Assembly: GCA_038363925.1 (NCBI GenBank)
Contig: JAQQWL010000003.1
Span: 1,488,001-1,552,000, forward strand
Source: Apiospora phragmitis
Lineage: Eukaryota > Ascomycota > Sordariomycetes > Amphisphaeriales > Apiosporaceae
DNA length: 64,000 nucleotides
Direction: 5' to 3'
The notes under the pieces are model-generated. The model worked only from the letters and a program-made list of their open reading frames with translations, did not search any database and was not told the DNA's origin. Position numbers and translations under genes: made by a program. Below, piece after piece: positions 1-64,000 of this stretch. Numbering within the stretch: the first letter of the stretch is position 1; the number at the start of each line of letters is the position of its first letter.

Positions 1-1169
1 TCTTTAAAATAATTTCTACGATTTTAAATATTCCGATATTTTTAAAGTTTAGTTTTTTACTTAATCGCTTAGTTTTAATATTTCGCCGTAAGAGGTATAA
101 TTTTTTTTAAGGTTAATCCTTTTAATTTAGTGTAGTCGGCGTATTTCTTTATTCGTTATTAAAAAAAGGTAAGGTCTTATTATAAAGTAATTTAAAATTC
201 TTTTAATTTTTTAACTTATATAGTCGTGATTAGTATTAACTAGTTTTTAAGGTTTTTTTTTAATAATTTCCGGGTCGTACTCGTAATTTATTTAAAATAA
301 TAATATACGTATAGCTTCGTTATCCGCGTTATTATAAGCGAATTATATTATAAGTAATAATTATACTTAATTATTTTATTCGTAATTAATATAATAACGT
401 AAGTATTACTTTAAAGTTTAATTTATTCGTTCGGTTTATTTATTCGTTTAAAGGTGATAAGCTATAGAAAGTTTATATTTAACGCCGAGTTATACTATAA
501 ACGATTTCTAGAACTTAGCGGTAAATAGTTTATCTCGGTCGGAAATAATCGTTTTAAGCAGCTCGTATTAATTAACGATCGTTCGTAAGAACGTATAAGT
601 TAAGTCGTTAATACTATTAAATTCGTTATAAAGTAGGAAATAAGTATATTTCGTGAGCTTATCTATAATTATTAAGATATTATCGTAGCGGGCTTTAATT
701 AAAAGTTTTTTTAATAGGGGTAACTTAATTACGAAGTTAAATACGATTATTTTCCACGCCTTATTTAGCGGTAGGATTAGTTATAGTTCTTTATACGGTC
801 GGTGTTTAACGGCCTTAACTTTATTATAAAGGTCGTATTTATTAATTACCTTAGCCACGGTTAGCTTAAAGTTTTCGTAATTAAATTATTTAGTAATTTA
901 TTTCTAGGTTTTAAATACTTCTTAATATTCGTACACGAGGTGGTTATAGAATTCTTTAATAAATTCTTTATAATATAATTTTAAGATATAGATCTTACTT
1001 TAGTAATAAATGATCCTATTCTTAATATTAAGGTAATATTTTACTTAGTTAATAAAATTAATATCTCTAGGGTATATCGCTTAAATTCTTTAGTTTATAA
1101 CGTTTAATTATCGTAATAACACGAGGTTATTATTTTAATTATATATTAAAATAGTTTTTATTTTAAGTA
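1..1169 (-). mobile_element. Gypsy-type retrotransposon fragment, integrase part (RIP-mutated)
   Basis: Reading the minus strand and allowing for RIP-created stops gives a Gypsy integrase: a zinc-finger-proximal segment near 950-800, then a core with DNILIIIDKLTKY and the family signature QTNKQTERINQ (from QTDGQTER). No frame is open. CpA and TpG are almost absent, as expected for RIP. The fragment runs off the window at base 1 and is cut at 1169 by a pogo element; its RNase H/RT part continues at 2982. Sequence and order match the larger Gypsy copies at 33962-46899. The identification as Gypsy is firm; the family name is not known. Confidence 0.85.
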
Positions 1170-2981
1170 ACGTACTTTATAAATGAAGTAAATATATAAA
1201 TAAACTAAATACTTTCGCTATATTTTATTTAAATTGCCTTTATATTTAATTTCTTTTATAATATAATAGAGTCGGTATTTAAAAAGAGAAGTAAATGCAT
1301 TTAACTCTTTAAGCGCTTTAAAATAACTTAAAATTAAATCTCTAACGTATAGCTTTAATATATAAAGTTTTTTATATAACCCTTCGTAACTAAAGGCTCG
1401 GTCTCTTTATAAGACGCGAAATTTCTACGAAATCTCGGAAATTAATAAATTTAAAAGAAAGGGTAATTATAAGATATATAATGAATTTAAACTCGCGATC
1501 GTTTCTTATTTAATTTAACGGTATAAAAGATATAGCGAATCGACTACTTAATTAACGCGACGCGGGACGCGTCGGCGTTAATTAGGCTTCGAACTTCGTA
1601 CGATAATAACTAGACCTTTAAACGCGTTTTAATCGAAAAATCGATTATTAAAAAATCCTTTATAAAGATCCCGACGCGTATCGCGTATAATTTACTTTTA
1701 TATAAAATATAATTAATAAATATAGGATTTAAAAAGAGGATACTTATAACCTCGATAAGACCGGCTTTTTTATAAGTTAGATCTCGTTTAAAATAATTAT
1801 TATAACCTCCGATTAATACGAGAAGCCTAGGGTAATTTAATAAAAGAACCGGGAATAAGTTATAATTATTTAAAGCGTTAAATCGTACGGTTACGCTATC
1901 CCTTCGTATATTATATTTATTAGAAAAACGCACCTCTTTTTTTAATATAAAAATAGTTTATTATTAAAAGATTAAATAATCTTAATTATTAAAAACGGTT
2001 AAATTTTAAACGAAAATAACGAGGAATAAATTTAATATTTTAATAAATATATAAAGTTTTATACGAAAAGTATTTATTATTTATTAATCTTTAACGGCTA
2101 TAAGAATTATTACTCGATAACTTTTAAGTTTTATTATAAAAAGAACTCGATTATTATACTTTATATATTTTTTTATTCGTTATATAAGCTTTAAACTTTT
2201 ACTATCGGCTATTTTTATATATTAAAATAGTTATACGAGAAAGAAATCGAGCGTTTTATACGAGCGTATCTTATTTATATCTTAAAGGAGGACTTCTTAC
2301 CAGCGTTTTTAAAAACGTTCTAAGCGATTTTCACCGTTTTAAATATTTAAAGAGGTTTTCGAAAAGCAGGATTTATACCGTATAACCCGGAATATATTAT
2401 TTTATAATTAAATATAAAGCTATATACGCTGACGCCTCCGGCGACCTCTTTCGACTTATTTATACTTTAAGAATTAAAAACCTTAAATAATTTAATTAAA
2501 GCTTAATTTTAAACCGAATATATTAAAAATTAAATCGCGCGATATTAAAATAACTTTTCGATATTAATTTTAATTAAGTTTAATTAAATTATAAAAAATA
2601 TAACGCAAGTTATATACCGGCTCGCTTTATTAAAAGGTAAAATAATCGTATTAAAAAGGCGAATAAAATACTCAGCCGGCGCCGCCGTATAAAAAAACGG
2701 CTATTAAATAGAGAATTACTTCGTATATAAATTAAAAAGACTTATAATTTTTGAAAAATATTAATAAATAGTTATAAAATAAATGGCGTTAAAAGAATAA
2801 TCGTGTAAGGACGTTTAAGACGCGCTTATAACGCTATAGAATCTGCGGAGAGCCCGGGTATAATACTTGTACCTATTAGAATAATATAGAATTATCTAGA
2901 CATAAGGATTCCGATTAATTTTAAAATATTAAATACGTTATAATAAAATTAATTTATATTTAATTTATTTATAAGGTACGT
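1170..2981 (+). mobile_element. pogo/Fot1-type DNA transposon (family 5), decayed transposase on plus strand
   Basis: The element is flanked by TA (1168-1169 and 2982-2983). Its left end is a 9-bp cap ACGTACTTT followed by two 17-bp units, ATAAATGAAGTAAATAT and ATAAATAAACTAAATAC; the right end is the inverted cap plus one clear unit. The plus strand carries a RIP-broken DDE transposase with YNLDKTGFFIS near 1730-1770, corresponding to the NFDETGF signature of Fot1/pogo transposases. At 1812 bp it has the usual size for a complete Fot1-like element. The open frame on the opposite strand at 1610-1933 is only the antisense shadow of the catalytic region. It interrupts the minus-strand Gypsy element. 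Confidence 0.85.
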
Positions 2982-4010
2982 TAGAACTTTGTTTTAATAA
3001 TTTAATCGTTAATTTAACACGTCGACGCGACCGTTCTCGCTCCCCTTACGATGAATAATAATAAGGTTAAATTTTAATAAAAACTTAAAATATTATATTT
3101 ATCGTTTATTTAGTTTTTTAATAATAATAATAAACGTTATAAAGTTTTTATAATTAATATAAACTTTTACGGGCTTAATTATCACGTTAAAATAATATTT
3201 TTATTCTTTATAAGCCTTACTAATAATTAAGTTTTTTAAAAAAAAATACAACGGGCTGCGATTTTCCGTTATCGCTTTATTAACTTAACTACCCTCCGAC
3301 CGTATAGTTCGATACATCGGTTTCGATTTTAAAAAGTTTTATAAGGTCCGTTATATAAAGTATTAGTTCCTTAAAAATACGCTTTTTTAAGGCGCGGAAG
3401 GCTTCGTCTTTTTTTTCTATTTATTAAAATAGTTCTTCCTTTTTTATTAAGTTCGTTAAAGGTGTTATTAACTTATTAAACTTAGGAATAAAAATCCGGT
3501 AATAATTAACTAGTTTTAAAAAGGATTTAACTTTTATAGCGCTTAAAAGCGTAAGTTATTCTTTAATTATTAAAACTTTCGAAGGTTTTATCCGGATTTT
3601 TCCGGGGATATTATATATCTTATAAATATAACTAATCGCTAATAAAATTCGCTCTTCTTTAAATTAATTAATAAGTTAATGTTTTATAGCTTTTAAAGTA
3701 TTAACTTTATATACTTTTTATATTATCTTTTATTTTCGAAATAAATTAAGATATTATAGAGGTATATTATAACGAACTTATCGAGGTATTCGTATAAAAT
3801 ATAATTAATTATAATTTAAAAACTAGTTAATGCGTTAATTAAATTAAACGGTATAGCTTAGTATTTAAAATAGTTATACTTAATATAAAACGCGGTTTTT
3901 TACTTTTTTTTTTTACGAATTAAGTAATATATATTAAAGAGGTTAAATATTAAAAAGATCTTAACGTGTAATAGCTTATTTTATAAGTCGTTAATTAAAG
4001 GAAAAAGGTA
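2982..4010 (-). mobile_element. Gypsy-type retrotransposon fragment, RT and RNase H part
   Basis: This is the continuation of the fragment at 1-1169, separated by the pogo element inserted between them. On the minus strand, RT sequence is readable near 4000-3900 (INDLI..., then FNLFNIYYLI, the RIP-altered LDLRNAYHLIR region). The end of RNase H lies near 3050-3000 (ENGRVDVLNQR, from the common ENGRADALSRR). The upstream RT, protease and gag parts are absent: at 4010 the copy is cut by the pogo element at 4011-5692, and sequence beyond that element is unrelated. All frames are closed by RIP. Confidence 0.8.
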
Positions 4011-5692
4011 ACGTATCCTATAAGCGAATATCCTATATAAGCGAATGTCTCATTTTTTACACCCTTTTTAATAAAATATAAGTTAATTTTATTATAACGT
4101 ATTTAATATATTAAAATTAATCGGAATTTTTATTTCTAAATATTTCTATATTATTTTAATAAGTACGTATATTATACCCAGGTTTTTTACAGATTTTATA
4201 ACGTTATAAACGTGTTTTAAACGTTCTTATATAATTACTTTTTCGACGCGATTCGTTTTATAACTATTTATTAACGTTTTTTTTAAAACTATAAGTTTTT
4301 TTTAGTTTATATATAAAATAATTTTTTATTTTATAGCCGTTTTTATTTCGTACGACGGCGCCGGCTAAATATTTTATTTACTTTTTAAAGTATCGCGTTC
4401 TTACTTTTTAAAAGAGTAACTCGGTATATAATATATATTATAACTTTTATAATTTAATTAAAACTAATTAAAATAAATATCGGAAAATTATTTTAATACT
4501 GTACAATACGGTTTCGAACGTATTCGGTTTAAAATTAAGTTTTAATTAAATTGTTTAAAGTTTTTAATTCTTAAGGAATAAATAGGTTAAAAAACGTCCC
4601 CGGAGGTATTAAAATATATAGCTTTATATTTAATTATAAAATAATATATTCCGGATTATACGGGATAAGTCTTATTTTTCGAAAGCTTCCTTATATATTT
4701 GAAACGGTAAAAATCGCCTGGAACGCTTTTAAAAACGCTAATAGGAAGTCCTCTTTTAAAATATGGGTAATATGCGCCCGTATAAGATATTTAATTTCTT
4801 TCCCGTACACCCTTTTAATATATAAAAACAGCCGATATTAAAAAGTTAAAGTTTATACGACGAATAAGAAGATAAATAAAGTATAATAATCGAGTTCTTT
4901 TTATAATAGAGCTCGAAAGCTATCGAGTAGTGGCTTTTGTAGCCGTTTAGGACTAAGAGGCGATAACGACCCTTTATATAAGACCTAGTATATTAATTAA
5001 AGTATTGAATTTAATCTTTACTTTTTTTATTCGTAATTTAATTATTTTTAATAATTATGATCACTTAATTCTTTAATAATAAGCTGTTTTCGTATTAAAA
5101 AAAAAGGTACGATTTTCCGGTAAAGATAATATACGAAGGGATAGCGTAACCGTATAATTCAACGCTTTAAATAATTATAACCTATTTTCGGTTCTTTTAT
5201 TATATTACTTTAAGTTTTTTATATAAATTAAAAGTAGTAATAACTATTTAAAACGAGATTTAGCTTATAAAAAAACTAGTCTTATTAAAGTTATAAATAT
5301 TCTTTTTAAATCTCGTATTTATAAATTATATTTTATATAAAGGTAAATTACGCGCGATACGCGTCGAGAGTTTTATAAAAGACCTTTTAATAATCGATTC
5401 TTCGATTAAAACGCGTCCGGAGGTTTAGTTATTATCGTACGAAGCTCGAGACTTAATTAATACCGACGCGTCTCGCGTCGCGTTAACCGAGTAATCGATT
5501 CGCTATATCTTTAACGTTACTTATATAAAAAAGAAACGATCGCGAATTTAAGTTATTTTCTTTAAAAGTTAACTATATTAATATAATAAAAGAACGCGGT
5601 AAAAATAAAGCGTTACGCGAAAATATATAAAAGTAAGAAATTAAACCGTATAAGAAATTAAACCGTGTAAGAAATTAAACCGTGAGGTATAT
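4011..5692 (-). mobile_element. Chimeric pogo/Fot1-type DNA transposon (family 1 left end, family 2 right end)
   Basis: TA dinucleotides lie at both edges (4009-4010, 5693-5694). The left end is ACGTATCCT plus two 17-bp units of the ATAAGCGAATATCCTAT type (family 1). The right end, read inverted, is ATATACCTC plus three units of the ACGGTTTAATTTCTTAC type (family 2). A RIP-broken transposase lies on the minus strand, colinear with the copies at 21664 and 24616. The left flank is Gypsy RT; the right flank is not the expected Gypsy continuation. The ends and flanks together suggest that two different insertions recombined through their shared transposase region. At 1682 bp it is shorter than its relatives (1.81-1.86 kb). 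Confidence 0.8.
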
Positions 5693-5695
5693 TAA

Positions 5696-6188
5696 TATTA
5701 TAATACGTTTAAATTAATTACTACGTTATAAAATAAAAGCTTTAGAAATAACTAGACGGTTATTTTTATTTAATTCTACGCTTTAAGTGCTACCCCGCGG
5801 GGGACTAACTCGCCGATCGTAATACTATACCCCCTCTTTAAGGGTATACCCTTATACTTAGGGCGATAAACTCTTAATAATTATATAATTTATTTAAACT
5901 CGGTATAAAAAAACCTTAAAGCTTTTATATAAAGAATTAATCCGTATAAGGCTTTATTTATTTACTAGCGATCTTGCTTAAGTAATTAAAGAGAGCTCTT
6001 ATTCGATAAATATAAAAATTAAACCTATATCTCTTATTTAATAAGTATATTTAGTTATTATATTATAATACGTTTAAATTAATTATTACGCTATAAAATA
6101 AAAGCTTCGAAAATAACTAGACGGTTATTTTTATTTAATTCTACGCCTTAAGTATTACCCCGCGAGGGACTAACCCGCTAATCGTAAA
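5696..6188. repeat. Pair of ~129-bp direct repeats, possibly a TRIM-like mini retroelement
   Basis: Bases 5696-5824 and 6061-6188 are near-identical direct repeats, differing mostly by C/T and G/A transitions. Each begins TATTATAATACG and contains a GC-rich core (CCCCGCGGGGGACTAAC in the first). They are separated by about 236 bp without coding sequence. If RIP is undone at the ends, the repeat could start TG and end CA, as an LTR would. No primer-binding site or polypurine tract can be asserted. A degenerate tandem duplication is an equally possible reading. Confidence 0.35.
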
Positions 6189-6627
6189 TGTTAATAGTTA
6201 ATCAATATTAATATTTATTAAAATTAAAAATTAAAAAAGATATTTTTATAAAAACAAAAGAAGTTATTAATAAAAATATAAAAAGCTTATATTAATTTTA
6301 TTAAATAAAACTTTATATTATTATAAATATTAAAGTAATAATATAAAAATTAATTAGTTAATATATAATTATAACTTAATATATATTAATATGTTAAAAA
6401 AATATAAAGTCGTTGTTTTTATAACTACTCTTTTAATATTAATTAATATAATAATAACTTATTAAAAGTATATAATTTGATTTATACTTATAATAAATAA
6501 ATATATAGAAATAAACTTTCTCTCTTTTTATATTTAATTAAATAATTAATCTATTAATTTATCTACTATTAGACTTATATTTAATACTATTAAAGATAAG
6601 CTTTATTTAAAAAATAATATAATATTA
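6189..6627. other. Extremely AT-rich spacer without recognisable content
   Basis: Between the direct-repeat pair and the next transposon the sequence is almost entirely A and T, with very few C or G. I see no open frame, repeat or transposon end in it. It is probably an old, fully RIP-eroded repeat. Confidence 0.5.
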
Positions 6628-8431
6628 ACGTACGTTACTATATAATTAACCCCCTTAAAAATTAATAGTATAAATCGACTATTAACTTTAAATAGTAATC
6701 ATTTTTTAATTTTAAACTCTAATATAATCTCTTTTAATAATAGATACAATAGATCTTTTAAAATCCGATTCTTTAATTTTAACTTAATCTAGTCCCTCTC
6801 TTATACGTTGTATGCTTTTAATCTATATAAATTTCGAATTCGAACTAATCTATACCCTTCGCTTTTTTCGTAGCCTTACGAGCTCTAACTTCTCTTTTAA
6901 GGACTATAATTATAATTCCGTATTAATTAATAAATAGTTTTTCTTTTAATATCTTTTTTAAATCTTTTTAAACAGCTAGTGTTATATAATAAAGTCGCTT
7001 TAAATTAATATACTTTTTTAGTATTAACTATAATATACTATTAAATAAAAGAGTTTAAATAAGTATAAGGGCTTTATTTTAACTAGTTAAGGCCTGTGTT
7101 ATCTCTTCCGCTCGCTTTTAATTACTATTATCGAGTAAAAGAGGGCTAGTGAGTGGCTTAGCAACACATATAGGCTAAAGACCACTACCATGCTAACCAC
7201 CCTTAATATTCTAAGCTGATAAAGCCTTTTTACGAGCTCTAGTATAGTATATAAAGAAGTTTTATTTACTTATAAGGGCTAAATCCGTTAATAAAGGTAA
7301 GAAATTAATCTCTTTTTAATAATACGCTTTTATAAGGGTAAAAACCTTAATATTAAAGGGTTAAAAAACGTATAATAAATAAAGGGGTAAAAATAATAAG
7401 TAAGTATTATTTTAATAATAAAAGGATATAAAATCGTCGGTTATATAATTGCTATACTTATTTAAAATAAGTAAACGAGTATCCTTTAAATTATTTAAAG
7501 TGGTTTTTAATATAAAGACATCTTTAAGCTATTTAACAGCGATTTCGTTATTCGTTTAACTTTTATTACTTATATTAAACTTTTATCTTTTAAATTTATC
7601 GAGTTTTTAAGGGAACTATTACTCTTAGATCGATTTACCTTTATAAATTACTAAAGGAGGGATGACTCTATTAAGTACCGATATATATTTTAATATAATC
7701 GTTTAATACTTTAAATTAAGCTGTTTTTAATAAATAAAACGTAATTTCGAACTGCTTATTATAAGGCTATTACCTCTTTAACCTTTTAAAATACCGTGCT
7801 CGTTTATATTATACTTATTTTTAATTTTAATAACTTAAATTTAAAATAAACCTACTTTAATTAAAACTTAATTACTTTAATTAATACTTAATTAATACGC
7901 TAAGAGTCGATACGACGTTACTTCTTTATTCGTAAGGCTAGGTAATATCGAAAGAATAAATCTATCTAGTTTTTATTTAATGGCATAAGGTTATTATAAA
8001 GGGTTAAAACGCGTTAAGCTAGTTTCTTAATTTATATATATATTAATATAACGTTAAAAGCTTTTTAAACTAAAATCTAATTTATTAAATACTTTTTTTA
8101 AATTAAAGAGAGCTTTTAATAAATATATTTTAATTCTCGACGTAATTATCGGCCGTAAAGTCGATTAATAAAAGTAGACCGTGAAATACTCTAATAAAAG
8201 GCAGCCTTATAAGTAGATTTACCGCTTGCTATATTTTTTAAATAATAATAAAGATATCGTTTTAATATATAAACGCACTATTAATAAACTAATATATATT
8301 TAAAAGAATAAAATAATTCGGATTAGAATTCGTTAAGAAATCTCTTTTTAAATCGAAATAGCGGTGAATCGTGGTGGAGGTCGACAGGGGGGTCAATTAC
8401 AGGGGGGGGTCAATTATAAGGTGACGTACGT
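6628..8431 (-). mobile_element. pogo/Fot1-type DNA transposon (family 4), decayed transposase
   Basis: TA flanks at 6626-6627 and 8432-8433 bound 1804 bp. The ends match as inverted repeats. The better-preserved right end, read inverted, is ACGTACGTC followed by two 17-bp units, ACCTTATAATTGACCCC and CCCCTGTAATTGACCCC. The minus strand, with stops, reads as the C-terminal half of a Fot1-like transposase: LKDVFI, RLLILN, VFQPFNIKVF (from a VLQPLD-type motif) and RARKKALSAQNIKGG near 7190-7250. The right end is also the exact border between AT-rich DNA and the normal-composition gene island. It is less heavily mutated at the right tip than elsewhere. Confidence 0.85.
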
Positions 8432-8732
8432 TAATGTTCTAAATTTACTAACTAATTGGGGCTCACCGTGAGCCTAGCGAGCACTTGGTTCTTTCACATC
8501 TTATTGAAGAAGAAAAAAAGAATTATTGATGCGAATATGATCGATCTTAGAATTGTTCGGTTGAATACAGTAAACTCGCAGGATGGCAAGCATTTCTATC
8601 GATCTTGTCTATGTATACATCTCGTCTATGCCGTACATCTCGACGACAACACCATTAAGGCACTAAACCTCGCCGCCTCTAGCGGCATCTTTGCTCTTCT
8701 TTGTCTAATTATGCATCTTCTGTTCTAACCAT

Positions 8733-10762
8733 TTAACTCCTAGAACTCCAAAGATCCATAGCTCTACCCAGCGCTCCGCCGGAAAACCACGTAGCGACCG
8801 TGAAAATCGCCCGCACGGAGCCAGCCGCGAAGCCCTTCGCCCCCCGCAGCAGCTCTACCGTAGCGCCACGCGGATCGTACAGGCCCTCTTTCAGCGTCGA
8901 GGCGATCCACTGGATATCCGCGCCCGCCTCCTGGATCGCCCAGGCGATGGGGAACGAGTCCTTCTTGGGCGGCGCCCGGACCCGCGGCCGCGACCCGGGG
9001 AACACGGCGGCCCCCTTCCTCCGGCCCTCGAGGTCCTTGAGCGTGAGCTCGTGCGCCTCGTGGCCGCGCTTCTGGACGCTCTGCTTCGTGAGCTTGTTGC
9101 GCAGGATGTTCTTCTCCTTGGTGGGCAAACCCCTCCACCACTTCTTGACGGCGAGGAACATATAGTGCTGCACCGCTGACTTCTTCTTGACAAAAGCTGG
9201 GTGGTGGAGAATCTTGAGGATCTCCTCGATGGTCGCGTCTGCATCAATACTCTCGTCGTCCCAGCACTTGACGATTCTCTGTGTGGCCCAATTCGTGGTT
9301 ACCGTGGCCACGAGACCTGCTGGCTGGTTGAGGACGTTGCTGAAGTGATCTTTGGATAGATCAGAATGACTTGGGTCGGATGTATCCGACCCATCCTCGT
9401 ATACTGCTGCCGACGCAGCCTTTGCCGCTTCTTCGTCGACGCGATCCTTTGCCGCCTTGACGGCGTTACGGAGCTCCTTGACCGCCGACTCGAGCATCAC
9501 CGCAAGAAATTTGTAGACCAGCTGGTCTGTATATTCTCCGAGTTGATTGGTGGATTGTTCTGGGCCTTGAGGTTCCGATTCTTGCGCGCTCTCTTGCAGC
9601 CACTTCTTCATACGGTCATGGAGGAAGAGAACTGGCTCGATGGATTGCCAGAGAAGATTCGGGTTCGTGATGCCGCTGGCGTTTTCTTTCATCTCCTTCA
9701 CAGGCGTAGTAGGCGGACCGTCATCAGTCGCACTTTTAAATATCTCTCCGATCGTGTCTAGTTGTTTCATAAGGGGGTTGGCGTCGGATGTGAATTTGCT
9801 TAGAGCCCCGAGTGCAGTTTTGACGAGATCGAAAAGTTGCTCAAAAGCCATGCCTCCGTACCCAAGCTTTGTTTCAAGCTCGCCAAGGGATCCCTTGGAC
9901 TGTAGAATGGCCATGTCATCAGCCTCACCGAGGAAACTGTGGAAGATGTCGAGCATGCCGAATGTTCCCGTCACTAGCGGTGGGACTCGTCTGCCTCGCC
10001 ATCCCGGCGCAGTGAGCCTGCAGTTGTCGCCAACAAAGGCGAAGACATTCCGCTCCCCAAGCTCGTGTAAGCAGAGCTCTACGTAGTTGCTGTGGGCGGA
10101 AAAGTCCTCTAGAGTGTGCAGAGCGGCCCCAAGGTGGATAAGGGACTCTTTTCGGGCGCCTGCGTCTTTCCGGCCTTTCCGGCCAAACTCAATGCACTCC
10201 TTGAGTTGCTTGCGGATATAGTCAGCTGAGGTATTCCACCCTGACCGGAGTTGGCGATGTAGTTCTTCATCCCTGTCTTAGGGTCGAACTCAAGCTCTCT
10301 GGGATCCACGGGACCACGCAGCCGCGCATCGATCTCCTGGGCATTTTCGTCATAGCCATGGGGGTTGTCTATGTGTTCGACATGTGTGTAGCAACCCAAG
10401 CGTTCTCTGGTGACGTCGAATTCATCCGTGGCGAAGCCAAACTCCATGAAGCCCATGACCGACACGATGGCGCGGAGGATGGGCTCCGGGATATTCTGCA
10501 GGCATGTTGTGTCGATGACCTGAGAAAAGTCGCGCAGCCAATTGCCAAAGTAGATCTGTTTCCGTTGCAGCTGTGTGAAGCGGTGCTGCGTTACGAAGCT
10601 GAAGGGGAGGTACTGGAGGACCTCGGTGATGTCGCCATGACGCCAGACATAGCCATTGAACTCAGAGGCCAGGGGCAGAGAACCGGCGCCGAAAGCTGTA
10701 GCGCCCCCAGCGAAGAGGACACAGACAAGGAACACGAGTAACAAGTGGTGAGCTGAGAACAT
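8733..10762 (-). pseudogene. het-C: HET-C-like heterokaryon incompatibility protein, one apparent frameshift
   Basis: HET-C family proteins act in vegetative incompatibility in Neurospora and relatives and enter the secretory pathway. The N-terminal frame starts at 10762 with a signal peptide (hydrophobic residues about 7-23, then AFGAGSLP). It continues with YFGNWLRDFSQ, EHIDNPHGYDE and TGMKNYIANS, all diagnostic of HET-C. The frame then shifts near 10239-10245: the next frame carries HTLEDFSAHSNY and VTGTFGMLDIFHSFLGEA and runs open to the stop at 8733. Restoring one base in the G run there gives 676 codons plus stop without any intron. The C-terminal region has a hydrophobic stretch (FAAGSVRAIFTVATWF). 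The single-base lesion sits in a homopolymer and could be an assembly error, in which case the gene is intact. It lies 300 bp from the transposon block. Confidence 0.85.
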
Positions 10763-11901
10763 CTCGAAGATTTTGTAGTATTAGCAGTGTAAGCCCTAAA
10801 AATTGGCTTTCATGTGATCTAAAGCAGTCGGTTTTGGGATAACTGGCGACAAGGCGATCAGTGCCATTGACGGAATGGCGGACGATGGTCGGTAGTAATG
10901 CCAGTGCCTCAATTAAACGTTTGGAAGAACAGTGTCCGGAGCAGCGAAGCTGCAGGTTGTCGCTAATCAAGAATGAAACAAGCTGAAGCTGACAGTTCGA
11001 TCTACCATTCAAGATACCTGCCAGCACTTCATTATACACGGATTTCGGTGGTGGTTGGTTTGAAAGACTCGGCAAGGGAAGTGGGTAAGTTTATTTCAGA
11101 TGTGATGAGAAGATATGGTGGGTGGATCACAAGATGTCTAAAGATGGAATTTCATTGCTGCACGTGTGAATTTGCGGGTGGCGGGCGCCAAGGAAACCAG
11201 CCGCATGTCCTTAGTCAATCTCTAAGGAGAAAAAAAAAAGAAATGAGCTGAGACAGAACCTTTCCAATCAGGGAGCTCGTGCCGCGGACGAAATCGCAGA
11301 AACGTGAACCTGGTACTTGCTGCTCAAGGATGGCTGGCCTCAGAGAAAACTGTGCTGAAGCTGAGTACGGAGTATCCGAATTCGAAATGGGGTTCATTGA
11401 TGCAGTTTTCAGACAATGAGATCTATCCCCGCATCAGATTCTAGCCCTGAACCTTGACACCCCTTGCCGCGGCATTGGCGTGTGTATGTGTAAAATCACT
11501 CTACAAATACCTACTACGAGACGTCTTCTTAGGGTTGCAGGTAGGTGTTGTATGAGTTCATTGAGTTCTAGGTAATTTGTAGGGAGCAACAGGCTGAGGC
11601 CAACCATGTCCTGAACATGCCATGGCATACGATAACAATCTTTCCTCCATCCTTCCATCCTCCCATCCTTCCATGCGATCCGAGTCTGGTGGGGCACGCT
11701 AATAGTTCAATCCTGGGAAATGTCCGTGCTCCGATCGCGACCTACGTCATCGGTCGTTTTTGTGCCATCCAAGGTAGTGTCTAGGCCAACACCTCGCGAT
11801 ATTCCTATGGTGTTGTCGACCTTTTCTTGTCCCAGGATTCACTTTAAACTCGTTTTTTCATTTCCTTTTACCGACATGTTTCCATCTTCTAACACGCCCA
11901 T
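10763..11901. other. Intergenic region, no gene seen
   Basis: Composition is normal. Several short open frames occur, but none has recognisable domains, credible splice sites or coding-like composition. A pyrimidine-rich patch with CCATCCTT-type repeats lies near 11641-11690. The 3' end probably contains the downstream region of the minus-strand membrane protein gene. Confidence 0.5.
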
Positions 11902-12834
11902 CTAGGAGGTGCTAGTTGGCGTGGAGTCTGTTTCTGTTTCGCCAAGGATGCTGTGAAGCCCCACCAGCGGGGGATGACGATTGGTATCGTTGCTGTCGGC
12001 AGGGTCAAAGCTTCTGTTGTTCTCGGACGTCCTGGCTCTCCTAAGCAGTTTCAGCGAGCCGTAGACAGATGGCGCATTGCAAACGAAAATAGCCACGACT
12101 ATCTGCACCGAAGCCCAGATGCTGCGCACATTCTGGTCCGGCTCTTGGAAGGTTTGCACGGCCCGGGTGATACTGATTCCTATGCATATCAACCCCAACC
12201 CGACCAAGACATAGATCCGCAACCTAGTGGACCACTTGTGCTTGGGGAGTCGCGTGAGTGGAAAAGCGATGATGAAGACCACAATGTCGAGAAAGATGTT
12301 GCAACTAGTCTGCATCAGTAGTTGGGCGTACGCCCTCCTGCAGGGATCAGGTTCAGGGTGCCTCTTCCAATATAATCTGAACGGGCGGCACTCGAGAAAG
12401 GTGACTAAGACGACGGCGATGAAGGACACGACCACCACACACGAGATGGCGCGTAGTGCCCAGGTCATGACGGTGACGCCGTGCACGAGACGTGCATAGA
12501 AGGAGAGGATCAGGCAGATCTGGAGCCAGAGGATCAGGCTGAAGAGGACCCTGGCAACCAGAACGAGGATCTGACCAGCTCTGTAGGTGGCATGGTCCGT
12601 CTCTTGGCCAGACCCGCCGCCCGGGGCTCCGCTAACTGCCCCGAACTGCAGGTAATAATAGGTGGCGACGAGACGTCCGACCACGGCCGCAATTGAGGCG
12701 GATGCGAGGTAAAAGTTGAGGTTGAATTTGCGTTTTCGCCAGTTTTCGAGGACGAGTCGAGTGAAAAGCATGACGAGGCTCAGGGCTGAGGACACATAGT
12801 CAAGTGTCTGCGCAATCGGGGGAGCATACGGCAT
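11902..12834 (-). CDS. Fungal rhodopsin-fold (PTH11-like) seven-helix membrane protein
   Basis: This is an intact single-exon frame of 310 codons. It reads as an integral membrane protein of the fungal rhodopsin-domain superfamily that includes PTH11-like receptors. Seven hydrophobic stretches follow each other: about residues 10-28, 42-62, 88-110, 126-148, 174-195, 205-224 and 238-258. As usual for the family, an N-rich basic loop (ENWRKRKFNLNFYLAS) follows helix 1. A Cys in the extracellular-type loop (FLECRPF) and a second one (DPCRRAYAQ) occupy the usual positions. The cytoplasmic tail is short, polar and rich in Ser/Thr. Ligand and role cannot be told from sequence. The next gene in this direction, the dehydrogenase, is 1 kb upstream. 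No lesion is seen, unlike the second family member at 16854. Confidence 0.8.
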   Translation of the reverse strand: MPYAPPIAQTLDYVSSALSLVMLFTRLVLENWRKRKFNLNFYLASASIAAVVGRLVATYYYLQFGAVSGAPGGGSGQETDHATYRAGQILVLVARVLFSLILWLQICLILSFYARLVHGVTVMTWALRAISCVVVVSFIAVVLVTFLECRPFRLYWKRHPEPDPCRRAYAQLLMQTSCNIFLDIVVFIIAFPLTRLPKHKWSTRLRIYVLVGLGLICIGISITRAVQTFQEPDQNVRSIWASVQIVVAIFVCNAPSVYGSLKLLRRARTSENNRSFDPADSNDTNRHPPLVGLHSILGETETDSTPTSTS

Positions 12835-13898
12835 GGCAGCGTGGCAGCGCGTGTCCGTTCTGCATCTTTAGGTAATTGCGTAGGTTAGGGATTCGGAGAT
12901 AAAGGAAAAAGCAAGCAAAGGCGGCTAGAAGAACCGTTGCAGGCGTTGGACGACATGGTGTGTAGGGTTGTTGAAGATGAAGCCGAGTAGGTCCTGCCAG
13001 CCTGCACTGGTTTTTTTTTTTTTTTTTTTGTTCTTTTCCCTTCCGTGCTTACCCTGTTTCCTTTGTTACGGACCAATCACGAAATGACAGAAATGAGCTC
13101 GCAACGGCAGTTGTTCCTGTCAGGCTGTGTCAGCGATGGTTGACTCTTTGGCCTTTAAACTTTTCGCGGCGCACCGTTCGGGTTCCCAATTTCGGGGAAA
13201 ACTATATTGCAATTAGGTAAGATCGACTCTCGGGTGCTACCTCCCAGGGATGCGGATACGGCGTACTGCTAGAAGGTAGGTACTACGTAAGGTTATTTCA
13301 GGGGCCAGTACAGTTCATACTACAGCCTGACAGGGCGACAGAAAGTTTGAGAAGCGGCTCAACTGGATATGCTTATATTAAGAACGTCCGAAGACATATG
13401 CGAATTGCCAGGCAAGGCGTCCATTAATTCGATCACGTTGTATGACGATGGGCAACGTGATTACTAGGCATTTTGGCGGATTGCTTCGGCAGATTTTCCG
13501 ACCCCAATCCGGTACGGACATTAAAAAGATGCCGGGATAAGCAAAACAACCAGCCTTACTCCAATAGTTGTTAATAATGGTAATAACGGCCATAAAATCG
13601 AATTATTACACATCTACCGTTTCTAAGAGTGTTATGCGAGCGTTGGCGGCATAGCTTGAGGTTTTGCTGGTAATATCCGGTTAGTCCAGCGTCTTGTCAA
13701 AGTTACTTGTGCCCGATCCCGAGGGGAGGGGAACGTACTCCACATGGCGGGGTGCATGCGTGGAAACTTCAAAATGTAAGGTTACTTTGGAAATCGCCGA
13801 TGCTGGTGGCATTTACTTACATACCATCCCTCTAGCTTGCTAGTAGTAGCTATTTCTTGCTCGACTGTTACGTCAGCTGACTGAATACATGCATCCTC
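12835..13898. other. Intergenic region with a poly-T tract
   Basis: No gene is seen. A run of about 19 T lies near 13012-13030. A short minus-strand open frame at 13378-13593 has no recognisable domain and no supporting signals; I do not call it. Confidence 0.5.
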
Positions 13899-14923
13899 TC
13901 AAGCCTGCCCGCCCGCCATGACCGCCAGCAGCCGCTCCAGTACGTCGTCCTCGCCCGGGTAGTCCCCCTTGATCGTGTCGAAGGCCGGCAGCAGCACGGC
14001 GTCGTCGATCTCCTTGTACCGGCCGCACGCGACGTGCAGCAGGTTGCCGTGCCGGGACGCGTCCGCCATGAGCAGCGCCGCCGCGCGCGCCACGGCCGAC
14101 GCCGGCTGGATCTCGACGCCGATCTGCTCCATCATGCCCCGCAGGTTCGGCAGCACGCTGCTGTCCGTCCACGTCGGCGCCAGCGTGTTGACCCGGACCG
14201 GCAGCTGCGCCGCCTTCGTCAGGGTCGTGAGGCTGCGGCCGAAGCCGATGACGCCGTGTTTGGCCGTGGCTAATCAATCATCTTATGTTAGAATATGGGC
14301 GGGGGTAACTTGCTGGGTTTGGTGTGGATACGTACAGTAATCCACGGCTCGGAGCCTTTGCAAGCCTGTCGTGGAACCGCAGAGCACGATGCTGCCGCCG
14401 TCGGCTTGCTGTCGGATGTGATACAGTGCCAACGTGCACGTGTTCATGAGCCCCTTCAGACTGACATCTATGACATCGTAGTTCGGCTCCTTGAGGTCTC
14501 CGTTATCGTCCACTTCCATGGACAGGAAGTCGGCACGCGGGCCCAAGCCGGCGTTGGCAAAAACAGAGTCGATGCGGCCATAGAGCCCCTTGGTCTTCTT
14601 GAACATGGCGACGAGATCGGTCCAGATGGTGACGTTGGTCTTGACAAAAGCGTACTCCCCCGCCGCAGACGACTCGGGCTGCTTGGCGGGCTCTTGCAGA
14701 TCCGCATTGATTACGCGAGCTCCGAGGGAGAGCAGCAGTTCAACGGTGGCCTGGCCGATGCCCGATGAGCCCCCTTAAAATCCAACAATATTAGAACATT
14801 CCTTTCGTTCCCTCATCCAGCCACCACCAACTTCAGGTCGCCGGAGAAACTCGTACCTGTGACTATGACCGCCTTGCCTTTCAACCCCCTCAACTCGTCG
14901 TCATTGATAAGGAATTCGGCCAT
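13899..14923 (-). CDS. Classical short-chain dehydrogenase/reductase (SDR), three exons
   Basis: This is an NAD(P)-dependent oxidoreductase of the classical SDR family; the substrate is unknown. Exons are 14857-14923, 14336-14773 and 13899-14269. The 83-nt and 66-nt introns have GT/AG ends (5' sites GTACGA and GTACGT). Splicing gives 291 codons and rebuilds the family motifs exactly: TGGSSGIG for cofactor binding across intron 1, NAGLG in strand 4, a Ser in VLCGSTTG, and the catalytic YSTAK across intron 2. The start is the first ATG before NDDELRGLKGKAVIVTG. The 3' exon is markedly GC-rich. No lesion is seen. Neighbours give no pathway context. Confidence 0.88.
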
Positions 14924-16853
14924 GACGAAAAGTATATGTTGCGCGCGCCCGCTCGTGTGGTTTAAATGTGATTGATAAATTGTCGTAAGGATGTCAAAGA
15001 AAACAAGATAATCCCAGTTGTCCAAAAGAAAAGCGATGGACACTTAAATGAGAATCTTCCGGGTAAATATCCACGTTGTTGAACCCCTTGCTGGCATCGA
15101 GCACGAACGTCTGAGGGGTAAGGGTTTTACCTGCATGGAAGTGACTACGTGTAACCTTACCGCCACCTGTGACACGCGACTGATGGATCCTGCTCCATTT
15201 CAAAGTACTTACGTTTTACTCATGCTGGCAAGCAAATGGGATCTCTTTATCTTGACCTTTACAGAAATAATACATGTACAATATCACAGAAAGCAGCCGG
15301 GTCGCTGGTGGGGTAGGACCTCTGGTCTGGGTTGTTCAAACGCTTCCGGTAGGTACTGACTGGTCACCTAATCTTCTAGAAGGCGAGTGCATGTGTGATG
15401 CTTCGATTCTGTACTTGAAGCTAAGTATGCAAGTGAGAGGTCGAGGCGTGGTTCTGTGTTAGTGCATCCCCACAGCTGGGAGTCCTAGCCTCATGCAGCT
15501 GGTCCAGAAAATATCAACTTGCGGGCTGCTTAATGTTTCCTATGATAACGATAGGAAACTCCAGGCATAGACGCACATATTCGTTCGATCAGAATCATAC
15601 GATACACGTATCGGCGCTAGCCAGGCAGCTAATTACTCCTTGCGGATCGCACCCGCGCTGCCTACAGCCCATAGCGCGGTAACTAGAGAGTTTAGTCACC
15701 GCGCCACTGCTACAAGTCTGTGTACGGAATAGCATACTTACTAGATACAGACATGGAATTACATGAAAGGAAAGCCAAAGGAGCTGGCTGCAGTAACGTG
15801 GCAAACAGTGGGTGCTTTGTTTCGGACAACAGCTTACAGCGCCTCCAGTTTATTACAGTTCTCATATAGATAAGAATACTAGGTAGTTGTCATGTACACA
15901 GAAGGCTTGTTGGGCTTTACATAGCTGATCGGGTGTATTTGGCATACGAAAGAAAGATCACTTCATGGTCTTTGTCTAAAGGGCTAGAGAGAAGTAGGTT
16001 GCAGGGTCGATATAGTGAAGGAGAGAAACCTGCCTTTCCATATCTCATCAAGTTAAAACGTCAGGGAATTTTTACTCCTACATCCTGGAGCCTGCATCGG
16101 CTGGCGGTAGCGCTAGCGGGTTGTGGCGCTTTGGAATCTGGGCCGGGACGCGCCGGTGCTGGGTATAGTATGGGTTCTGGTTAGATATACGCAGACGCCA
16201 GGACCATCGTCTTGCCTGCTTCAGGTCTGGCCAGGTTCTTGTTCGCGTCAGGACGGGTGGAAATGTTTCTCTGCTCGAACTAGACCCAGCACCCTTCCTG
16301 GGCTTGCCCACGACTATTAAGCAACACAACAGGTGTGGATTCCTGCAGTCTACTCGAAGCCTGTCATGACAATCAAGTATTGGGTGTTATCTGGCTTAAT
16401 ACTTCCCGAAGGCGTGCCAATCTGACGGGTTTGCCTCTTAGCCATGGTGCCATTAATTTGCAGATCAGTTGTTTTGTGCGGGGAGAAGAATGTACCTGAC
16501 CGTTAGAAGTCAACCGGCTGTTGGTATGTTGAATTCAAACAGCAATGACCTGAGACATTGATTTAAGTGGGATGATTTTCCAAGCTGATTGCCAGTCTAG
16601 AGTCCAAGCCAGGAGTCCCCTAGGGAAGCATCCTAGCCTAGTCTCTCTCGACCCAGTTGTATCCGTTCCGACAACCCGCATAGGAGGGAGGGTCATGGGG
16701 TCTTCTAACGGTTGGTTACCTCTCCGTTTATAATAACTATGTGTGAGTAACTGGCCCCCATTCGTATTATTTCTGGTTCCACTTCTAACAATCCAAAAAG
16801 GCATCTTGCCTACACGCACCCTCTCGACACAGCTCGTCGAGAACCCGCTGTCA
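14924..16853. other. Intergenic region, no protein gene seen
   Basis: Nearly 2 kb with only short unsupported open frames. The one structured feature is a tRNA-like promoter pair on the minus strand at 15644-15706, listed separately. The stretch ends at the start codon of a plus-strand membrane protein gene. Confidence 0.5.
15600..15712 (-). repeat. Possible tRNA-derived SINE or decayed tRNA-like sequence
   Basis: On the minus strand, TGGCGCGGTGA (15706-15696) resembles a Pol III A box, with two differences from TGGCGCAGTGG. GGGTGCGATCC (15654-15644) resembles a B box. They are spaced about 40 bases apart, within the usual range. A near-perfect hairpin (GCGCGGT paired with ACCGCGC) lies between 15674 and 15704. 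No complete tRNA cloverleaf can be drawn, so a SINE head is more likely than a working tRNA. The 3' end of the repeat is not defined. Confidence 0.3.
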
Positions 16854-17960
16854 ATGGTGAACGTGGCGGGCGAGGGAGCTCCCCTACTCTATATCACTAT
16901 CGTGTTTTTGGTTCTATCATGGCTCACGTTTGTGATCAGAGTGGGAGTTCGGAGATGGATTCGAGGCTTCGGAACTGACGATTGGCTTTTGGGCGGCGGC
17001 TTGGTAGGGTTCCTCCTCACGATCCCCTTCTCCAGCAGCAGACAGTATAGCTGACAAGGTTAAACTCACGACGCAGATCCTTTACACTATCACAGCTGCC
17101 TTGGTAATTTTCTGTTGTTTCTATGGCGCGGGGCAGTACTCAGATGCGCTCACGGTTGGTGATATGCAGGCCGGAACCAAGGTAGGTTTTATTCCCCCTT
17201 ACACCCAACGTTCGGGTTCTTGCGGCTCAGGGTTGACCATATCCGCACATATAACAGCTCTTCTTCATCGCCGAGTTCTTCTATGCCGCTTGCACCGTGC
17301 TCATCAAGTGCAGCATCAGCGTGACCCTGCTACGCATAGCCGACGCGCGCTGACGCTTCGTCTGGACCCTCTGGGCCGTCATGGCCTTGACGGCCATCGC
17401 GGCTGTTGTCTTCATCCTTGCCATCGCCAACATCTGCCACCCCATCACCATGCTTTGGGGCGCAACGACCCAGGGGTCCTGCAACCCGAGTCTCAACAGC
17501 ACCGTCAGCTTTTTCTTCTCGGCCGTCTCTATTGTGACGGATCTCGTGCTGGCCATCCTCCCGGGGATTATGCTGTGGAACATCCGCATGAAGAAGACCG
17601 TCAAGTTCTCGGTTATGATCATCCTCGGATTGGCTGCTTTGTGAGTCTCTACCTTCATCATGCTTGTGCGGTCAAGTCTGCATCATAAGCTACTGACTAA
17701 TAATTTCTCTACTTCAGTGCAAGTTGTGCAACTGTCGTCAGGCTTCGATACTTGACCCTGTATAATGACCAAACCGAATTCATGTACAGCACCGGTGCAA
17801 TTGGTCTGTGGTCGATCCTGGAAGAAGTAATCGGCATAATCGCCGGCTCGCTGCCGGCGCTCCGCCCCTTACTGAGTCTCCGTGCTCTTCGCGGCAATGG
17901 TCAAAGCACCGGTGGCACTTCGGCAAGCGACGCAAACCACCTACCGGGAGGGCTAGAGCT

Positions 17961-17991
<31 letters not shown>

Positions 17992-18268
17992 GACCCCTCT
18001 TCCGTACATCCACACGCGACAAGGATCGAACGCCATACGACTTAGCGTCTTCGACTTCTCACCCGCTTCGGAGTCGGGGAGCCTGCGGGGCTGGGGAAAC
18101 CGCCGGGGTTCGGCCAAGGGCGGCTACGGCAACGAAGACGACGATGGGGACAGCCAGAGGCAGATCATGAAAGAGGTCCACGTCACTGTCGAGGCCGAAG
18201 ACTCGGACCAGGCCGTCTCGGATGACTGGATCAGACAGCAGGTCCTGGGCGGGGAGACATCAAGATGA
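16854..18268 (+). pseudogene. Fungal rhodopsin-fold (PTH11-like) membrane protein with an in-frame stop
   Basis: This is a second member of the rhodopsin-fold family, with four exons: 16854-17003, 17077-17181, 17258-17640 and 17718 onward. All three introns (73, 76 and 77 nt) have GT/AG ends and keep frame. Family marks are visible: RRWIRGFGTDDW after helix 1, FFYAACTVLIKCSISVTLLRI, a CNPSLN loop, RLRYLTLYND and LWSILEEVIGIIAGSLPALRPLL. The TGA at 17351-17353, within ...RIADAR-stop-RFVW, replaces what is normally Arg in this family; CGA to TGA is one transition. Downstream of an AGC microsatellite (17961-17990) the natural tail (RLSVFDF..., VHVTVEAEDSD, stop at 18268) lies in another frame; the direct frame stops at 18045. 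An unrecognised intron could explain the tail but not the TGA. Confidence 0.75.
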
Positions 18269-18677
18269 AGCAGCTGAGCACATGCCAACTGAAAACGGAT
18301 CATTTCTTTGCATTTAACGGATACCCAAAATTTTGTACATTATTAAACAGTCACGGAAATGTGCTTTTGTATGGACTGACATACTCATACATGATAATGC
18401 ATGGATATATACGATATTACACACCATATGGAATAAACCAGATGTCTACCTAACTCCAAAATGCTTCATTTCTCACGTGATACCCCTATCATACACACTC
18501 GATTCGGGAAATTCAGTCTTGGTTGGATATTGCATAAACGGCAATAGTTCCCTTAGGTCGTCCCAGAACGACCCGTCACGGTTATCTCGTGGGCTTAACG
18601 CCGAGTGCGTGGTTATCAGGAATAATAATATGTTCTGCAACTCTAACCCCTGAATTGCTTTTGTAGTAATAGCTAGT
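18269..18677. other. Intergenic region between convergent genes
   Basis: No gene or repeat is seen. It contains the 3' flanks of the plus-strand rhodopsin-fold gene and the minus-strand SnoaL-like gene. Confidence 0.5.
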
Positions 18678-19623
18678 CTAGTAGTCGATGATATCGTTCC
18701 CAGTCAGATTCGGCTTGACTTCTTTACCCTCCAGCCAGTCCTTGCACTTCTTTTAAAGAATATTACTTTGAGGCCCATGAGCGTTAAGGTCGAGCATTGG
18801 TGGGTGGCCGACCTTGTCCTCACACCAGCACAGATAGCGATATCCGCTGTTTTCCCCATGTCAGCCAGTCTCCTTGGGTTTTAGTGTATGAGGGAACCAC
18901 TCCGCTTGCATTACTACAAGCTGCGTTCAGAAGGAGGAAAGTAATTACCTCGGGTACTTTTCCACCTCGGATTCGGGGATGTCAAAACCACCCACCGTGG
19001 GGTTGACGACAATCATCTTGTCTTTGTCGAAGAGAAGGGTGAAGAGTGCGACGCCCCAGACGCCCTCCCGACGCTCGAGCAAGGCGAAGAACCGGCAGTC
19101 TGCTTCGTTGTCCATCTCTTTGCCGTCGATGGTCACGCGGCAGGTGATGGTGACTTTCAGTTTGGATACTGCACGATCTCCCTGGACATCGACTGTTTGT
19201 CTACGTGACTTCGCCTTAGCCTCGATAGGTATTTCCAGGAAGCAGAAAGAAAAAGTTTCGGTGGGTAGTCTCTGGACAAAGGGCCGGTTTCTTCCTCACT
19301 TACCCGGTGACTCGATGCAGGATATGAAACATACCCTTCTTCTGTTCGGCGAAGGCAGCTTTCGAAGCGGCGATGAACTGTTCAATGGTGCCCTGCTCCC
19401 ACGATGTGGTGATGTAGGCGCCGGGATGGAACATGGATTTGTAGTTTTTCTATTCTGCGGCGTCTCGGTAGACAGGCCATCCCTCACAAAACTCGCGGAT
19501 CTCCATTCGGTCCAACAAGTACTGCCTATCCGGGTCTGAAGCAATGTTGCGTGCGGCCTTATCGGGTCGCAAGGCCAAAGGCGCTTGCTCGACGTGGTAT
19601 AAATCTGCAGAGGGCGCGAGCAT
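18678..19623 (-). pseudogene. SnoaL-like (NTF2-fold) domain protein with two in-frame stops
   Basis: The three exons are 19304-19623, 18949-19200 and 18678-18846. The introns are 103 and 102 nt with GTAAGT and GTAATT 5' sites and AG ends. The spliced length is 247 codons, in frame throughout. Visible motifs fit the fungal SnoaL-like group: REFCEGWPVYRDAAE, SMFHPGAYITTSWE, HILHRVTG, VTITCRVTIDGKEMDNEADC and KYPSGYRYL. Members include small ligand-binding or isomerase-like proteins; no reaction can be assigned. A TAG at 19450-19452 replaces the Trp that follows DAAE. A TAA at 18753-18755 interrupts the C-terminal helix. Both are explained by TpG or CpA becoming TpA. The start ATG is the first before LAPSADLYHVEQAP; an upstream ATG at 19716 is less likely. 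Confidence 0.78.
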
Positions 19624-20988
19624 GATGAATCGCGTCTGGAAAGGGGTTTTGCTGGCTGAAGGAAAACTTATCTGAGTAAACGTGTGGTTATTCGACCAGA
19701 GTATATTCGTCTTCAAACCTGCGGCTCTGGCTGCTTTTTATGCATTTTCAACTCTCTTTTCCTCTATGGTGATCTCGTTCCGTACTACTTACAATGCCTT
19801 CTCACACGTAGCACTCGCTCAATAACACTACCACATGTCCTCACGAGATATTGTTCTCTCTTAGCCTCGGTCCGGTGCCAAGTCATAAGATTATTTGGCC
19901 TTGATGGTTGGCGCTCGTATGAGTATGACGGGGTGGTCAGTGGAGGAGGATCACTGAGCCACTGTGGTGGGCCTGTCCCTGGTTGAGGATAGGCTGGACT
20001 GTTCTGGAGCGTCGGATCCATACTGGGGAAGAAAGGCTGGAGTGGCCCGAAGCATCCGAACCCGTACTGGAGAAACAAGCTTCGATCTTCTTCGGCTATG
20101 GTTCCGTTAGATACGCCGTCTATCGTGATATATATAACCCGGTCGACCAACAGGATGCTAACCTGCTAACAAGATCGCACGCTTCAGCCCACTTCTATAT
20201 GCGAGGTCGGGGATGGCGTTGTCCTAACCCTATATGCTATCAACCAACTTGTAATTTCTCTCCAACCTACGTACCGCGGCTGTAACGGTTGACCGGCTGT
20301 CGCGATGACCTCTAGGTTAGCAAAGACACACCTTGTAACCCCAGGCCGCACCCCCGGGCCAAGCTGCCCACCGGCGCAAGTGGAGATGACAACGAAATGG
20401 ATCACGGGGATCAGGTGGATTATGAGTGGACCCCTTCGCTCCAACGAGAAGTATCGTCGATTTGGTCTGATTTAGGTGTGCAGATGATGTTGAGCGTACT
20501 TGATTCTTTGCCAATAATATCGTACGATGTGCCGCCGCAGAAACCATGGGCCGATCATGATCCTGGCCCGTCACACTGCCTCTAGAAACCGTATCCACGG
20601 CAGCCAACCCCTCCGGGCCTCTGCCTTTTTACTTGTCCTGCATATGCAGCGTACCTGATTTGACATTCGTGAGACAAGTCTTCTTGCTTATCAAATCTCT
20701 TTATACTAAGTGCCACTCTTATGACAGAAAAGAGCCAGTACCTACACGCGACCTGGCAACCAGCAAGATGAGCAACAAAACAGTTTCCTGGGCCACAGAT
20801 AAGGATATTGAGGAACACCGTGGACGTCCTTACGCGGCTCTACATGCATGAACTGGCCATTAAAGTCAATGCACGTAAAACTCTCGGTCCAAGAAATGGG
20901 GTTTGCATAAGAACGTCAAAGCCAACCTTAGGGCGTCAGGGGGTTTTGAAGTCCGTCACAGAACCGACTTGATCGATTAAAACGGTTA
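19624..20988. other. Intergenic region before the second transposon block
   Basis: Composition is normal. A minus-strand open frame at 19785-20150 encodes a Pro-rich peptide (MDPTLQNSPAYPQPG...) and ends at a good 5' splice site (GTAAGT near 19796), so a small unrecognised gene or gene remnant is possible. I found no partner exon or domain. Nothing else is seen. The region ends with the TA at 20987-20988, where the first transposon of the block inserts. Confidence 0.4.
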
Positions 20989-23900
20989 ACGGTGGAGACC
21001 GCCTTCGGGCCCTCCCCTGCTTCGGGCCCCTTATTAACTAGTTCGCTTAAATGAACCATTTTAATTTAACGTCGCCTTTTTAGCTCGTCTTTACTATAAT
21101 AACTATATAAGAACTAGCCTCGCTATTATTGCTATTACTCTCTTTATTAAGAGTATTTTTAACTTTATTAATAGTTAATTATATGCGTTATATATCTTTA
21201 ATTATTATAAACTTTAAATTTAAAATTAAATTAACCTTCTTTTATTTTTTTAACTTTATAACATTTAATTAAGCTTCGAGTACTTAAAACTATCTCTTTA
21301 AAATAATAATTTATATTTTCTACTTATTAAATACTTTTTAAACTTTTTAAAATAATTAACACTACGTAATTATAATTTTTTAAGAGATTAATAAGTTATA
21401 CTTATTTTTGAAATTTTATTAACTTTTTTAAAATCGATTAAATAATATTTAAACTACGAAAAGTATTTTAAAATATATAAAACGTTTTATTAAACTCGTT
21501 AAGTATTCTTTTAATAAGATTAATTATTATATAACTAGTGTTTTCGAGTAAATAAAAGTTTAATAATAGTTTTACTATATTTATTAAGTAAAGACCGGCT
21601 ACTTTTTAATTACTTTAAATATTTTTCGATATATTAATTTAAAACGGTTAAATTAAAAGGTTAACGTATCCCATAAGCGAATATCCTATATAAGCGAATA
21701 TCTTATTTTTTTATACCTTTTTTAATAAAATATAAGTTAATTTTATTATAACGTATTTAATATATTAAAATTAATCGGAATCTTTACTTTTAAATATTTT
21801 TATATTATTTTAATAAGTATACGTATTATGCCCGGGCTTTTTATAGATTTTATAACGTTATAAACGTGTTTTAAACGTTTTTATATAATTACTTTTTTAA
21901 CGCGATTTATTTTATAATTATTTATTAACGTTTTTTTAAAACTATAGGTCTTTTTTAGTTTATATACGAAGTGATTTTTTATTTTATAGCCGTTTTTTTT
22001 ATACGGCGGCGCCGGCTAAGTATTTTATTTATTTTTTAAAGTGTCGCGTTTTTACTTTTTAAAAGAGTAACTCGGTATATAATATACGTTATAACTTTTA
22101 CGATCTAGTTAAAGCTAATTAAAATAAACGTCGGAAAGTTATTTTAATACCGTACGATACGGTTTCGAACGTATTCGGTTTAGGATTAGGTTTTAATCGG
22201 GTTATTTAAAGTTTTTAATTTTTAAGGAATAAATAGGCTAAAAAACGTCCCCGGAGGTGTTAAAGTATATAGCTTTATATTTAATTATAAAATAATATAT
22301 TCCAGATTATACGGGATAAGTCTTATTTTTTAAAAGCCTCCTTATATATTCGAAACGGTGAAAATCGCTTAGAACGTTTTTAAAAACGCTAGTAGGAAGT
22401 CTTCCTTTAAGATATAGGTAATATACGCCCGTATAAAATATTTAATTTCTTTCCCGTACGCTTTTTTTAATGTATAAAAACAGCCGATATTAAAAGGTTA
22501 GAGCTTATACGACGAATAAGAAGGTATATAAAGTGTGATAATCGAGTTCTTTTTATAATAGAGCTCGAAAGTTATCGAGTAGTAGCTTTCGTAGCCGTTT
22601 AAGATTAAAAGGCGATAACGACCTTTCGTATAAAACCTAGTATATTAATTAAAATATCGAATTTAGTCCTCGCTTTTTTTATTTATAGTTTAGTTATTTT
22701 TAGTAATTACGATTATTTAGTCTTTCGGTAATAGGCTGTTTTCGTATTAAAAAAAGAGGTGCGTTTTCCCGGTAAAGATAATATACGGAGGGATAGCGTA
22801 ACCGTATAATTCGACGCTTTAAATAATTATAACTTATTCCCGGTTCTTTTATTATATTACCCTAGGCTTTCCGCGTTGATCGGAGGTAGTTACGATTATT
22901 CTAGACGAGATTTAGCTTATAAGAAAGCCGGTCTCGTTAAAGTTATAAATATCCTCCTTTTAAATTTCGTACTTATAAATTATATTCCGTACGAGGGTAA
23001 ACTACGCGCGATATGCGTCGGGATCTTTATAGAAGACTCTTTAATAATTGATTCTTTAGTTAAAACGCGTCCGGAGGTCTGGTTATCGTTGTATAAAATT
23101 AAAGGCCTAATTAATACCGACACGTCCCGCGTCGCGTAAATTAAATAATCGATTCGTTATATTTTTTATATTATTTAACCGGGGAAGAAACGATCGCGTA
23201 TTTAAATTAATAATATATTAAATAATCGCATTTTTTTCGAAATTTAAAAGCTTTCGAAAATTCGTAAATATTTCGCGTCGTACAGGTTAACTATTTCGTT
23301 TACGCTATAAGGTTTTCGATAAGACGTAATAAATTAATATAGCTTTTTATACGTTTAAAATTAAATCTTTTTAGAGCGCTTAAAACGTTAGAATTATATT
23401 ACTTTTTTTTTAAAGTTATAATATTTTCGGACGTAAAAGAATATAAAAAAAGGTTAAGGCTATAAAGAAATTTATGAAAGTAGGATATTCGCTTGTATAA
23501 GATATTCGCTTGTGGGATACGTTATAAGATATATAAAGTATAAAAAGGTAAAAAAAGCGAATATAATAACGGAATTATAAATATATAAAAATAGTTATTA
23601 TATAACTTTCGTAATTATTTATAACGAGTAGTCGATATTTTAAAGCGGTATTTATAACAAAGATCTTTTCGAGTTATTTAATAACCGTCTTATTTATTAT
23701 TTATTTATTCTTCGTTACGATAAACTATTAATTTTTAAAAGAAAACTTAAATTAAAATAAAATTATTATTATTAAATAGTTTTATTTTTAAAAATAATTA
23801 ATAAAAGTAATATATACCTTTAAATAAATGAAGTTTAAACATTTAAACCTAGTTATTATTTTTAAATAAACTCGTTTTTAATATCATCGAGTATTAAACT

Positions 23901-24556
23901 ATTTAATTTAATACTTTTTAAAATCTTTATGTCGTTTATATTATAATAATTAACTAGCTTAATCTTTTAAATCTCGAGTTATTTAAACCGTTAAAACTAT
24001 AATTAAATTATTTTAATAAAAGCTTTATTAATACGTTTTAAATCGATAAATCGAGTCTTTTAAGCCTTTATAATAAAGTTCTTACGTAAAAATGCTTATA
24101 GCTACTTTTTACTAAGTAGTTCGAGGTCCTTTTAAGTTTAGAGAATACGCTCGGCGAATTCTCTTACTTAAGCGTGTGTTAAAAAAAGCCCTAGAGCTTT
24201 TTAAGCGATAATTTATAACGATAAGTGCTTCTTTTAATTAAAACTAAGCCTTTATATATTTATTACACTTTTTAATCGAGAGTATTAACCTTTAAGCTAG
24301 TTTTAAAGCGTTAATTTAAAAATACCGTAATTTCGAGCGGCTTACTTAATTAAAGTATTATTTACGATATAATTAATAGCTTTTTAAAGCTTTTTTAAAA
24401 ATTCTACTTTATATTACATAATTAATATTCTATAAAAAAGATTTAAAGGAAAATAATAATAAATTAATTATAAAAGTTTAAAGGGCGTACAAAGTTTAAT
24501 ATCTATTTAATAAAGGGCTCGAAATAAAAAAAGGCTTAAAAGTAAGTCTTTATTAT
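20989..24556 (-). mobile_element. pogo-type DNA transposon (family 7), split by a nested pogo element
   Basis: The left end at 20989 follows a TA and reads ACGGTGGAG, then two 17-bp units, ACCGCCTTCGGGCCCTC and CCCTGCTTCGGGCCCCT. The inverted right end at about 24505-24556 matches it, differing almost only by RIP transitions. Subtracting the nested copy at 21664-23522 leaves about 1.7 kb. On the minus strand near 24180-24141 the transposase N-terminus reads THAQVREFAERIL, a CENP-B-type helix-turn-helix signature, followed by NYYNIND (from NRYNMDE). The left tip is unmutated and GC-rich; the rest is heavily RIP-mutated. Its left end is the exact border of the AT block. Confidence 0.75.
21664..23522 (-). 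mobile_element. pogo/Fot1-type DNA transposon (family 1), complete but RIP-mutated
   Basis: This is the best-preserved pogo copy in the window, 1859 bp between TA dinucleotides (21662-21663, 23523-23524). Both ends are ACGTATCCC plus two 17-bp units of the ATAAGCGAATATCYTAT type. The minus strand reads through as a Fot1/pogo transposase apart from RIP stops: FNFIQR near the start, a FTLVRNIIYKYEI segment, NFNETGFLIS, YAIPPYIIFTG, LLILNGYES (from LDGHxSH), and a C-terminal NPERIIL region. The plus-strand open frame at 22876-23139 is antisense to the catalytic core. It is nested inside the family 7 element. Confidence 0.9.
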
Positions 24557-24615
24557 TATATAATAGTTTTAATTAATAAAGTACGTTTTTTTAATTAAAT
24601 ACTAATTTTTATATA

Positions 24616-26447
24616 ACGTACCTTACGGCCTAATTTCTTATACGGTCTAATTTCCCACTTTTTAAAACGTTATATAATAATATATAATTAATGTTATTAT
24701 AACGTTTAAAATTAATTAAAACTATTTAGAATTATTTTTATTAAATACTTTTATATTATTTTAATAAGTATATATATTATACCCGGGTTCCCCGTAGATT
24801 TTATAGCGTTATAGGCGCGTTTTAAGCCTTTTTATATAATTATTATTCCGGCGTGATTTATTTTCTAATTATTTATTAACGTCTTTTTAAGACTATAAAT
24901 CATTTCTAGTTTATATACGAAGTGATCTTTTATTTTATAGCCGTTTTTGTTTCGTACGGCGGCGCTAGCTAAGCATTTTATTTACCTTTTATAATACGTT
25001 TACCTTACCCTTTAAAAAAGCGAGCCGATATATAACTTGTATTATAGCTTTTATAATTTAATTAAGCTTAATTAAAATAAACGTCGAAAAACTATTTTAA
25101 TACCGTATAATACGGTTTTAAACATATTCGGTTTAAAACTAAGCCTTAATCGAATTATTTAAAGTTTTTAATTTTTAAAAGATAAATAGGCTAAAAAACG
25201 TCCTTAAAAGTATTAAAATATATAGCTTTATATTTAATTATAAAATAATATATTCCGGGTTATACGAAACGAGTTCTATTTTTTATAAACTTCCCTATAT
25301 ATTTAAAACGGTAAAAATCGTTTAAAACGTTTTTAAAAACGCCGGTAAAAAGTTTTCCATTAAAATATAAATAATATACGTTTATATAAAATCCTCGATC
25401 TCTTTTTTATATAACCTTGTTAATATATAAAAATAGCCGAAATTAAAAATTAAAGCTTATACGATAAATAAATAAATATATAAAATATAATAATCGAGTT
25501 TTTTTTATAATAAAGTTCGAAAGTTATTAAGTAATAGTTTTCGTAGTCGTTTAAGACTAAAAAGTAATAATAACCTTTTATACGAAACTTAATATATTAA
25601 TTAAAGTATCGAATCTATTTTTTACTTTTTTTATTCGTAATTTAGTTATTTTTAATAATTATAATTACTTAATCCTTTAATAATAAGCTGTTTTCGTACT
25701 AAGAAAAGAGGTACGTTTTTTTAGTAAAAATAATATACGGAGGGATGGCCTAACCGTACGATCTAACGCCTTAAATAACTATAAACTATCTCGGTTCTTT
25801 TATTATATTACTCTAAGCTTTCTATATCGATTAAAAGTAGTAATAACTATTTTAAACGAAATTTACCTTATAAAAAAAGCCGGTTTTATTAAAGTTATAA
25901 ATATTCTCTTTTTAAATCTCGTATTTATAAATTATATTTTAGATAAAAGTAAATTACGCGTAATACACGTCGAAAACTTTATAAAAAACCTTTTAATAAT
26001 TAATTTATTAATTAAAACGCGTTTAAAGGTTTAATTATTATCGTATAAAGCTCGAGGCTTAATTAGTATCGACGCGTCCCGCGTCGCGTTAATTAAATAA
26101 TTAATTCGTTATCTTTAACGCTATTTATACGAGGAAGGAACGATTATAAATTTAAGTTATTTATATACCTTATAATTATTCCTTCCTCGAAAATAATAAG
26201 CTTTTATATTAATAATTAAATATTAAAGTTATATCGCGTTAACGATTAAAAAGGGTTTTTATAAAATATCGTATATTTTAATTATACGTTATATATTTAA
26301 TTTTAAATCGTTTTAAAGCGTTTATAATATTAAAATAACGTTATTTTCTTTTTAAGAGCCGATTATAATAATATAATAAAAAACGCGGTAAAAATAAAAC
26401 GTTACGCGAAAGTATAAAAAAGTAATAAATTCGCTTATAGAGTATAT
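24616..26447 (-). mobile_element. pogo/Fot1-type DNA transposon (family 2, one hybrid end unit)
   Basis: The element is 1832 bp between TA sites (24614-24615, 26448-26449). The left end is ACGTACCTT plus ACGGCCTAATTTCTTAT and ACGGTCTAATTTCCCAC. The right end, inverted, is ATATACTCT plus a single unit ATAAGCGAATTTATTAC, whose first half resembles family 1 and second half family 2. The minus strand is colinear with the transposase of the copy at 21664 but more mutated, with no open frame of note. Confidence 0.8.
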
Positions 26448-27326
26448 TAACGCTTTAAATTAATTAAAATTACTCGTTATTTAGTTTTATATCTTTATAT
26501 ATTTATATATTATAATTTATTTCGCCGTAAACACCGCAACGCTTTTTACCGGTGACTGTTCGCTTTAATAAACTTTTATTTTAGCTTTTATTAATCGCTA
26601 AACGCTTCCCTTTTACCTCTTTATTTTATATTTTCTAAAAGTCTTTAATAATAAAGACTTTTTTAAATTAAATTTATTACTATTTAATTCATTAACACTT
26701 GAAAAGAGTTAAATTAGCCTTTTAAAAATCTATACTTAATAACGTATAAATTTAAGTTTATAAATTATTTTATTTATACCTTTTATTATTTAATTTTTAT
26801 TATATAAAGACTTTATTTTTAATAAAAGAAAAGTATTTAATTATGATTAAAAATGTAATAACGTTTAAAAGGTATAAGTATTAACCGTTTTTAAATATAA
26901 CAGGTTAAATATAAACAATTAGAAACATGTATTTAATTTATTAATTATTTTATTAAAATAAAGAAATATTAAGTTAAATATATTAAATTTAGCTTAATAA
27001 TATTTTCTATAAAGATAATAAAATAAACGGCTTTAAAAGCGATAAAGAATTTAAACTTTATAATATAATTTATTAACGCTTTAATAAATAACTCGATTTC
27101 TTTTAAATATAGGGCTATAATAATAAATAAAATATAATAATATTATTACTTTTATAATATACTTTAAATTATATTAAAATATAGCTTTCGTAGCCGTTAA
27201 AAACTAAGAGGCGATAGCGACCTTTCTTTTATAACTTAATATACTTATTAAAGCGTTAAATTTAGTTTAAGCTTATTTCATTATCGATTTAAGCGTTAAA
27301 AGTCGGTTTAATTATTTAATCGCTTA

Positions 27327-29139
27327 ACGTATCTCATAAAAGAATGTTTTATATAAGCGAATGTCTTATTCTTTTATACCCTTTTCGATAAAATATAAGT
27401 TAATTTTGTTACAACTTATTTAATATATTAAAATTAATCGGAATCCTTATTTTTAAATATTTCTATATTATTCTAATAAGTACGCGTATTATGCCCGGGC
27501 TCTCCGCAGATTTTATAGCGTTATAAATGTGTCTTAAATATCCTTATACGATTACTCCTCCGACGCGATTCGTTTTATAATTATTTATTAACGTCCTTTT
27601 AAAATTATAAGTCTTTTTTAGCTTATATACGAAGTAATTTTTTATTTTATAGCCGTTTCTTTTTCGTATAGCGGCGCCGCTTAAATATCTTATTTACTTT
27701 TTAAAATATCGCGTTCTTACTTTTTAAAAGAGTAACTCGGTATATAATATAGGTTATAGCTTTTATAATTTAATTAAAACTAATTAAAATAAATATTAAA
27801 AAGCTATTTTAGTACCGTATGATATAGTTTTAATCGAGTTGTTTAAAGTTTTTAATTCTTAAGGAATAAATAGGCTAAAAAACGTCCCCGGAAGTATTAA
27901 AATATATAGTTTTATATTTAATTATGAAATAATATATTCCGGATTATACGGGACGAGTTTTATTTTTTAAAAGCCTCTTTATATATTCGAAATAGTAAAA
28001 ATCGCTTAGAATGGTTTTAAAAACGTTAATAAAAAGTCCTCCTTTAAAATATAAGTAATATACGCCGGTATAAAACATTTAATTTCTTTTTATACGCCTT
28101 TTTTAATATATAAAAACAGTCGATATTAAGAGGTTAAAGCTTATATAATAAATAAGAAAATATATAGAGTATAATAATCGAGTTCTTTTTATAATAGAGC
28201 TCGAAAGTTATTAAATAATAGCTCTTATAGCCGTTAAAAATTAATAAACGGTAAATATTTTTCGTATAAAACTTTATATATTTATTAAAAGTATTAAATC
28301 TGATTTTTACCTTTTTTATTTATAATTTAATTATTTTTACTAATTACGATCACTTAGTCTTTTAATAATAAGCTGTTTTTATAGTAAGAAAAGAGGTACG
28401 TTTTTTTAATAAAGATGATATACGGAGGGGATAGCGTAACCGTATAATCCGACGCCTTAAATAATTATAACTTCCCGGTTCTTTTACTATATTACTTTAG
28501 GCTTTCCATATCGATTAGAAATAGTTATAATTATTTTAAACGAGATTTAGCTTATAAAAAAGCCGGTCTTATCGAAGTTATAGATATCTTCTTTTTAAAT
28601 CTCGTATTTATAAATTATATTTCGTATGAAAGTAAACCACGCGTAATACGCGTCGGGATCTTTATAAAGGACTCTTTAATAATCGACTTTTCGGTTAAAA
28701 CGCGTCCGGAGGTCTAATTATCGTCGTACGAAATTAGAGGCCTAATTAACGCCGACGTATCCCGCGTTATATAAATTAAGTAATCGATTTGTTCTATTTT
28801 TTATACTACTTAATTAAGAAGGAAACGATCGTGTATTTAAATTAATAATATATTAACTAATCGTATTTTCTTTAAATTTAAAAGCTTTTAAGAATTCGTA
28901 AGTATTTCGCGTCGTATAGGTTAATTATTTCATTTATGTTAGAAAGTTTTCGATAAGACGTAATAAATTAATACAGCTTTTTATAAGCTTAAAGTTAAAT
29001 CTTCTTAAAGCGCTTAAAGCGCTAGAGTTATATCACTTTCTTTTTAAAGTTATAATATTTTCGGACGTAAAAGAATATAAATAAAGGTTGAGGCTATAAG
29101 GAAATTTATGAAAGTGGGACATTCGCTTGTGGGATACGT
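27327..29139 (-). mobile_element. pogo/Fot1-type DNA transposon (family 1), RIP-mutated
   Basis: The element is 1813 bp between TA sites (27325-27326, 29140-29141). The left end is ACGTATCTC with units ATAAAAGAATGTTTTAT and ATAAGCGAATGTCTTAT. The right end, inverted, is ACGTATCCC with one unit ACAAGCGAATGTCCCAC. The transposase is on the minus strand, colinear with the family 1 copy at 21664, with a deletion of a few dozen bases near 27835. It is inserted into family X copy 1; the flanks rejoin cleanly. Confidence 0.85.
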
Positions 29140-29890
29140 TAATAAATCGTATTCTTAAACTTAATTTATTAAATAATATTAACTTTATAAATTAATATAT
29201 TTAATAACCGTTATTTATTCTCGATTATTAAGCTATATTACTTTCGCTTTATTATAATAAATATTAACTTAATTATATTTATTATAAAGCTTTGTTTATT
29301 AAAATTATATATATTTTCGTTAGATATTATATTTCGCTTTAATATTAATAACTAGCTTAAATTAATTAAAAATAACATTTAAATCTTTAAAAAGCGCTTT
29401 AAAGATTATATTAATAATTTATTTTAATTTTTAAGTTTAAGTTACCATTAATAAAACGCTTAACTTAGTATTTATTAACGCGCTCGCCGTCGCTTAACGC
29501 GATAAATAAAATTAATTATATTTTTTATATTTTTTATATTAATTATATTTAAGAACATCCCTTAAATATTTAAATTAATTATATAATTATGAAATACCTT
29601 TTTTATTATATTTAATTTATATTATAAATATCGTATTTCGAGTTATAAGGTTTAGTCTTTAGTTTAATAATATATAATAAAATAAACAACGTTTTACGTT
29701 TTCGTAATAGCTTTTTCGCTTAAAGGATTTATAAAAGCCCGCGTTATTTAAATTATTAAAACGTTTAGAGTTTTTTTAAATTAAATAAATATTATAATTA
29801 TAAAGTTATTAAATATTAAAACTTAAATATATAAGAAAATTAAAAAAGTAATTTAAGAAATAATATAGTTCGTCTAATAGTAAACCACGT

Positions 29891-32526
29891 TATTATAAAA
29901 TTAATATTATTATTACGCTTAATAGATTTCTTTTTTTATTTTACTTATTTTAATTACTAAATATATTAGTTTATTTATTATTAATGCGTACGTATTTAAA
30001 AGAAATCGAGTTATTTATTAATGCGTTAAAATTTATATTATAAAGGTAAAATTCTTTATTACTTTTAAAGCCTCTTATTTTATTATTTTTATAAAAATTA
30101 ATATTAAATTTAATTTTAACGTATTTGATTTAATACTTTATTATTTAAACGAGGTAATTTAAAAGTTAAATATACGTTTTTACACGTTTATGTTTATTTT
30201 ATAATATTTAAAAATAACTAATATTTATAACATTTAAACGTTATTTAACCCTTAATAAATAATTAAATACTCATTTCTTATTAAAATTAAAGTTTCTACT
30301 TATTAAAACTCTTTTTAACGTTAGTTTTAAATATTATAAATTAAATAATAAAAGATATAACGTACCTCACGGTCTAATTTCTTACTTTTTTTATTTTTAC
30401 GTAACGCTTACTTTCACCGCGTTCTTTTATTATATTATTATAACTTAGTCGGCTTTTAAAAAAAAAGTAACGTTACTTTAATATTATAAGCGCTTTAAAA
30501 CGATTTAAAATTAAATATATAATATACGGTTAGAATATACAATATTTTACGAAAAACCTTTTCTAATCGTCGGTATAATATCATTTTAAAATTTAATATT
30601 TAATTATTAATATAAAAGCTTATTATTTTTAAAGAGGAGATAATTATAAAGTATATAAATAATTTATATTCGCGATCATTTTTTATATATATATATAATG
30701 TTAAAGATATAGCGAATCGATTACTCGATTAACGCGACGCGAGACGCGTCGGCGTTAATTAAGCTTCGAGCTTTATATAATAATAACTAAACTTCCGGAC
30801 GCGTTTTAATTAAAGAATTAATTATTAAAAGGTTTTTTATAAAGATCTCGATGCGTATCGCGTATAGTTTACCTTTATACGGAATATAATTTATAAATAC
30901 GAGATTTAAAAAGAAAATATTAATAATTTTAATAAAACCGGCTTTTTTATAAATTAAATCTCGTTCGAAATAATTATTACTACTTTTAATTAACATAAAA
31001 GGCTTAAAATAATATAATAAAAGAACCGGGAATAAAGTATAATTATTTAAAGCGTCCGATTATACGGTTACATTATCCCTTCGTATATTATTTTTATTTA
31101 AAAACGTACCTCTTTTTTCAATATAAAAATTTATTACCGAAGGACTAAGTAATTATAATTATTAAAAATAACGAAATTACGAATAAAAAAGCGAAAACTA
31201 GATATAATACTTTAATTAATATATTAAGTTTTATACGAAAGGTTATTATCGTTTTTAAGTTTTAAACGGCTATTAAAATTATTACTTAATAATTTTCGAG
31301 CTCTATTATAAAAAGAACTCGATTATTATTTTTTATATGTTTATTTATTTATTATATAAGTTTTAACCTTTCCATTTTAATTATTTTCGTATATTAAAAA
31401 AAGTTATAGGAAAAAAATCGAGGGTTTTATACGGGCGTATATTATTTATATTTTAAAAGAAAACTATTTATAAACGTTTTTAAAAGCGTTCTAAGCGATT
31501 TTTATTATTTTAAATATATAAAGAGGTTTTTAAAAGATAAAACTCGTTTTATATAACTTAAAGTATATTATTTTATAATTAGATATAAAGCTACGTATTT
31601 TAATACTTCCGGGACTTTTTTTAGCTTATTTATTCCTTAAAAATTAAAAGCTTTAAGTAATTCGATTAAAGCTTAATTTTAAACTAAATACGTTTAAAGC
31701 CGTATCGTATAGTTTTAAAATAGCTTTCCGACGTTTATTTTAATTAAGCTTAATTAAATTATAAAAGGTATAACGCAGGTTATATACCGGCTCGCTTTTT
31801 AAAAAGTGAGGTAAACGTATTACGAGAAGTAAATAAAATGTTTAGCCGACGCCGCTATATTAAAAAACGGTTCTAAAATAAAAGATCAGTTTATATATAA
31901 ATTAAAAAAGACTTATAATTTTAAAAAAACGTTAATAAATAGTTATAGAATAAATCGCGACGGAGTAGTAGTCGTACAAGAAGGCTTAAAACACGCCCGC
32001 GACGCTATAAAATCTACGAAGAGCCCGGGCATAATACGCGCACTTATTAAAATAACGTAAAAGTATTTAATAAAAACGATTTTAAATAGTTTTAATTAAT
32101 TTTAAACGTTATAATAGAATTAACTATATATTATTACACGACGTTTAAAAAAATAGGAAATTAAATCGTGTAAGAAATTAAACCGTGTGGTATATTAAAG
32201 AAATAACTTATAAAATAACTTTTATATATAATTAAATATATATTTCAAAAAACGCTAACTTACTTTTTTTAAATCGTTAAAGAGTTAAAAAATCGCGAGT
32301 TTAATTTAAACGATATAAAATAAAAAAGTAAAAATAAAAGTTTATTAAAGCGAAAAGCTACTAGTAAAAAGGGCTATATTATTTATAAAGAAATAAGTTA
32401 TAATATATAAATATATATAATAAAATATAAATTTAAGTAATAAATTAAATAGCGAGTGATTTTAATGAATTTAAAGCGTTACAGTTAAACTGTTTTATAT
32501 AGAAATATAAAAATATAAATTATTTA
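29891..32526 (+). mobile_element. pogo-type transposon family X, copy 2 (partial, plus strand), split by a nested element
   Basis: Bases 29893-30359 and 32196-32526 carry plus-strand transposase sequence of family X: the segment after the DDE core in the first part, and the zinc-knuckle-like tail near 32340-32440 in the second. It is interrupted by the family 2 element at 30360-32195. No N-terminal part or terminal repeat is found, so this copy is truncated. Its neighbours on both sides are family X copies in the opposite orientation. Confidence 0.6.
30360..32195 (+). mobile_element. pogo/Fot1-type DNA transposon (family 2), RIP-mutated
   Basis: The element is 1836 bp between TA sites (30358-30359, 32196-32197). 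The left end is ACGTACCTC plus one unit ACGGTCTAATTTCTTAC and a T-tract. The right end, inverted, is ATATACCAC plus ACGGTTTAATTTCTTAC and ACGATTTAATTTCCTAT. The transposase lies on the plus strand; the minus-strand open frame at 30787-30996 is its antisense shadow. Near both ends it shares the internal segment GCGTTACG...CGCGGT with the elements at 24616 and at the right half of 4011-5692. Confidence 0.85.
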
Positions 32527-33956
32527 ACGTAGTTTATTATTAAATTAACTTTACCATTAAATCGGCTAGTTTTTTATATTTTACTACTTTTATATAAATT
32601 AATTTAACCTTAACGTTTTAAATTAATTAAAATTATTTTTTTATTTAATTTATTATTCTATTCTATATATTATTAAATCGGCCACTTTTTTATATTTTAT
32701 TACTTTTATTTAATTTAATTAAAATTACTCTCTATTCGATTCGCTACTTAATTTTATATCCTTTTTATATGTTCGCGTATTATGACCTGTTTCGCCGTAG
32801 ATACCACAGCGCCTTTTACCGGTCGCCTTTCGCTTCGACGAACCCCCCGTTCCGTATTTATTAATTATTAAACGCTTCTTTTTTACCTTCTCGTTTTATA
32901 ACTCTTATAATTTCTATATAATAAGGGCTTTTTTAAGCTAGACGCGCGATTTTTTAATTTCCCGGCTCTTAGAAAGTATTAAAATAGTTTTTTATAAAAT
33001 ACGTATTAAATTTTTTATAAAGGTTATTTTATATATTATTATATATATTTTTGTTTTATTTAGTTTATAATATTTAAAATCTCTATTAAAGAGTTTTTTA
33101 AATAAGTAAAAACCTTTTTTTTAATAGAAATAAAGTATTTAATTATTTATTAAAGGTTAAACAACGTTTAAGGGTTATAGGTACTAGCGGTTCGCGAACG
33201 CGACGGGCTAAGTATAAGCCTTTAAAGACGTATATTTAGCTTATTAATTATTTTATCCGGGTAGTAAAATATTAAACTAGATACGTTAAGTTTAAATTTA
33301 ATATTATTATTAATAAAAATAATAAAATATGCGGCCTTAAAAGTAATAAAAAACTTTAACTTCATAATATAATTTATTAACGCTTTAATAAATAGTTCGA
33401 TCTTTTTCGAATAAATACGCTTTAATAACGAATAAAATATTATATTTAAAAGCTAAAATAGGTATAAAAAAATTAAAGAGATATATTAATCGTAATAATG
33501 CCGTTATTCTTATAATATTTTTCGAATTCGGTCGAATATAGTTTTCGTACTCGTTTAAAATTAAAAGGCGATAAAAGCTTTTTGTCCACGTTTTAATATA
33601 TTTATCGAAATATCGAATTTAGTTTAAGCTTATTTCGTTATTAATTTAACCGTTAAAAGTCGGTTTAATTACTTAAGTACTTAATAAGTTATATTCGTGA
33701 AACTAATTTACGAGGTAATATTAACTTTAAATAATTAAGAACAGCGGAATATATTAATTTTACGAATTAATATATTTAATAGTTATTAATTATTTTCGAT
33801 TATTAAACTAAACCGACTTCGGTTTCTTATAATAATCGGCGTGTATTATAATAAATATTAACTCGATTATACTTATTATAAAGCCGGGTTTATTAAAATT
33901 CTATATATTTTTATTTAAAATATCGTATTTAGTTTTAATATTCGCGATTAACGCGA

Positions 33957-33961
33957 ACTAG
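33957..33961. repeat. Target-site duplication ACTAG, left copy
   Basis: ACTAG lies directly before the TG of LTR1; the same five bases follow LTR3 at 46900-46904. Family X copy 1 has a matching AACTAG at the equivalent position (29341-29350 region), so this is the original target sequence. Confidence 0.8.
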
Positions 33962-34630
33962 TGTTATAACCCGACCTAACCATGCGGCCAAGACCCCACT
34001 CGCCGGAACGGAACTACCATACCCGACCAGGCTACGACGTTACAGCTACCGACCGCACTATTAATTATATTAATATAAACTCCTTCATACTATAAAAGCG
34101 CGTATACATAATTACGAGGATACCTTAAACGGCGAAAGGATAGACCCGACCCGGGAAAGCAGCTAAGAAGGAATTACGTAACGAAAAGCGACGAGATCAC
34201 GACGCCCCTAAATAAGCTACTAAAAAAGATTACTATAATTTAAAGGATAGATTACCATAAATTAATAACGGGATCACCGTGAGTTAATAACGGATCACCG
34301 TAAGCTAATAAGAGATCTAACGGATTAATAAAAAAAAATTTAAATATATAACGACGAATATTTCTTATATATTTTATATAAATACTTTTTATTTTAATAA
34401 TTAATTTAAATATTAATCTTAATTTATTAATAAAGTAAATAACTTTAATAAAACTATTATAAATACTTTTAAGCCTATATATTTTAATTACCTTTATTTT
34501 TATTAATTATTACTTATTATATTAATAAAAGCGACTTTTATCGCACGTTTAAATACTTTCTCGTATTATTATTATAAACCCTAGTACGTCTTATTAAGTT
34601 TCTTTTAAAACCTAAATAGCGTTCGTTATA
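33962..34630 (+). repeat. Gypsy LTR1 (669 bp)
   Basis: It begins TGTTATAACC and ends GTTCGTTATA (from ...ACA). It differs from LTR2 and LTR3 in its 5' third but shares the 3' half, including TCGCACGTTTAAATAC and CCCTAGTACGTC. It is less RIP-mutated at both ends than LTR2. A TATAAAAG-like element lies at about 34091. Confidence 0.75.
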
Positions 34631-37600
34631 TTTTAATTACTTTTATTCTTACGAGTTATTACTTAGACCTTTAAATAATAGCATTATAGGAACTATATTT
34701 ATACCTAGCCCTAGTAATATCGTCCGATAAGGAAAGACTCTTATCGCCACCCCTAGCACCTCTTAACGAGACCCTGCTATAAACGTTGATAACGACGATA
34801 ATAATGATAAGCTTATACGATAAGCGTTAATTAAGCGAATTAAAGAATTCGAATAAAAGAGCGCTAATTATTAGCATTACTATGTTAAGCTCGAAAAAAA
34901 GCGTAATAAGCTTTTAATTAAAAGTACTTTAAAATAAATACCCTATAATATTAATAAGCTACGCGAAAAAGTGCGTCTCTTTTATATAACTATTAATATT
35001 ATTTAAACCCTTATTACATTAAAGAAGGGTATAAAGATTAATATATCGACACCTTTTAACGAAATAAGTGGAAACTTCTAAAGCTTTTTTATTTAAATTA
35101 AAGCTTATTAACGATTTTATAAAAGGATATTTTAAAACATTACTTAACGGGTTATTCACGCCGCCTTGTTTTTTAAAAATAAAGTACTCGTTTAATTCGA
35201 ACCTTATTTAAACGAACTCGTAAAAAATAACTAATAAGTTAAATTATACCGCATAGAAGTATAACGTATCTTTAAAAATTACGACGGCTTTAAATAAGCC
35301 TTTAAATTACTCTTTTAAAACCTTGATAAAAAGCGATAAGTAGAGAAGGAACTTAAAACCTTTAAATAAAAAGGATTAGCCGCTTTTTATACGGCCGAGT
35401 TCTAACGTATTATAATTCGATTAAATTATACCGAAGTTATAAAAATTATAATATATTATTAAAAATTAAAAGATAATATTAAGAAGGAACTTAGCCGGCT
35501 CGACGCCCCCGATAATTTTTTCTCGTATAGAGCTCATTATTAAGATCGATATTTATATATATAAATAACGTTACGAAAAATAAGACGGACCTTAGCGATA
35601 AACTAGTTAAATTTTAATTAATATAAGGCGATTACGTTAATATAATTACGTACCGTTTAAAAATACTATAATATATAGTTATTATAGTAAGCTTATAAAC
35701 CTCGACGCTACTAAGTATAATAAATAAAATAAAAAGCTACGCGGTATTTATTATAACTATTAAAAACTAAGATATTATACTCGAAAATACCGAATATCGA
35801 GGAAAGACTTCCAACGAGTCCTAAAAAGACGACACGTTAATATTATTAAAGTAAAAAACACTTTTATAATAGCTATTAAAAATAGTAACGTTATTATTAA
35901 ACACGGTAGCCTATCCTAGATAACCTATTACGATAATAAGTATACTTCTTACTTAATAAATAAAAAAGGTACCGAATAGTTCCCTAAAGCCTTAAAAAGT
36001 AAAAAAGACTATAACCGAAGTATTGTAATAATACGAAAAGAACGACCCCCCCTTTATAACGGAAATAACGATTTAATAAACGATATTATAAATTAATTAA
36101 AATAATTTATAAACTATAAACGCTTAATAAGTATACTTATAAACGAATTAATATACGAGGTCGCTAAATTTAAAGATTTAAGGACTAATAAATAATTAAC
36201 TATGCTTAATATTTCTTACCCCGACTTTAAATACTTATATTAAATACTTATTACGGCCGGGTTCGATTAAAGAATCCACGGTAATTACGCTGTAAAGGAT
36301 AACCTATAAATTTCCCTTACGTACGAAGGACACTTTACGCTTTTATAGATTTCGTGCGTACACGACGCTTATATAGAATACCTCGTGGAGAAACTCGAGT
36401 ACGAATAATTTCCTCGAAGGATCGGTAAGCGACCTATTACGTAACTATACTTAAACTATATTATCGAAAAGATCCGAATATTAATCCTTAATAAACGATA
36501 CGTATACTTATTAAAATAAAAAGACTTACGGTAATTATAATAATGCTACTTAAAAAAACGAGATTAAAAGGAATATTTCGAGAACTAATACCTCGAATAC
36601 GCCTAAGAAAAATCGCGAACCTATAAGCGTCTAAAAGAGAGCGCCTAATACTTCTAAAACGTATAAATATATACCCGATAAAAAGACCCTTTTAACATAT
36701 TAAAGAACCTATAAAGCGTTTATAAATTACCGCGAACCTAATAAACCTTCGAATTGTTTAAAAGACCCGAATCTCAAGTATTAAGGACAGCACTTCGCAC
36801 GAAGAGGAACATAGAAACACCCCTACCAGTATACTAAAAAGCGCCTTATAAAGAACGGAAAAAACAATAGCGACAACACGAGGATCGATCGTAAGGAATT
36901 ATCGACTACCTATAGGAGCAGCGTCCGGGAAATAAACGCCGCCTATTATAAAAAAATAATAAAAGGCGGACTAAAATAAGTCCTTATATTAAATAATAAA
37001 TAATTAAGTTATTTATAAATATATTATATTAATAATAAGTATAAAAAGAGTCTATATTAAAGCGCTACTCGATAGCGGAGTATAAAAAAACTATATTTCA
37101 CTACGAATCGTTAATTACCTTAAACTCGAATAATAAGAGAAAAACGCTTTATACCGACTTAAAACCGTTAATAAAAGATTTATAATTTATAACGATAAAG
37201 AAATACGGAAAAAAATCGTAAACTTTTTAATTAATATCGAAAAACGTTATAAACAAATTACATATAATATTATAAACGTTACAAAATACGATATAATTTT
37301 AAAAATACCTTAATTATAAATAAATAATTTTAAAATTAATTAAAAAATAGGCTAATTTTAATAAAATATATTAAAAAAAGGTTTAATTAATAACGGTTTA
37401 AAAAACGACCCCTTAATAAACTTAAAATTTTTAAAACATATATTATTATTAAAAAGCCTAAACCGAACATTATAACGATTATATTAAAAAAGTACTAATA
37501 ATTCGAAACATTTTTTAATAAAAAATTAAAAACAGGCTTACCGCCTTATATACGGTAAAATTATAAAATACCCTTTAAAAATAGGAAAGAACCTTTATTT

Positions 37601-39281
37601 ATACCTATATATAAACTTAACTAGGAACACGAACAAGCCTTAAAAAAGTATATTACGGAGAATCTCGAGAAAAGAGTTATCCGACCATCCATATTATTAG
37701 CAGGCTTCCTTATCTTCTTCGTTTTAAAAAAAAGTAAGGACGGGAAACCTAAATAGCGTATATGTATCGATTATCGAAAGCTTAATAAAATTATTATTAA
37801 AAACCGGTACCTCTTACTTTTAATCGGCGATTTATAAAATAAACTATTATATATTAAAATCTTTATAATATTTAACCTCTTTAATATATATAACCTAATC
37901 CGAATTAAAAAAAAAGGAGTAGAAAACCGCGTTCCGAACTAAGTACGGCTATTTCGAATATTAAGCTATATCGTTTAATTTAATTAATATACTAATTAAC
38001 TTTTAATTTATAATTAATTATATTTTATAAAAATACCTTATTAAGTTTATTATAATATACTTCGATAATATCTTTATTTATTTCGAAAATAATAAAGAGT
38101 ATTAAAAGTATATAAAACTAATACTTTAAAAGCTATAAAACGTTAACTTATTAATTAACCTAAAAAAGAACGAATTCTACTAACGATCCATTACTTTTAT
38201 AAAATACGTAATATCTTTAAGCAAAATCTAAATAAAACCTTTAAAAATCTTAATAATTAAAGAATAGCTTACGCCTATAAACGTTATAGAAATTAAATCT
38301 TTTTTAAAATTAACTAATTATTACCGGATTTTCGTCCCCGGATTTAACAGGATAATAATACTTTTAATAAACTTAATAAAAAAGGACGAATTATTTTAAT
38401 AAACGGAGAAAAAAGATAAAGCCTTTTATAATATTAAAGAATAAATCCTTAACGAATTAGTATTTTACGTAATAAACCCGTTTAAACTTTTTAAAATTGA
38501 AACCGACGTATTAAATTATGCGATCGGAGGATAACTTAATTAATAAAATAATAACGGAAAATCGTACCTGGTCGTATTCTTTTTGAAAAAGCTTAATAAA
38601 CTAGAGCTTAATTATTAAATTTATAATAAAGAGTTAATAGCTATTATTAAAGCTTATAAAAAATAAAGATATTATTTTAACGAAATAATAAAGCTAGTTA
38701 AAGTCTACACCGATTATAAAAACTTTATAACGTTCATTATTATTAAAAAATTAAATAAATAATAAATATAATAGTCTAAATTCTTATTAAAATTTAACCT
38801 TATTATTATTTATTAAAAAAATAACGAGAACGGTCGCGCCGACACACTAAACTAACAACCGAACCACTAGGAGAAGGTTCCGCTCGAAACACGGACTATC
38901 CTTATTTATAATTAAAACGGCAACCTTATATTATTAAAATAATTAAACGTTATAAACTATATCTAATATAATAACGATTAGGTTATTAAGTTCCGGTAAT
39001 TTAACTAAACTTTTAACCCCGCGAACTATTTTAAAGATCGCCTTAAAAACCGCGACGGTCTTACCTTCTACTAAAATAAAATCTATATCCTTAAGCGGTA
39101 TTACGAAGATTTTATTAAAGAATTCTATAAGCATCCTATATATAAATATTAAGGGATATTTAAAACTTAAAAAAGGATTACTAAGTAATTTAATTATAAG
39201 AACTTTAAACTAACCGTAACTAAGGTAATTAGTAAATATAACCTTTATAATAAAGTTAAAGCCACTCGATACCGACCTTAT
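34631..39281 (+). mobile_element. Gypsy internal region 1: gag, protease, RT, RNase H, truncated integrase
   Basis: Plus-strand reading with RIP stops gives the following in order. A gag lies at about 34690-35800 (GNFQSFFIQIKAY, FYTAEFQRIIIRLNYTEV), with a zinc knuckle near 35735-35775 (YYNYQKLRYYTRKYR, from a CxxC...H...C motif). A retroviral-type protease region lies at about 37060-37330. RT at about 37690-38350 has RICIDYRKLN and YFDNIFIYF (YxDD box). RNase H at about 38470-38830 has FKIETDVLNYAIGG and ENGRADTL. An integrase zinc-finger region lies at about 39170-39280. The integrase core is absent: the sequence joins the first base of LTR2 directly. Confidence 0.85.
38822..39281 (+). pseudogene. 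Truncated end of the first Gypsy polyprotein
   Basis: After RNase H (GRADTL near 38840) the frame continues into the integrase zinc-finger region (EFYKHPIYKYQG near 39120-39150) and stops matching exactly where LTR2 begins. Compared with internal region 2, about 1.75 kb of integrase core and chromodomain is missing. The minus-strand open frame at 38943-39134 is a shadow of this segment. Confidence 0.7.
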
Positions 39282-39919
39282 TATTACGACCTAACCTAAT
39301 CATACGGCCAAGACCCATAAAACCACCGGGCCGGATTTACGATACCCCGCCTAGGGTACGATATCACGGCCACCGACCGCGCCGCCAGTTATACTAATAT
39401 AAGCGCACTAATATTATAAAAGCGCACGGCGACCACGATAACAATATCCTAAACCGTAATAGGCTAGATACGGCCTAAAGAAGTAGTAAGAATAACGTCA
39501 CGTAATAGATCACGGGGATTACTAAAAACGGCGAAATAAGTCGGTGATCTAACCTATAAGGGGATCACCCGGATTATTAAAATACGAGGGTGAACTAAGT
39601 AATTTAACCGATTAATAAGGGAGGAAATTAAATATATAACGACGGACGTTTTTTATATATTTTATATAAATACTTTTTATTTTAGTAATTAATTTAAATA
39701 TTAATTTTAATTTATTAATAAAGTAAATAATTTTAATAAAACTATTATAAATATTTTTAAACCTATATACTTTAATTATTTTCGTTTTTATAAATTATTA
39801 TTTACTATATTAATAAAAGCGACTTTTATTATATATTTAAATATTTTTTTATATTATTAATATAAACCTTAATACGTTTTATTAAGTTTTTTTTTAAAAC
39901 TTAAATAATATTCGTTATA
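39282..39919 (+). repeat. Gypsy LTR2 (638 bp)
   Basis: It begins TATTACGACC (from TGTTACGACC) and ends TTCGTTATA. The first 250 bp match LTR3 closely, while its last 200 bp are much more RIP-mutated than the same part of LTR1 and LTR3. Confidence 0.75.
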
Positions 39920-42900
39920 TTTTAATTATTTTTATTTTTATAAGTTATTATTTAAACCTTTAAATAATAATATTATAAGAATTATATCTATATTTAGCCT
40001 TAATAATATTATCCGATAAGGAAAGGCTTTTATTACCACCTTTAATACCTCTTAATGGGACCTTATTATAAATATTAATAGTAATAATAATAATAACGAG
40101 CCTATACGATAAACGTTAGCTAAGCGAATTAAAGAACTTGAACAAAAAAGTACTAACTATTAGTATTACTATATTAAGCTCGAGAAAAAGCGTAACGAGT
40201 TCTTAACTAAAAATATTTTAAAATAAATACCTTATAATATTAATAAATTATGCGAAAAAATACGTTTCTTTTATATAATTATTAATATTATTTAAACTTT
40301 TATTATATTAAAAAAAAGTATAAAGATTAATACGTTAACCCTTTTTAATGGAATAAGCGGAAACTTTTAAAGCTTTTTTATTTAAGTTAAAACTTATTAA
40401 CGGTTTTATAAAAAAACGTTTTAAAACGTTACTTAACGAGTTATTTACGCCGTCTCGTTTTTTAAAAATAAAATACTCGTTTAATTCGAACCTTATTTAA
40501 ATAAACTCGTAAAAAATAATTAATAAATTAAGCTATACCGTATAAAAATATAACGTATTTTTAAAAGTTACGACGGCTTTAAATAAGCTTTTAAATTACT
40601 TTTTTAAGACCTCGATAAAAAGCGATAAGTAGAAAAAGAATTTAAAACTTTTAAATAAAAAGGATTAGCCGTTTTTTATATAGCCGAGTTTTAATATATT
40701 ATAATTCGATTAAATTATACCGAAATTATAAAAATTATAATATATTATTAAAAATTAAAAGATAATATTAAAAACAAGCTTAGCCGGCTCGACGCTCCCG
40801 GTAGTTTTTTTTCGTATATAAAGCTTATTATTAAGATCGATACTTATATATACGAATAACGCCGCGAGAAATAGGGCGGACCCTAGCGGTAAATTAATTA
40901 AACCTAAACTAATACGGGGCGACCACGTTAATATAACTATATACCGCTTAAAAATATTATAATATATAATTATTATAATAAGCCTATAAATTTTAATGTT
41001 ATTAAATATGATAAATAGAATAAAAAATTACGTAATATTTATTATAATTATTAAAAACTAGGATATTACGCTCGAAAATATTAAATATTAAAAAAAAACT
41101 TTTAATAAGTTTTAAAAAAATAATACGTTAACGTTATTAAAATAAAAAACACCTTTATAATAACTATTAAAAATAATAACGTTATTATTAAATATAGTAA
41201 TTTATTTTAAATAGCTTGCTATAATAATAAGTATACTTTTTATTTAGCAAATAAAAAAGGTACCGGATAATTCTTTAAAACTTTGAAGGGTAAAGAAGAT
41301 TATAATTGAAACGTCGCGATAATATGAAAAGAATAACCCCCCCTTTATAATAAAAATAATAATTTAATAAATAATATTATAAACTAATTAAAGTAATTAA
41401 TAAATTACGAACGTTTAATAGGTATATTAATAAATAAATTAATAAACGAGATTACTAAATTTAAAAACCTTAAAACTAACGGGTAATTAATTATCTTTAA
41501 TATTTTTTACCCCGACTCGAAATACTTACGCTAAATATTTATTACGGCCGGCTTTAATTAAATAATCTACGGTAACTACGTAATAAAAAATAACTTATAA
41601 ATCTCCCCCATTTATAAAAAATACTTTACATTTTTATAAATTTTATATATATATAATATTTATATAAAACACTTTGTAAAGAAACTCGAGCACGAGTAAT
41701 TCCCTTAAAAGATCGGTAAGTGACCTATTATATAACCATACCCGGATTATATTATTAAAAAAATCCGAACGTCGATCCTAAATAAACGACGCGCGTACCT
41801 ATTAATATAAAAAGATTTATAGTAGCTATAATAATACTACTTAAAAAGACGAGATTAAAAAGAATACTTTAAAAACTAATACTTTAAATACGCTTAAAAA
41901 AAATCGCGAGTTTATAAACGTTTAAAAGAGAGCGCTTAACGCTTTTAAAACGTATAAATATATGCCCGATAAAAAGACCCTTTTAATATATTAAAGAATT
42001 TATAAAGCGTTTATAAATTATTATAAACTTAATAAACCTTCGAATTATTAAAAAAACCTAAATTTTAAATATTAAGATAATATTTTATATAGGGAAAAAT
42101 ATAAAAATACTTCCGTTAATATATTAAGAAATACTTTATAAAAAACGAAAAGAATAATAATAATAATATAAGGATCGATCGCGGGATATTATTAATAATT
42201 TATAAACGTAACGTTCGAGAAATAAACGCCGCTTATTATAAAAAAATAATAATAGGCGGACTAAAATAGGTCCTTATACTAAATAACGGATAATCGAGCT
42301 ATTTATAAGTATATTATATTAATACTAAGCGTAAAAAGAATCTATATTAAAGCGTTACTCGATAGCGGAACGTAAAGAAACTATATTTCATTACGAATCA
42401 TTAATTGCCTTAAATTCGAATAATTAAAGAAAAACGCCTTATACCGATTTAAAACCGTTAATAAAAAACTTATAACTTATAATAATAAAAAAGTATAAAA
42501 GAAAATTGCGAACTTTTTAATTAATATCGAAAAACGTTATAAATAAATTACGTATAATATTACGGATATCGTAAAATACGATATAATTTTAAAAATACTT
42601 TAATTACGCGTAAATAATTTTAAAATTAATTAAAAAATAGGCTAACTTTAATAAAATATATTAAAAAGAGGTTTAATTAATAAATAGCGGTTTAAAAAAT
42701 AACCCCTTAATAAACTTAAAATCTTTAAAATATATATTATTATTAAAAAGCTTAAGCCGAACGTTATAACGATTATATTAAAAAAGTATTAGTAATTCGA
42801 AACACTTTTTAATAAAAAATTAAAAATAGGCTTACCGCTTTATATACGGTAGGATTATAAAATACATTTATTTATACCTATATATAAATTTAATTAAAAG

Positions 42901-45900
42901 TATAAATAAACCTTAAAAAAATATTTTACGGAAAATCTTAAGAAAAAAGTTATCCGACTATTTATATTACTAGCAGGCTTCCTTATCTTCTTGGTTTTAA
43001 AAAAAAAGTAAAAATAAGAAACTTAAATAGCGTATATATATTAATTATTAGAAGCTTAACGAAATTATTATTAAAAACCGGTACCCCTTACTTTTAATTG
43101 GCGATTTACGGAATAAATTATTATACGTTAAAATCTTTATAATATTCGACCTCTTTAATATATATAACCTAATCCGAATTAAAAAAAAAAAAGTAGAAAA
43201 CCGTATTCCGAATTAAGTACGGTTATTTTAAATATTAAGCTATATTGTTTAATTTAATTAATGTATTAACTAGTTTTTAAACTATAATTAATTATATTTT
43301 ATAAGAATACCTTAATAAGTTTATTATAATATATTTTAGAGATATCTTTATTTATTTTGAAAACGATGAGTAGTATTGAGAATATGTAAAATTAATATTT
43401 TAGAAGCTATAAAACGCTAACTTATTAGTTAACTTAGAAAAAAGCGAATTTTATTAACGATCCGTTACTTTTATAAAATATGTAATATTTTTAGGCGAAA
43501 TTTGAATAGAACTTTCGAAAATTTTAATAATTAAAAAGTAGTTTACGCTTATAAGCGTTATAAAAATTAAATCTTTTTTAAAACTAGTTAATTATTACCG
43601 GATTTTTATTTCTAAATTTAATAAAATAGCGACACTTTTAATAAACTTAATAAAAAAGGACGAACTATTTTAATAAATAGAGAAAAAAAACGAGGCTTTT
43701 TATAATATTAAAGAATAAATTTTTAACGAATTAATACTTTATATAATAAACTTGTTTAAACTTTTTAAAATTGAAACCGATACATTAAATTATATAATTA
43801 AAAGGTAATTAAATTAATAAAATGATAATAAAAAATTACACCTTATCGTATTTTTTTTAAAAAAGTTTAATAAATTAGAATTAAATTATTAAATTTATAA
43901 TAAAAAATTAATAATTATTATTAAAACTTATAAAGAATAGAAATATTTTTTAACGAAATAATAAAACTAATTAAAATTTATATTAATTATAAAAGCTTTA
44001 TAACGTTTATTATTATTAAAAAATTAAATAAATAATAAATATAATAATTTAAATTCTTATTAAGATTTAACCTTATTATTATTTATTAAAAAGGTAACGA
44101 GAACGGTCGCGTCGATATATTAAACCGACGACTGAACTATTAAAAAAAAGTTTTATTCGAAACGCGAATAATCCTTATCTATAATTAAAATAATAACCTC
44201 GCGTTTTTAAAATAATTAAACGTTACGAACTATATTTAATATAATAATAATTAAGTTATTAAGTTTTAATAATTTAGCCAAAACCTCGACCCCGCGAATT
44301 ATTTTAAAAATCACTTCGAAAACCGTAACGGTCTTACTTTTTACCGAGATAAGATCTATATTCCTAAATGATACCGTAAAGATTTTATTTAAGAATTTTA
44401 TAAATATTTTATATATAAATATTATTAAATAATTCGATTATAAAAACCTTAAGTTAATCGTAATTAAAGTAATTAATAAATATAATTTTTATAATAAAGC
44501 TAAAGTTACTAAATATTAATTATATAGAGAATTATAACCGATCTTATTGTTAAATAAAGTATAAAAAATTATTATATTTAATTTTATTATTAAGCTATTT
44601 TTATTAAAAAACCCCTAACAAAGGTTAATTACGATAATATTTTAATAATTATGGATAAATTTATAAAATATATTTATTTCTTACCGTATAAAGAATTTAA
44701 TAATATTAATAACTTAATATATATATTTCTTTAAATAATCGTTAATTAGTACGGGCTATTCGAAATAATTATTTCTAATAAAAACAAATTATTTACCATT
44801 AAATTTTAAAGGTTATTTATAATATAATTTAAAATTAAATATAAATTATTTATAATTTATTACCTTTAAACGGATAAATAAACCGAGCGGATAAATTAAA
44901 CTCCAAAATAATACTTATATTATTATATTAATTATAAATAAAATAATTAAATATAATTATTATTTATAATTTAATTTATTTATAATAACGCGGATAATAA
45001 AGTTATATATATATTATTATTTCGAATAAATTATAAATATAATTTAAAAATTATTAGAAAATTAATAGAAGAAGAGTTCGTATTAATTATAATTATTTAA
45101 ATCGAAAAATTAAAAAAACTCTAAATTACGTTATAATAAAACCTTACTTTCTTTTAATAATAAATAAAAAAGTATACCGATTAAGTAAGGTTAAAAAGAT
45201 TAATTTTTAAAAAAAGAGAAAAAGTTTACTTTTTATAACGAAATATTAAAATAAAACGATTAAGCGATAAATTAAACTTTCAAAAAATAAAACTATTTAA
45301 AATCGTAAAAATTATTTTAAAAATTAATTACTAATTATTATTATTTAAAATAATATAAATATACCTTATATTTTATACTTTATTACTTAAACTAGCGGTT
45401 AAAAAAACTTTAATTAATATATATTTAAAAGTCGAAACGGATTAATATAAGTATAAAATTAATAAAATTATTAATAAAAAAAAATAAAACTTTTAATACC
45501 TCGTTTAATAAAAAAGTTACTTATTAAAAAATAATACTTAAAAATTTAAAAAGTATTTAGCGAACGCTACGAAAAAACTACGGGCGTTTAAAATAAAACG
45601 AGGTTAAAATTTATCACGTTTTAATCTATTATTTTAAACGCTTTAAAAAACTACGCCTTAATAACCGCCTCGGACTTAACGTGCTCAGCCGCTTTTAATT
45701 CGTTTAAAGAATAAAGACCACGCTTAGCCATTTTTACGCCACACGTCGCTAAAGAGTTCCGCTACTACCGAATTCGCTCTAGGCGCTAAAAGGCCTTTTA
45801 AGCCTCCCGATAAGCCTTCTCTAGAGCCGCGCTCGCCTCGCGTAAAGAATCGCTAGCCGCCTATTCCTTAAAGCATAAGCGACGGGACTTATCAATAACC

Positions 45901-46262
45901 CGAAACACTATAAAAACCGATAAACCGGAACTATTACAAAACCGACTACAACGAATATACTCCTTATAATAAAAAATATTATTTAATATAACGTATTTCT
46001 ACCCTTTTTTTAATAAAAAAAGTACGGTATAACTTTAAAACTAAACTCGTTAAAGAGGGTAATTAAATTATAACATTATTTAATCTTTTTAAACTTTATA
46101 TAAAAAATAGATTTTTTAATTCGATTTAATATAATAAATAAATATTATAATAAAAAGTATAATAAAAAAAAAGAGCTTATTAAAAACCGATATAATAAAC
46201 GGGTAAAAATATTTAAAGAACTTAGCGTTTCAAAAATAAAATAACTAAAAAAAGGAAAGTAA
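39920..46262 (+). mobile_element. Gypsy internal region 2: full gag-pol with chromodomain, RIP-mutated
   Basis: The order is the same as internal region 1 but complete: gag at about 40040-41100, protease at about 42340-42620, RT at about 42970-43640, RNase H at about 43750-44100, and integrase at about 44400-45380 with DNILIIMDKFIKY and QTDKQTERIN. A segment at about 45430-45600 reads QYLVQQKSYLLKNNTQKF, which corresponds to the QYLVxWKGYxxEENTWE core of a chromodomain. The element therefore belongs to the chromoviruses, Gypsy elements whose integrase carries a chromodomain that can direct insertion to heterochromatin. Every frame is closed by RIP. Confidence 0.85.
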
Positions 46263-46899
46263 TATTATAACCTAACCTAATTATACGGCTAAAACCTATA
46301 AAACTACCGGGCCGGATTTACAATACCCCGCTTAAAATACAATATTACAGCTACCGACCGCGCCGCTAATTATATTAATATAAGCGCATTAATATTATAA
46401 AAGCGTACGGCGATTATAACAATAATATCTTAAACCGTAACAGGCTAAACACGGCTTAAAAAAGTAGTAAAAATAACGTCACGTAATAAATTACGAGGAT
46501 TATTAAAAACGGCGAAATAAGTTAATAATTTAACCTATAGAGGGATCACCCGGATTATTAAAATACGAAGGTAAATTAAGTAATTTAACCGATTAATAAA
46601 AAAAGAGATTAAATATATAACAATAAACATTCTTTATATATTTTATATAAATATTTTTTATTTTAATAATTAATTTAAATATTAATTTTAACTTATTAAT
46701 AAAGTAAACAATTTTAATAAAACTATTATAAATACCTTTAAACTTATATACTTTAATTACCTTCGTTTTTATAAGTTATTACTTATTATATCAATAAAAG
46801 CGACTTCTATCGCACGTTTAAATACTCTCTCGTATTATTAATATAAACCCTAGTACATCTTACTAGGTTTCTTTTAAAACCTAGATAGCGTTCGTTATA
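46263..46899 (+). repeat. Gypsy LTR3 (637 bp), possibly recombinant
   Basis: The 5' part matches LTR2 (ACCGGGCCGGATTTACAAT). The 3' part keeps TCGCACGTTTAAATAC and CCCTAGTAC, as LTR1 does and LTR2 does not. It ends TTCGTTATA and is followed by the ACTAG duplication. Confidence 0.7.
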
Positions 46900-46904
46900 A
46901 CTAG
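46900..46904. repeat. Target-site duplication ACTAG, right copy
   Basis: Same five bases as 33957-33961. Together they flank the whole LTR1-internal 1-LTR2-internal 2-LTR3 composite as a single insertion into family X copy 3. Confidence 0.8.
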
Positions 46905-48072
46905 CCGGAAATAATACTTATATTTTTATAAAAAGCTCTTTAATAATCGTATCGACGGTTTATTCCGGTTTTAAAGTCTAGGTTACGGTTAATAAAGCGT
47001 TTAACTTAATACTTGCCGACGCGGTAGCCGCGGCGCGATTTTAAAAGAAAATTAACTATATTTTTTATAACATTAATATTAAAAGGTATACTTTAAATAT
47101 TTAAATTATTTATATAATTACTAAACCCCTCTTTTTTAATTAAATTAAATTAATATTATAAATATCGTATTTCGCGTCTAGGTTCGGTACCGCGGAATCG
47201 GTCGTTTAGAATAGCTCGGAGGATGTCGTACACTTTTATAGCTGCTCTTTAGCTAATTTAATTTAGACTTTCTCGCGTCGATTAAATTATTAAAACGATA
47301 CGATCTTTTTTTTAATTAAATCGATATTATAGTTATAAAGATATTATATATTTAAGTTTAATTACGTAAATTAAAAAAAAAGTGGCCGACTTAATAATAT
47401 AATCGACTTAATAATATAGTCGATTTAATAATAAACCACGTTATATAGTTTATTATTTAATTTATAATATTTAAAATTAATATTAAAAAGCTTTTTAATA
47501 AATAAAAACGTATATTAAGTATAATAATATTAATAATTTTATAGTATTTTTTGAATTTAGTTAAAATATAGCTTTCGTAATCGTTTAAGATTAAAAGGCG
47601 ATAAAGGCCTTTTATTCGCGCTTTAATATATTTATCGAAATATCGAATTTAATTTAAGCTCGTTTTATTATTAATTTAATTATTAAAAGTTAGTTTAATT
47701 ACTTAATCGCCCGGTAAATTATATTCGCGAAATTAATTTATAACGTTATATTAATTTTAAACGATTAAAAACGACGAAATATATTAACTTTATAAACTAA
47801 TATATTTAATAGCTATTAACTATTTTTAATTATTAAATTAAACCGACTTTATTTTTTTATATTAATCGACGTATATTACGCTTAATATTAACTCGATTAT
47901 ATTTATTATTAAGCTAGTTTTATTAATATTTATATATTTTCTTTTAAAATTTTATATTTAACTTTAATAATTATATTAATGGTTTATTTAAGTTTTAAAG
48001 TTTAAGTTATAATAAATAAAGCGTGTAATTTAATATTTATTAACGCGGTCGTTTATAATAAACGCTATCCGG

Positions 48073-48661
48073 TATTACGACCTAGCTTAACCATGCGGCT
48101 AGACCCACCCTCGGCACGGCAGCACTATACCTCGAGGCGCCTACGAGAGCTAGCATAAGAACCTACCCCGCTAGTTAGCGATAATAGACTTACCTACGAT
48201 AATAAACCCCACTACACCGCTATAATACTACGATGACTAACACCACGATAATAGTACGCGGGGACTATTTAATTAAGGATAGAAAAGCATAGATAAATAA
48301 GAATAAATAGCGACGATAAGTTAATAAAGTTATTAAGTAATAATAAAATAAAGAATATAGCTTAGTAATAATTATTAAATAAATTTAAGTATAATTAATA
48401 TAGATTATTAAGTAAGCTTAAGTATAATTAATAGTAATTATTAAGTAAGCACGATTAATAAAAAAGGGATTAAATATATAACGATAAATAATTCTCTATA
48501 TATTTTATATAAACACTCTTTACTTTAGTAATTAATTTAAGCATTAATTTTAACTTATTAATAAAATAAACAACTTTAATAAATCTATTATATAAATATC
48601 TTTATTTACGTACTTTATTATTACGTTATAACTCGACTATTATATATTATATTAATAAAAG
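48073..48661 (+). repeat. Gypsy-type LTR4 (plus orientation)
   Basis: It begins TATTACGACCTAGC and carries CCATGCGGC as LTR1 does; its 3' half (TATATTTTATATAAACACT region onward) matches the other LTRs. It runs tail-to-tail into an LTR of opposite orientation at about 48661. Confidence 0.6.
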
Positions 48662-51074
48662 AAACGCTTTATTAATATAATAAATAATAGTATTTAATTT
48701 ATAAAGTAATAATAAAAGTAGTTTAATAAAAGAATTTGTATTATAAAGTTATTAAAGTTATTTACTTTCTTAATAAAATAAATTAATATACCTTATAAGT
48801 AAACTACATATATAAACGAGCTACGCATTTTTTATTATTAAGCTTTATAAGTTATAAATTAATTAAATATATTAATAATTATTATTTTAATAAGTACGCG
48901 TATTATGCCCGGGTTTTCCGTAGATTTTATAGCGTTATAAGCGTGTTTTAAACGTCCTTATATAATTACTCTTCCGACGCGATTTATCTTATAATTATTT
49001 ATTAATATCTTTTTAAAACTATAAATCTTTTTTAGTTTCTATATAAAATAATCTTTTATTTTATAGCCGTTTTTTTCGTACGGCGGCGCCGGCTAAATAT
49101 GTTATTTATTTTTTAAAATATCGCGTTCTTACTTTTTAAAAAAGTAACTCGGTATATAATCTATATTATAATATTTATAATCTAGTTAAAACTAATTAAA
49201 ATAAACATTAAAAAGTTATTTTAATATTATATAATACGATTTCGAACGTATTCGGTTTAAAACTAGGCCTTAATCGAGTTATTTAAAGGTTTTTATTTTT
49301 AAGGGATAAGTAGGCCGGAAGATATCCCCGGAGGTATTAAAATATATAGTTTTATATCTAACTGTGAAATAATATATTCCGGACTATACGGAACGATTCC
49401 TATTTTTCGAAAGCTTCCTTATATATTTAAAACGATAAAATCGCTTAGAACGTTTTTAAAAACGCTGGTAGGAAATCCTCCTTAGAGATATAAGTAATAT
49501 GCGCCTATGTAAAACCTTTAATTTCTTTCCCGTACGTTTTTTTTAATATACGAAAATAGCCGATATTAAAAGGTTAGAGCTTATGCGATAAATAAAAAAA
49601 TATATAGAGTATAATAATTTAGTTCTTTTTATAATAAAGTTCGAAAGTTATCGAGTAGTAGCTTTTATAGCCGTTTAAGACTAAGAGGTGATGACGATTT
49701 TTTATACGAGACCTGGTATATTAATTAAAGTATCGAATTTAGTCCTCGCCTCTTTTATTCGTGATTTAATTATTTTTAATAATTTCGATCACCTAGTCTT
49801 TCGGTAATAGGCTGTTTTTATATTAAGAAGAGAGGTGCGTTTTCTCGGTAAAGATAATATATAAAGGGATGGCGTAACCGTTTAAGCCGACGCTTTAAAT
49901 AATTATAACTTATTCCCGGTTTTTTTACTATATTACCTTAAGCTTTCCGCGTTAATTAAAAGTGGTTATAATTATTTCGAACGAGATTTAACTTATAAAA
50001 AACCTAGTCTCGTTAAAATTAAATATATCCTCTTTTTATATCTTATACTTATTAATTATATTCCGTACGAGAATAAATTATACGCGATACGCGTTAAAAT
50101 CTTTATAAAAGACTCTTTAATAATCGATTCTTTAATTAAAACGCGTCTAGAGGTCTAGTTGTCGTCGTATAAAGTTAGAGGCCTAGTTAACGCCGACGCG
50201 TCTCGCGTTACGTAAGTTAAGTAATTAATTCGCTATATCTTTTATATTACTTAGCCGGCAAAAAAACGATCGCGTATTTAAATTAATAATATATCGAATA
50301 ATTATTTCTTTTTTAAAATTAGAAAGCTTTTAAAAGTTTATAGAGATTTCGAATTATAATCGAATTCCGCGTCGTCGGCTACGTAACGTCGATTTTAAAA
50401 TATAATATATCGCTATAACTTTTTATATATATAATTTCGAGTTATTTTAAAACACTTAAAGCGTTAAATCTTATTTTTTAATTCTATACTTATTAAAGGA
50501 GAAAAGTTAGTATAAAGTTAATTATAAAAAAGTTAATTAAAAATACGTAGCTCGCTTATATACGTAGCTCGGTTATAAAGTATATTAATACTTAAATTAA
50601 TTATTAAAATAAAAAGTATTTATATAAAATATATAAAAAATCGCTTATAATTATATACTTAATCTCTTCTTTTTTAATAATAACCCTATTTATTATTATT
50701 TAATAATAATTATATAAACATTATTAAGCTTAATTAATTATAATTAATATTACTCGCCTATGCACCGCTAAGTTACTTAAGGCTTCCTTACTAAGCTGCG
50801 TCTCGTATCTTATCGTCACGTGACCAAGGTCGGTCGTCTAGCCTAGCCTGTCTGTCCGGGTCTGTCTGTCTAGATCTGCCTGTCTAGATCTGTCTGTCCG
50901 CCGTTCGCTTGGCTTAGGTCTCTCTTTTAATGACTATCGTCGTGCCCTTAATAGTTGGATCCGTTATCGCCGGTGGGTCGTAAGCGCTAATACTAGGTTT
51001 CGTATATTTCTCGAGTTATTATAGCGCCGCTTCGTAAGTGAACCTTAGTCGCATGGTTAAGTTAAGTCGTAACA
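48662..51074 (-). repeat. Gypsy-type LTR5 (minus orientation), split by a pogo element
   Basis: Its two parts, 48662-48785 and 50586-51074, are separated by the pogo element at 48786-50585. The outer end reads inverted as TGTTACGACTTAACTT. The outer 300 bp (about 50750-51074) are hardly RIP-mutated and contain a small GTCTGTCTAGATCT-type minisatellite at about 50842-50895. No matching 5-bp target duplication is seen around the LTR pair. Confidence 0.6.
48786..50585 (-). mobile_element. pogo/Fot1-type DNA transposon (family 3), RIP-mutated
   Basis: The element is 1800 bp between TA sites (48784-48785, 50586-50587). The ends are ATATACCTT with units ATAAGTAAACTACATAT and ATAAACGAGCTACGCAT on the left, and inverted ATATACTTT with ATAACCGAGCTACGTAT and ATAAGCGAGCTACGTAT on the right. 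The minus-strand transposase is colinear with family 1 at the protein level but closed by stops. It is inserted in LTR5. Confidence 0.85.
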
Positions 51075-51600
51075 TTATTATCGCGTAACTTTAAAAAAAT
51101 TAATTATATTTTTAAAAATATTAATATTAAAAGATATTATTTAAATATTTAAATTAATTATATATTTATAAAGCATTTTCTTTATTAAATTTATTATATA
51201 TTATAAATATAAAATTTTATAATAAAGTTTAATTTTATAAAATTAATTATTTAAAGTAATTTAAAATATATTATATACTTTTATAATAACTTTTTAATTT
51301 ATTTAATTTAAATTTTCTCTATTATTTAATTTATTAAAATAATATGTTTTTTTAATTAAATTAATATTATAAATATAAGAATATTATATATTAAAATTTA
51401 ATTATATACGTTTAAAAAAGTATTTAATTTATAATAAATTATATTTAAAATAACTTATATTATATAATTAAAGTAACTTAATATTAAAAATCGAATTTAA
51501 ATTAAAGTTAATATTATAAGTTAAAAACTACTTTTTAACTTATTTTATCTTATATAATAACTTAATTTTTTATAATAATATAAATAAGTTAAAGCATTTA

Positions 51601-52189
51601 AATTAAGTGTTATAATTTCACCCTTTAATATACTTTAACCCTTAACCCCCTCTTTAACGCTTTAAGAAAAAGATTACTTTAATTATAATAACTTAAAAGT
51701 AATTACTTAAGGTAGCCTAAAGTCGATTAGTAGACTTTACACATACATGCGCAACTAACCTCAAAGCTAATCGGAAAGGGTTAGGACTTAATCCGTTCGA
51801 ATATTGCTATTTGCATTAGGTAGGTCCTTACCTAGAAACGAACGATTTGGGTAAGTACGAAGGAGGGCGGCGTAAAAACAAAGACGATAACCAGAAATCC
51901 TAAGCTCGTCACTCTGGCTAATGTTTCAGTCCGAGATGGCCTAAAATCAAGATATTGCCTCAGCACCTAATCCGATGAATTCCAAGCAGACTCTACAGAT
52001 CGGGCGTATGCCAGCTGCGGCATAATCCATGCTAGGTACTGACATAGCATCTAGAATCACTCGACACGGTCTGCATAAGGAGGCTCTGGAGACTGATTTG
52101 ACTAGCCCGCGCCTGATTGGCTGAACATGTCAGCACGAAGTATTTTGTAAGCACCTTAACCACTTAGTCGTCTTACCACGTAAGTAGCT
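51601..52189. other. Normal-composition patch between RIP blocks
   Basis: About 51700-52150 retains CpA and TpG and has normal GC content, unlike both sides. I see no open frame, repeat or transposon end in it. It may be original host sequence trapped between insertions. Confidence 0.5.
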
Positions 52190-53960
52190 ACTTAAATTAA
52201 CTACCGATAAGCGAAGCTTCTTAACTACTTTTTTATATATAAGTCTATATTTAACCCGTTTATTAATAATTAAAGGATATTATTAAAATCTTTACTTCTC
52301 GTACTTTTTAGCCATGTTTATTTTAACCTTCGAATCCGCTATTTAGTGTGCTACTTTAGCTATATAAACTGGCGAATCGGAACGTGTAATCTTTAAAAGA
52401 TTTCAGGTCCCCGAGCTACTTTACGGGATAGAATTAGGGGCAAACCGACTCGGACCGAGTTTAAAGAGTCTGCTAGGACCTTTTTTTTTAGGAGGAATAT
52501 CTTAAGACCTGGGTTATCTGACAGACGTAGTTAAGCCTTGCCCTTAAGTATAACGTGTTCCGGCTATTTATTGCCCGGCTATTTAAAACGGACCAGCCCG
52601 CCCTACTCTTTAGAATTTATTAAGTAAGGAGATTTATTACCCGTTATCTTAAATTTAAGACTATATTAATTACGATAATAGATTTTCGGCGCTTTTATTA
52701 TATATTTAAAGAAAATATTTAACTTTTTTTTTAATTTTAAATTAAAATTTTATTAAAGATATTCCTTCTCGATTTATTTATAATATAGATAAGATTAATA
52801 GTATTATAAGCCTAGGTAATAATTATTATATAATTAGCCCGGCCGAATTAATTAAAATTTTTATTTAAGATACCGCTTATCGCGAGTAGGCGACCGTCGT
52901 AAAGTTTATAAGTATAGATAATATTATTTTACCCTTTTTAATTATTTTTAAAGGTATAAGTGTATAGTAGTAATAATTTTTAAACCGCGGTAACGATTTT
53001 TATAACTTACGGATAAATATTAAGAATTAGTTATTCGCTTATTTATTTAAAGGATAAATTAATAACGAATTAGCGATAGTATAGTTACGAAATATTTACT
53101 TATTATGGACGAAACCGGAAGACCTAGAGCAATAGCGGTTATTTATTTTAAACGGATACGGTAATTACGTATAAAATTATTTTATAGTTAAATATATAAT
53201 TAATAAAGTTTAGTTATTATATTTCCCGGTATATACTTTTTATATATTATAGTTTTTAAATTTAGATTTATTTTTTATATTAAAACGAAAAGTTCGGGAT
53301 TATTTAATTTTTCGTTATTAATTAATATTTAATATAAACGTAAATAAAGCTAACTTTATTTAGGCGTGGTATAAGGTTTAAGAGTTAACTTTTAAGCTTA
53401 AAATAATAACTAACGGGTGGCAGACTATCGAAATTTATTTACGGGATATTTCTAAGCTTTTAAACTCTCGGCTGTGTAAATACGAGTAGGGCCGTGGCTA
53501 AGAAGTGGTCTTTTTATATTTTAAATAATTTAACGACTAGTAAAACTTTATTTAAGAAGCGCTTATACTTATTAGTTCTTAGTATATACGTTAAATCGAA
53601 GCCCTAGCTCGAAATAGGGATATCTAGTTTAATAACACTTATAAGAGGCTATTATTCTATAAACTAAGAAAGGGGCTCGACTTTTTAAACGCTTAGTTAA
53701 CTAGATTAAAATAAGAGAGGAATTGTTTATAAGCCGAGTTAAATAAAGTATATAAGTTTAAGACTCGTCGAGTAGTTAAAAACCTTAATCGGGCCTTTAT
53801 TACGATGCAGGATGTAATGGCAGTTAAGGATAAAATAATAGGCTAGCAATATAACCCTTAAGATAAATCGAGTAAAGATAAAGCGATTTAAGTTATTAGT
53901 TTAAATTCGAAAAGCGATTCTAATATTACTAGCTATATTAAAGTTAAAATTCGATAAAGT
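52190..53960 (+). mobile_element. Decayed pogo-like DDE transposase, ends not found
   Basis: Plus-strand reading with stops gives a pogo-type transposase. RLFILNGYGNYV near 53137-53172 corresponds to the LDGHGSHV motif, and LQFLNLDLF near 53240-53265 to the LQPLD motif. They are followed by a long Lys/Glu/Gln-rich, coiled-coil-like tail at about 53400-53940 (YKLRKGLDFLNAQLTRLKQE, RAFITMQDVMAV). RIP mutation is milder than in the main block; TGG and CAG codons survive. I could not identify terminal repeats with the 9+17 layout seen in the other elements. Its right side removes or adjoins the 5' end of the NACHT gene. Confidence 0.65.
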
Positions 53961-54089
53961 TATAATTTCAAGTTCCCAGCCGGCCCTCTCGGACAACATG
54001 AAGAAGTAAGCGTCATCCGTAATGTCTCATGTGCTCAGTTCTCATCCTCATATCTGATACACGGGTGCGTGCTCTAGGCTTTTCTAGGG

Positions 54090-57000
54090 CTGCTCCAGAA
54101 TTGCAGTGCCGTTGCTGAAGAGCTTATTCAAGTTCTGGAATCACTTAGGCCCAGCAGAATGCAGATGCAGACGAAGCCTAGCCAGTGGGCCAACTTTCAC
54201 GCAGCATTGAAAACCGTTTGGAATGCTGACCGCATCCGTGACCTTCTCAACAGGTTGGAAGTGTATCAGCGCCAGGTGAACCTTAGAGCGTTGGCCTTCA
54301 TCAGCGAGAAGTTGGGCATACTTACCACTGTTACCAAGGGGATCGAGGGGAGGTGTCCAATATCGCCGAAATCTTGGCACTAGACCAGCGGAAGCTTGTG
54401 CAGGCCGTGAAAGGGGAGTCAGCGCAATTGCAACGACGCCTGGAGGCCAGTGACGCCTTGCATCAACGGGGACAACAAGACCTAATTGCGGCCATCTTGA
54501 CTCTCCAGAATGGTGATGTCAAGGTTATATCACATGATGGTAGCCCTGTTGACCCGGGAATTCGGTCACGCATGCCTCAGAGCATAGTTCGACTCGATTA
54601 TTGGGAAGGTATATCATTCGATAACTATCAAGACTTCCAAAATCCGGTCCTAGGCTGTCTCCAGTTCCGGCACCTGGTCAACAGGTATGACACCGTCTCG
54701 GAGGCCCACAAGAGAACTTTCAATTGGATCTTTTGCGACCCCGAGGAGCAAGGAAAGCCGTGGGCTAATTTCTCCACCTGGCTGACCAGCCCCCAGCCAT
54801 GCTACTGGATCAACGGCAAGGCCGCATCGGGGAAATCCACTCCTCTGAAGCACGTACACTGTCACAACACTACGAAAGCCCTGCTTGGCCAGTGGGCAAA
54901 TACAGCCGATATGATTTGTCCTGCCTTCTTCTTCTGGCATTTGGGTACCGATTTACAGCGATCTCAAGAGGTGTTGCTTCGGGGCCTATTACATGATATC
55001 CTCACGCAGCATCCGCGCCTGATTATCAGTGTCATGCCAGAGCTATGCCGTGAGATACTGAAGCGGAGCATCGAAGTACTTGAATGTCCGACTATTCCCG
55101 AGCTCATACGCTGGTTTCGTAAGGTAGTGGCACAAACGGGGGACGACTTCAAGATCTGCTTCTTCATCGATGGTCTTGATGAATATCATGGGGATCACCA
55201 CGATCTCATCAAGCTGATCCAAACCACATGTTCTCCCAATGACAAGTTCGTCGTATCGAGCAGGCCCATCACAGCCTGTTTAGACGCATTCAACAGCTTC
55301 CCCAACCTTCGATTACATGACCTTACTGGGGATGATATCCGGCAATATATTCAGGATCACCTTGGATCGAAGCTGTCGAGCAAAGGGGGAGCAGTATCTC
55401 GGTCTTGTGAATACTCTCATCAACAAAGCTTCCGGTGTCTTCCTGTGGGTTGTACTTGTTGCTAAAATCCATACTCGAGGGTCTAAGAAATGGAGACAAA
55501 CTCGCAGAGCTTGTTGAAAGGACAGAACAGCTCCCGCCCGAACTCAAGTCGTAAGTCGTTATTTGCGTACATGCTACGTCAGACACCAACGATATATCGG
55601 AAGCAGTCATGTAAACTACTTCAGATCGCCCTAGCAAGCCTAGAGGTAGAGTCACGTTACCGCGGTCACCCAATTCTGGCCCTGCAGCTGTCATTGGCGG
55701 AAGAAGATTGGAACTACGCGAAGACGTTCAAATCAGCGAGTATATCGCGAGATGCGGAGAGACGTATATTCACACAGTTCGAAGCTCGCATTACGAGCCG
55801 CTGCTGCGGCTTGCTCGAATACCACGAAGGGAAACCCCAGCGGCGTTTCCGTGCGACAGATCGTCCAATGGTCCGGTTCATCCACAAGACTGCCGTCGAG
55901 TTTCTGAGAGAGGATTTACAGCCGCAAGTCACTTGGTCAAACGATTTCGACCCTTACTTCCGACCTTACGACCGACTCTTTGCGTCTGCCATGATGCTGG
56001 GCAAAAACTTCCCAACGGATGTCATCGAAGCCGGCATTGAACACCCTGGCTCTGGATCTAGCTCGCTGATGTGGAAAAGTATAGCAACAGCTCTGGCGTA
56101 TGCGAGAGAGGCCCAGGAGGCGCAAGACCCGTCCCGGGCCACTATCTGGCCGAGTTTGATAGAGTTTACTCACAACTCTGGGGCGCTGCGTCACAATTCA
56201 AGGTCAGCAACACCCACGTCACCCCTCCTCCTGTTTCCTGGTCACTGGCGATACTCTGCGACTACTACGTATCTCACGCGGGGACCGTTCTTACTTGCGT
56301 TCCAAACATTACGGGTCCTGATGTAGACGGATATGAAATCAACAATCTCCACGTAATGGCAATTCACTGGCGACTCACGTCTTACTTAAGCCATGAGTTC
56401 CATGGAATGGATCAGCGGCAGCGGATGAAGATGTCTGACGCGTTACTAAGAGTCTTCATTCTACTCATCACTATGAGTGAGAAGACATCTTTTGCGATTG
56501 ATACAAAATGCTGTAGGCTACTTCTCGATAATGGCGCCGACTATATGTCTCCGGACGCTATGGGGATAAATACGCTTTGGGCGAGGTTTCTGGATGCCCT
56601 ATTCGACTTCTACCGTAAGGAGCAGGGGTCGCGTATAGTCGAGATATATTGGTTCTAACAAGACATATACCGATATACATTTAGGTCAATGTCGGCGCGT
56701 CGGCTTTTAGCCCAGTGGCATATTCAACTAGATGGCGGAGCTCTTCCACCTTCTGGTTGGACACGGCGCGCCCCTCGCGATTGCCTGGAAAGGGTCAAGC
56801 CTCTTGGAACGCCTCCATGAATTCCCGAGACGAGGAGAGTGGCAAGAGGATATCATGGACGTATTGAACAAAGTCGTCAGTAATGAGATGCCGAAGAGGG
56901 GACTCTGGCCCGACGATGATGCCAATGGTCACCTCTCCCAGCCATCAACGGAATCTCGCACAGGAGCTCCGCTACCCACGCCAGCCCCAGCCTATGAACT

Positions 57001-57121
57001 CCATTTACACAGTGGACCAAATAAGCAAAAGTGGAAGGGGCCCAAATCGGACAAGAAACGGCTCTTGAAAGCTTTCCGAAGATCACTTGTCATCCTTCGG
57101 ATTGGTATCAGCAAAGAATGA
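54090..57121 (+). pseudogene. NACHT-domain NTPase (fungal NLR-like), 5'-truncated with several frameshifts
   Basis: The domains of a fungal NACHT protein can be followed across frames. An N-terminal helical region lies at 54090-54350 (AEELIQVLESL, WANFHAALKTVW, RDLLNRLEVYQRQV). A NACHT module has Walker A GKAASGKST (about 54820), Walker B CFFIDGLDEY (about 55160) and FVVSSRP (about 55250). KASGVFLWVVLV follows, then a long helical C-terminal region with RFIHKTAVEFL and an ankyrin-like LLLDNGADY (about 56520). Breaks are at 54338-54352 (G run), 55385-55389 (extra G), 55464-55467 (extra A), a 7-bp tandem duplication of AAGTCGT at 55546-55559, and about 56105-56150; stops follow 56656. The first coding exon is missing, probably lost at the transposon border. 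Such proteins act in fungal allorecognition and programmed cell death; this copy looks dead. Confidence 0.8.
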
Positions 57122-57307
57122 CACTGAGCTTTGCTAGCTAGATTGAAATATGGACCAAAAGCTTTTGACTCGAATAGAAGACTGTTGCCCTGTGAAGTTG
57201 GAATAGCTTTTAGCAGCTTCTGCCACTGTGTTCGAAACAGCGGCGGGATACTCACACCATGGACAGCAACACTTGTGGAAAACACCTGATCAATACCTAT
57301 TCCAACG

Positions 57308-58667
57308 CTATGATGTTGCTACCCGCGCAAATTTTAACAAAGAGCGGTCTCCTTCCCGGTCTGGTAATAGCTTGCCTCTTGGGCTCTCCTTCCTGGGCGG
57401 CATTATCACCGGTGGTGCCGGTCGAGGCGCTTCGTTTTGCCTCAAGGTGATGCCCGCCTGGACCATACGGATCGCCTTCTCCGCCGCGTTCCGCAACAGC
57501 TTGTCCGTGTGTTTCTTGGCTTCTTCCAGGTCCGAAGGCCCGTCAACGATGCTCATGAATGCCGAGATGCCGACCTGGTATACCTCGCTTGCGTCCTCTC
57601 CGATGCTGCCGGCCAAGGCGATCACCTTGGCGCCGTGCTCCTGGGCCCGCTTGGCGATTTCCACCGTCATCTTCCCGTGCGTGCTCTGCGAGTCGAGACT
57701 GCCTTCGCCCGTGATCACGATGTCCCACGGCTCGGCGTCGAAGAGCGTGGCGAGCCCGAAGTACTCGTCGATGGCCTCTTGTCGAGCCCGCAGTCGGGCG
57801 CCCAGCAGGAGCAGACCTGCTCCCAGCCCGCCGGAGGCTCCCCTTCCGGGAAGGTTCCCTATCTCTTCTTCTTCTCCCCCGCAGATGGGCTGAGCCGCCG
57901 CCGCAAGCTTCTCCAGTGCCACTGATAGGCGTTCCACTTGCTCCGGGGTGGCCCCTTTCTGTGGACCGTATACCCGGGCTACGCCACGTGGACCGCATAA
58001 GACGTTCTTGATGTTGCACACGGCCTCGATTTGCACTTTATTGTCTGTTGAATTCTTGGGTTAGCTGACCAGCTATTTATTCGTGATGGAGAGCACACCT
58101 TTGTTTCGTAGCCGGGGATGTAGCCCATCCAGACAGATGCTGTCCAGGTCGGATAGGCTCCCGCCTCCCTGCGCTGCCGGCAACTCGGATCCGTCCTTTG
58201 CACGTAACTGCACTCCAAAGCCTGCAGCATGCCAGCACCTCCATCCGAGGTACCGGAGTCCCCACAGCCAATGATGATCTTGTTACACCCTTGATCAAGC
58301 GCGGCAGCCATCAGCTGTCCCACGCCATACGTCGTCGTGGCGGTAGGGTCTCGACAGTCCTTCGGTACAAGTCTCAGGCCGGCAGCAGAAGCCATGTCGA
58401 TCATGGCCGTCTTTTCGTCGTCCCCGAACACGCCGTAGCACGACTGGATGAGCTGCCCCGTAGGACCGGTGACATCTCAGGTACCGCAAATCGCCCCCTT
58501 TGGCAGAGGTCAGGGCGATGGCGAAGCCCTCACCCCCATCGTGCAGAGGCACCTTTTTAATAAAGGCGGTACTCTTCGTCCAGAACACGCCGCACCCCGT
58601 CCTCGATGCAATCGGCAACTTGTTCCGGGCCTAGGGTCTCCTTGAAACCGGACGGACGATAAGCAAC
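57308..58667 (-). pseudogene. Glycerate kinase (GlxK/GK family), three single-base frame breaks
   Basis: This family phosphorylates D-glycerate with ATP. Readable on the minus strand are PSGFKETLGPEQVADCI, KKVPLHDGGEGFAIAL, TTTYGVGQLMAAALDQGC, IIIGCGDSGTSDGGAGMLQA, NIKNVLCGPRGVARVYGPQK, GASGGLGAGLLLLGA and VITGEGSLDSQSTHGKM, in the family order. A 63-nt intron at 58036-58098 (GTGTGC...AAG, with GCTAAC branch-like sequence) joins RNK to VQIEAVCNIKN. Frame breaks are near 58555-58566 (extra T), 58471-58476 (extra T) and 58213-58216 (missing G). Correcting them gives 432 codons over the two exons. The true start is not visible; an upstream exon ending at a CAG before 58667 is likely. Indels may be real decay or assembly errors. 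Confidence 0.8.
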
Positions 58668-59726
58668 CTGATGTCATGTTCGTGGGGTTTCTTGGAGAAT
58701 GACTGGAGTCTATCCAGCTTGAACGTATCCCTAAACATGACCGAGGAGAATAACTATGTCTGAAATGTGATGCAGAAGATATGTTTTGCAGATAACTCGA
58801 TATGTCAGTTGCAAGGGTGAGATGCTTGCTACACTTATATCGCGATCTTCCCCGGGGAGTCCCGCTCAATGTTTCCCTGCCTTGTTGACATGCTGCCATA
58901 TTTAGAACTCGGTGTCCTGCCCGATGCACGACACCAGGAGAGCCACGCAACTGACGGCATCAGCACGATGGCCAAGCTGCAGTCAAGCAGGCCCTGCCTT
59001 GGCAACGCAGATAAAGTAACCACCAAGATACAGCCCAATGAAGGGGGCTGAAGTTATCTCGTCCAATGATAGGTGCAGTCATGGCACAAGCATACCACGT
59101 AACAAACAAGAAACGCCACAAAAGCTTACGAGTAGATGTCGTCGGCTTGGATGATGCGACTGCTGCAAAGGTGTCTATTAAGCAATTGGCTGTCATTTGC
59201 CTAAAGCCCCCCTCCCCTGTCTTTGCATACTACGTAAACAGCTGACCTGCAACTCCTATTGGAACGCATGCGACAGCTGTTCCTCAGTTATTTCCCATCA
59301 TCTCCCAAACCGGCACGCTGTCGCGTGCAGCATTGCTTCTTTCGTGACCACGGCCCGCAAGAAGAACCAATAAGAGGCCGGGGCCCAGAAATATGGACAA
59401 GGCACTGCTGGGATTGCAACCACACCCGGGCCGTGCGTGCCGTTACGCATCTCCAGCCAAGACTGTACCGCCCTCAATGCCTGTTTGCCGATCAGTTACA
59501 ATACAGGGAATGGAGTGTGGATGTCGTCATCCCGCGGTGCGCCCAGCCCTACCAACTAGAGAAGCGACGGAGGCTATAGGGGAGCTTGTTGACCGTATGG
59601 CCTTGGAAGTACTATTCTGGTCTGGGCACGTGAAGCCAACTTCAAGGTCTAAGAGCCAGCCATCACCTACTCTCCCTCTTTCTTGTGAGCAAATGGTCTT
59701 TTTCTGGATCGTTTCTCTATTGCAAA
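58668..59726. other. Divergent intergenic region
   Basis: This is the shared upstream region of the minus-strand glycerate kinase and the plus-strand MFS gene. It may contain the first exon of the kinase gene. No other gene or repeat is seen; the short open frames present have no recognisable content. Confidence 0.45.
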
Positions 59727-61525
59727 ATGTCGAGCCCGGATAGCAGTCAGCTATCGATGGAGAAGAAGAATGACGAAGATGTCGTGGTGAGTTGTGCTAC
59801 GAGCAATACTAGTGTGCATCACGATGTTACCGCCTATCCTATCCCCCAAGAGCTACCCCTGAATATTTTCTGAGCAGCGCACTAACACCTCGTCTAGGTC
59901 TCCTGGGATGGTCCCGAAGACCCAGAAAACCCCTTCAACTGGACTTGGAAGCGGAAATAGGTCGCTACTATTCTGGTGTCTTGCTTCACTTTCATCTCGC
60001 CCTTCTCGTCTACCATGGTGACGCCCGCCCTGGACCAGATCGGCGCCGAGCTCAACATTCCCAAGAGCTTCATGCAGGCCCTGGTCATGTCCATCTTCCT
60101 GCTGGGCTACGCTCAGGGGCCTTTCGTTCTGGCACCGCTCTCTGAGATATACGGCCGTGTCTGCGTGCTGCAGTACGCCAACCTGATCTACCTCGCCTTC
60201 AACACCGCGTGCGGTTTCTGCACGTCCCGGAGCCAGATGCTGGCTTTCCGCTTCCTGAGCGGTATCGGGGGCAGCGCGCCTCAAGCCGTAAGTCATCTCG
60301 AACCTCCTTTCCGTGTGCACGAACATTGATTCTCCCCTCTGGTACTACTAGCTATGCAACGGCGTCATCGCCGACGTATGGACCAAGGAGGAGCTCGGCA
60401 AGGGCCAGACCATCTACGGCATGCTGACCTTCCTCGGCCCCACGGTCGCGCCCATCGTCGGCGCCTACATCGCGCAGCGCGTCTCGTGGCGCTGGATATT
60501 CTGGTCGACGTCCCTCTTCGACGTCGCGGTCCAGGTCACGGCCTTCTTCTTCCTGCGCGAGACCTACGCGCCCCACATCCTCGCCAGGCGGGCGGCGCGC
60601 CTCCGGAAAAGGACAAGGACAGTAGTAACAAGAACTATCGCACCCAGTACGACGACGCCGGTAGTAAGAGCTCGGGGTCCATCGTCCGCCGCCGCCTCGT
60701 CTTGCCGTTTATTATGCTGGTCGCGCACCCGGCAGTTCAGGCACCGTCGGTGTACAGAGCCTTTCTGTATGGTGTCATGTATCTTCTGTAGGTATTTACC
60801 GCTCAATTCCGTGCCCGCAATTAGGAGAATGAAAAGCTGCTGATATGACACGTCTTGAACAAACAGTCTTTCCACCTTTGATCGCGTCTGGCAAGACATC
60901 TATGGTATGAGCAAGACCACCTCGAGCCTCCACTACCTGTCACTGTGCCTCGGCTTCATGATCGGTTTGCAAATCAGCCACCCCCTAATCGACGGCGTAA
61001 GTTCCTCTCAGCCTCCTCTACACGACCCCTTTTTAAACGAACTCTAACACGTAGTCCCACCTCCCTTTCTAGCTCTACGCCCGTTTGAAGAAATACTACA
61101 ACAGCGACCAAGGCGTCCCCGAATGGCGCATCCCACCCATGCTCCTCAGCGGCCTCCTAACGCCCCTGGGCCTCTTCCTCTACGGCTGGGCCGCGCGCCC
61201 GTCCATCCACTGGCTCGTGCCGGACCTCGGCTGCGTGCTGCTCGCCGCGGGCCTCATCCTCGCCTTCCAGGCCGCGCAGGCCTACGTCACGGACGCGTAC
61301 GGCGCCCGCCACGCCGCGAGCGCCGCCGCCGTCGGCGCGTTCCTGCGCACCATGTGCGGCTTCAGTTTTCCGCTGTTCGCGCCCGCCATGTACGACGCGC
61401 TGGGCGTCGCGTGGGGGAATAGCCTGTTGGCGTGCCTGACGCTCGCGCTTGCTGTGCCGACTCCCGTCTTGTTGTGGTTCTACGGGGAGCGGATCAGGGG
61501 TTGCAGCAAGTTGGGCCTTGTCTGA
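59727..61525 (+). pseudogene. DHA1-type MFS transporter with one in-frame stop and one frame break
   Basis: This is a proton-coupled exporter of the DHA1 class (12 helices; drug or polyamine export in relatives). The five exons are 59727-59786, 59898-60287, 60352-60787, 60867-60996 and 61073-61525, with GT/AG introns of 111, 64, 79 and 76 nt. The total is 490 codons once one base is restored. Family marks are WDGPEDPENPFNW, FTFISPFSSTMVTPAL, GPFVLAPLSEIYGR, RFLSGIGGSAPQA, GPTVAPIVGAYI, WRWIFWSTSLFD and, at the end, FGEER-type FYGERIRG. A TAG at 59958-59960 replaces Trp in WKRK-stop-VATIL (TGG to TAG). One A is missing from the A run at 60607-60610 in the central loop. Restoring it returns the downstream frame exactly. 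Confidence 0.82.
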
Positions 61526-61826
61526 TTGAAATATCGATACGCTTTACAACTGGCAGGCGATAGGATACTCGCTAGCAATGGGATAACTAGCTGGTAATGG
61601 GATACGAGCTGGCAATGGAATCACTGGCAATGGAATCACTGGTAACGGGATAACTGGCTAGTTTTCTGATTTTTTCTTTACCGACTTAACCAAGTTCTTG
61701 ACCGGTACTTAGTAGACGAGCACATCCTTACTGTAATAAGACTTATTTAATTAGATCACTTCATTATTGACGACGCCACTGCTCGTTTTAATACACTATA
61801 TTATACAATCTAGCGACTGCCCCATC
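61526..61826. other. Short intergenic region with a minisatellite
   Basis: About 61552-61665 holds six or seven imperfect copies of a 14-18 bp unit resembling CTGGCAATGGAATCA, alternating with GGGATAACT variants. The rest is the shared 3' flank of the two convergent genes. Confidence 0.6.
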
Positions 61827-63604
61827 CTATTGGAGGAATTCGGAAAGCGTGGTCAACATTTCCTTGGTATCTTTGCCATCCGGCCCCTCCTCCTCATCGT
61901 CGATGCCCTCGATCTGCTCCTCGATCGAGGCCCGGATCGTCCGCAGCGTCTCGTCACGCTCGGCCAGCAGCGCCGTCACCTTCCCCCGCGCCCCATCGTC
62001 CTCGGCCACGAGCCACGCGAGCACCACATCGGCAGTCTGTAATGAGAACAGCCCCGCGTCCAGCCGCCGCGAGAACCACTCGCCCGCGTACGCGTCGCGC
62101 TCCTCAGCGCTCTTGAGCCGCGCCTGCTCCGCGCGAATCTCGGCGTCCGCCCGCTCGACACGCGCGGCGAATTGTCGCCGCAGCTGCACGAGCTTTACCG
62201 TCTTCTCGTAATCCTTTTCGACGAACTTGGCGAGCGTTCGGATCCGCTCCGCCGAGCCGCCCGGCAGCAGGCGCAGCATGGACGCGAAGATGCCGATCAG
62301 GTGCTCCAGCGTCTGGCTGTCGGTCTTCTTCATGAACATGGTGAAGATGGTCTTCAGGCCGGCGGCCTCGACGATCTTCTGACAGACTTCCGCCCCGGTC
62401 GCTCCGCCGGTCGCGTGGTCTAAGAGTCGCAATGCCGGGCCTTTGCTCATTTTCCCTTCCTTAAGCATGATGAGACACAGCTCGACACCTTCTGCCTCTG
62501 TGAACTTGGTCTTTCCTTCCGCCTCGTCCACGAGACACGTGAGCGCCTCAAATAGGTTCTCCATGTATTCTTCCTCCTCGCCTCCCTTTTCTGGGTCTCG
62601 TTTTCGGTAGCTTGCGATCAGCTGTAGCATAATATCCGTAGCGTCTAGCTCGGCGAGCTTCCTCCGGTTTTGGGGCTGGCTTGCACCAAAATAGCCAGTA
62701 TTTCGGCTGCGTATTGTTTATTCTGGCTCATCCGGCTCTCCTTGGCTTGGATCCGTCTCAATAGCCACTTTATTAAATACTCTGTGCTACCAACCGCTTC
62801 GACGGCTATCGTCCGTCGGCTGGCCAAATTCTCCAGCACGCCCAGTGCGTAGTACACACCGTTACGATCGACTTCTTCCTTTTCGTCGAGTCGTTCCAGG
62901 TTGCTGCCCAAGAGCCCCAGCAAGTCGGCCTCGAGCGCTGCGTCAACTAGGCTATCCCACTGTTCCTGCGTCGCGTCGACATCGTCGTTATCCGTCAGCT
63001 CGTTCAGGATCTCGAGCACGTCGACCGAGATATCGCTGTTCTCGTGCGCCAGCAACGAAACCAGGGTCCCTGTGCAGCCTAGCCGCGCAAACTCGGGGTA
63101 TAGATCGGCGTGTTCGGTAAGGATGCTGAGGGCCTTGATCTCGCCATCCAGGTCGGCCTCGGACTGGATGAATTTCGCAGGATCGTCGGGGAACTTGGCC
63201 CGTTGCTGGGCGTTGCGCAAGACCAGCTTCTCGAAGTTGAGCGACGTCTTGCGCAGCCAGGGCAGGTCGATCTTCTGCTCGGCGGGGATCTCGACGCCAT
63301 CTACGTAGTCGAGGATCTCGCGTTGCTCCGAGGTGATTCCACTGCCGAAGAAGCGCCCTTCCTCGTCGTCGCCCTCCTCGTCCTCCGGGGGCAAGGTAGG
63401 ACCGTAGTCGCCTTCCTCGTTTTCGTCGTCGGGCGGCATCGCGGGGCCGGCTTCTGTGTCTGGGTCATCCTCGACGTGGGCGTGTCGGCCGTCACCGTTC
63501 CCTAAACGTGCGGATTTGTACACCTGGCTGGGGTCTCGGATGGGATCAAGTTTGCGCTTGCTGTTGCTGCCGGCGCCCTTGAACAGCTCGTCAATGCTCG
63601 TCAT
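61827..63604 (-). CDS. CTNNBL1: Beta-catenin-like protein 1 (CTNNBL1 family), one apparent frameshift
   Basis: CTNNBL1 is an armadillo-repeat nuclear protein associated with the Prp19/CDC5L spliceosome complex. The N-terminal frame starts at 63604 (MTSIDELFKGAG, the usual start in fungi; an ATG at 63631 adds nine residues). An acidic region (63470-63330) follows, then armadillo repeats with DYVDGVEIPAEQKIDLPWL and LTDNDDVDATQEQW. The second frame begins with NRRKLAELDATDIMLQLIA, the expected continuation of ILVQASP, and carries RYRKRDP-like SYRKRDPEKGGEEEEYMENL and LLDHATGG to the stop at 61827. The switch lies in the A run complementary to 62668-62671; restoring one base gives 592 codons plus stop without introns. 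Because the protein is otherwise perfectly conserved, an assembly error is the likeliest cause. Confidence 0.88.
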
Positions 63605-64000
63605 TTTGGGAAATTGGCGCCGACCTGGCATGTCGGTGAATTGAAGTGAATATCCGACCTAGAACAACGCGCTCAGTGCATGTGGAGCCTTGGGGAGCTT
63701 AGGTAGTAGGTTACCGTAGCAGGCTAGGCTGGTTTAAATAAAAGGACTCTGCCACTGTGGGCATACGGAATAATGCCTCTTGGACCGTCCAATACACGTC
63801 TAATAATCGGATTCAACATTGAATAACTTTTTAACACTTTAGATTTTTAACAGTTATTCCAGGGTTTATTATATACCAAGTGCACGTCAAAGGTTTTGGC
63901 AGGCGTTTATTCCAGTGTATGGCTGTACTACGGTTGGTCTGAGAGTTAATTAGGGACAGCCAGCGTTTATCCAAAAGTCAACAGATCTAGACACTTGAAT
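63605..64000. other. Upstream region of the CTNNBL1-like gene
   Basis: Contains the presumed promoter of the minus-strand gene. No other gene, repeat or clear regulatory motif is seen before the window ends. Confidence 0.4.

Follow-up and report, generated by a model that had tools for sequence, protein, structure and literature searches.

Pogo transposons of Apiospora phragmitis with a shared transposase core beside divergent terminal arrays and first DNA-binding segments

Background

The combination of a short tip with tandem repeats at the ends of fungal pogo transposons is known already. DAHLIAE1 and DAHLIAE2 of Verticillium dahliae have ACGT tips, a TA target and inverted repeats of 41-62 bp with direct repeats of 15-17 bp, and DAHLIAE2 has three copies of its 17-bp unit at one end and two at the other; both resemble the elements described here in tips, target and direct-repeat length, and the sections consulted do not compare units with segments of the transposase (PMC3441728). 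Likewise, the available text on Trem of Paracoccidioides, Aft1 and Tan1 describes two 17-bp direct repeats inside the inverted repeats and the same domains as in our elements, and reports no exchange (PMC2836289). The Sclerotinia Mariner-n_SS elements share the ACGT tips and the domains, but differ in that the sections consulted report no direct repeats in their inverted repeats (PMC4188875). The original prediction for this DNA knew of no earlier description of the layout and is in this respect superseded by two of these papers (PMC3441728, PMC2836289). A literature search on domain exchange, judged by title and abstract, returned nothing on the subject.

Two more distant systems are also relevant. 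CENP-B, the box of which is 17 bp long, has two N-terminal helix-turn-helix (HTH) domains, as do the transposases considered here; the likeness is one of fold, and the terminal units resemble its box no more than chance would allow. In HsdS of bacterial type I restriction systems, specificity modules are exchanged, and a variable recognition part stands beside a constant catalytic part. The proteins are unrelated, however, and in our elements a change in the protein has to be accompanied by one in the transposon's own sites.

Results and discussion

Superfamily membership and elements in the window

The elements are Fot1/Pot2-type pogo transposons, residing in a RIP-mutated genome. TA-flanked paired ends were found for 29 of 30 loci in a first set (L016 has inverted repeats without TA), with terminal inverted repeats of 24-59 bp matched length, and were correct in 21 of 40 further loci, while 17 of these gave no end pair and two (L065 and L066) a wrong one. 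Both HTH_psq and HTH_Tnp_Tc5 were detected in L001 and L006 and only the latter in L009; neither was found in L021 or the L016 piece at E 0.001, though both of these align to a profile, the seeds of which include them. The DDE_1 domain is present in L001, L009, L006 and L021, and the catalytic triad D161, D275 and D311 is invariant in an alignment of L001 with 20 relatives. L001, a member of family 4, is 50% identical to the P. grisea transposase Q01165 (P0097), which we take to be Pot2 of Pyricularia. A PDB sequence search gave no match, and the top structural match was 1hlv, CENP-B with its box.

The elements and ends in the window, i.e. the whole 64,000-nt stretch of DNA analysed, are as follows (coordinates are positions within the window):

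1170..2981, + strand: family 5 element; left tip ACGTACTTT and two 17-bp units (1179-1212), right end with one unit (2956-2972); transposase degraded, DNA-binding region at ~1283-1693
4011..4053, + strand: family 1 end; tip ACGTATCCT and two 17-bp units, with an L067-like body continuing to ~5555
5633..5692, - strand: family 2 end; tip ATATACCTC, then three 17-bp units
6628..8431, - strand: family 4 (Pot2-like) element; right end with tip ACGTACGTC and two units with C-tract, left end with one unit; DNA identity to L068 82.7%
20989..21031, + strand: family 7 end; tip ACGGTGGAG and two degenerate 17-bp units, 12/17 alike; nearest locus L024
21664..23522, - strand: family 1 element; two 17-bp units per end; DNA identity to L067 87.4%
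24616..24658, + strand: family 2 end; two 17-bp units
27327..27369, + strand: family 1 end; two 17-bp units
30360..32195, + strand: family 2 element; one unit on the left, two on the right, ends paired by inspection
47382..47441, - strand: family X end; tip ACGTGGTTT and three 17-bp units; DNA-binding region at ~46910-47263; relative L014
48786..50585, - strand: family 3 element; ATAT tips, two 17-bp units per end; DNA identity to L070 82.6%
52150..52190, + strand: end of an eighth pogo family, beyond the seven predicted; 9-bp tip AGCACCTTA and two 16-bp units; body, which runs to 53968, 75% identical to L011

The units of the family 5 element resemble those of L061, while its body is closest to L057 (80.8%, against 74% for L061). 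Assignments of L057 to window family 2 and of L061 to window family 5 were considered and ruled out, DNA comparison making them related only.

Tips and tandem units

All seven 17-mers of the original prediction were located where it had placed them, with no mismatch:

4020 and 21673: family 1 17-mer, exact
5633, 5667 and 32170: family 2 17-mer, exact
50560: family 3 17-mer, exact
8406: family 4 17-mer, exact
1179: family 5 17-mer, exact
47399: family X 17-mer, exact
20998: family 7 17-mer, exact

Every TA on both strands was scanned at offset 9 for two units at least 76% alike with a unit G+C of at least 3, behind one of the tips ACGT, ATAT, ACGG, ATGT or ACAT. Period 17 gave 11 matches, nine of which are distinct element ends (4011, 5692, 8431, 21664, 23522, 24616, 32195, 47441 and 50585), the others being a shifted duplicate of 5692 (5698) and a stray (24499). 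Apart from one match at period 21, this tip-filtered scan gave none at any other period from 12 to 23; ends 1170 and 27327, which fall under the G+C filter, are absent from the matches. In 40 first-order shuffles, period 17 was matched 0.025 times on average (maximum 1), and with the tip filter off the 46 matches compared with a shuffle mean of 2.2 (maximum 9), period 15 then giving a raw, unshuffled count of 12. The TA, 9-bp tip and tandem 17-bp units in the window thus lie far above the shuffle level.

Arrays were seen as predicted (one to three units per end); ends 2981, 6628 and 30360 carry a single unit, and the second unit matches the first at only 14/17 positions at 8431 and 12/17 at 20989. 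Two or three tandem units of 15-17 bp, as in the published end type, occur beside one-unit ends. Across loci, a tandem start was found at 71 of 125 ends, at none in families 9, 11 and 13 and at 6 of 30 in family 6. The ACGT outer tip is present in families 1, 19, 5, 65, 2, X, 15, 4 and 7 and absent from families 9, 33, 35, 51, 21, 11, 13, 6 and 16. Family 3 has it as ATAT, with no ACGT-tipped copy seen, and ATAT and ACGT tips are separated by RIP-type changes only.

The predicted length of exactly 17 bp is not general: one transposase clade has units of 15-16 bp, and the eighth family has units of 16 bp. The count of periods covers 55 of 70 loci and four window copies, with a slight tie-break towards 17 (outside it are L031, L036, L038, L039, L041, L042, L047, L048, L049, L054, L060, L064, L065, L066 and L070). 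Nor are the units unrelated between families, as had been supposed: they have a common register, matched by none of 2000 shuffles. The double HTH and the closest solved structure, that of CENP-B with its box, support the proposal that the 17-mers are transposase sites, and each 15-17-bp unit is most likely a landing site of the transposase. A resemblance of the units to the CENP-B box was rejected: the best match to the box core, NTTCGNNNNANNCGGGN, averaged 5.74/9 compared with 5.65 ± 0.15 after shuffling, and 169 of 500 shuffles scored as high.

A shared core beside divergent ends

Since RIP makes no transversions, only these were counted, in eight family rows (one per family) comprising families 1, 2, 3, 5 and their relatives. 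The alignment also included L053 and the copy at 48786, neither of which enters the rates, and the copy at 24616 was excluded from 5' comparisons because its 5' end is undefined. Pairwise, the cores differ by 1-4%, and families 1, 2, 3 and 5 are consequently not deeply divergent. Over the eight rows, divergence is 3-4% in the core and reaches ~19% in the HTH1 segment and ~30% in the leader, the latter being a rough rate because this non-coding stretch aligns poorly. Units differ by 18% (3.06/17, against 0.79 per 17-bp body window), while those of one family differ by 0-1/17. The common core is the reason why swapping is our main reading: that close relatives with a near-identical body have other sites and another first DNA-binding segment suggests that the recognition parts were exchanged or rewritten together. 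L057 and window family 2 have the unit outer half ACGGTCTA in common; each is the other's closest relative by leader and HTH1, though not by core. The separate pair L014/L015 follows the same pattern, diverging by 17-21% over the first 300 bp, by 2-9% mid-element and by 14-15% at the 3' end.

The same data are fitted by the opposite mosaicism, in which old families retained their own ends while gene conversion or gap repair among copies made their cores alike, and the nearly star-like core (0.01-0.04) counts in its favour. L057 and L019, however, have core and 3' flank in common and differ in their units, and the 3' flanks of L057, L019 and L067 stay alike almost as far as the array (0-5% transversions) beside differing units, which would require conversion tracts to end near the array. 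We regard this alternative as a serious contender, though somewhat doubtful.

Plain vertical co-divergence, in which unit and transposase drift jointly with no exchange, could account for the pattern over 19 families, where unit distance correlates equally (rho 0.53) with the DNA-binding and with the catalytic domain. Partial correlations were weak and partly in conflict: the one with the DNA-binding domain given the catalytic domain was 0.21 (p 0.008), falling to 0.13 (p 0.16) in the 14 families with 17-bp units and 0.18 (p 0.12) in the 10 labelled 'intact'; that with the catalytic domain given the DNA-binding domain was 0.21 (p 0.009) and, in the 14 families, 0.34 (p 0.003). Within the clade, it is the HTH1 segment that unit distance tracks (rho 0.61, p 0.002), not the core (rho 0.06, p 0.37), and silent sites have diverged ~5x as much in the HTH1 segment as in the core, which makes drift without exchange unlikely. 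Covariation of DNA-binding domain and 17-mer is found for HTH1 within the clade, without an edge over the catalytic domain across the 19 families. Inside a clade, the outer half of the unit tracks the first HTH (rho 0.59, p 0.033), against rho 0.23 (p 0.11) for the inner half, and a candidate inner half/HTH2 signal vanished once RIP-damaged families were removed.

Strong diversifying selection on sites and HTH1 alone, with no recombination, would agree with the elevated first and second codon positions of HTH1 (0.20 and 0.13), but the rise is at least as large at third positions (0.26) and in the non-coding leader (0.30). Third-position divergence was higher in the HTH1 segment than in the core in 28 of 28 pairs (p<0.001 in 25), and the excess at units, leader and HTH1 accordingly includes silent sites. 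In L021/L023, moreover, unit and HTH1 protein are kept despite a diverged leader and silent sites, and we consider selection alone rather improbable.

Mutation hot spots at the ends, for instance through faulty repair after excision, would fit the elevated divergence seen at both ends. It is very hard to reconcile with this that the elevated stretch reaches ~310 bp inward, well within coding sequence, and breaks off around a single point (best breakpoint median 311, quartiles 274-340, ~codon 74), or that within one family the units remain alike, in concert. An AT-rich low-complexity artefact, conceivable with element blocks of ~24% G+C, is refuted by the rarity of period 17 in shuffles and by G+C-rich copies carrying the same units.

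Probable turnover of recognition modules

Returning to the main reading, recognition modules are probably renewed jointly while the elements keep a core in common. Cutting by the catalytic domain probably takes place at TA and the short tip, behind which one to three tandem sites of 15-17 bp would each most likely be bound by one CENP-B-like double HTH. Elements within a clade would be mosaics of a shared core (the catalytic domain and C-terminus with the remainder of HTH2) and two differing recognition modules. One is a block made up of the left array, the leader and the first-HTH segment; the other is the right array. Being adjacent, the left-end sites and the first HTH would travel together, while the right array has to be brought into line, perhaps through gene conversion from the opposite inverted end or through repair templated by a related copy. 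Each such switch would yield a family without sites in common with its parents. The predicted diversification by iteron swapping is thus supported within clades, as part of a wider module turnover in which we infer both binding and exchange route. The fitness reason and the direction of exchange are likewise inferred; it is about an even question, leaning slightly towards doubt, whether the pogo elements of this genome escape or re-specify by replacing both arrays and the psq-type first HTH together while the catalytic core stays near-constant.

Conclusions

The question addressed here is how a transposase and its terminal sites can change together without loss of function. Relatives with one core but differing arrays and HTH1 segments are matched pairs for direct tests, and, as the outer half of the unit follows the first HTH, the families would, if this holds true, be natural matched pairs for a recognition code. 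'Families' defined by their ends may have one body in common, and RIP conceals both this body and the module differences unless transversions alone are counted. Module exchange would be a way for transposon families to split quickly, one core giving rise to many families without common sites.

Element ends, unit lengths and tips

Scanning the window for tandem repeats behind an ACGT-like tip gave 11 matches at period 17 (nine of them separate ends, the other two a shifted duplicate and a stray), compared with a mean of 0.025 in the shuffled window, while the other periods from 12 to 23 yielded a single match, at 21. Each of the seven 17-mers originally listed, putative transposase sites, was located in the window with no mismatches. 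A further end was recorded:

Window 52150: end of an eighth family, with two 16-bp units behind a 9-bp tip

A DDE_1 search of the genome (52.7 Mb, 19 contigs; window at C3:1488001-1552000) gave 376 candidates, of which 150 were scored and 70 loci (L001-L070) taken. A period count took in 59 copies from 18 families, with 118 ends in all. Period 17 fitted best at 52 of 74 ends from 13 families, including family 4, where a C-tract led to a best period of 16 at 7 of 18 ends. Period 16 fitted best at all 36 ends of families 6, 11, 13 and 16, and period 15 at 7 of 8 ends of family 21; together with the 52150 end, these families contradict a unit length of exactly 17 bp throughout. One clade holds the 15-16-bp families (support 0.995), and ACGT tips occur in two groups of the tree, the deep branches of which are weak (0.449). 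Tandem similarity begins 7-9 bases in at 35 of 42 tandem ends (families 1, 5, 3, 2, X, 15, 33, 35 and 21) and at other offsets in families 19, 4, 7, 51, 6 and 16; in L051 (C8:1806700-1811300) the first tandem 17-bp unit appears only 25 bases inside the tip.

The layout was first noted without a known description, yet PMC3441728 describes elements in which ACGT tips are accompanied by direct repeats of 15-17 bp, present two or three times, and PMC2836289 describes two 17-bp direct repeats. PMC4188875 presents ACGT tips without repeats.

Other elements were also encountered. L016 (C1:2341747-2345265) is a DDE_1 element with perfect 40-bp inverted repeats and no TA next to either of them. A pogo group (L031, L033, L035, L038, L039, L040 and L045; L031 and L045 98% identical) has CCAT-type tips, a 2.2-kb length, copies almost free of mutations and a DDE_1 match in two pieces, perhaps reflecting an intron.

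The units were also not "unrelated" between families, as had been proposed. Their mean distance over 14 families was 7.50, compared with 10.47 ± 0.15 after shuffling (0 of 2000 as low). In a tip-fixed register over 12 families it was 7.27, compared with 10.48 shuffled and 10.49 rotated (0 of 2000 each), and the lowering persisted with a single family per clade. Position 1 is A in nearly all families, position 2 C or T, position 15 mostly C and position 16 mostly A. There is thus a register common to the units across families.

A shared core with divergent ends

The AT-rich blocks of the window (1-8434 and 20986-54000; G+C approximately 24%) carry strong RIP indices, with TpA/ApT of 1.36 and 1.33 versus 0.77 and 0.75 in G+C-rich blocks, and (CpA+TpG)/(ApC+GpT) of 0.16 and 0.20 versus 1.17 and 1.18. 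Since RIP yields transitions only, transversions were chosen for the close comparison.

Two related pogo elements of the window, one of family 5 and one of family 1, have opposite orientations at 1526-5512, giving inverted arms 77-86% complementary. Within 34323-44855, two alike AT-rich stretches (~34323-38206 and ~39627-43480) resemble the flanks of L041, L063, L065 and L034, and are perhaps two insertions of a longer repeat family. An extra family X unit remnant (32669-32685) adjoins L014-like sequence.

Transversions between the interiors of families 1, 19, 5, 61, 65, 3, 57 and 2 amounted to 0.03-0.08, compared with 0.38-0.40 against X and 15; on interior transversions, the three elements with GGTCTA-type outer unit halves formed one group in 2 of 200 bootstraps. 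Within the clade, the core (rest of HTH2, catalytic domain and C-terminus; L019 element 360-1690) differed by 0.01-0.04. The units showed a mean of 3.06 transversions per 17, compared with 0.79 per 17-bp body window, and exceeded 95% of body windows in 9 of 28 pairs. Along the element, divergence was 0.1-0.3 in the first 320 bases, approximately 0.03 mid-element and 0.14-0.18 in the last ~100 bases.

Selection on the protein alone could be considered, but divergence is also raised at silent and non-coding sites, which favours mosaic ancestry instead. By codon position, the HTH1 segment (the first DNA-binding segment of the transposase) diverged by 0.20, 0.13 and 0.26, compared with 0.03, 0.02 and 0.04 in the catalytic part; the non-coding 5' leader reached 0.30. 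At third positions, HTH1 exceeded the core in 28 of 28 non-independent pairs, 25 with p<0.001. The best single breakpoint had a median of 311 (quartiles 274-340, range 223-378), which places it around codon 74, in the early part of the HTH2 stretch.

Linkage of the units with the HTH1 segment

Linkage was assessed on eight rows with 21 tests, and p values are uncorrected. Unit distance followed HTH1-segment distance (0.61, p 0.002), with the outer half of the unit giving 0.59 (p 0.033) and the inner half 0.23 (p 0.11), and did not track the core (0.06, p 0.37). Leader and HTH1 were also correlated (0.47, p 0.007), while no correlation with the unit or with HTH1 was seen for the 3' end. With the outer half ACGGTCTA in common, L057 and the copy at window 30360-32195 are reciprocally closest in leader (0.21) and HTH1 segment (0.16), though not in the core.

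At the 3' side, L067, L019, the 1170 element and L057 have a common flank inside the array (transversions 0-0.05), despite which the unit is ACGGTCTAATGAACCAC in L057 and ACAAGCGAGTTTCCCAT in L019; the flanks of L061, family 2 and family 3 are unlike it. The 3' end of the 1170 element (2930-2981) has lost its second unit and part of the flank, the remainder matching L057, L019 and L067.

Across 19 families, where RIP blurs the protein distances, the expected covariation of unit and DNA-binding domain was present (0.53), but was equalled by the catalytic domain (0.53). Little was left to the DNA-binding domain alone: 0.21 (p 0.008) over the 19 families, and values short of significance over 14 families with 17-bp units (0.13, p 0.16) and 10 families labelled intact (0.18, p 0.12).

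Replicate pairs

L014 and L015, which carry different units, differ by 17-21% over their initial 300 bp, by 2-9% mid-element and by 14-15% at the end. In L021/L023 divergence reached 0.21 in the leader and 0.14 at silent HTH1 sites, while HTH1 protein and units are almost unaltered, and an unchanged protein therefore accompanies an unchanged site. The pattern was mild in L002/L018 (leader 0.06; silent HTH1 sites 0.09 versus 0.01), and the excess of ends over middle was little or absent in L002/L007, L007/L018 and L001/L003. Divergence was too high for judging it in L033/L035, L033/L040, L001/L002 and L006/L013.

A literature search, little of which targeted exchange, found no account of array and HTH turning over together. 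The original idea of families diversifying by swapping iterons gains support in a wider form, in one clade and one replicate pair. Within that scope, the sequence comparisons make it well supported that the putative recognition module as a whole has turned over on a shared core.
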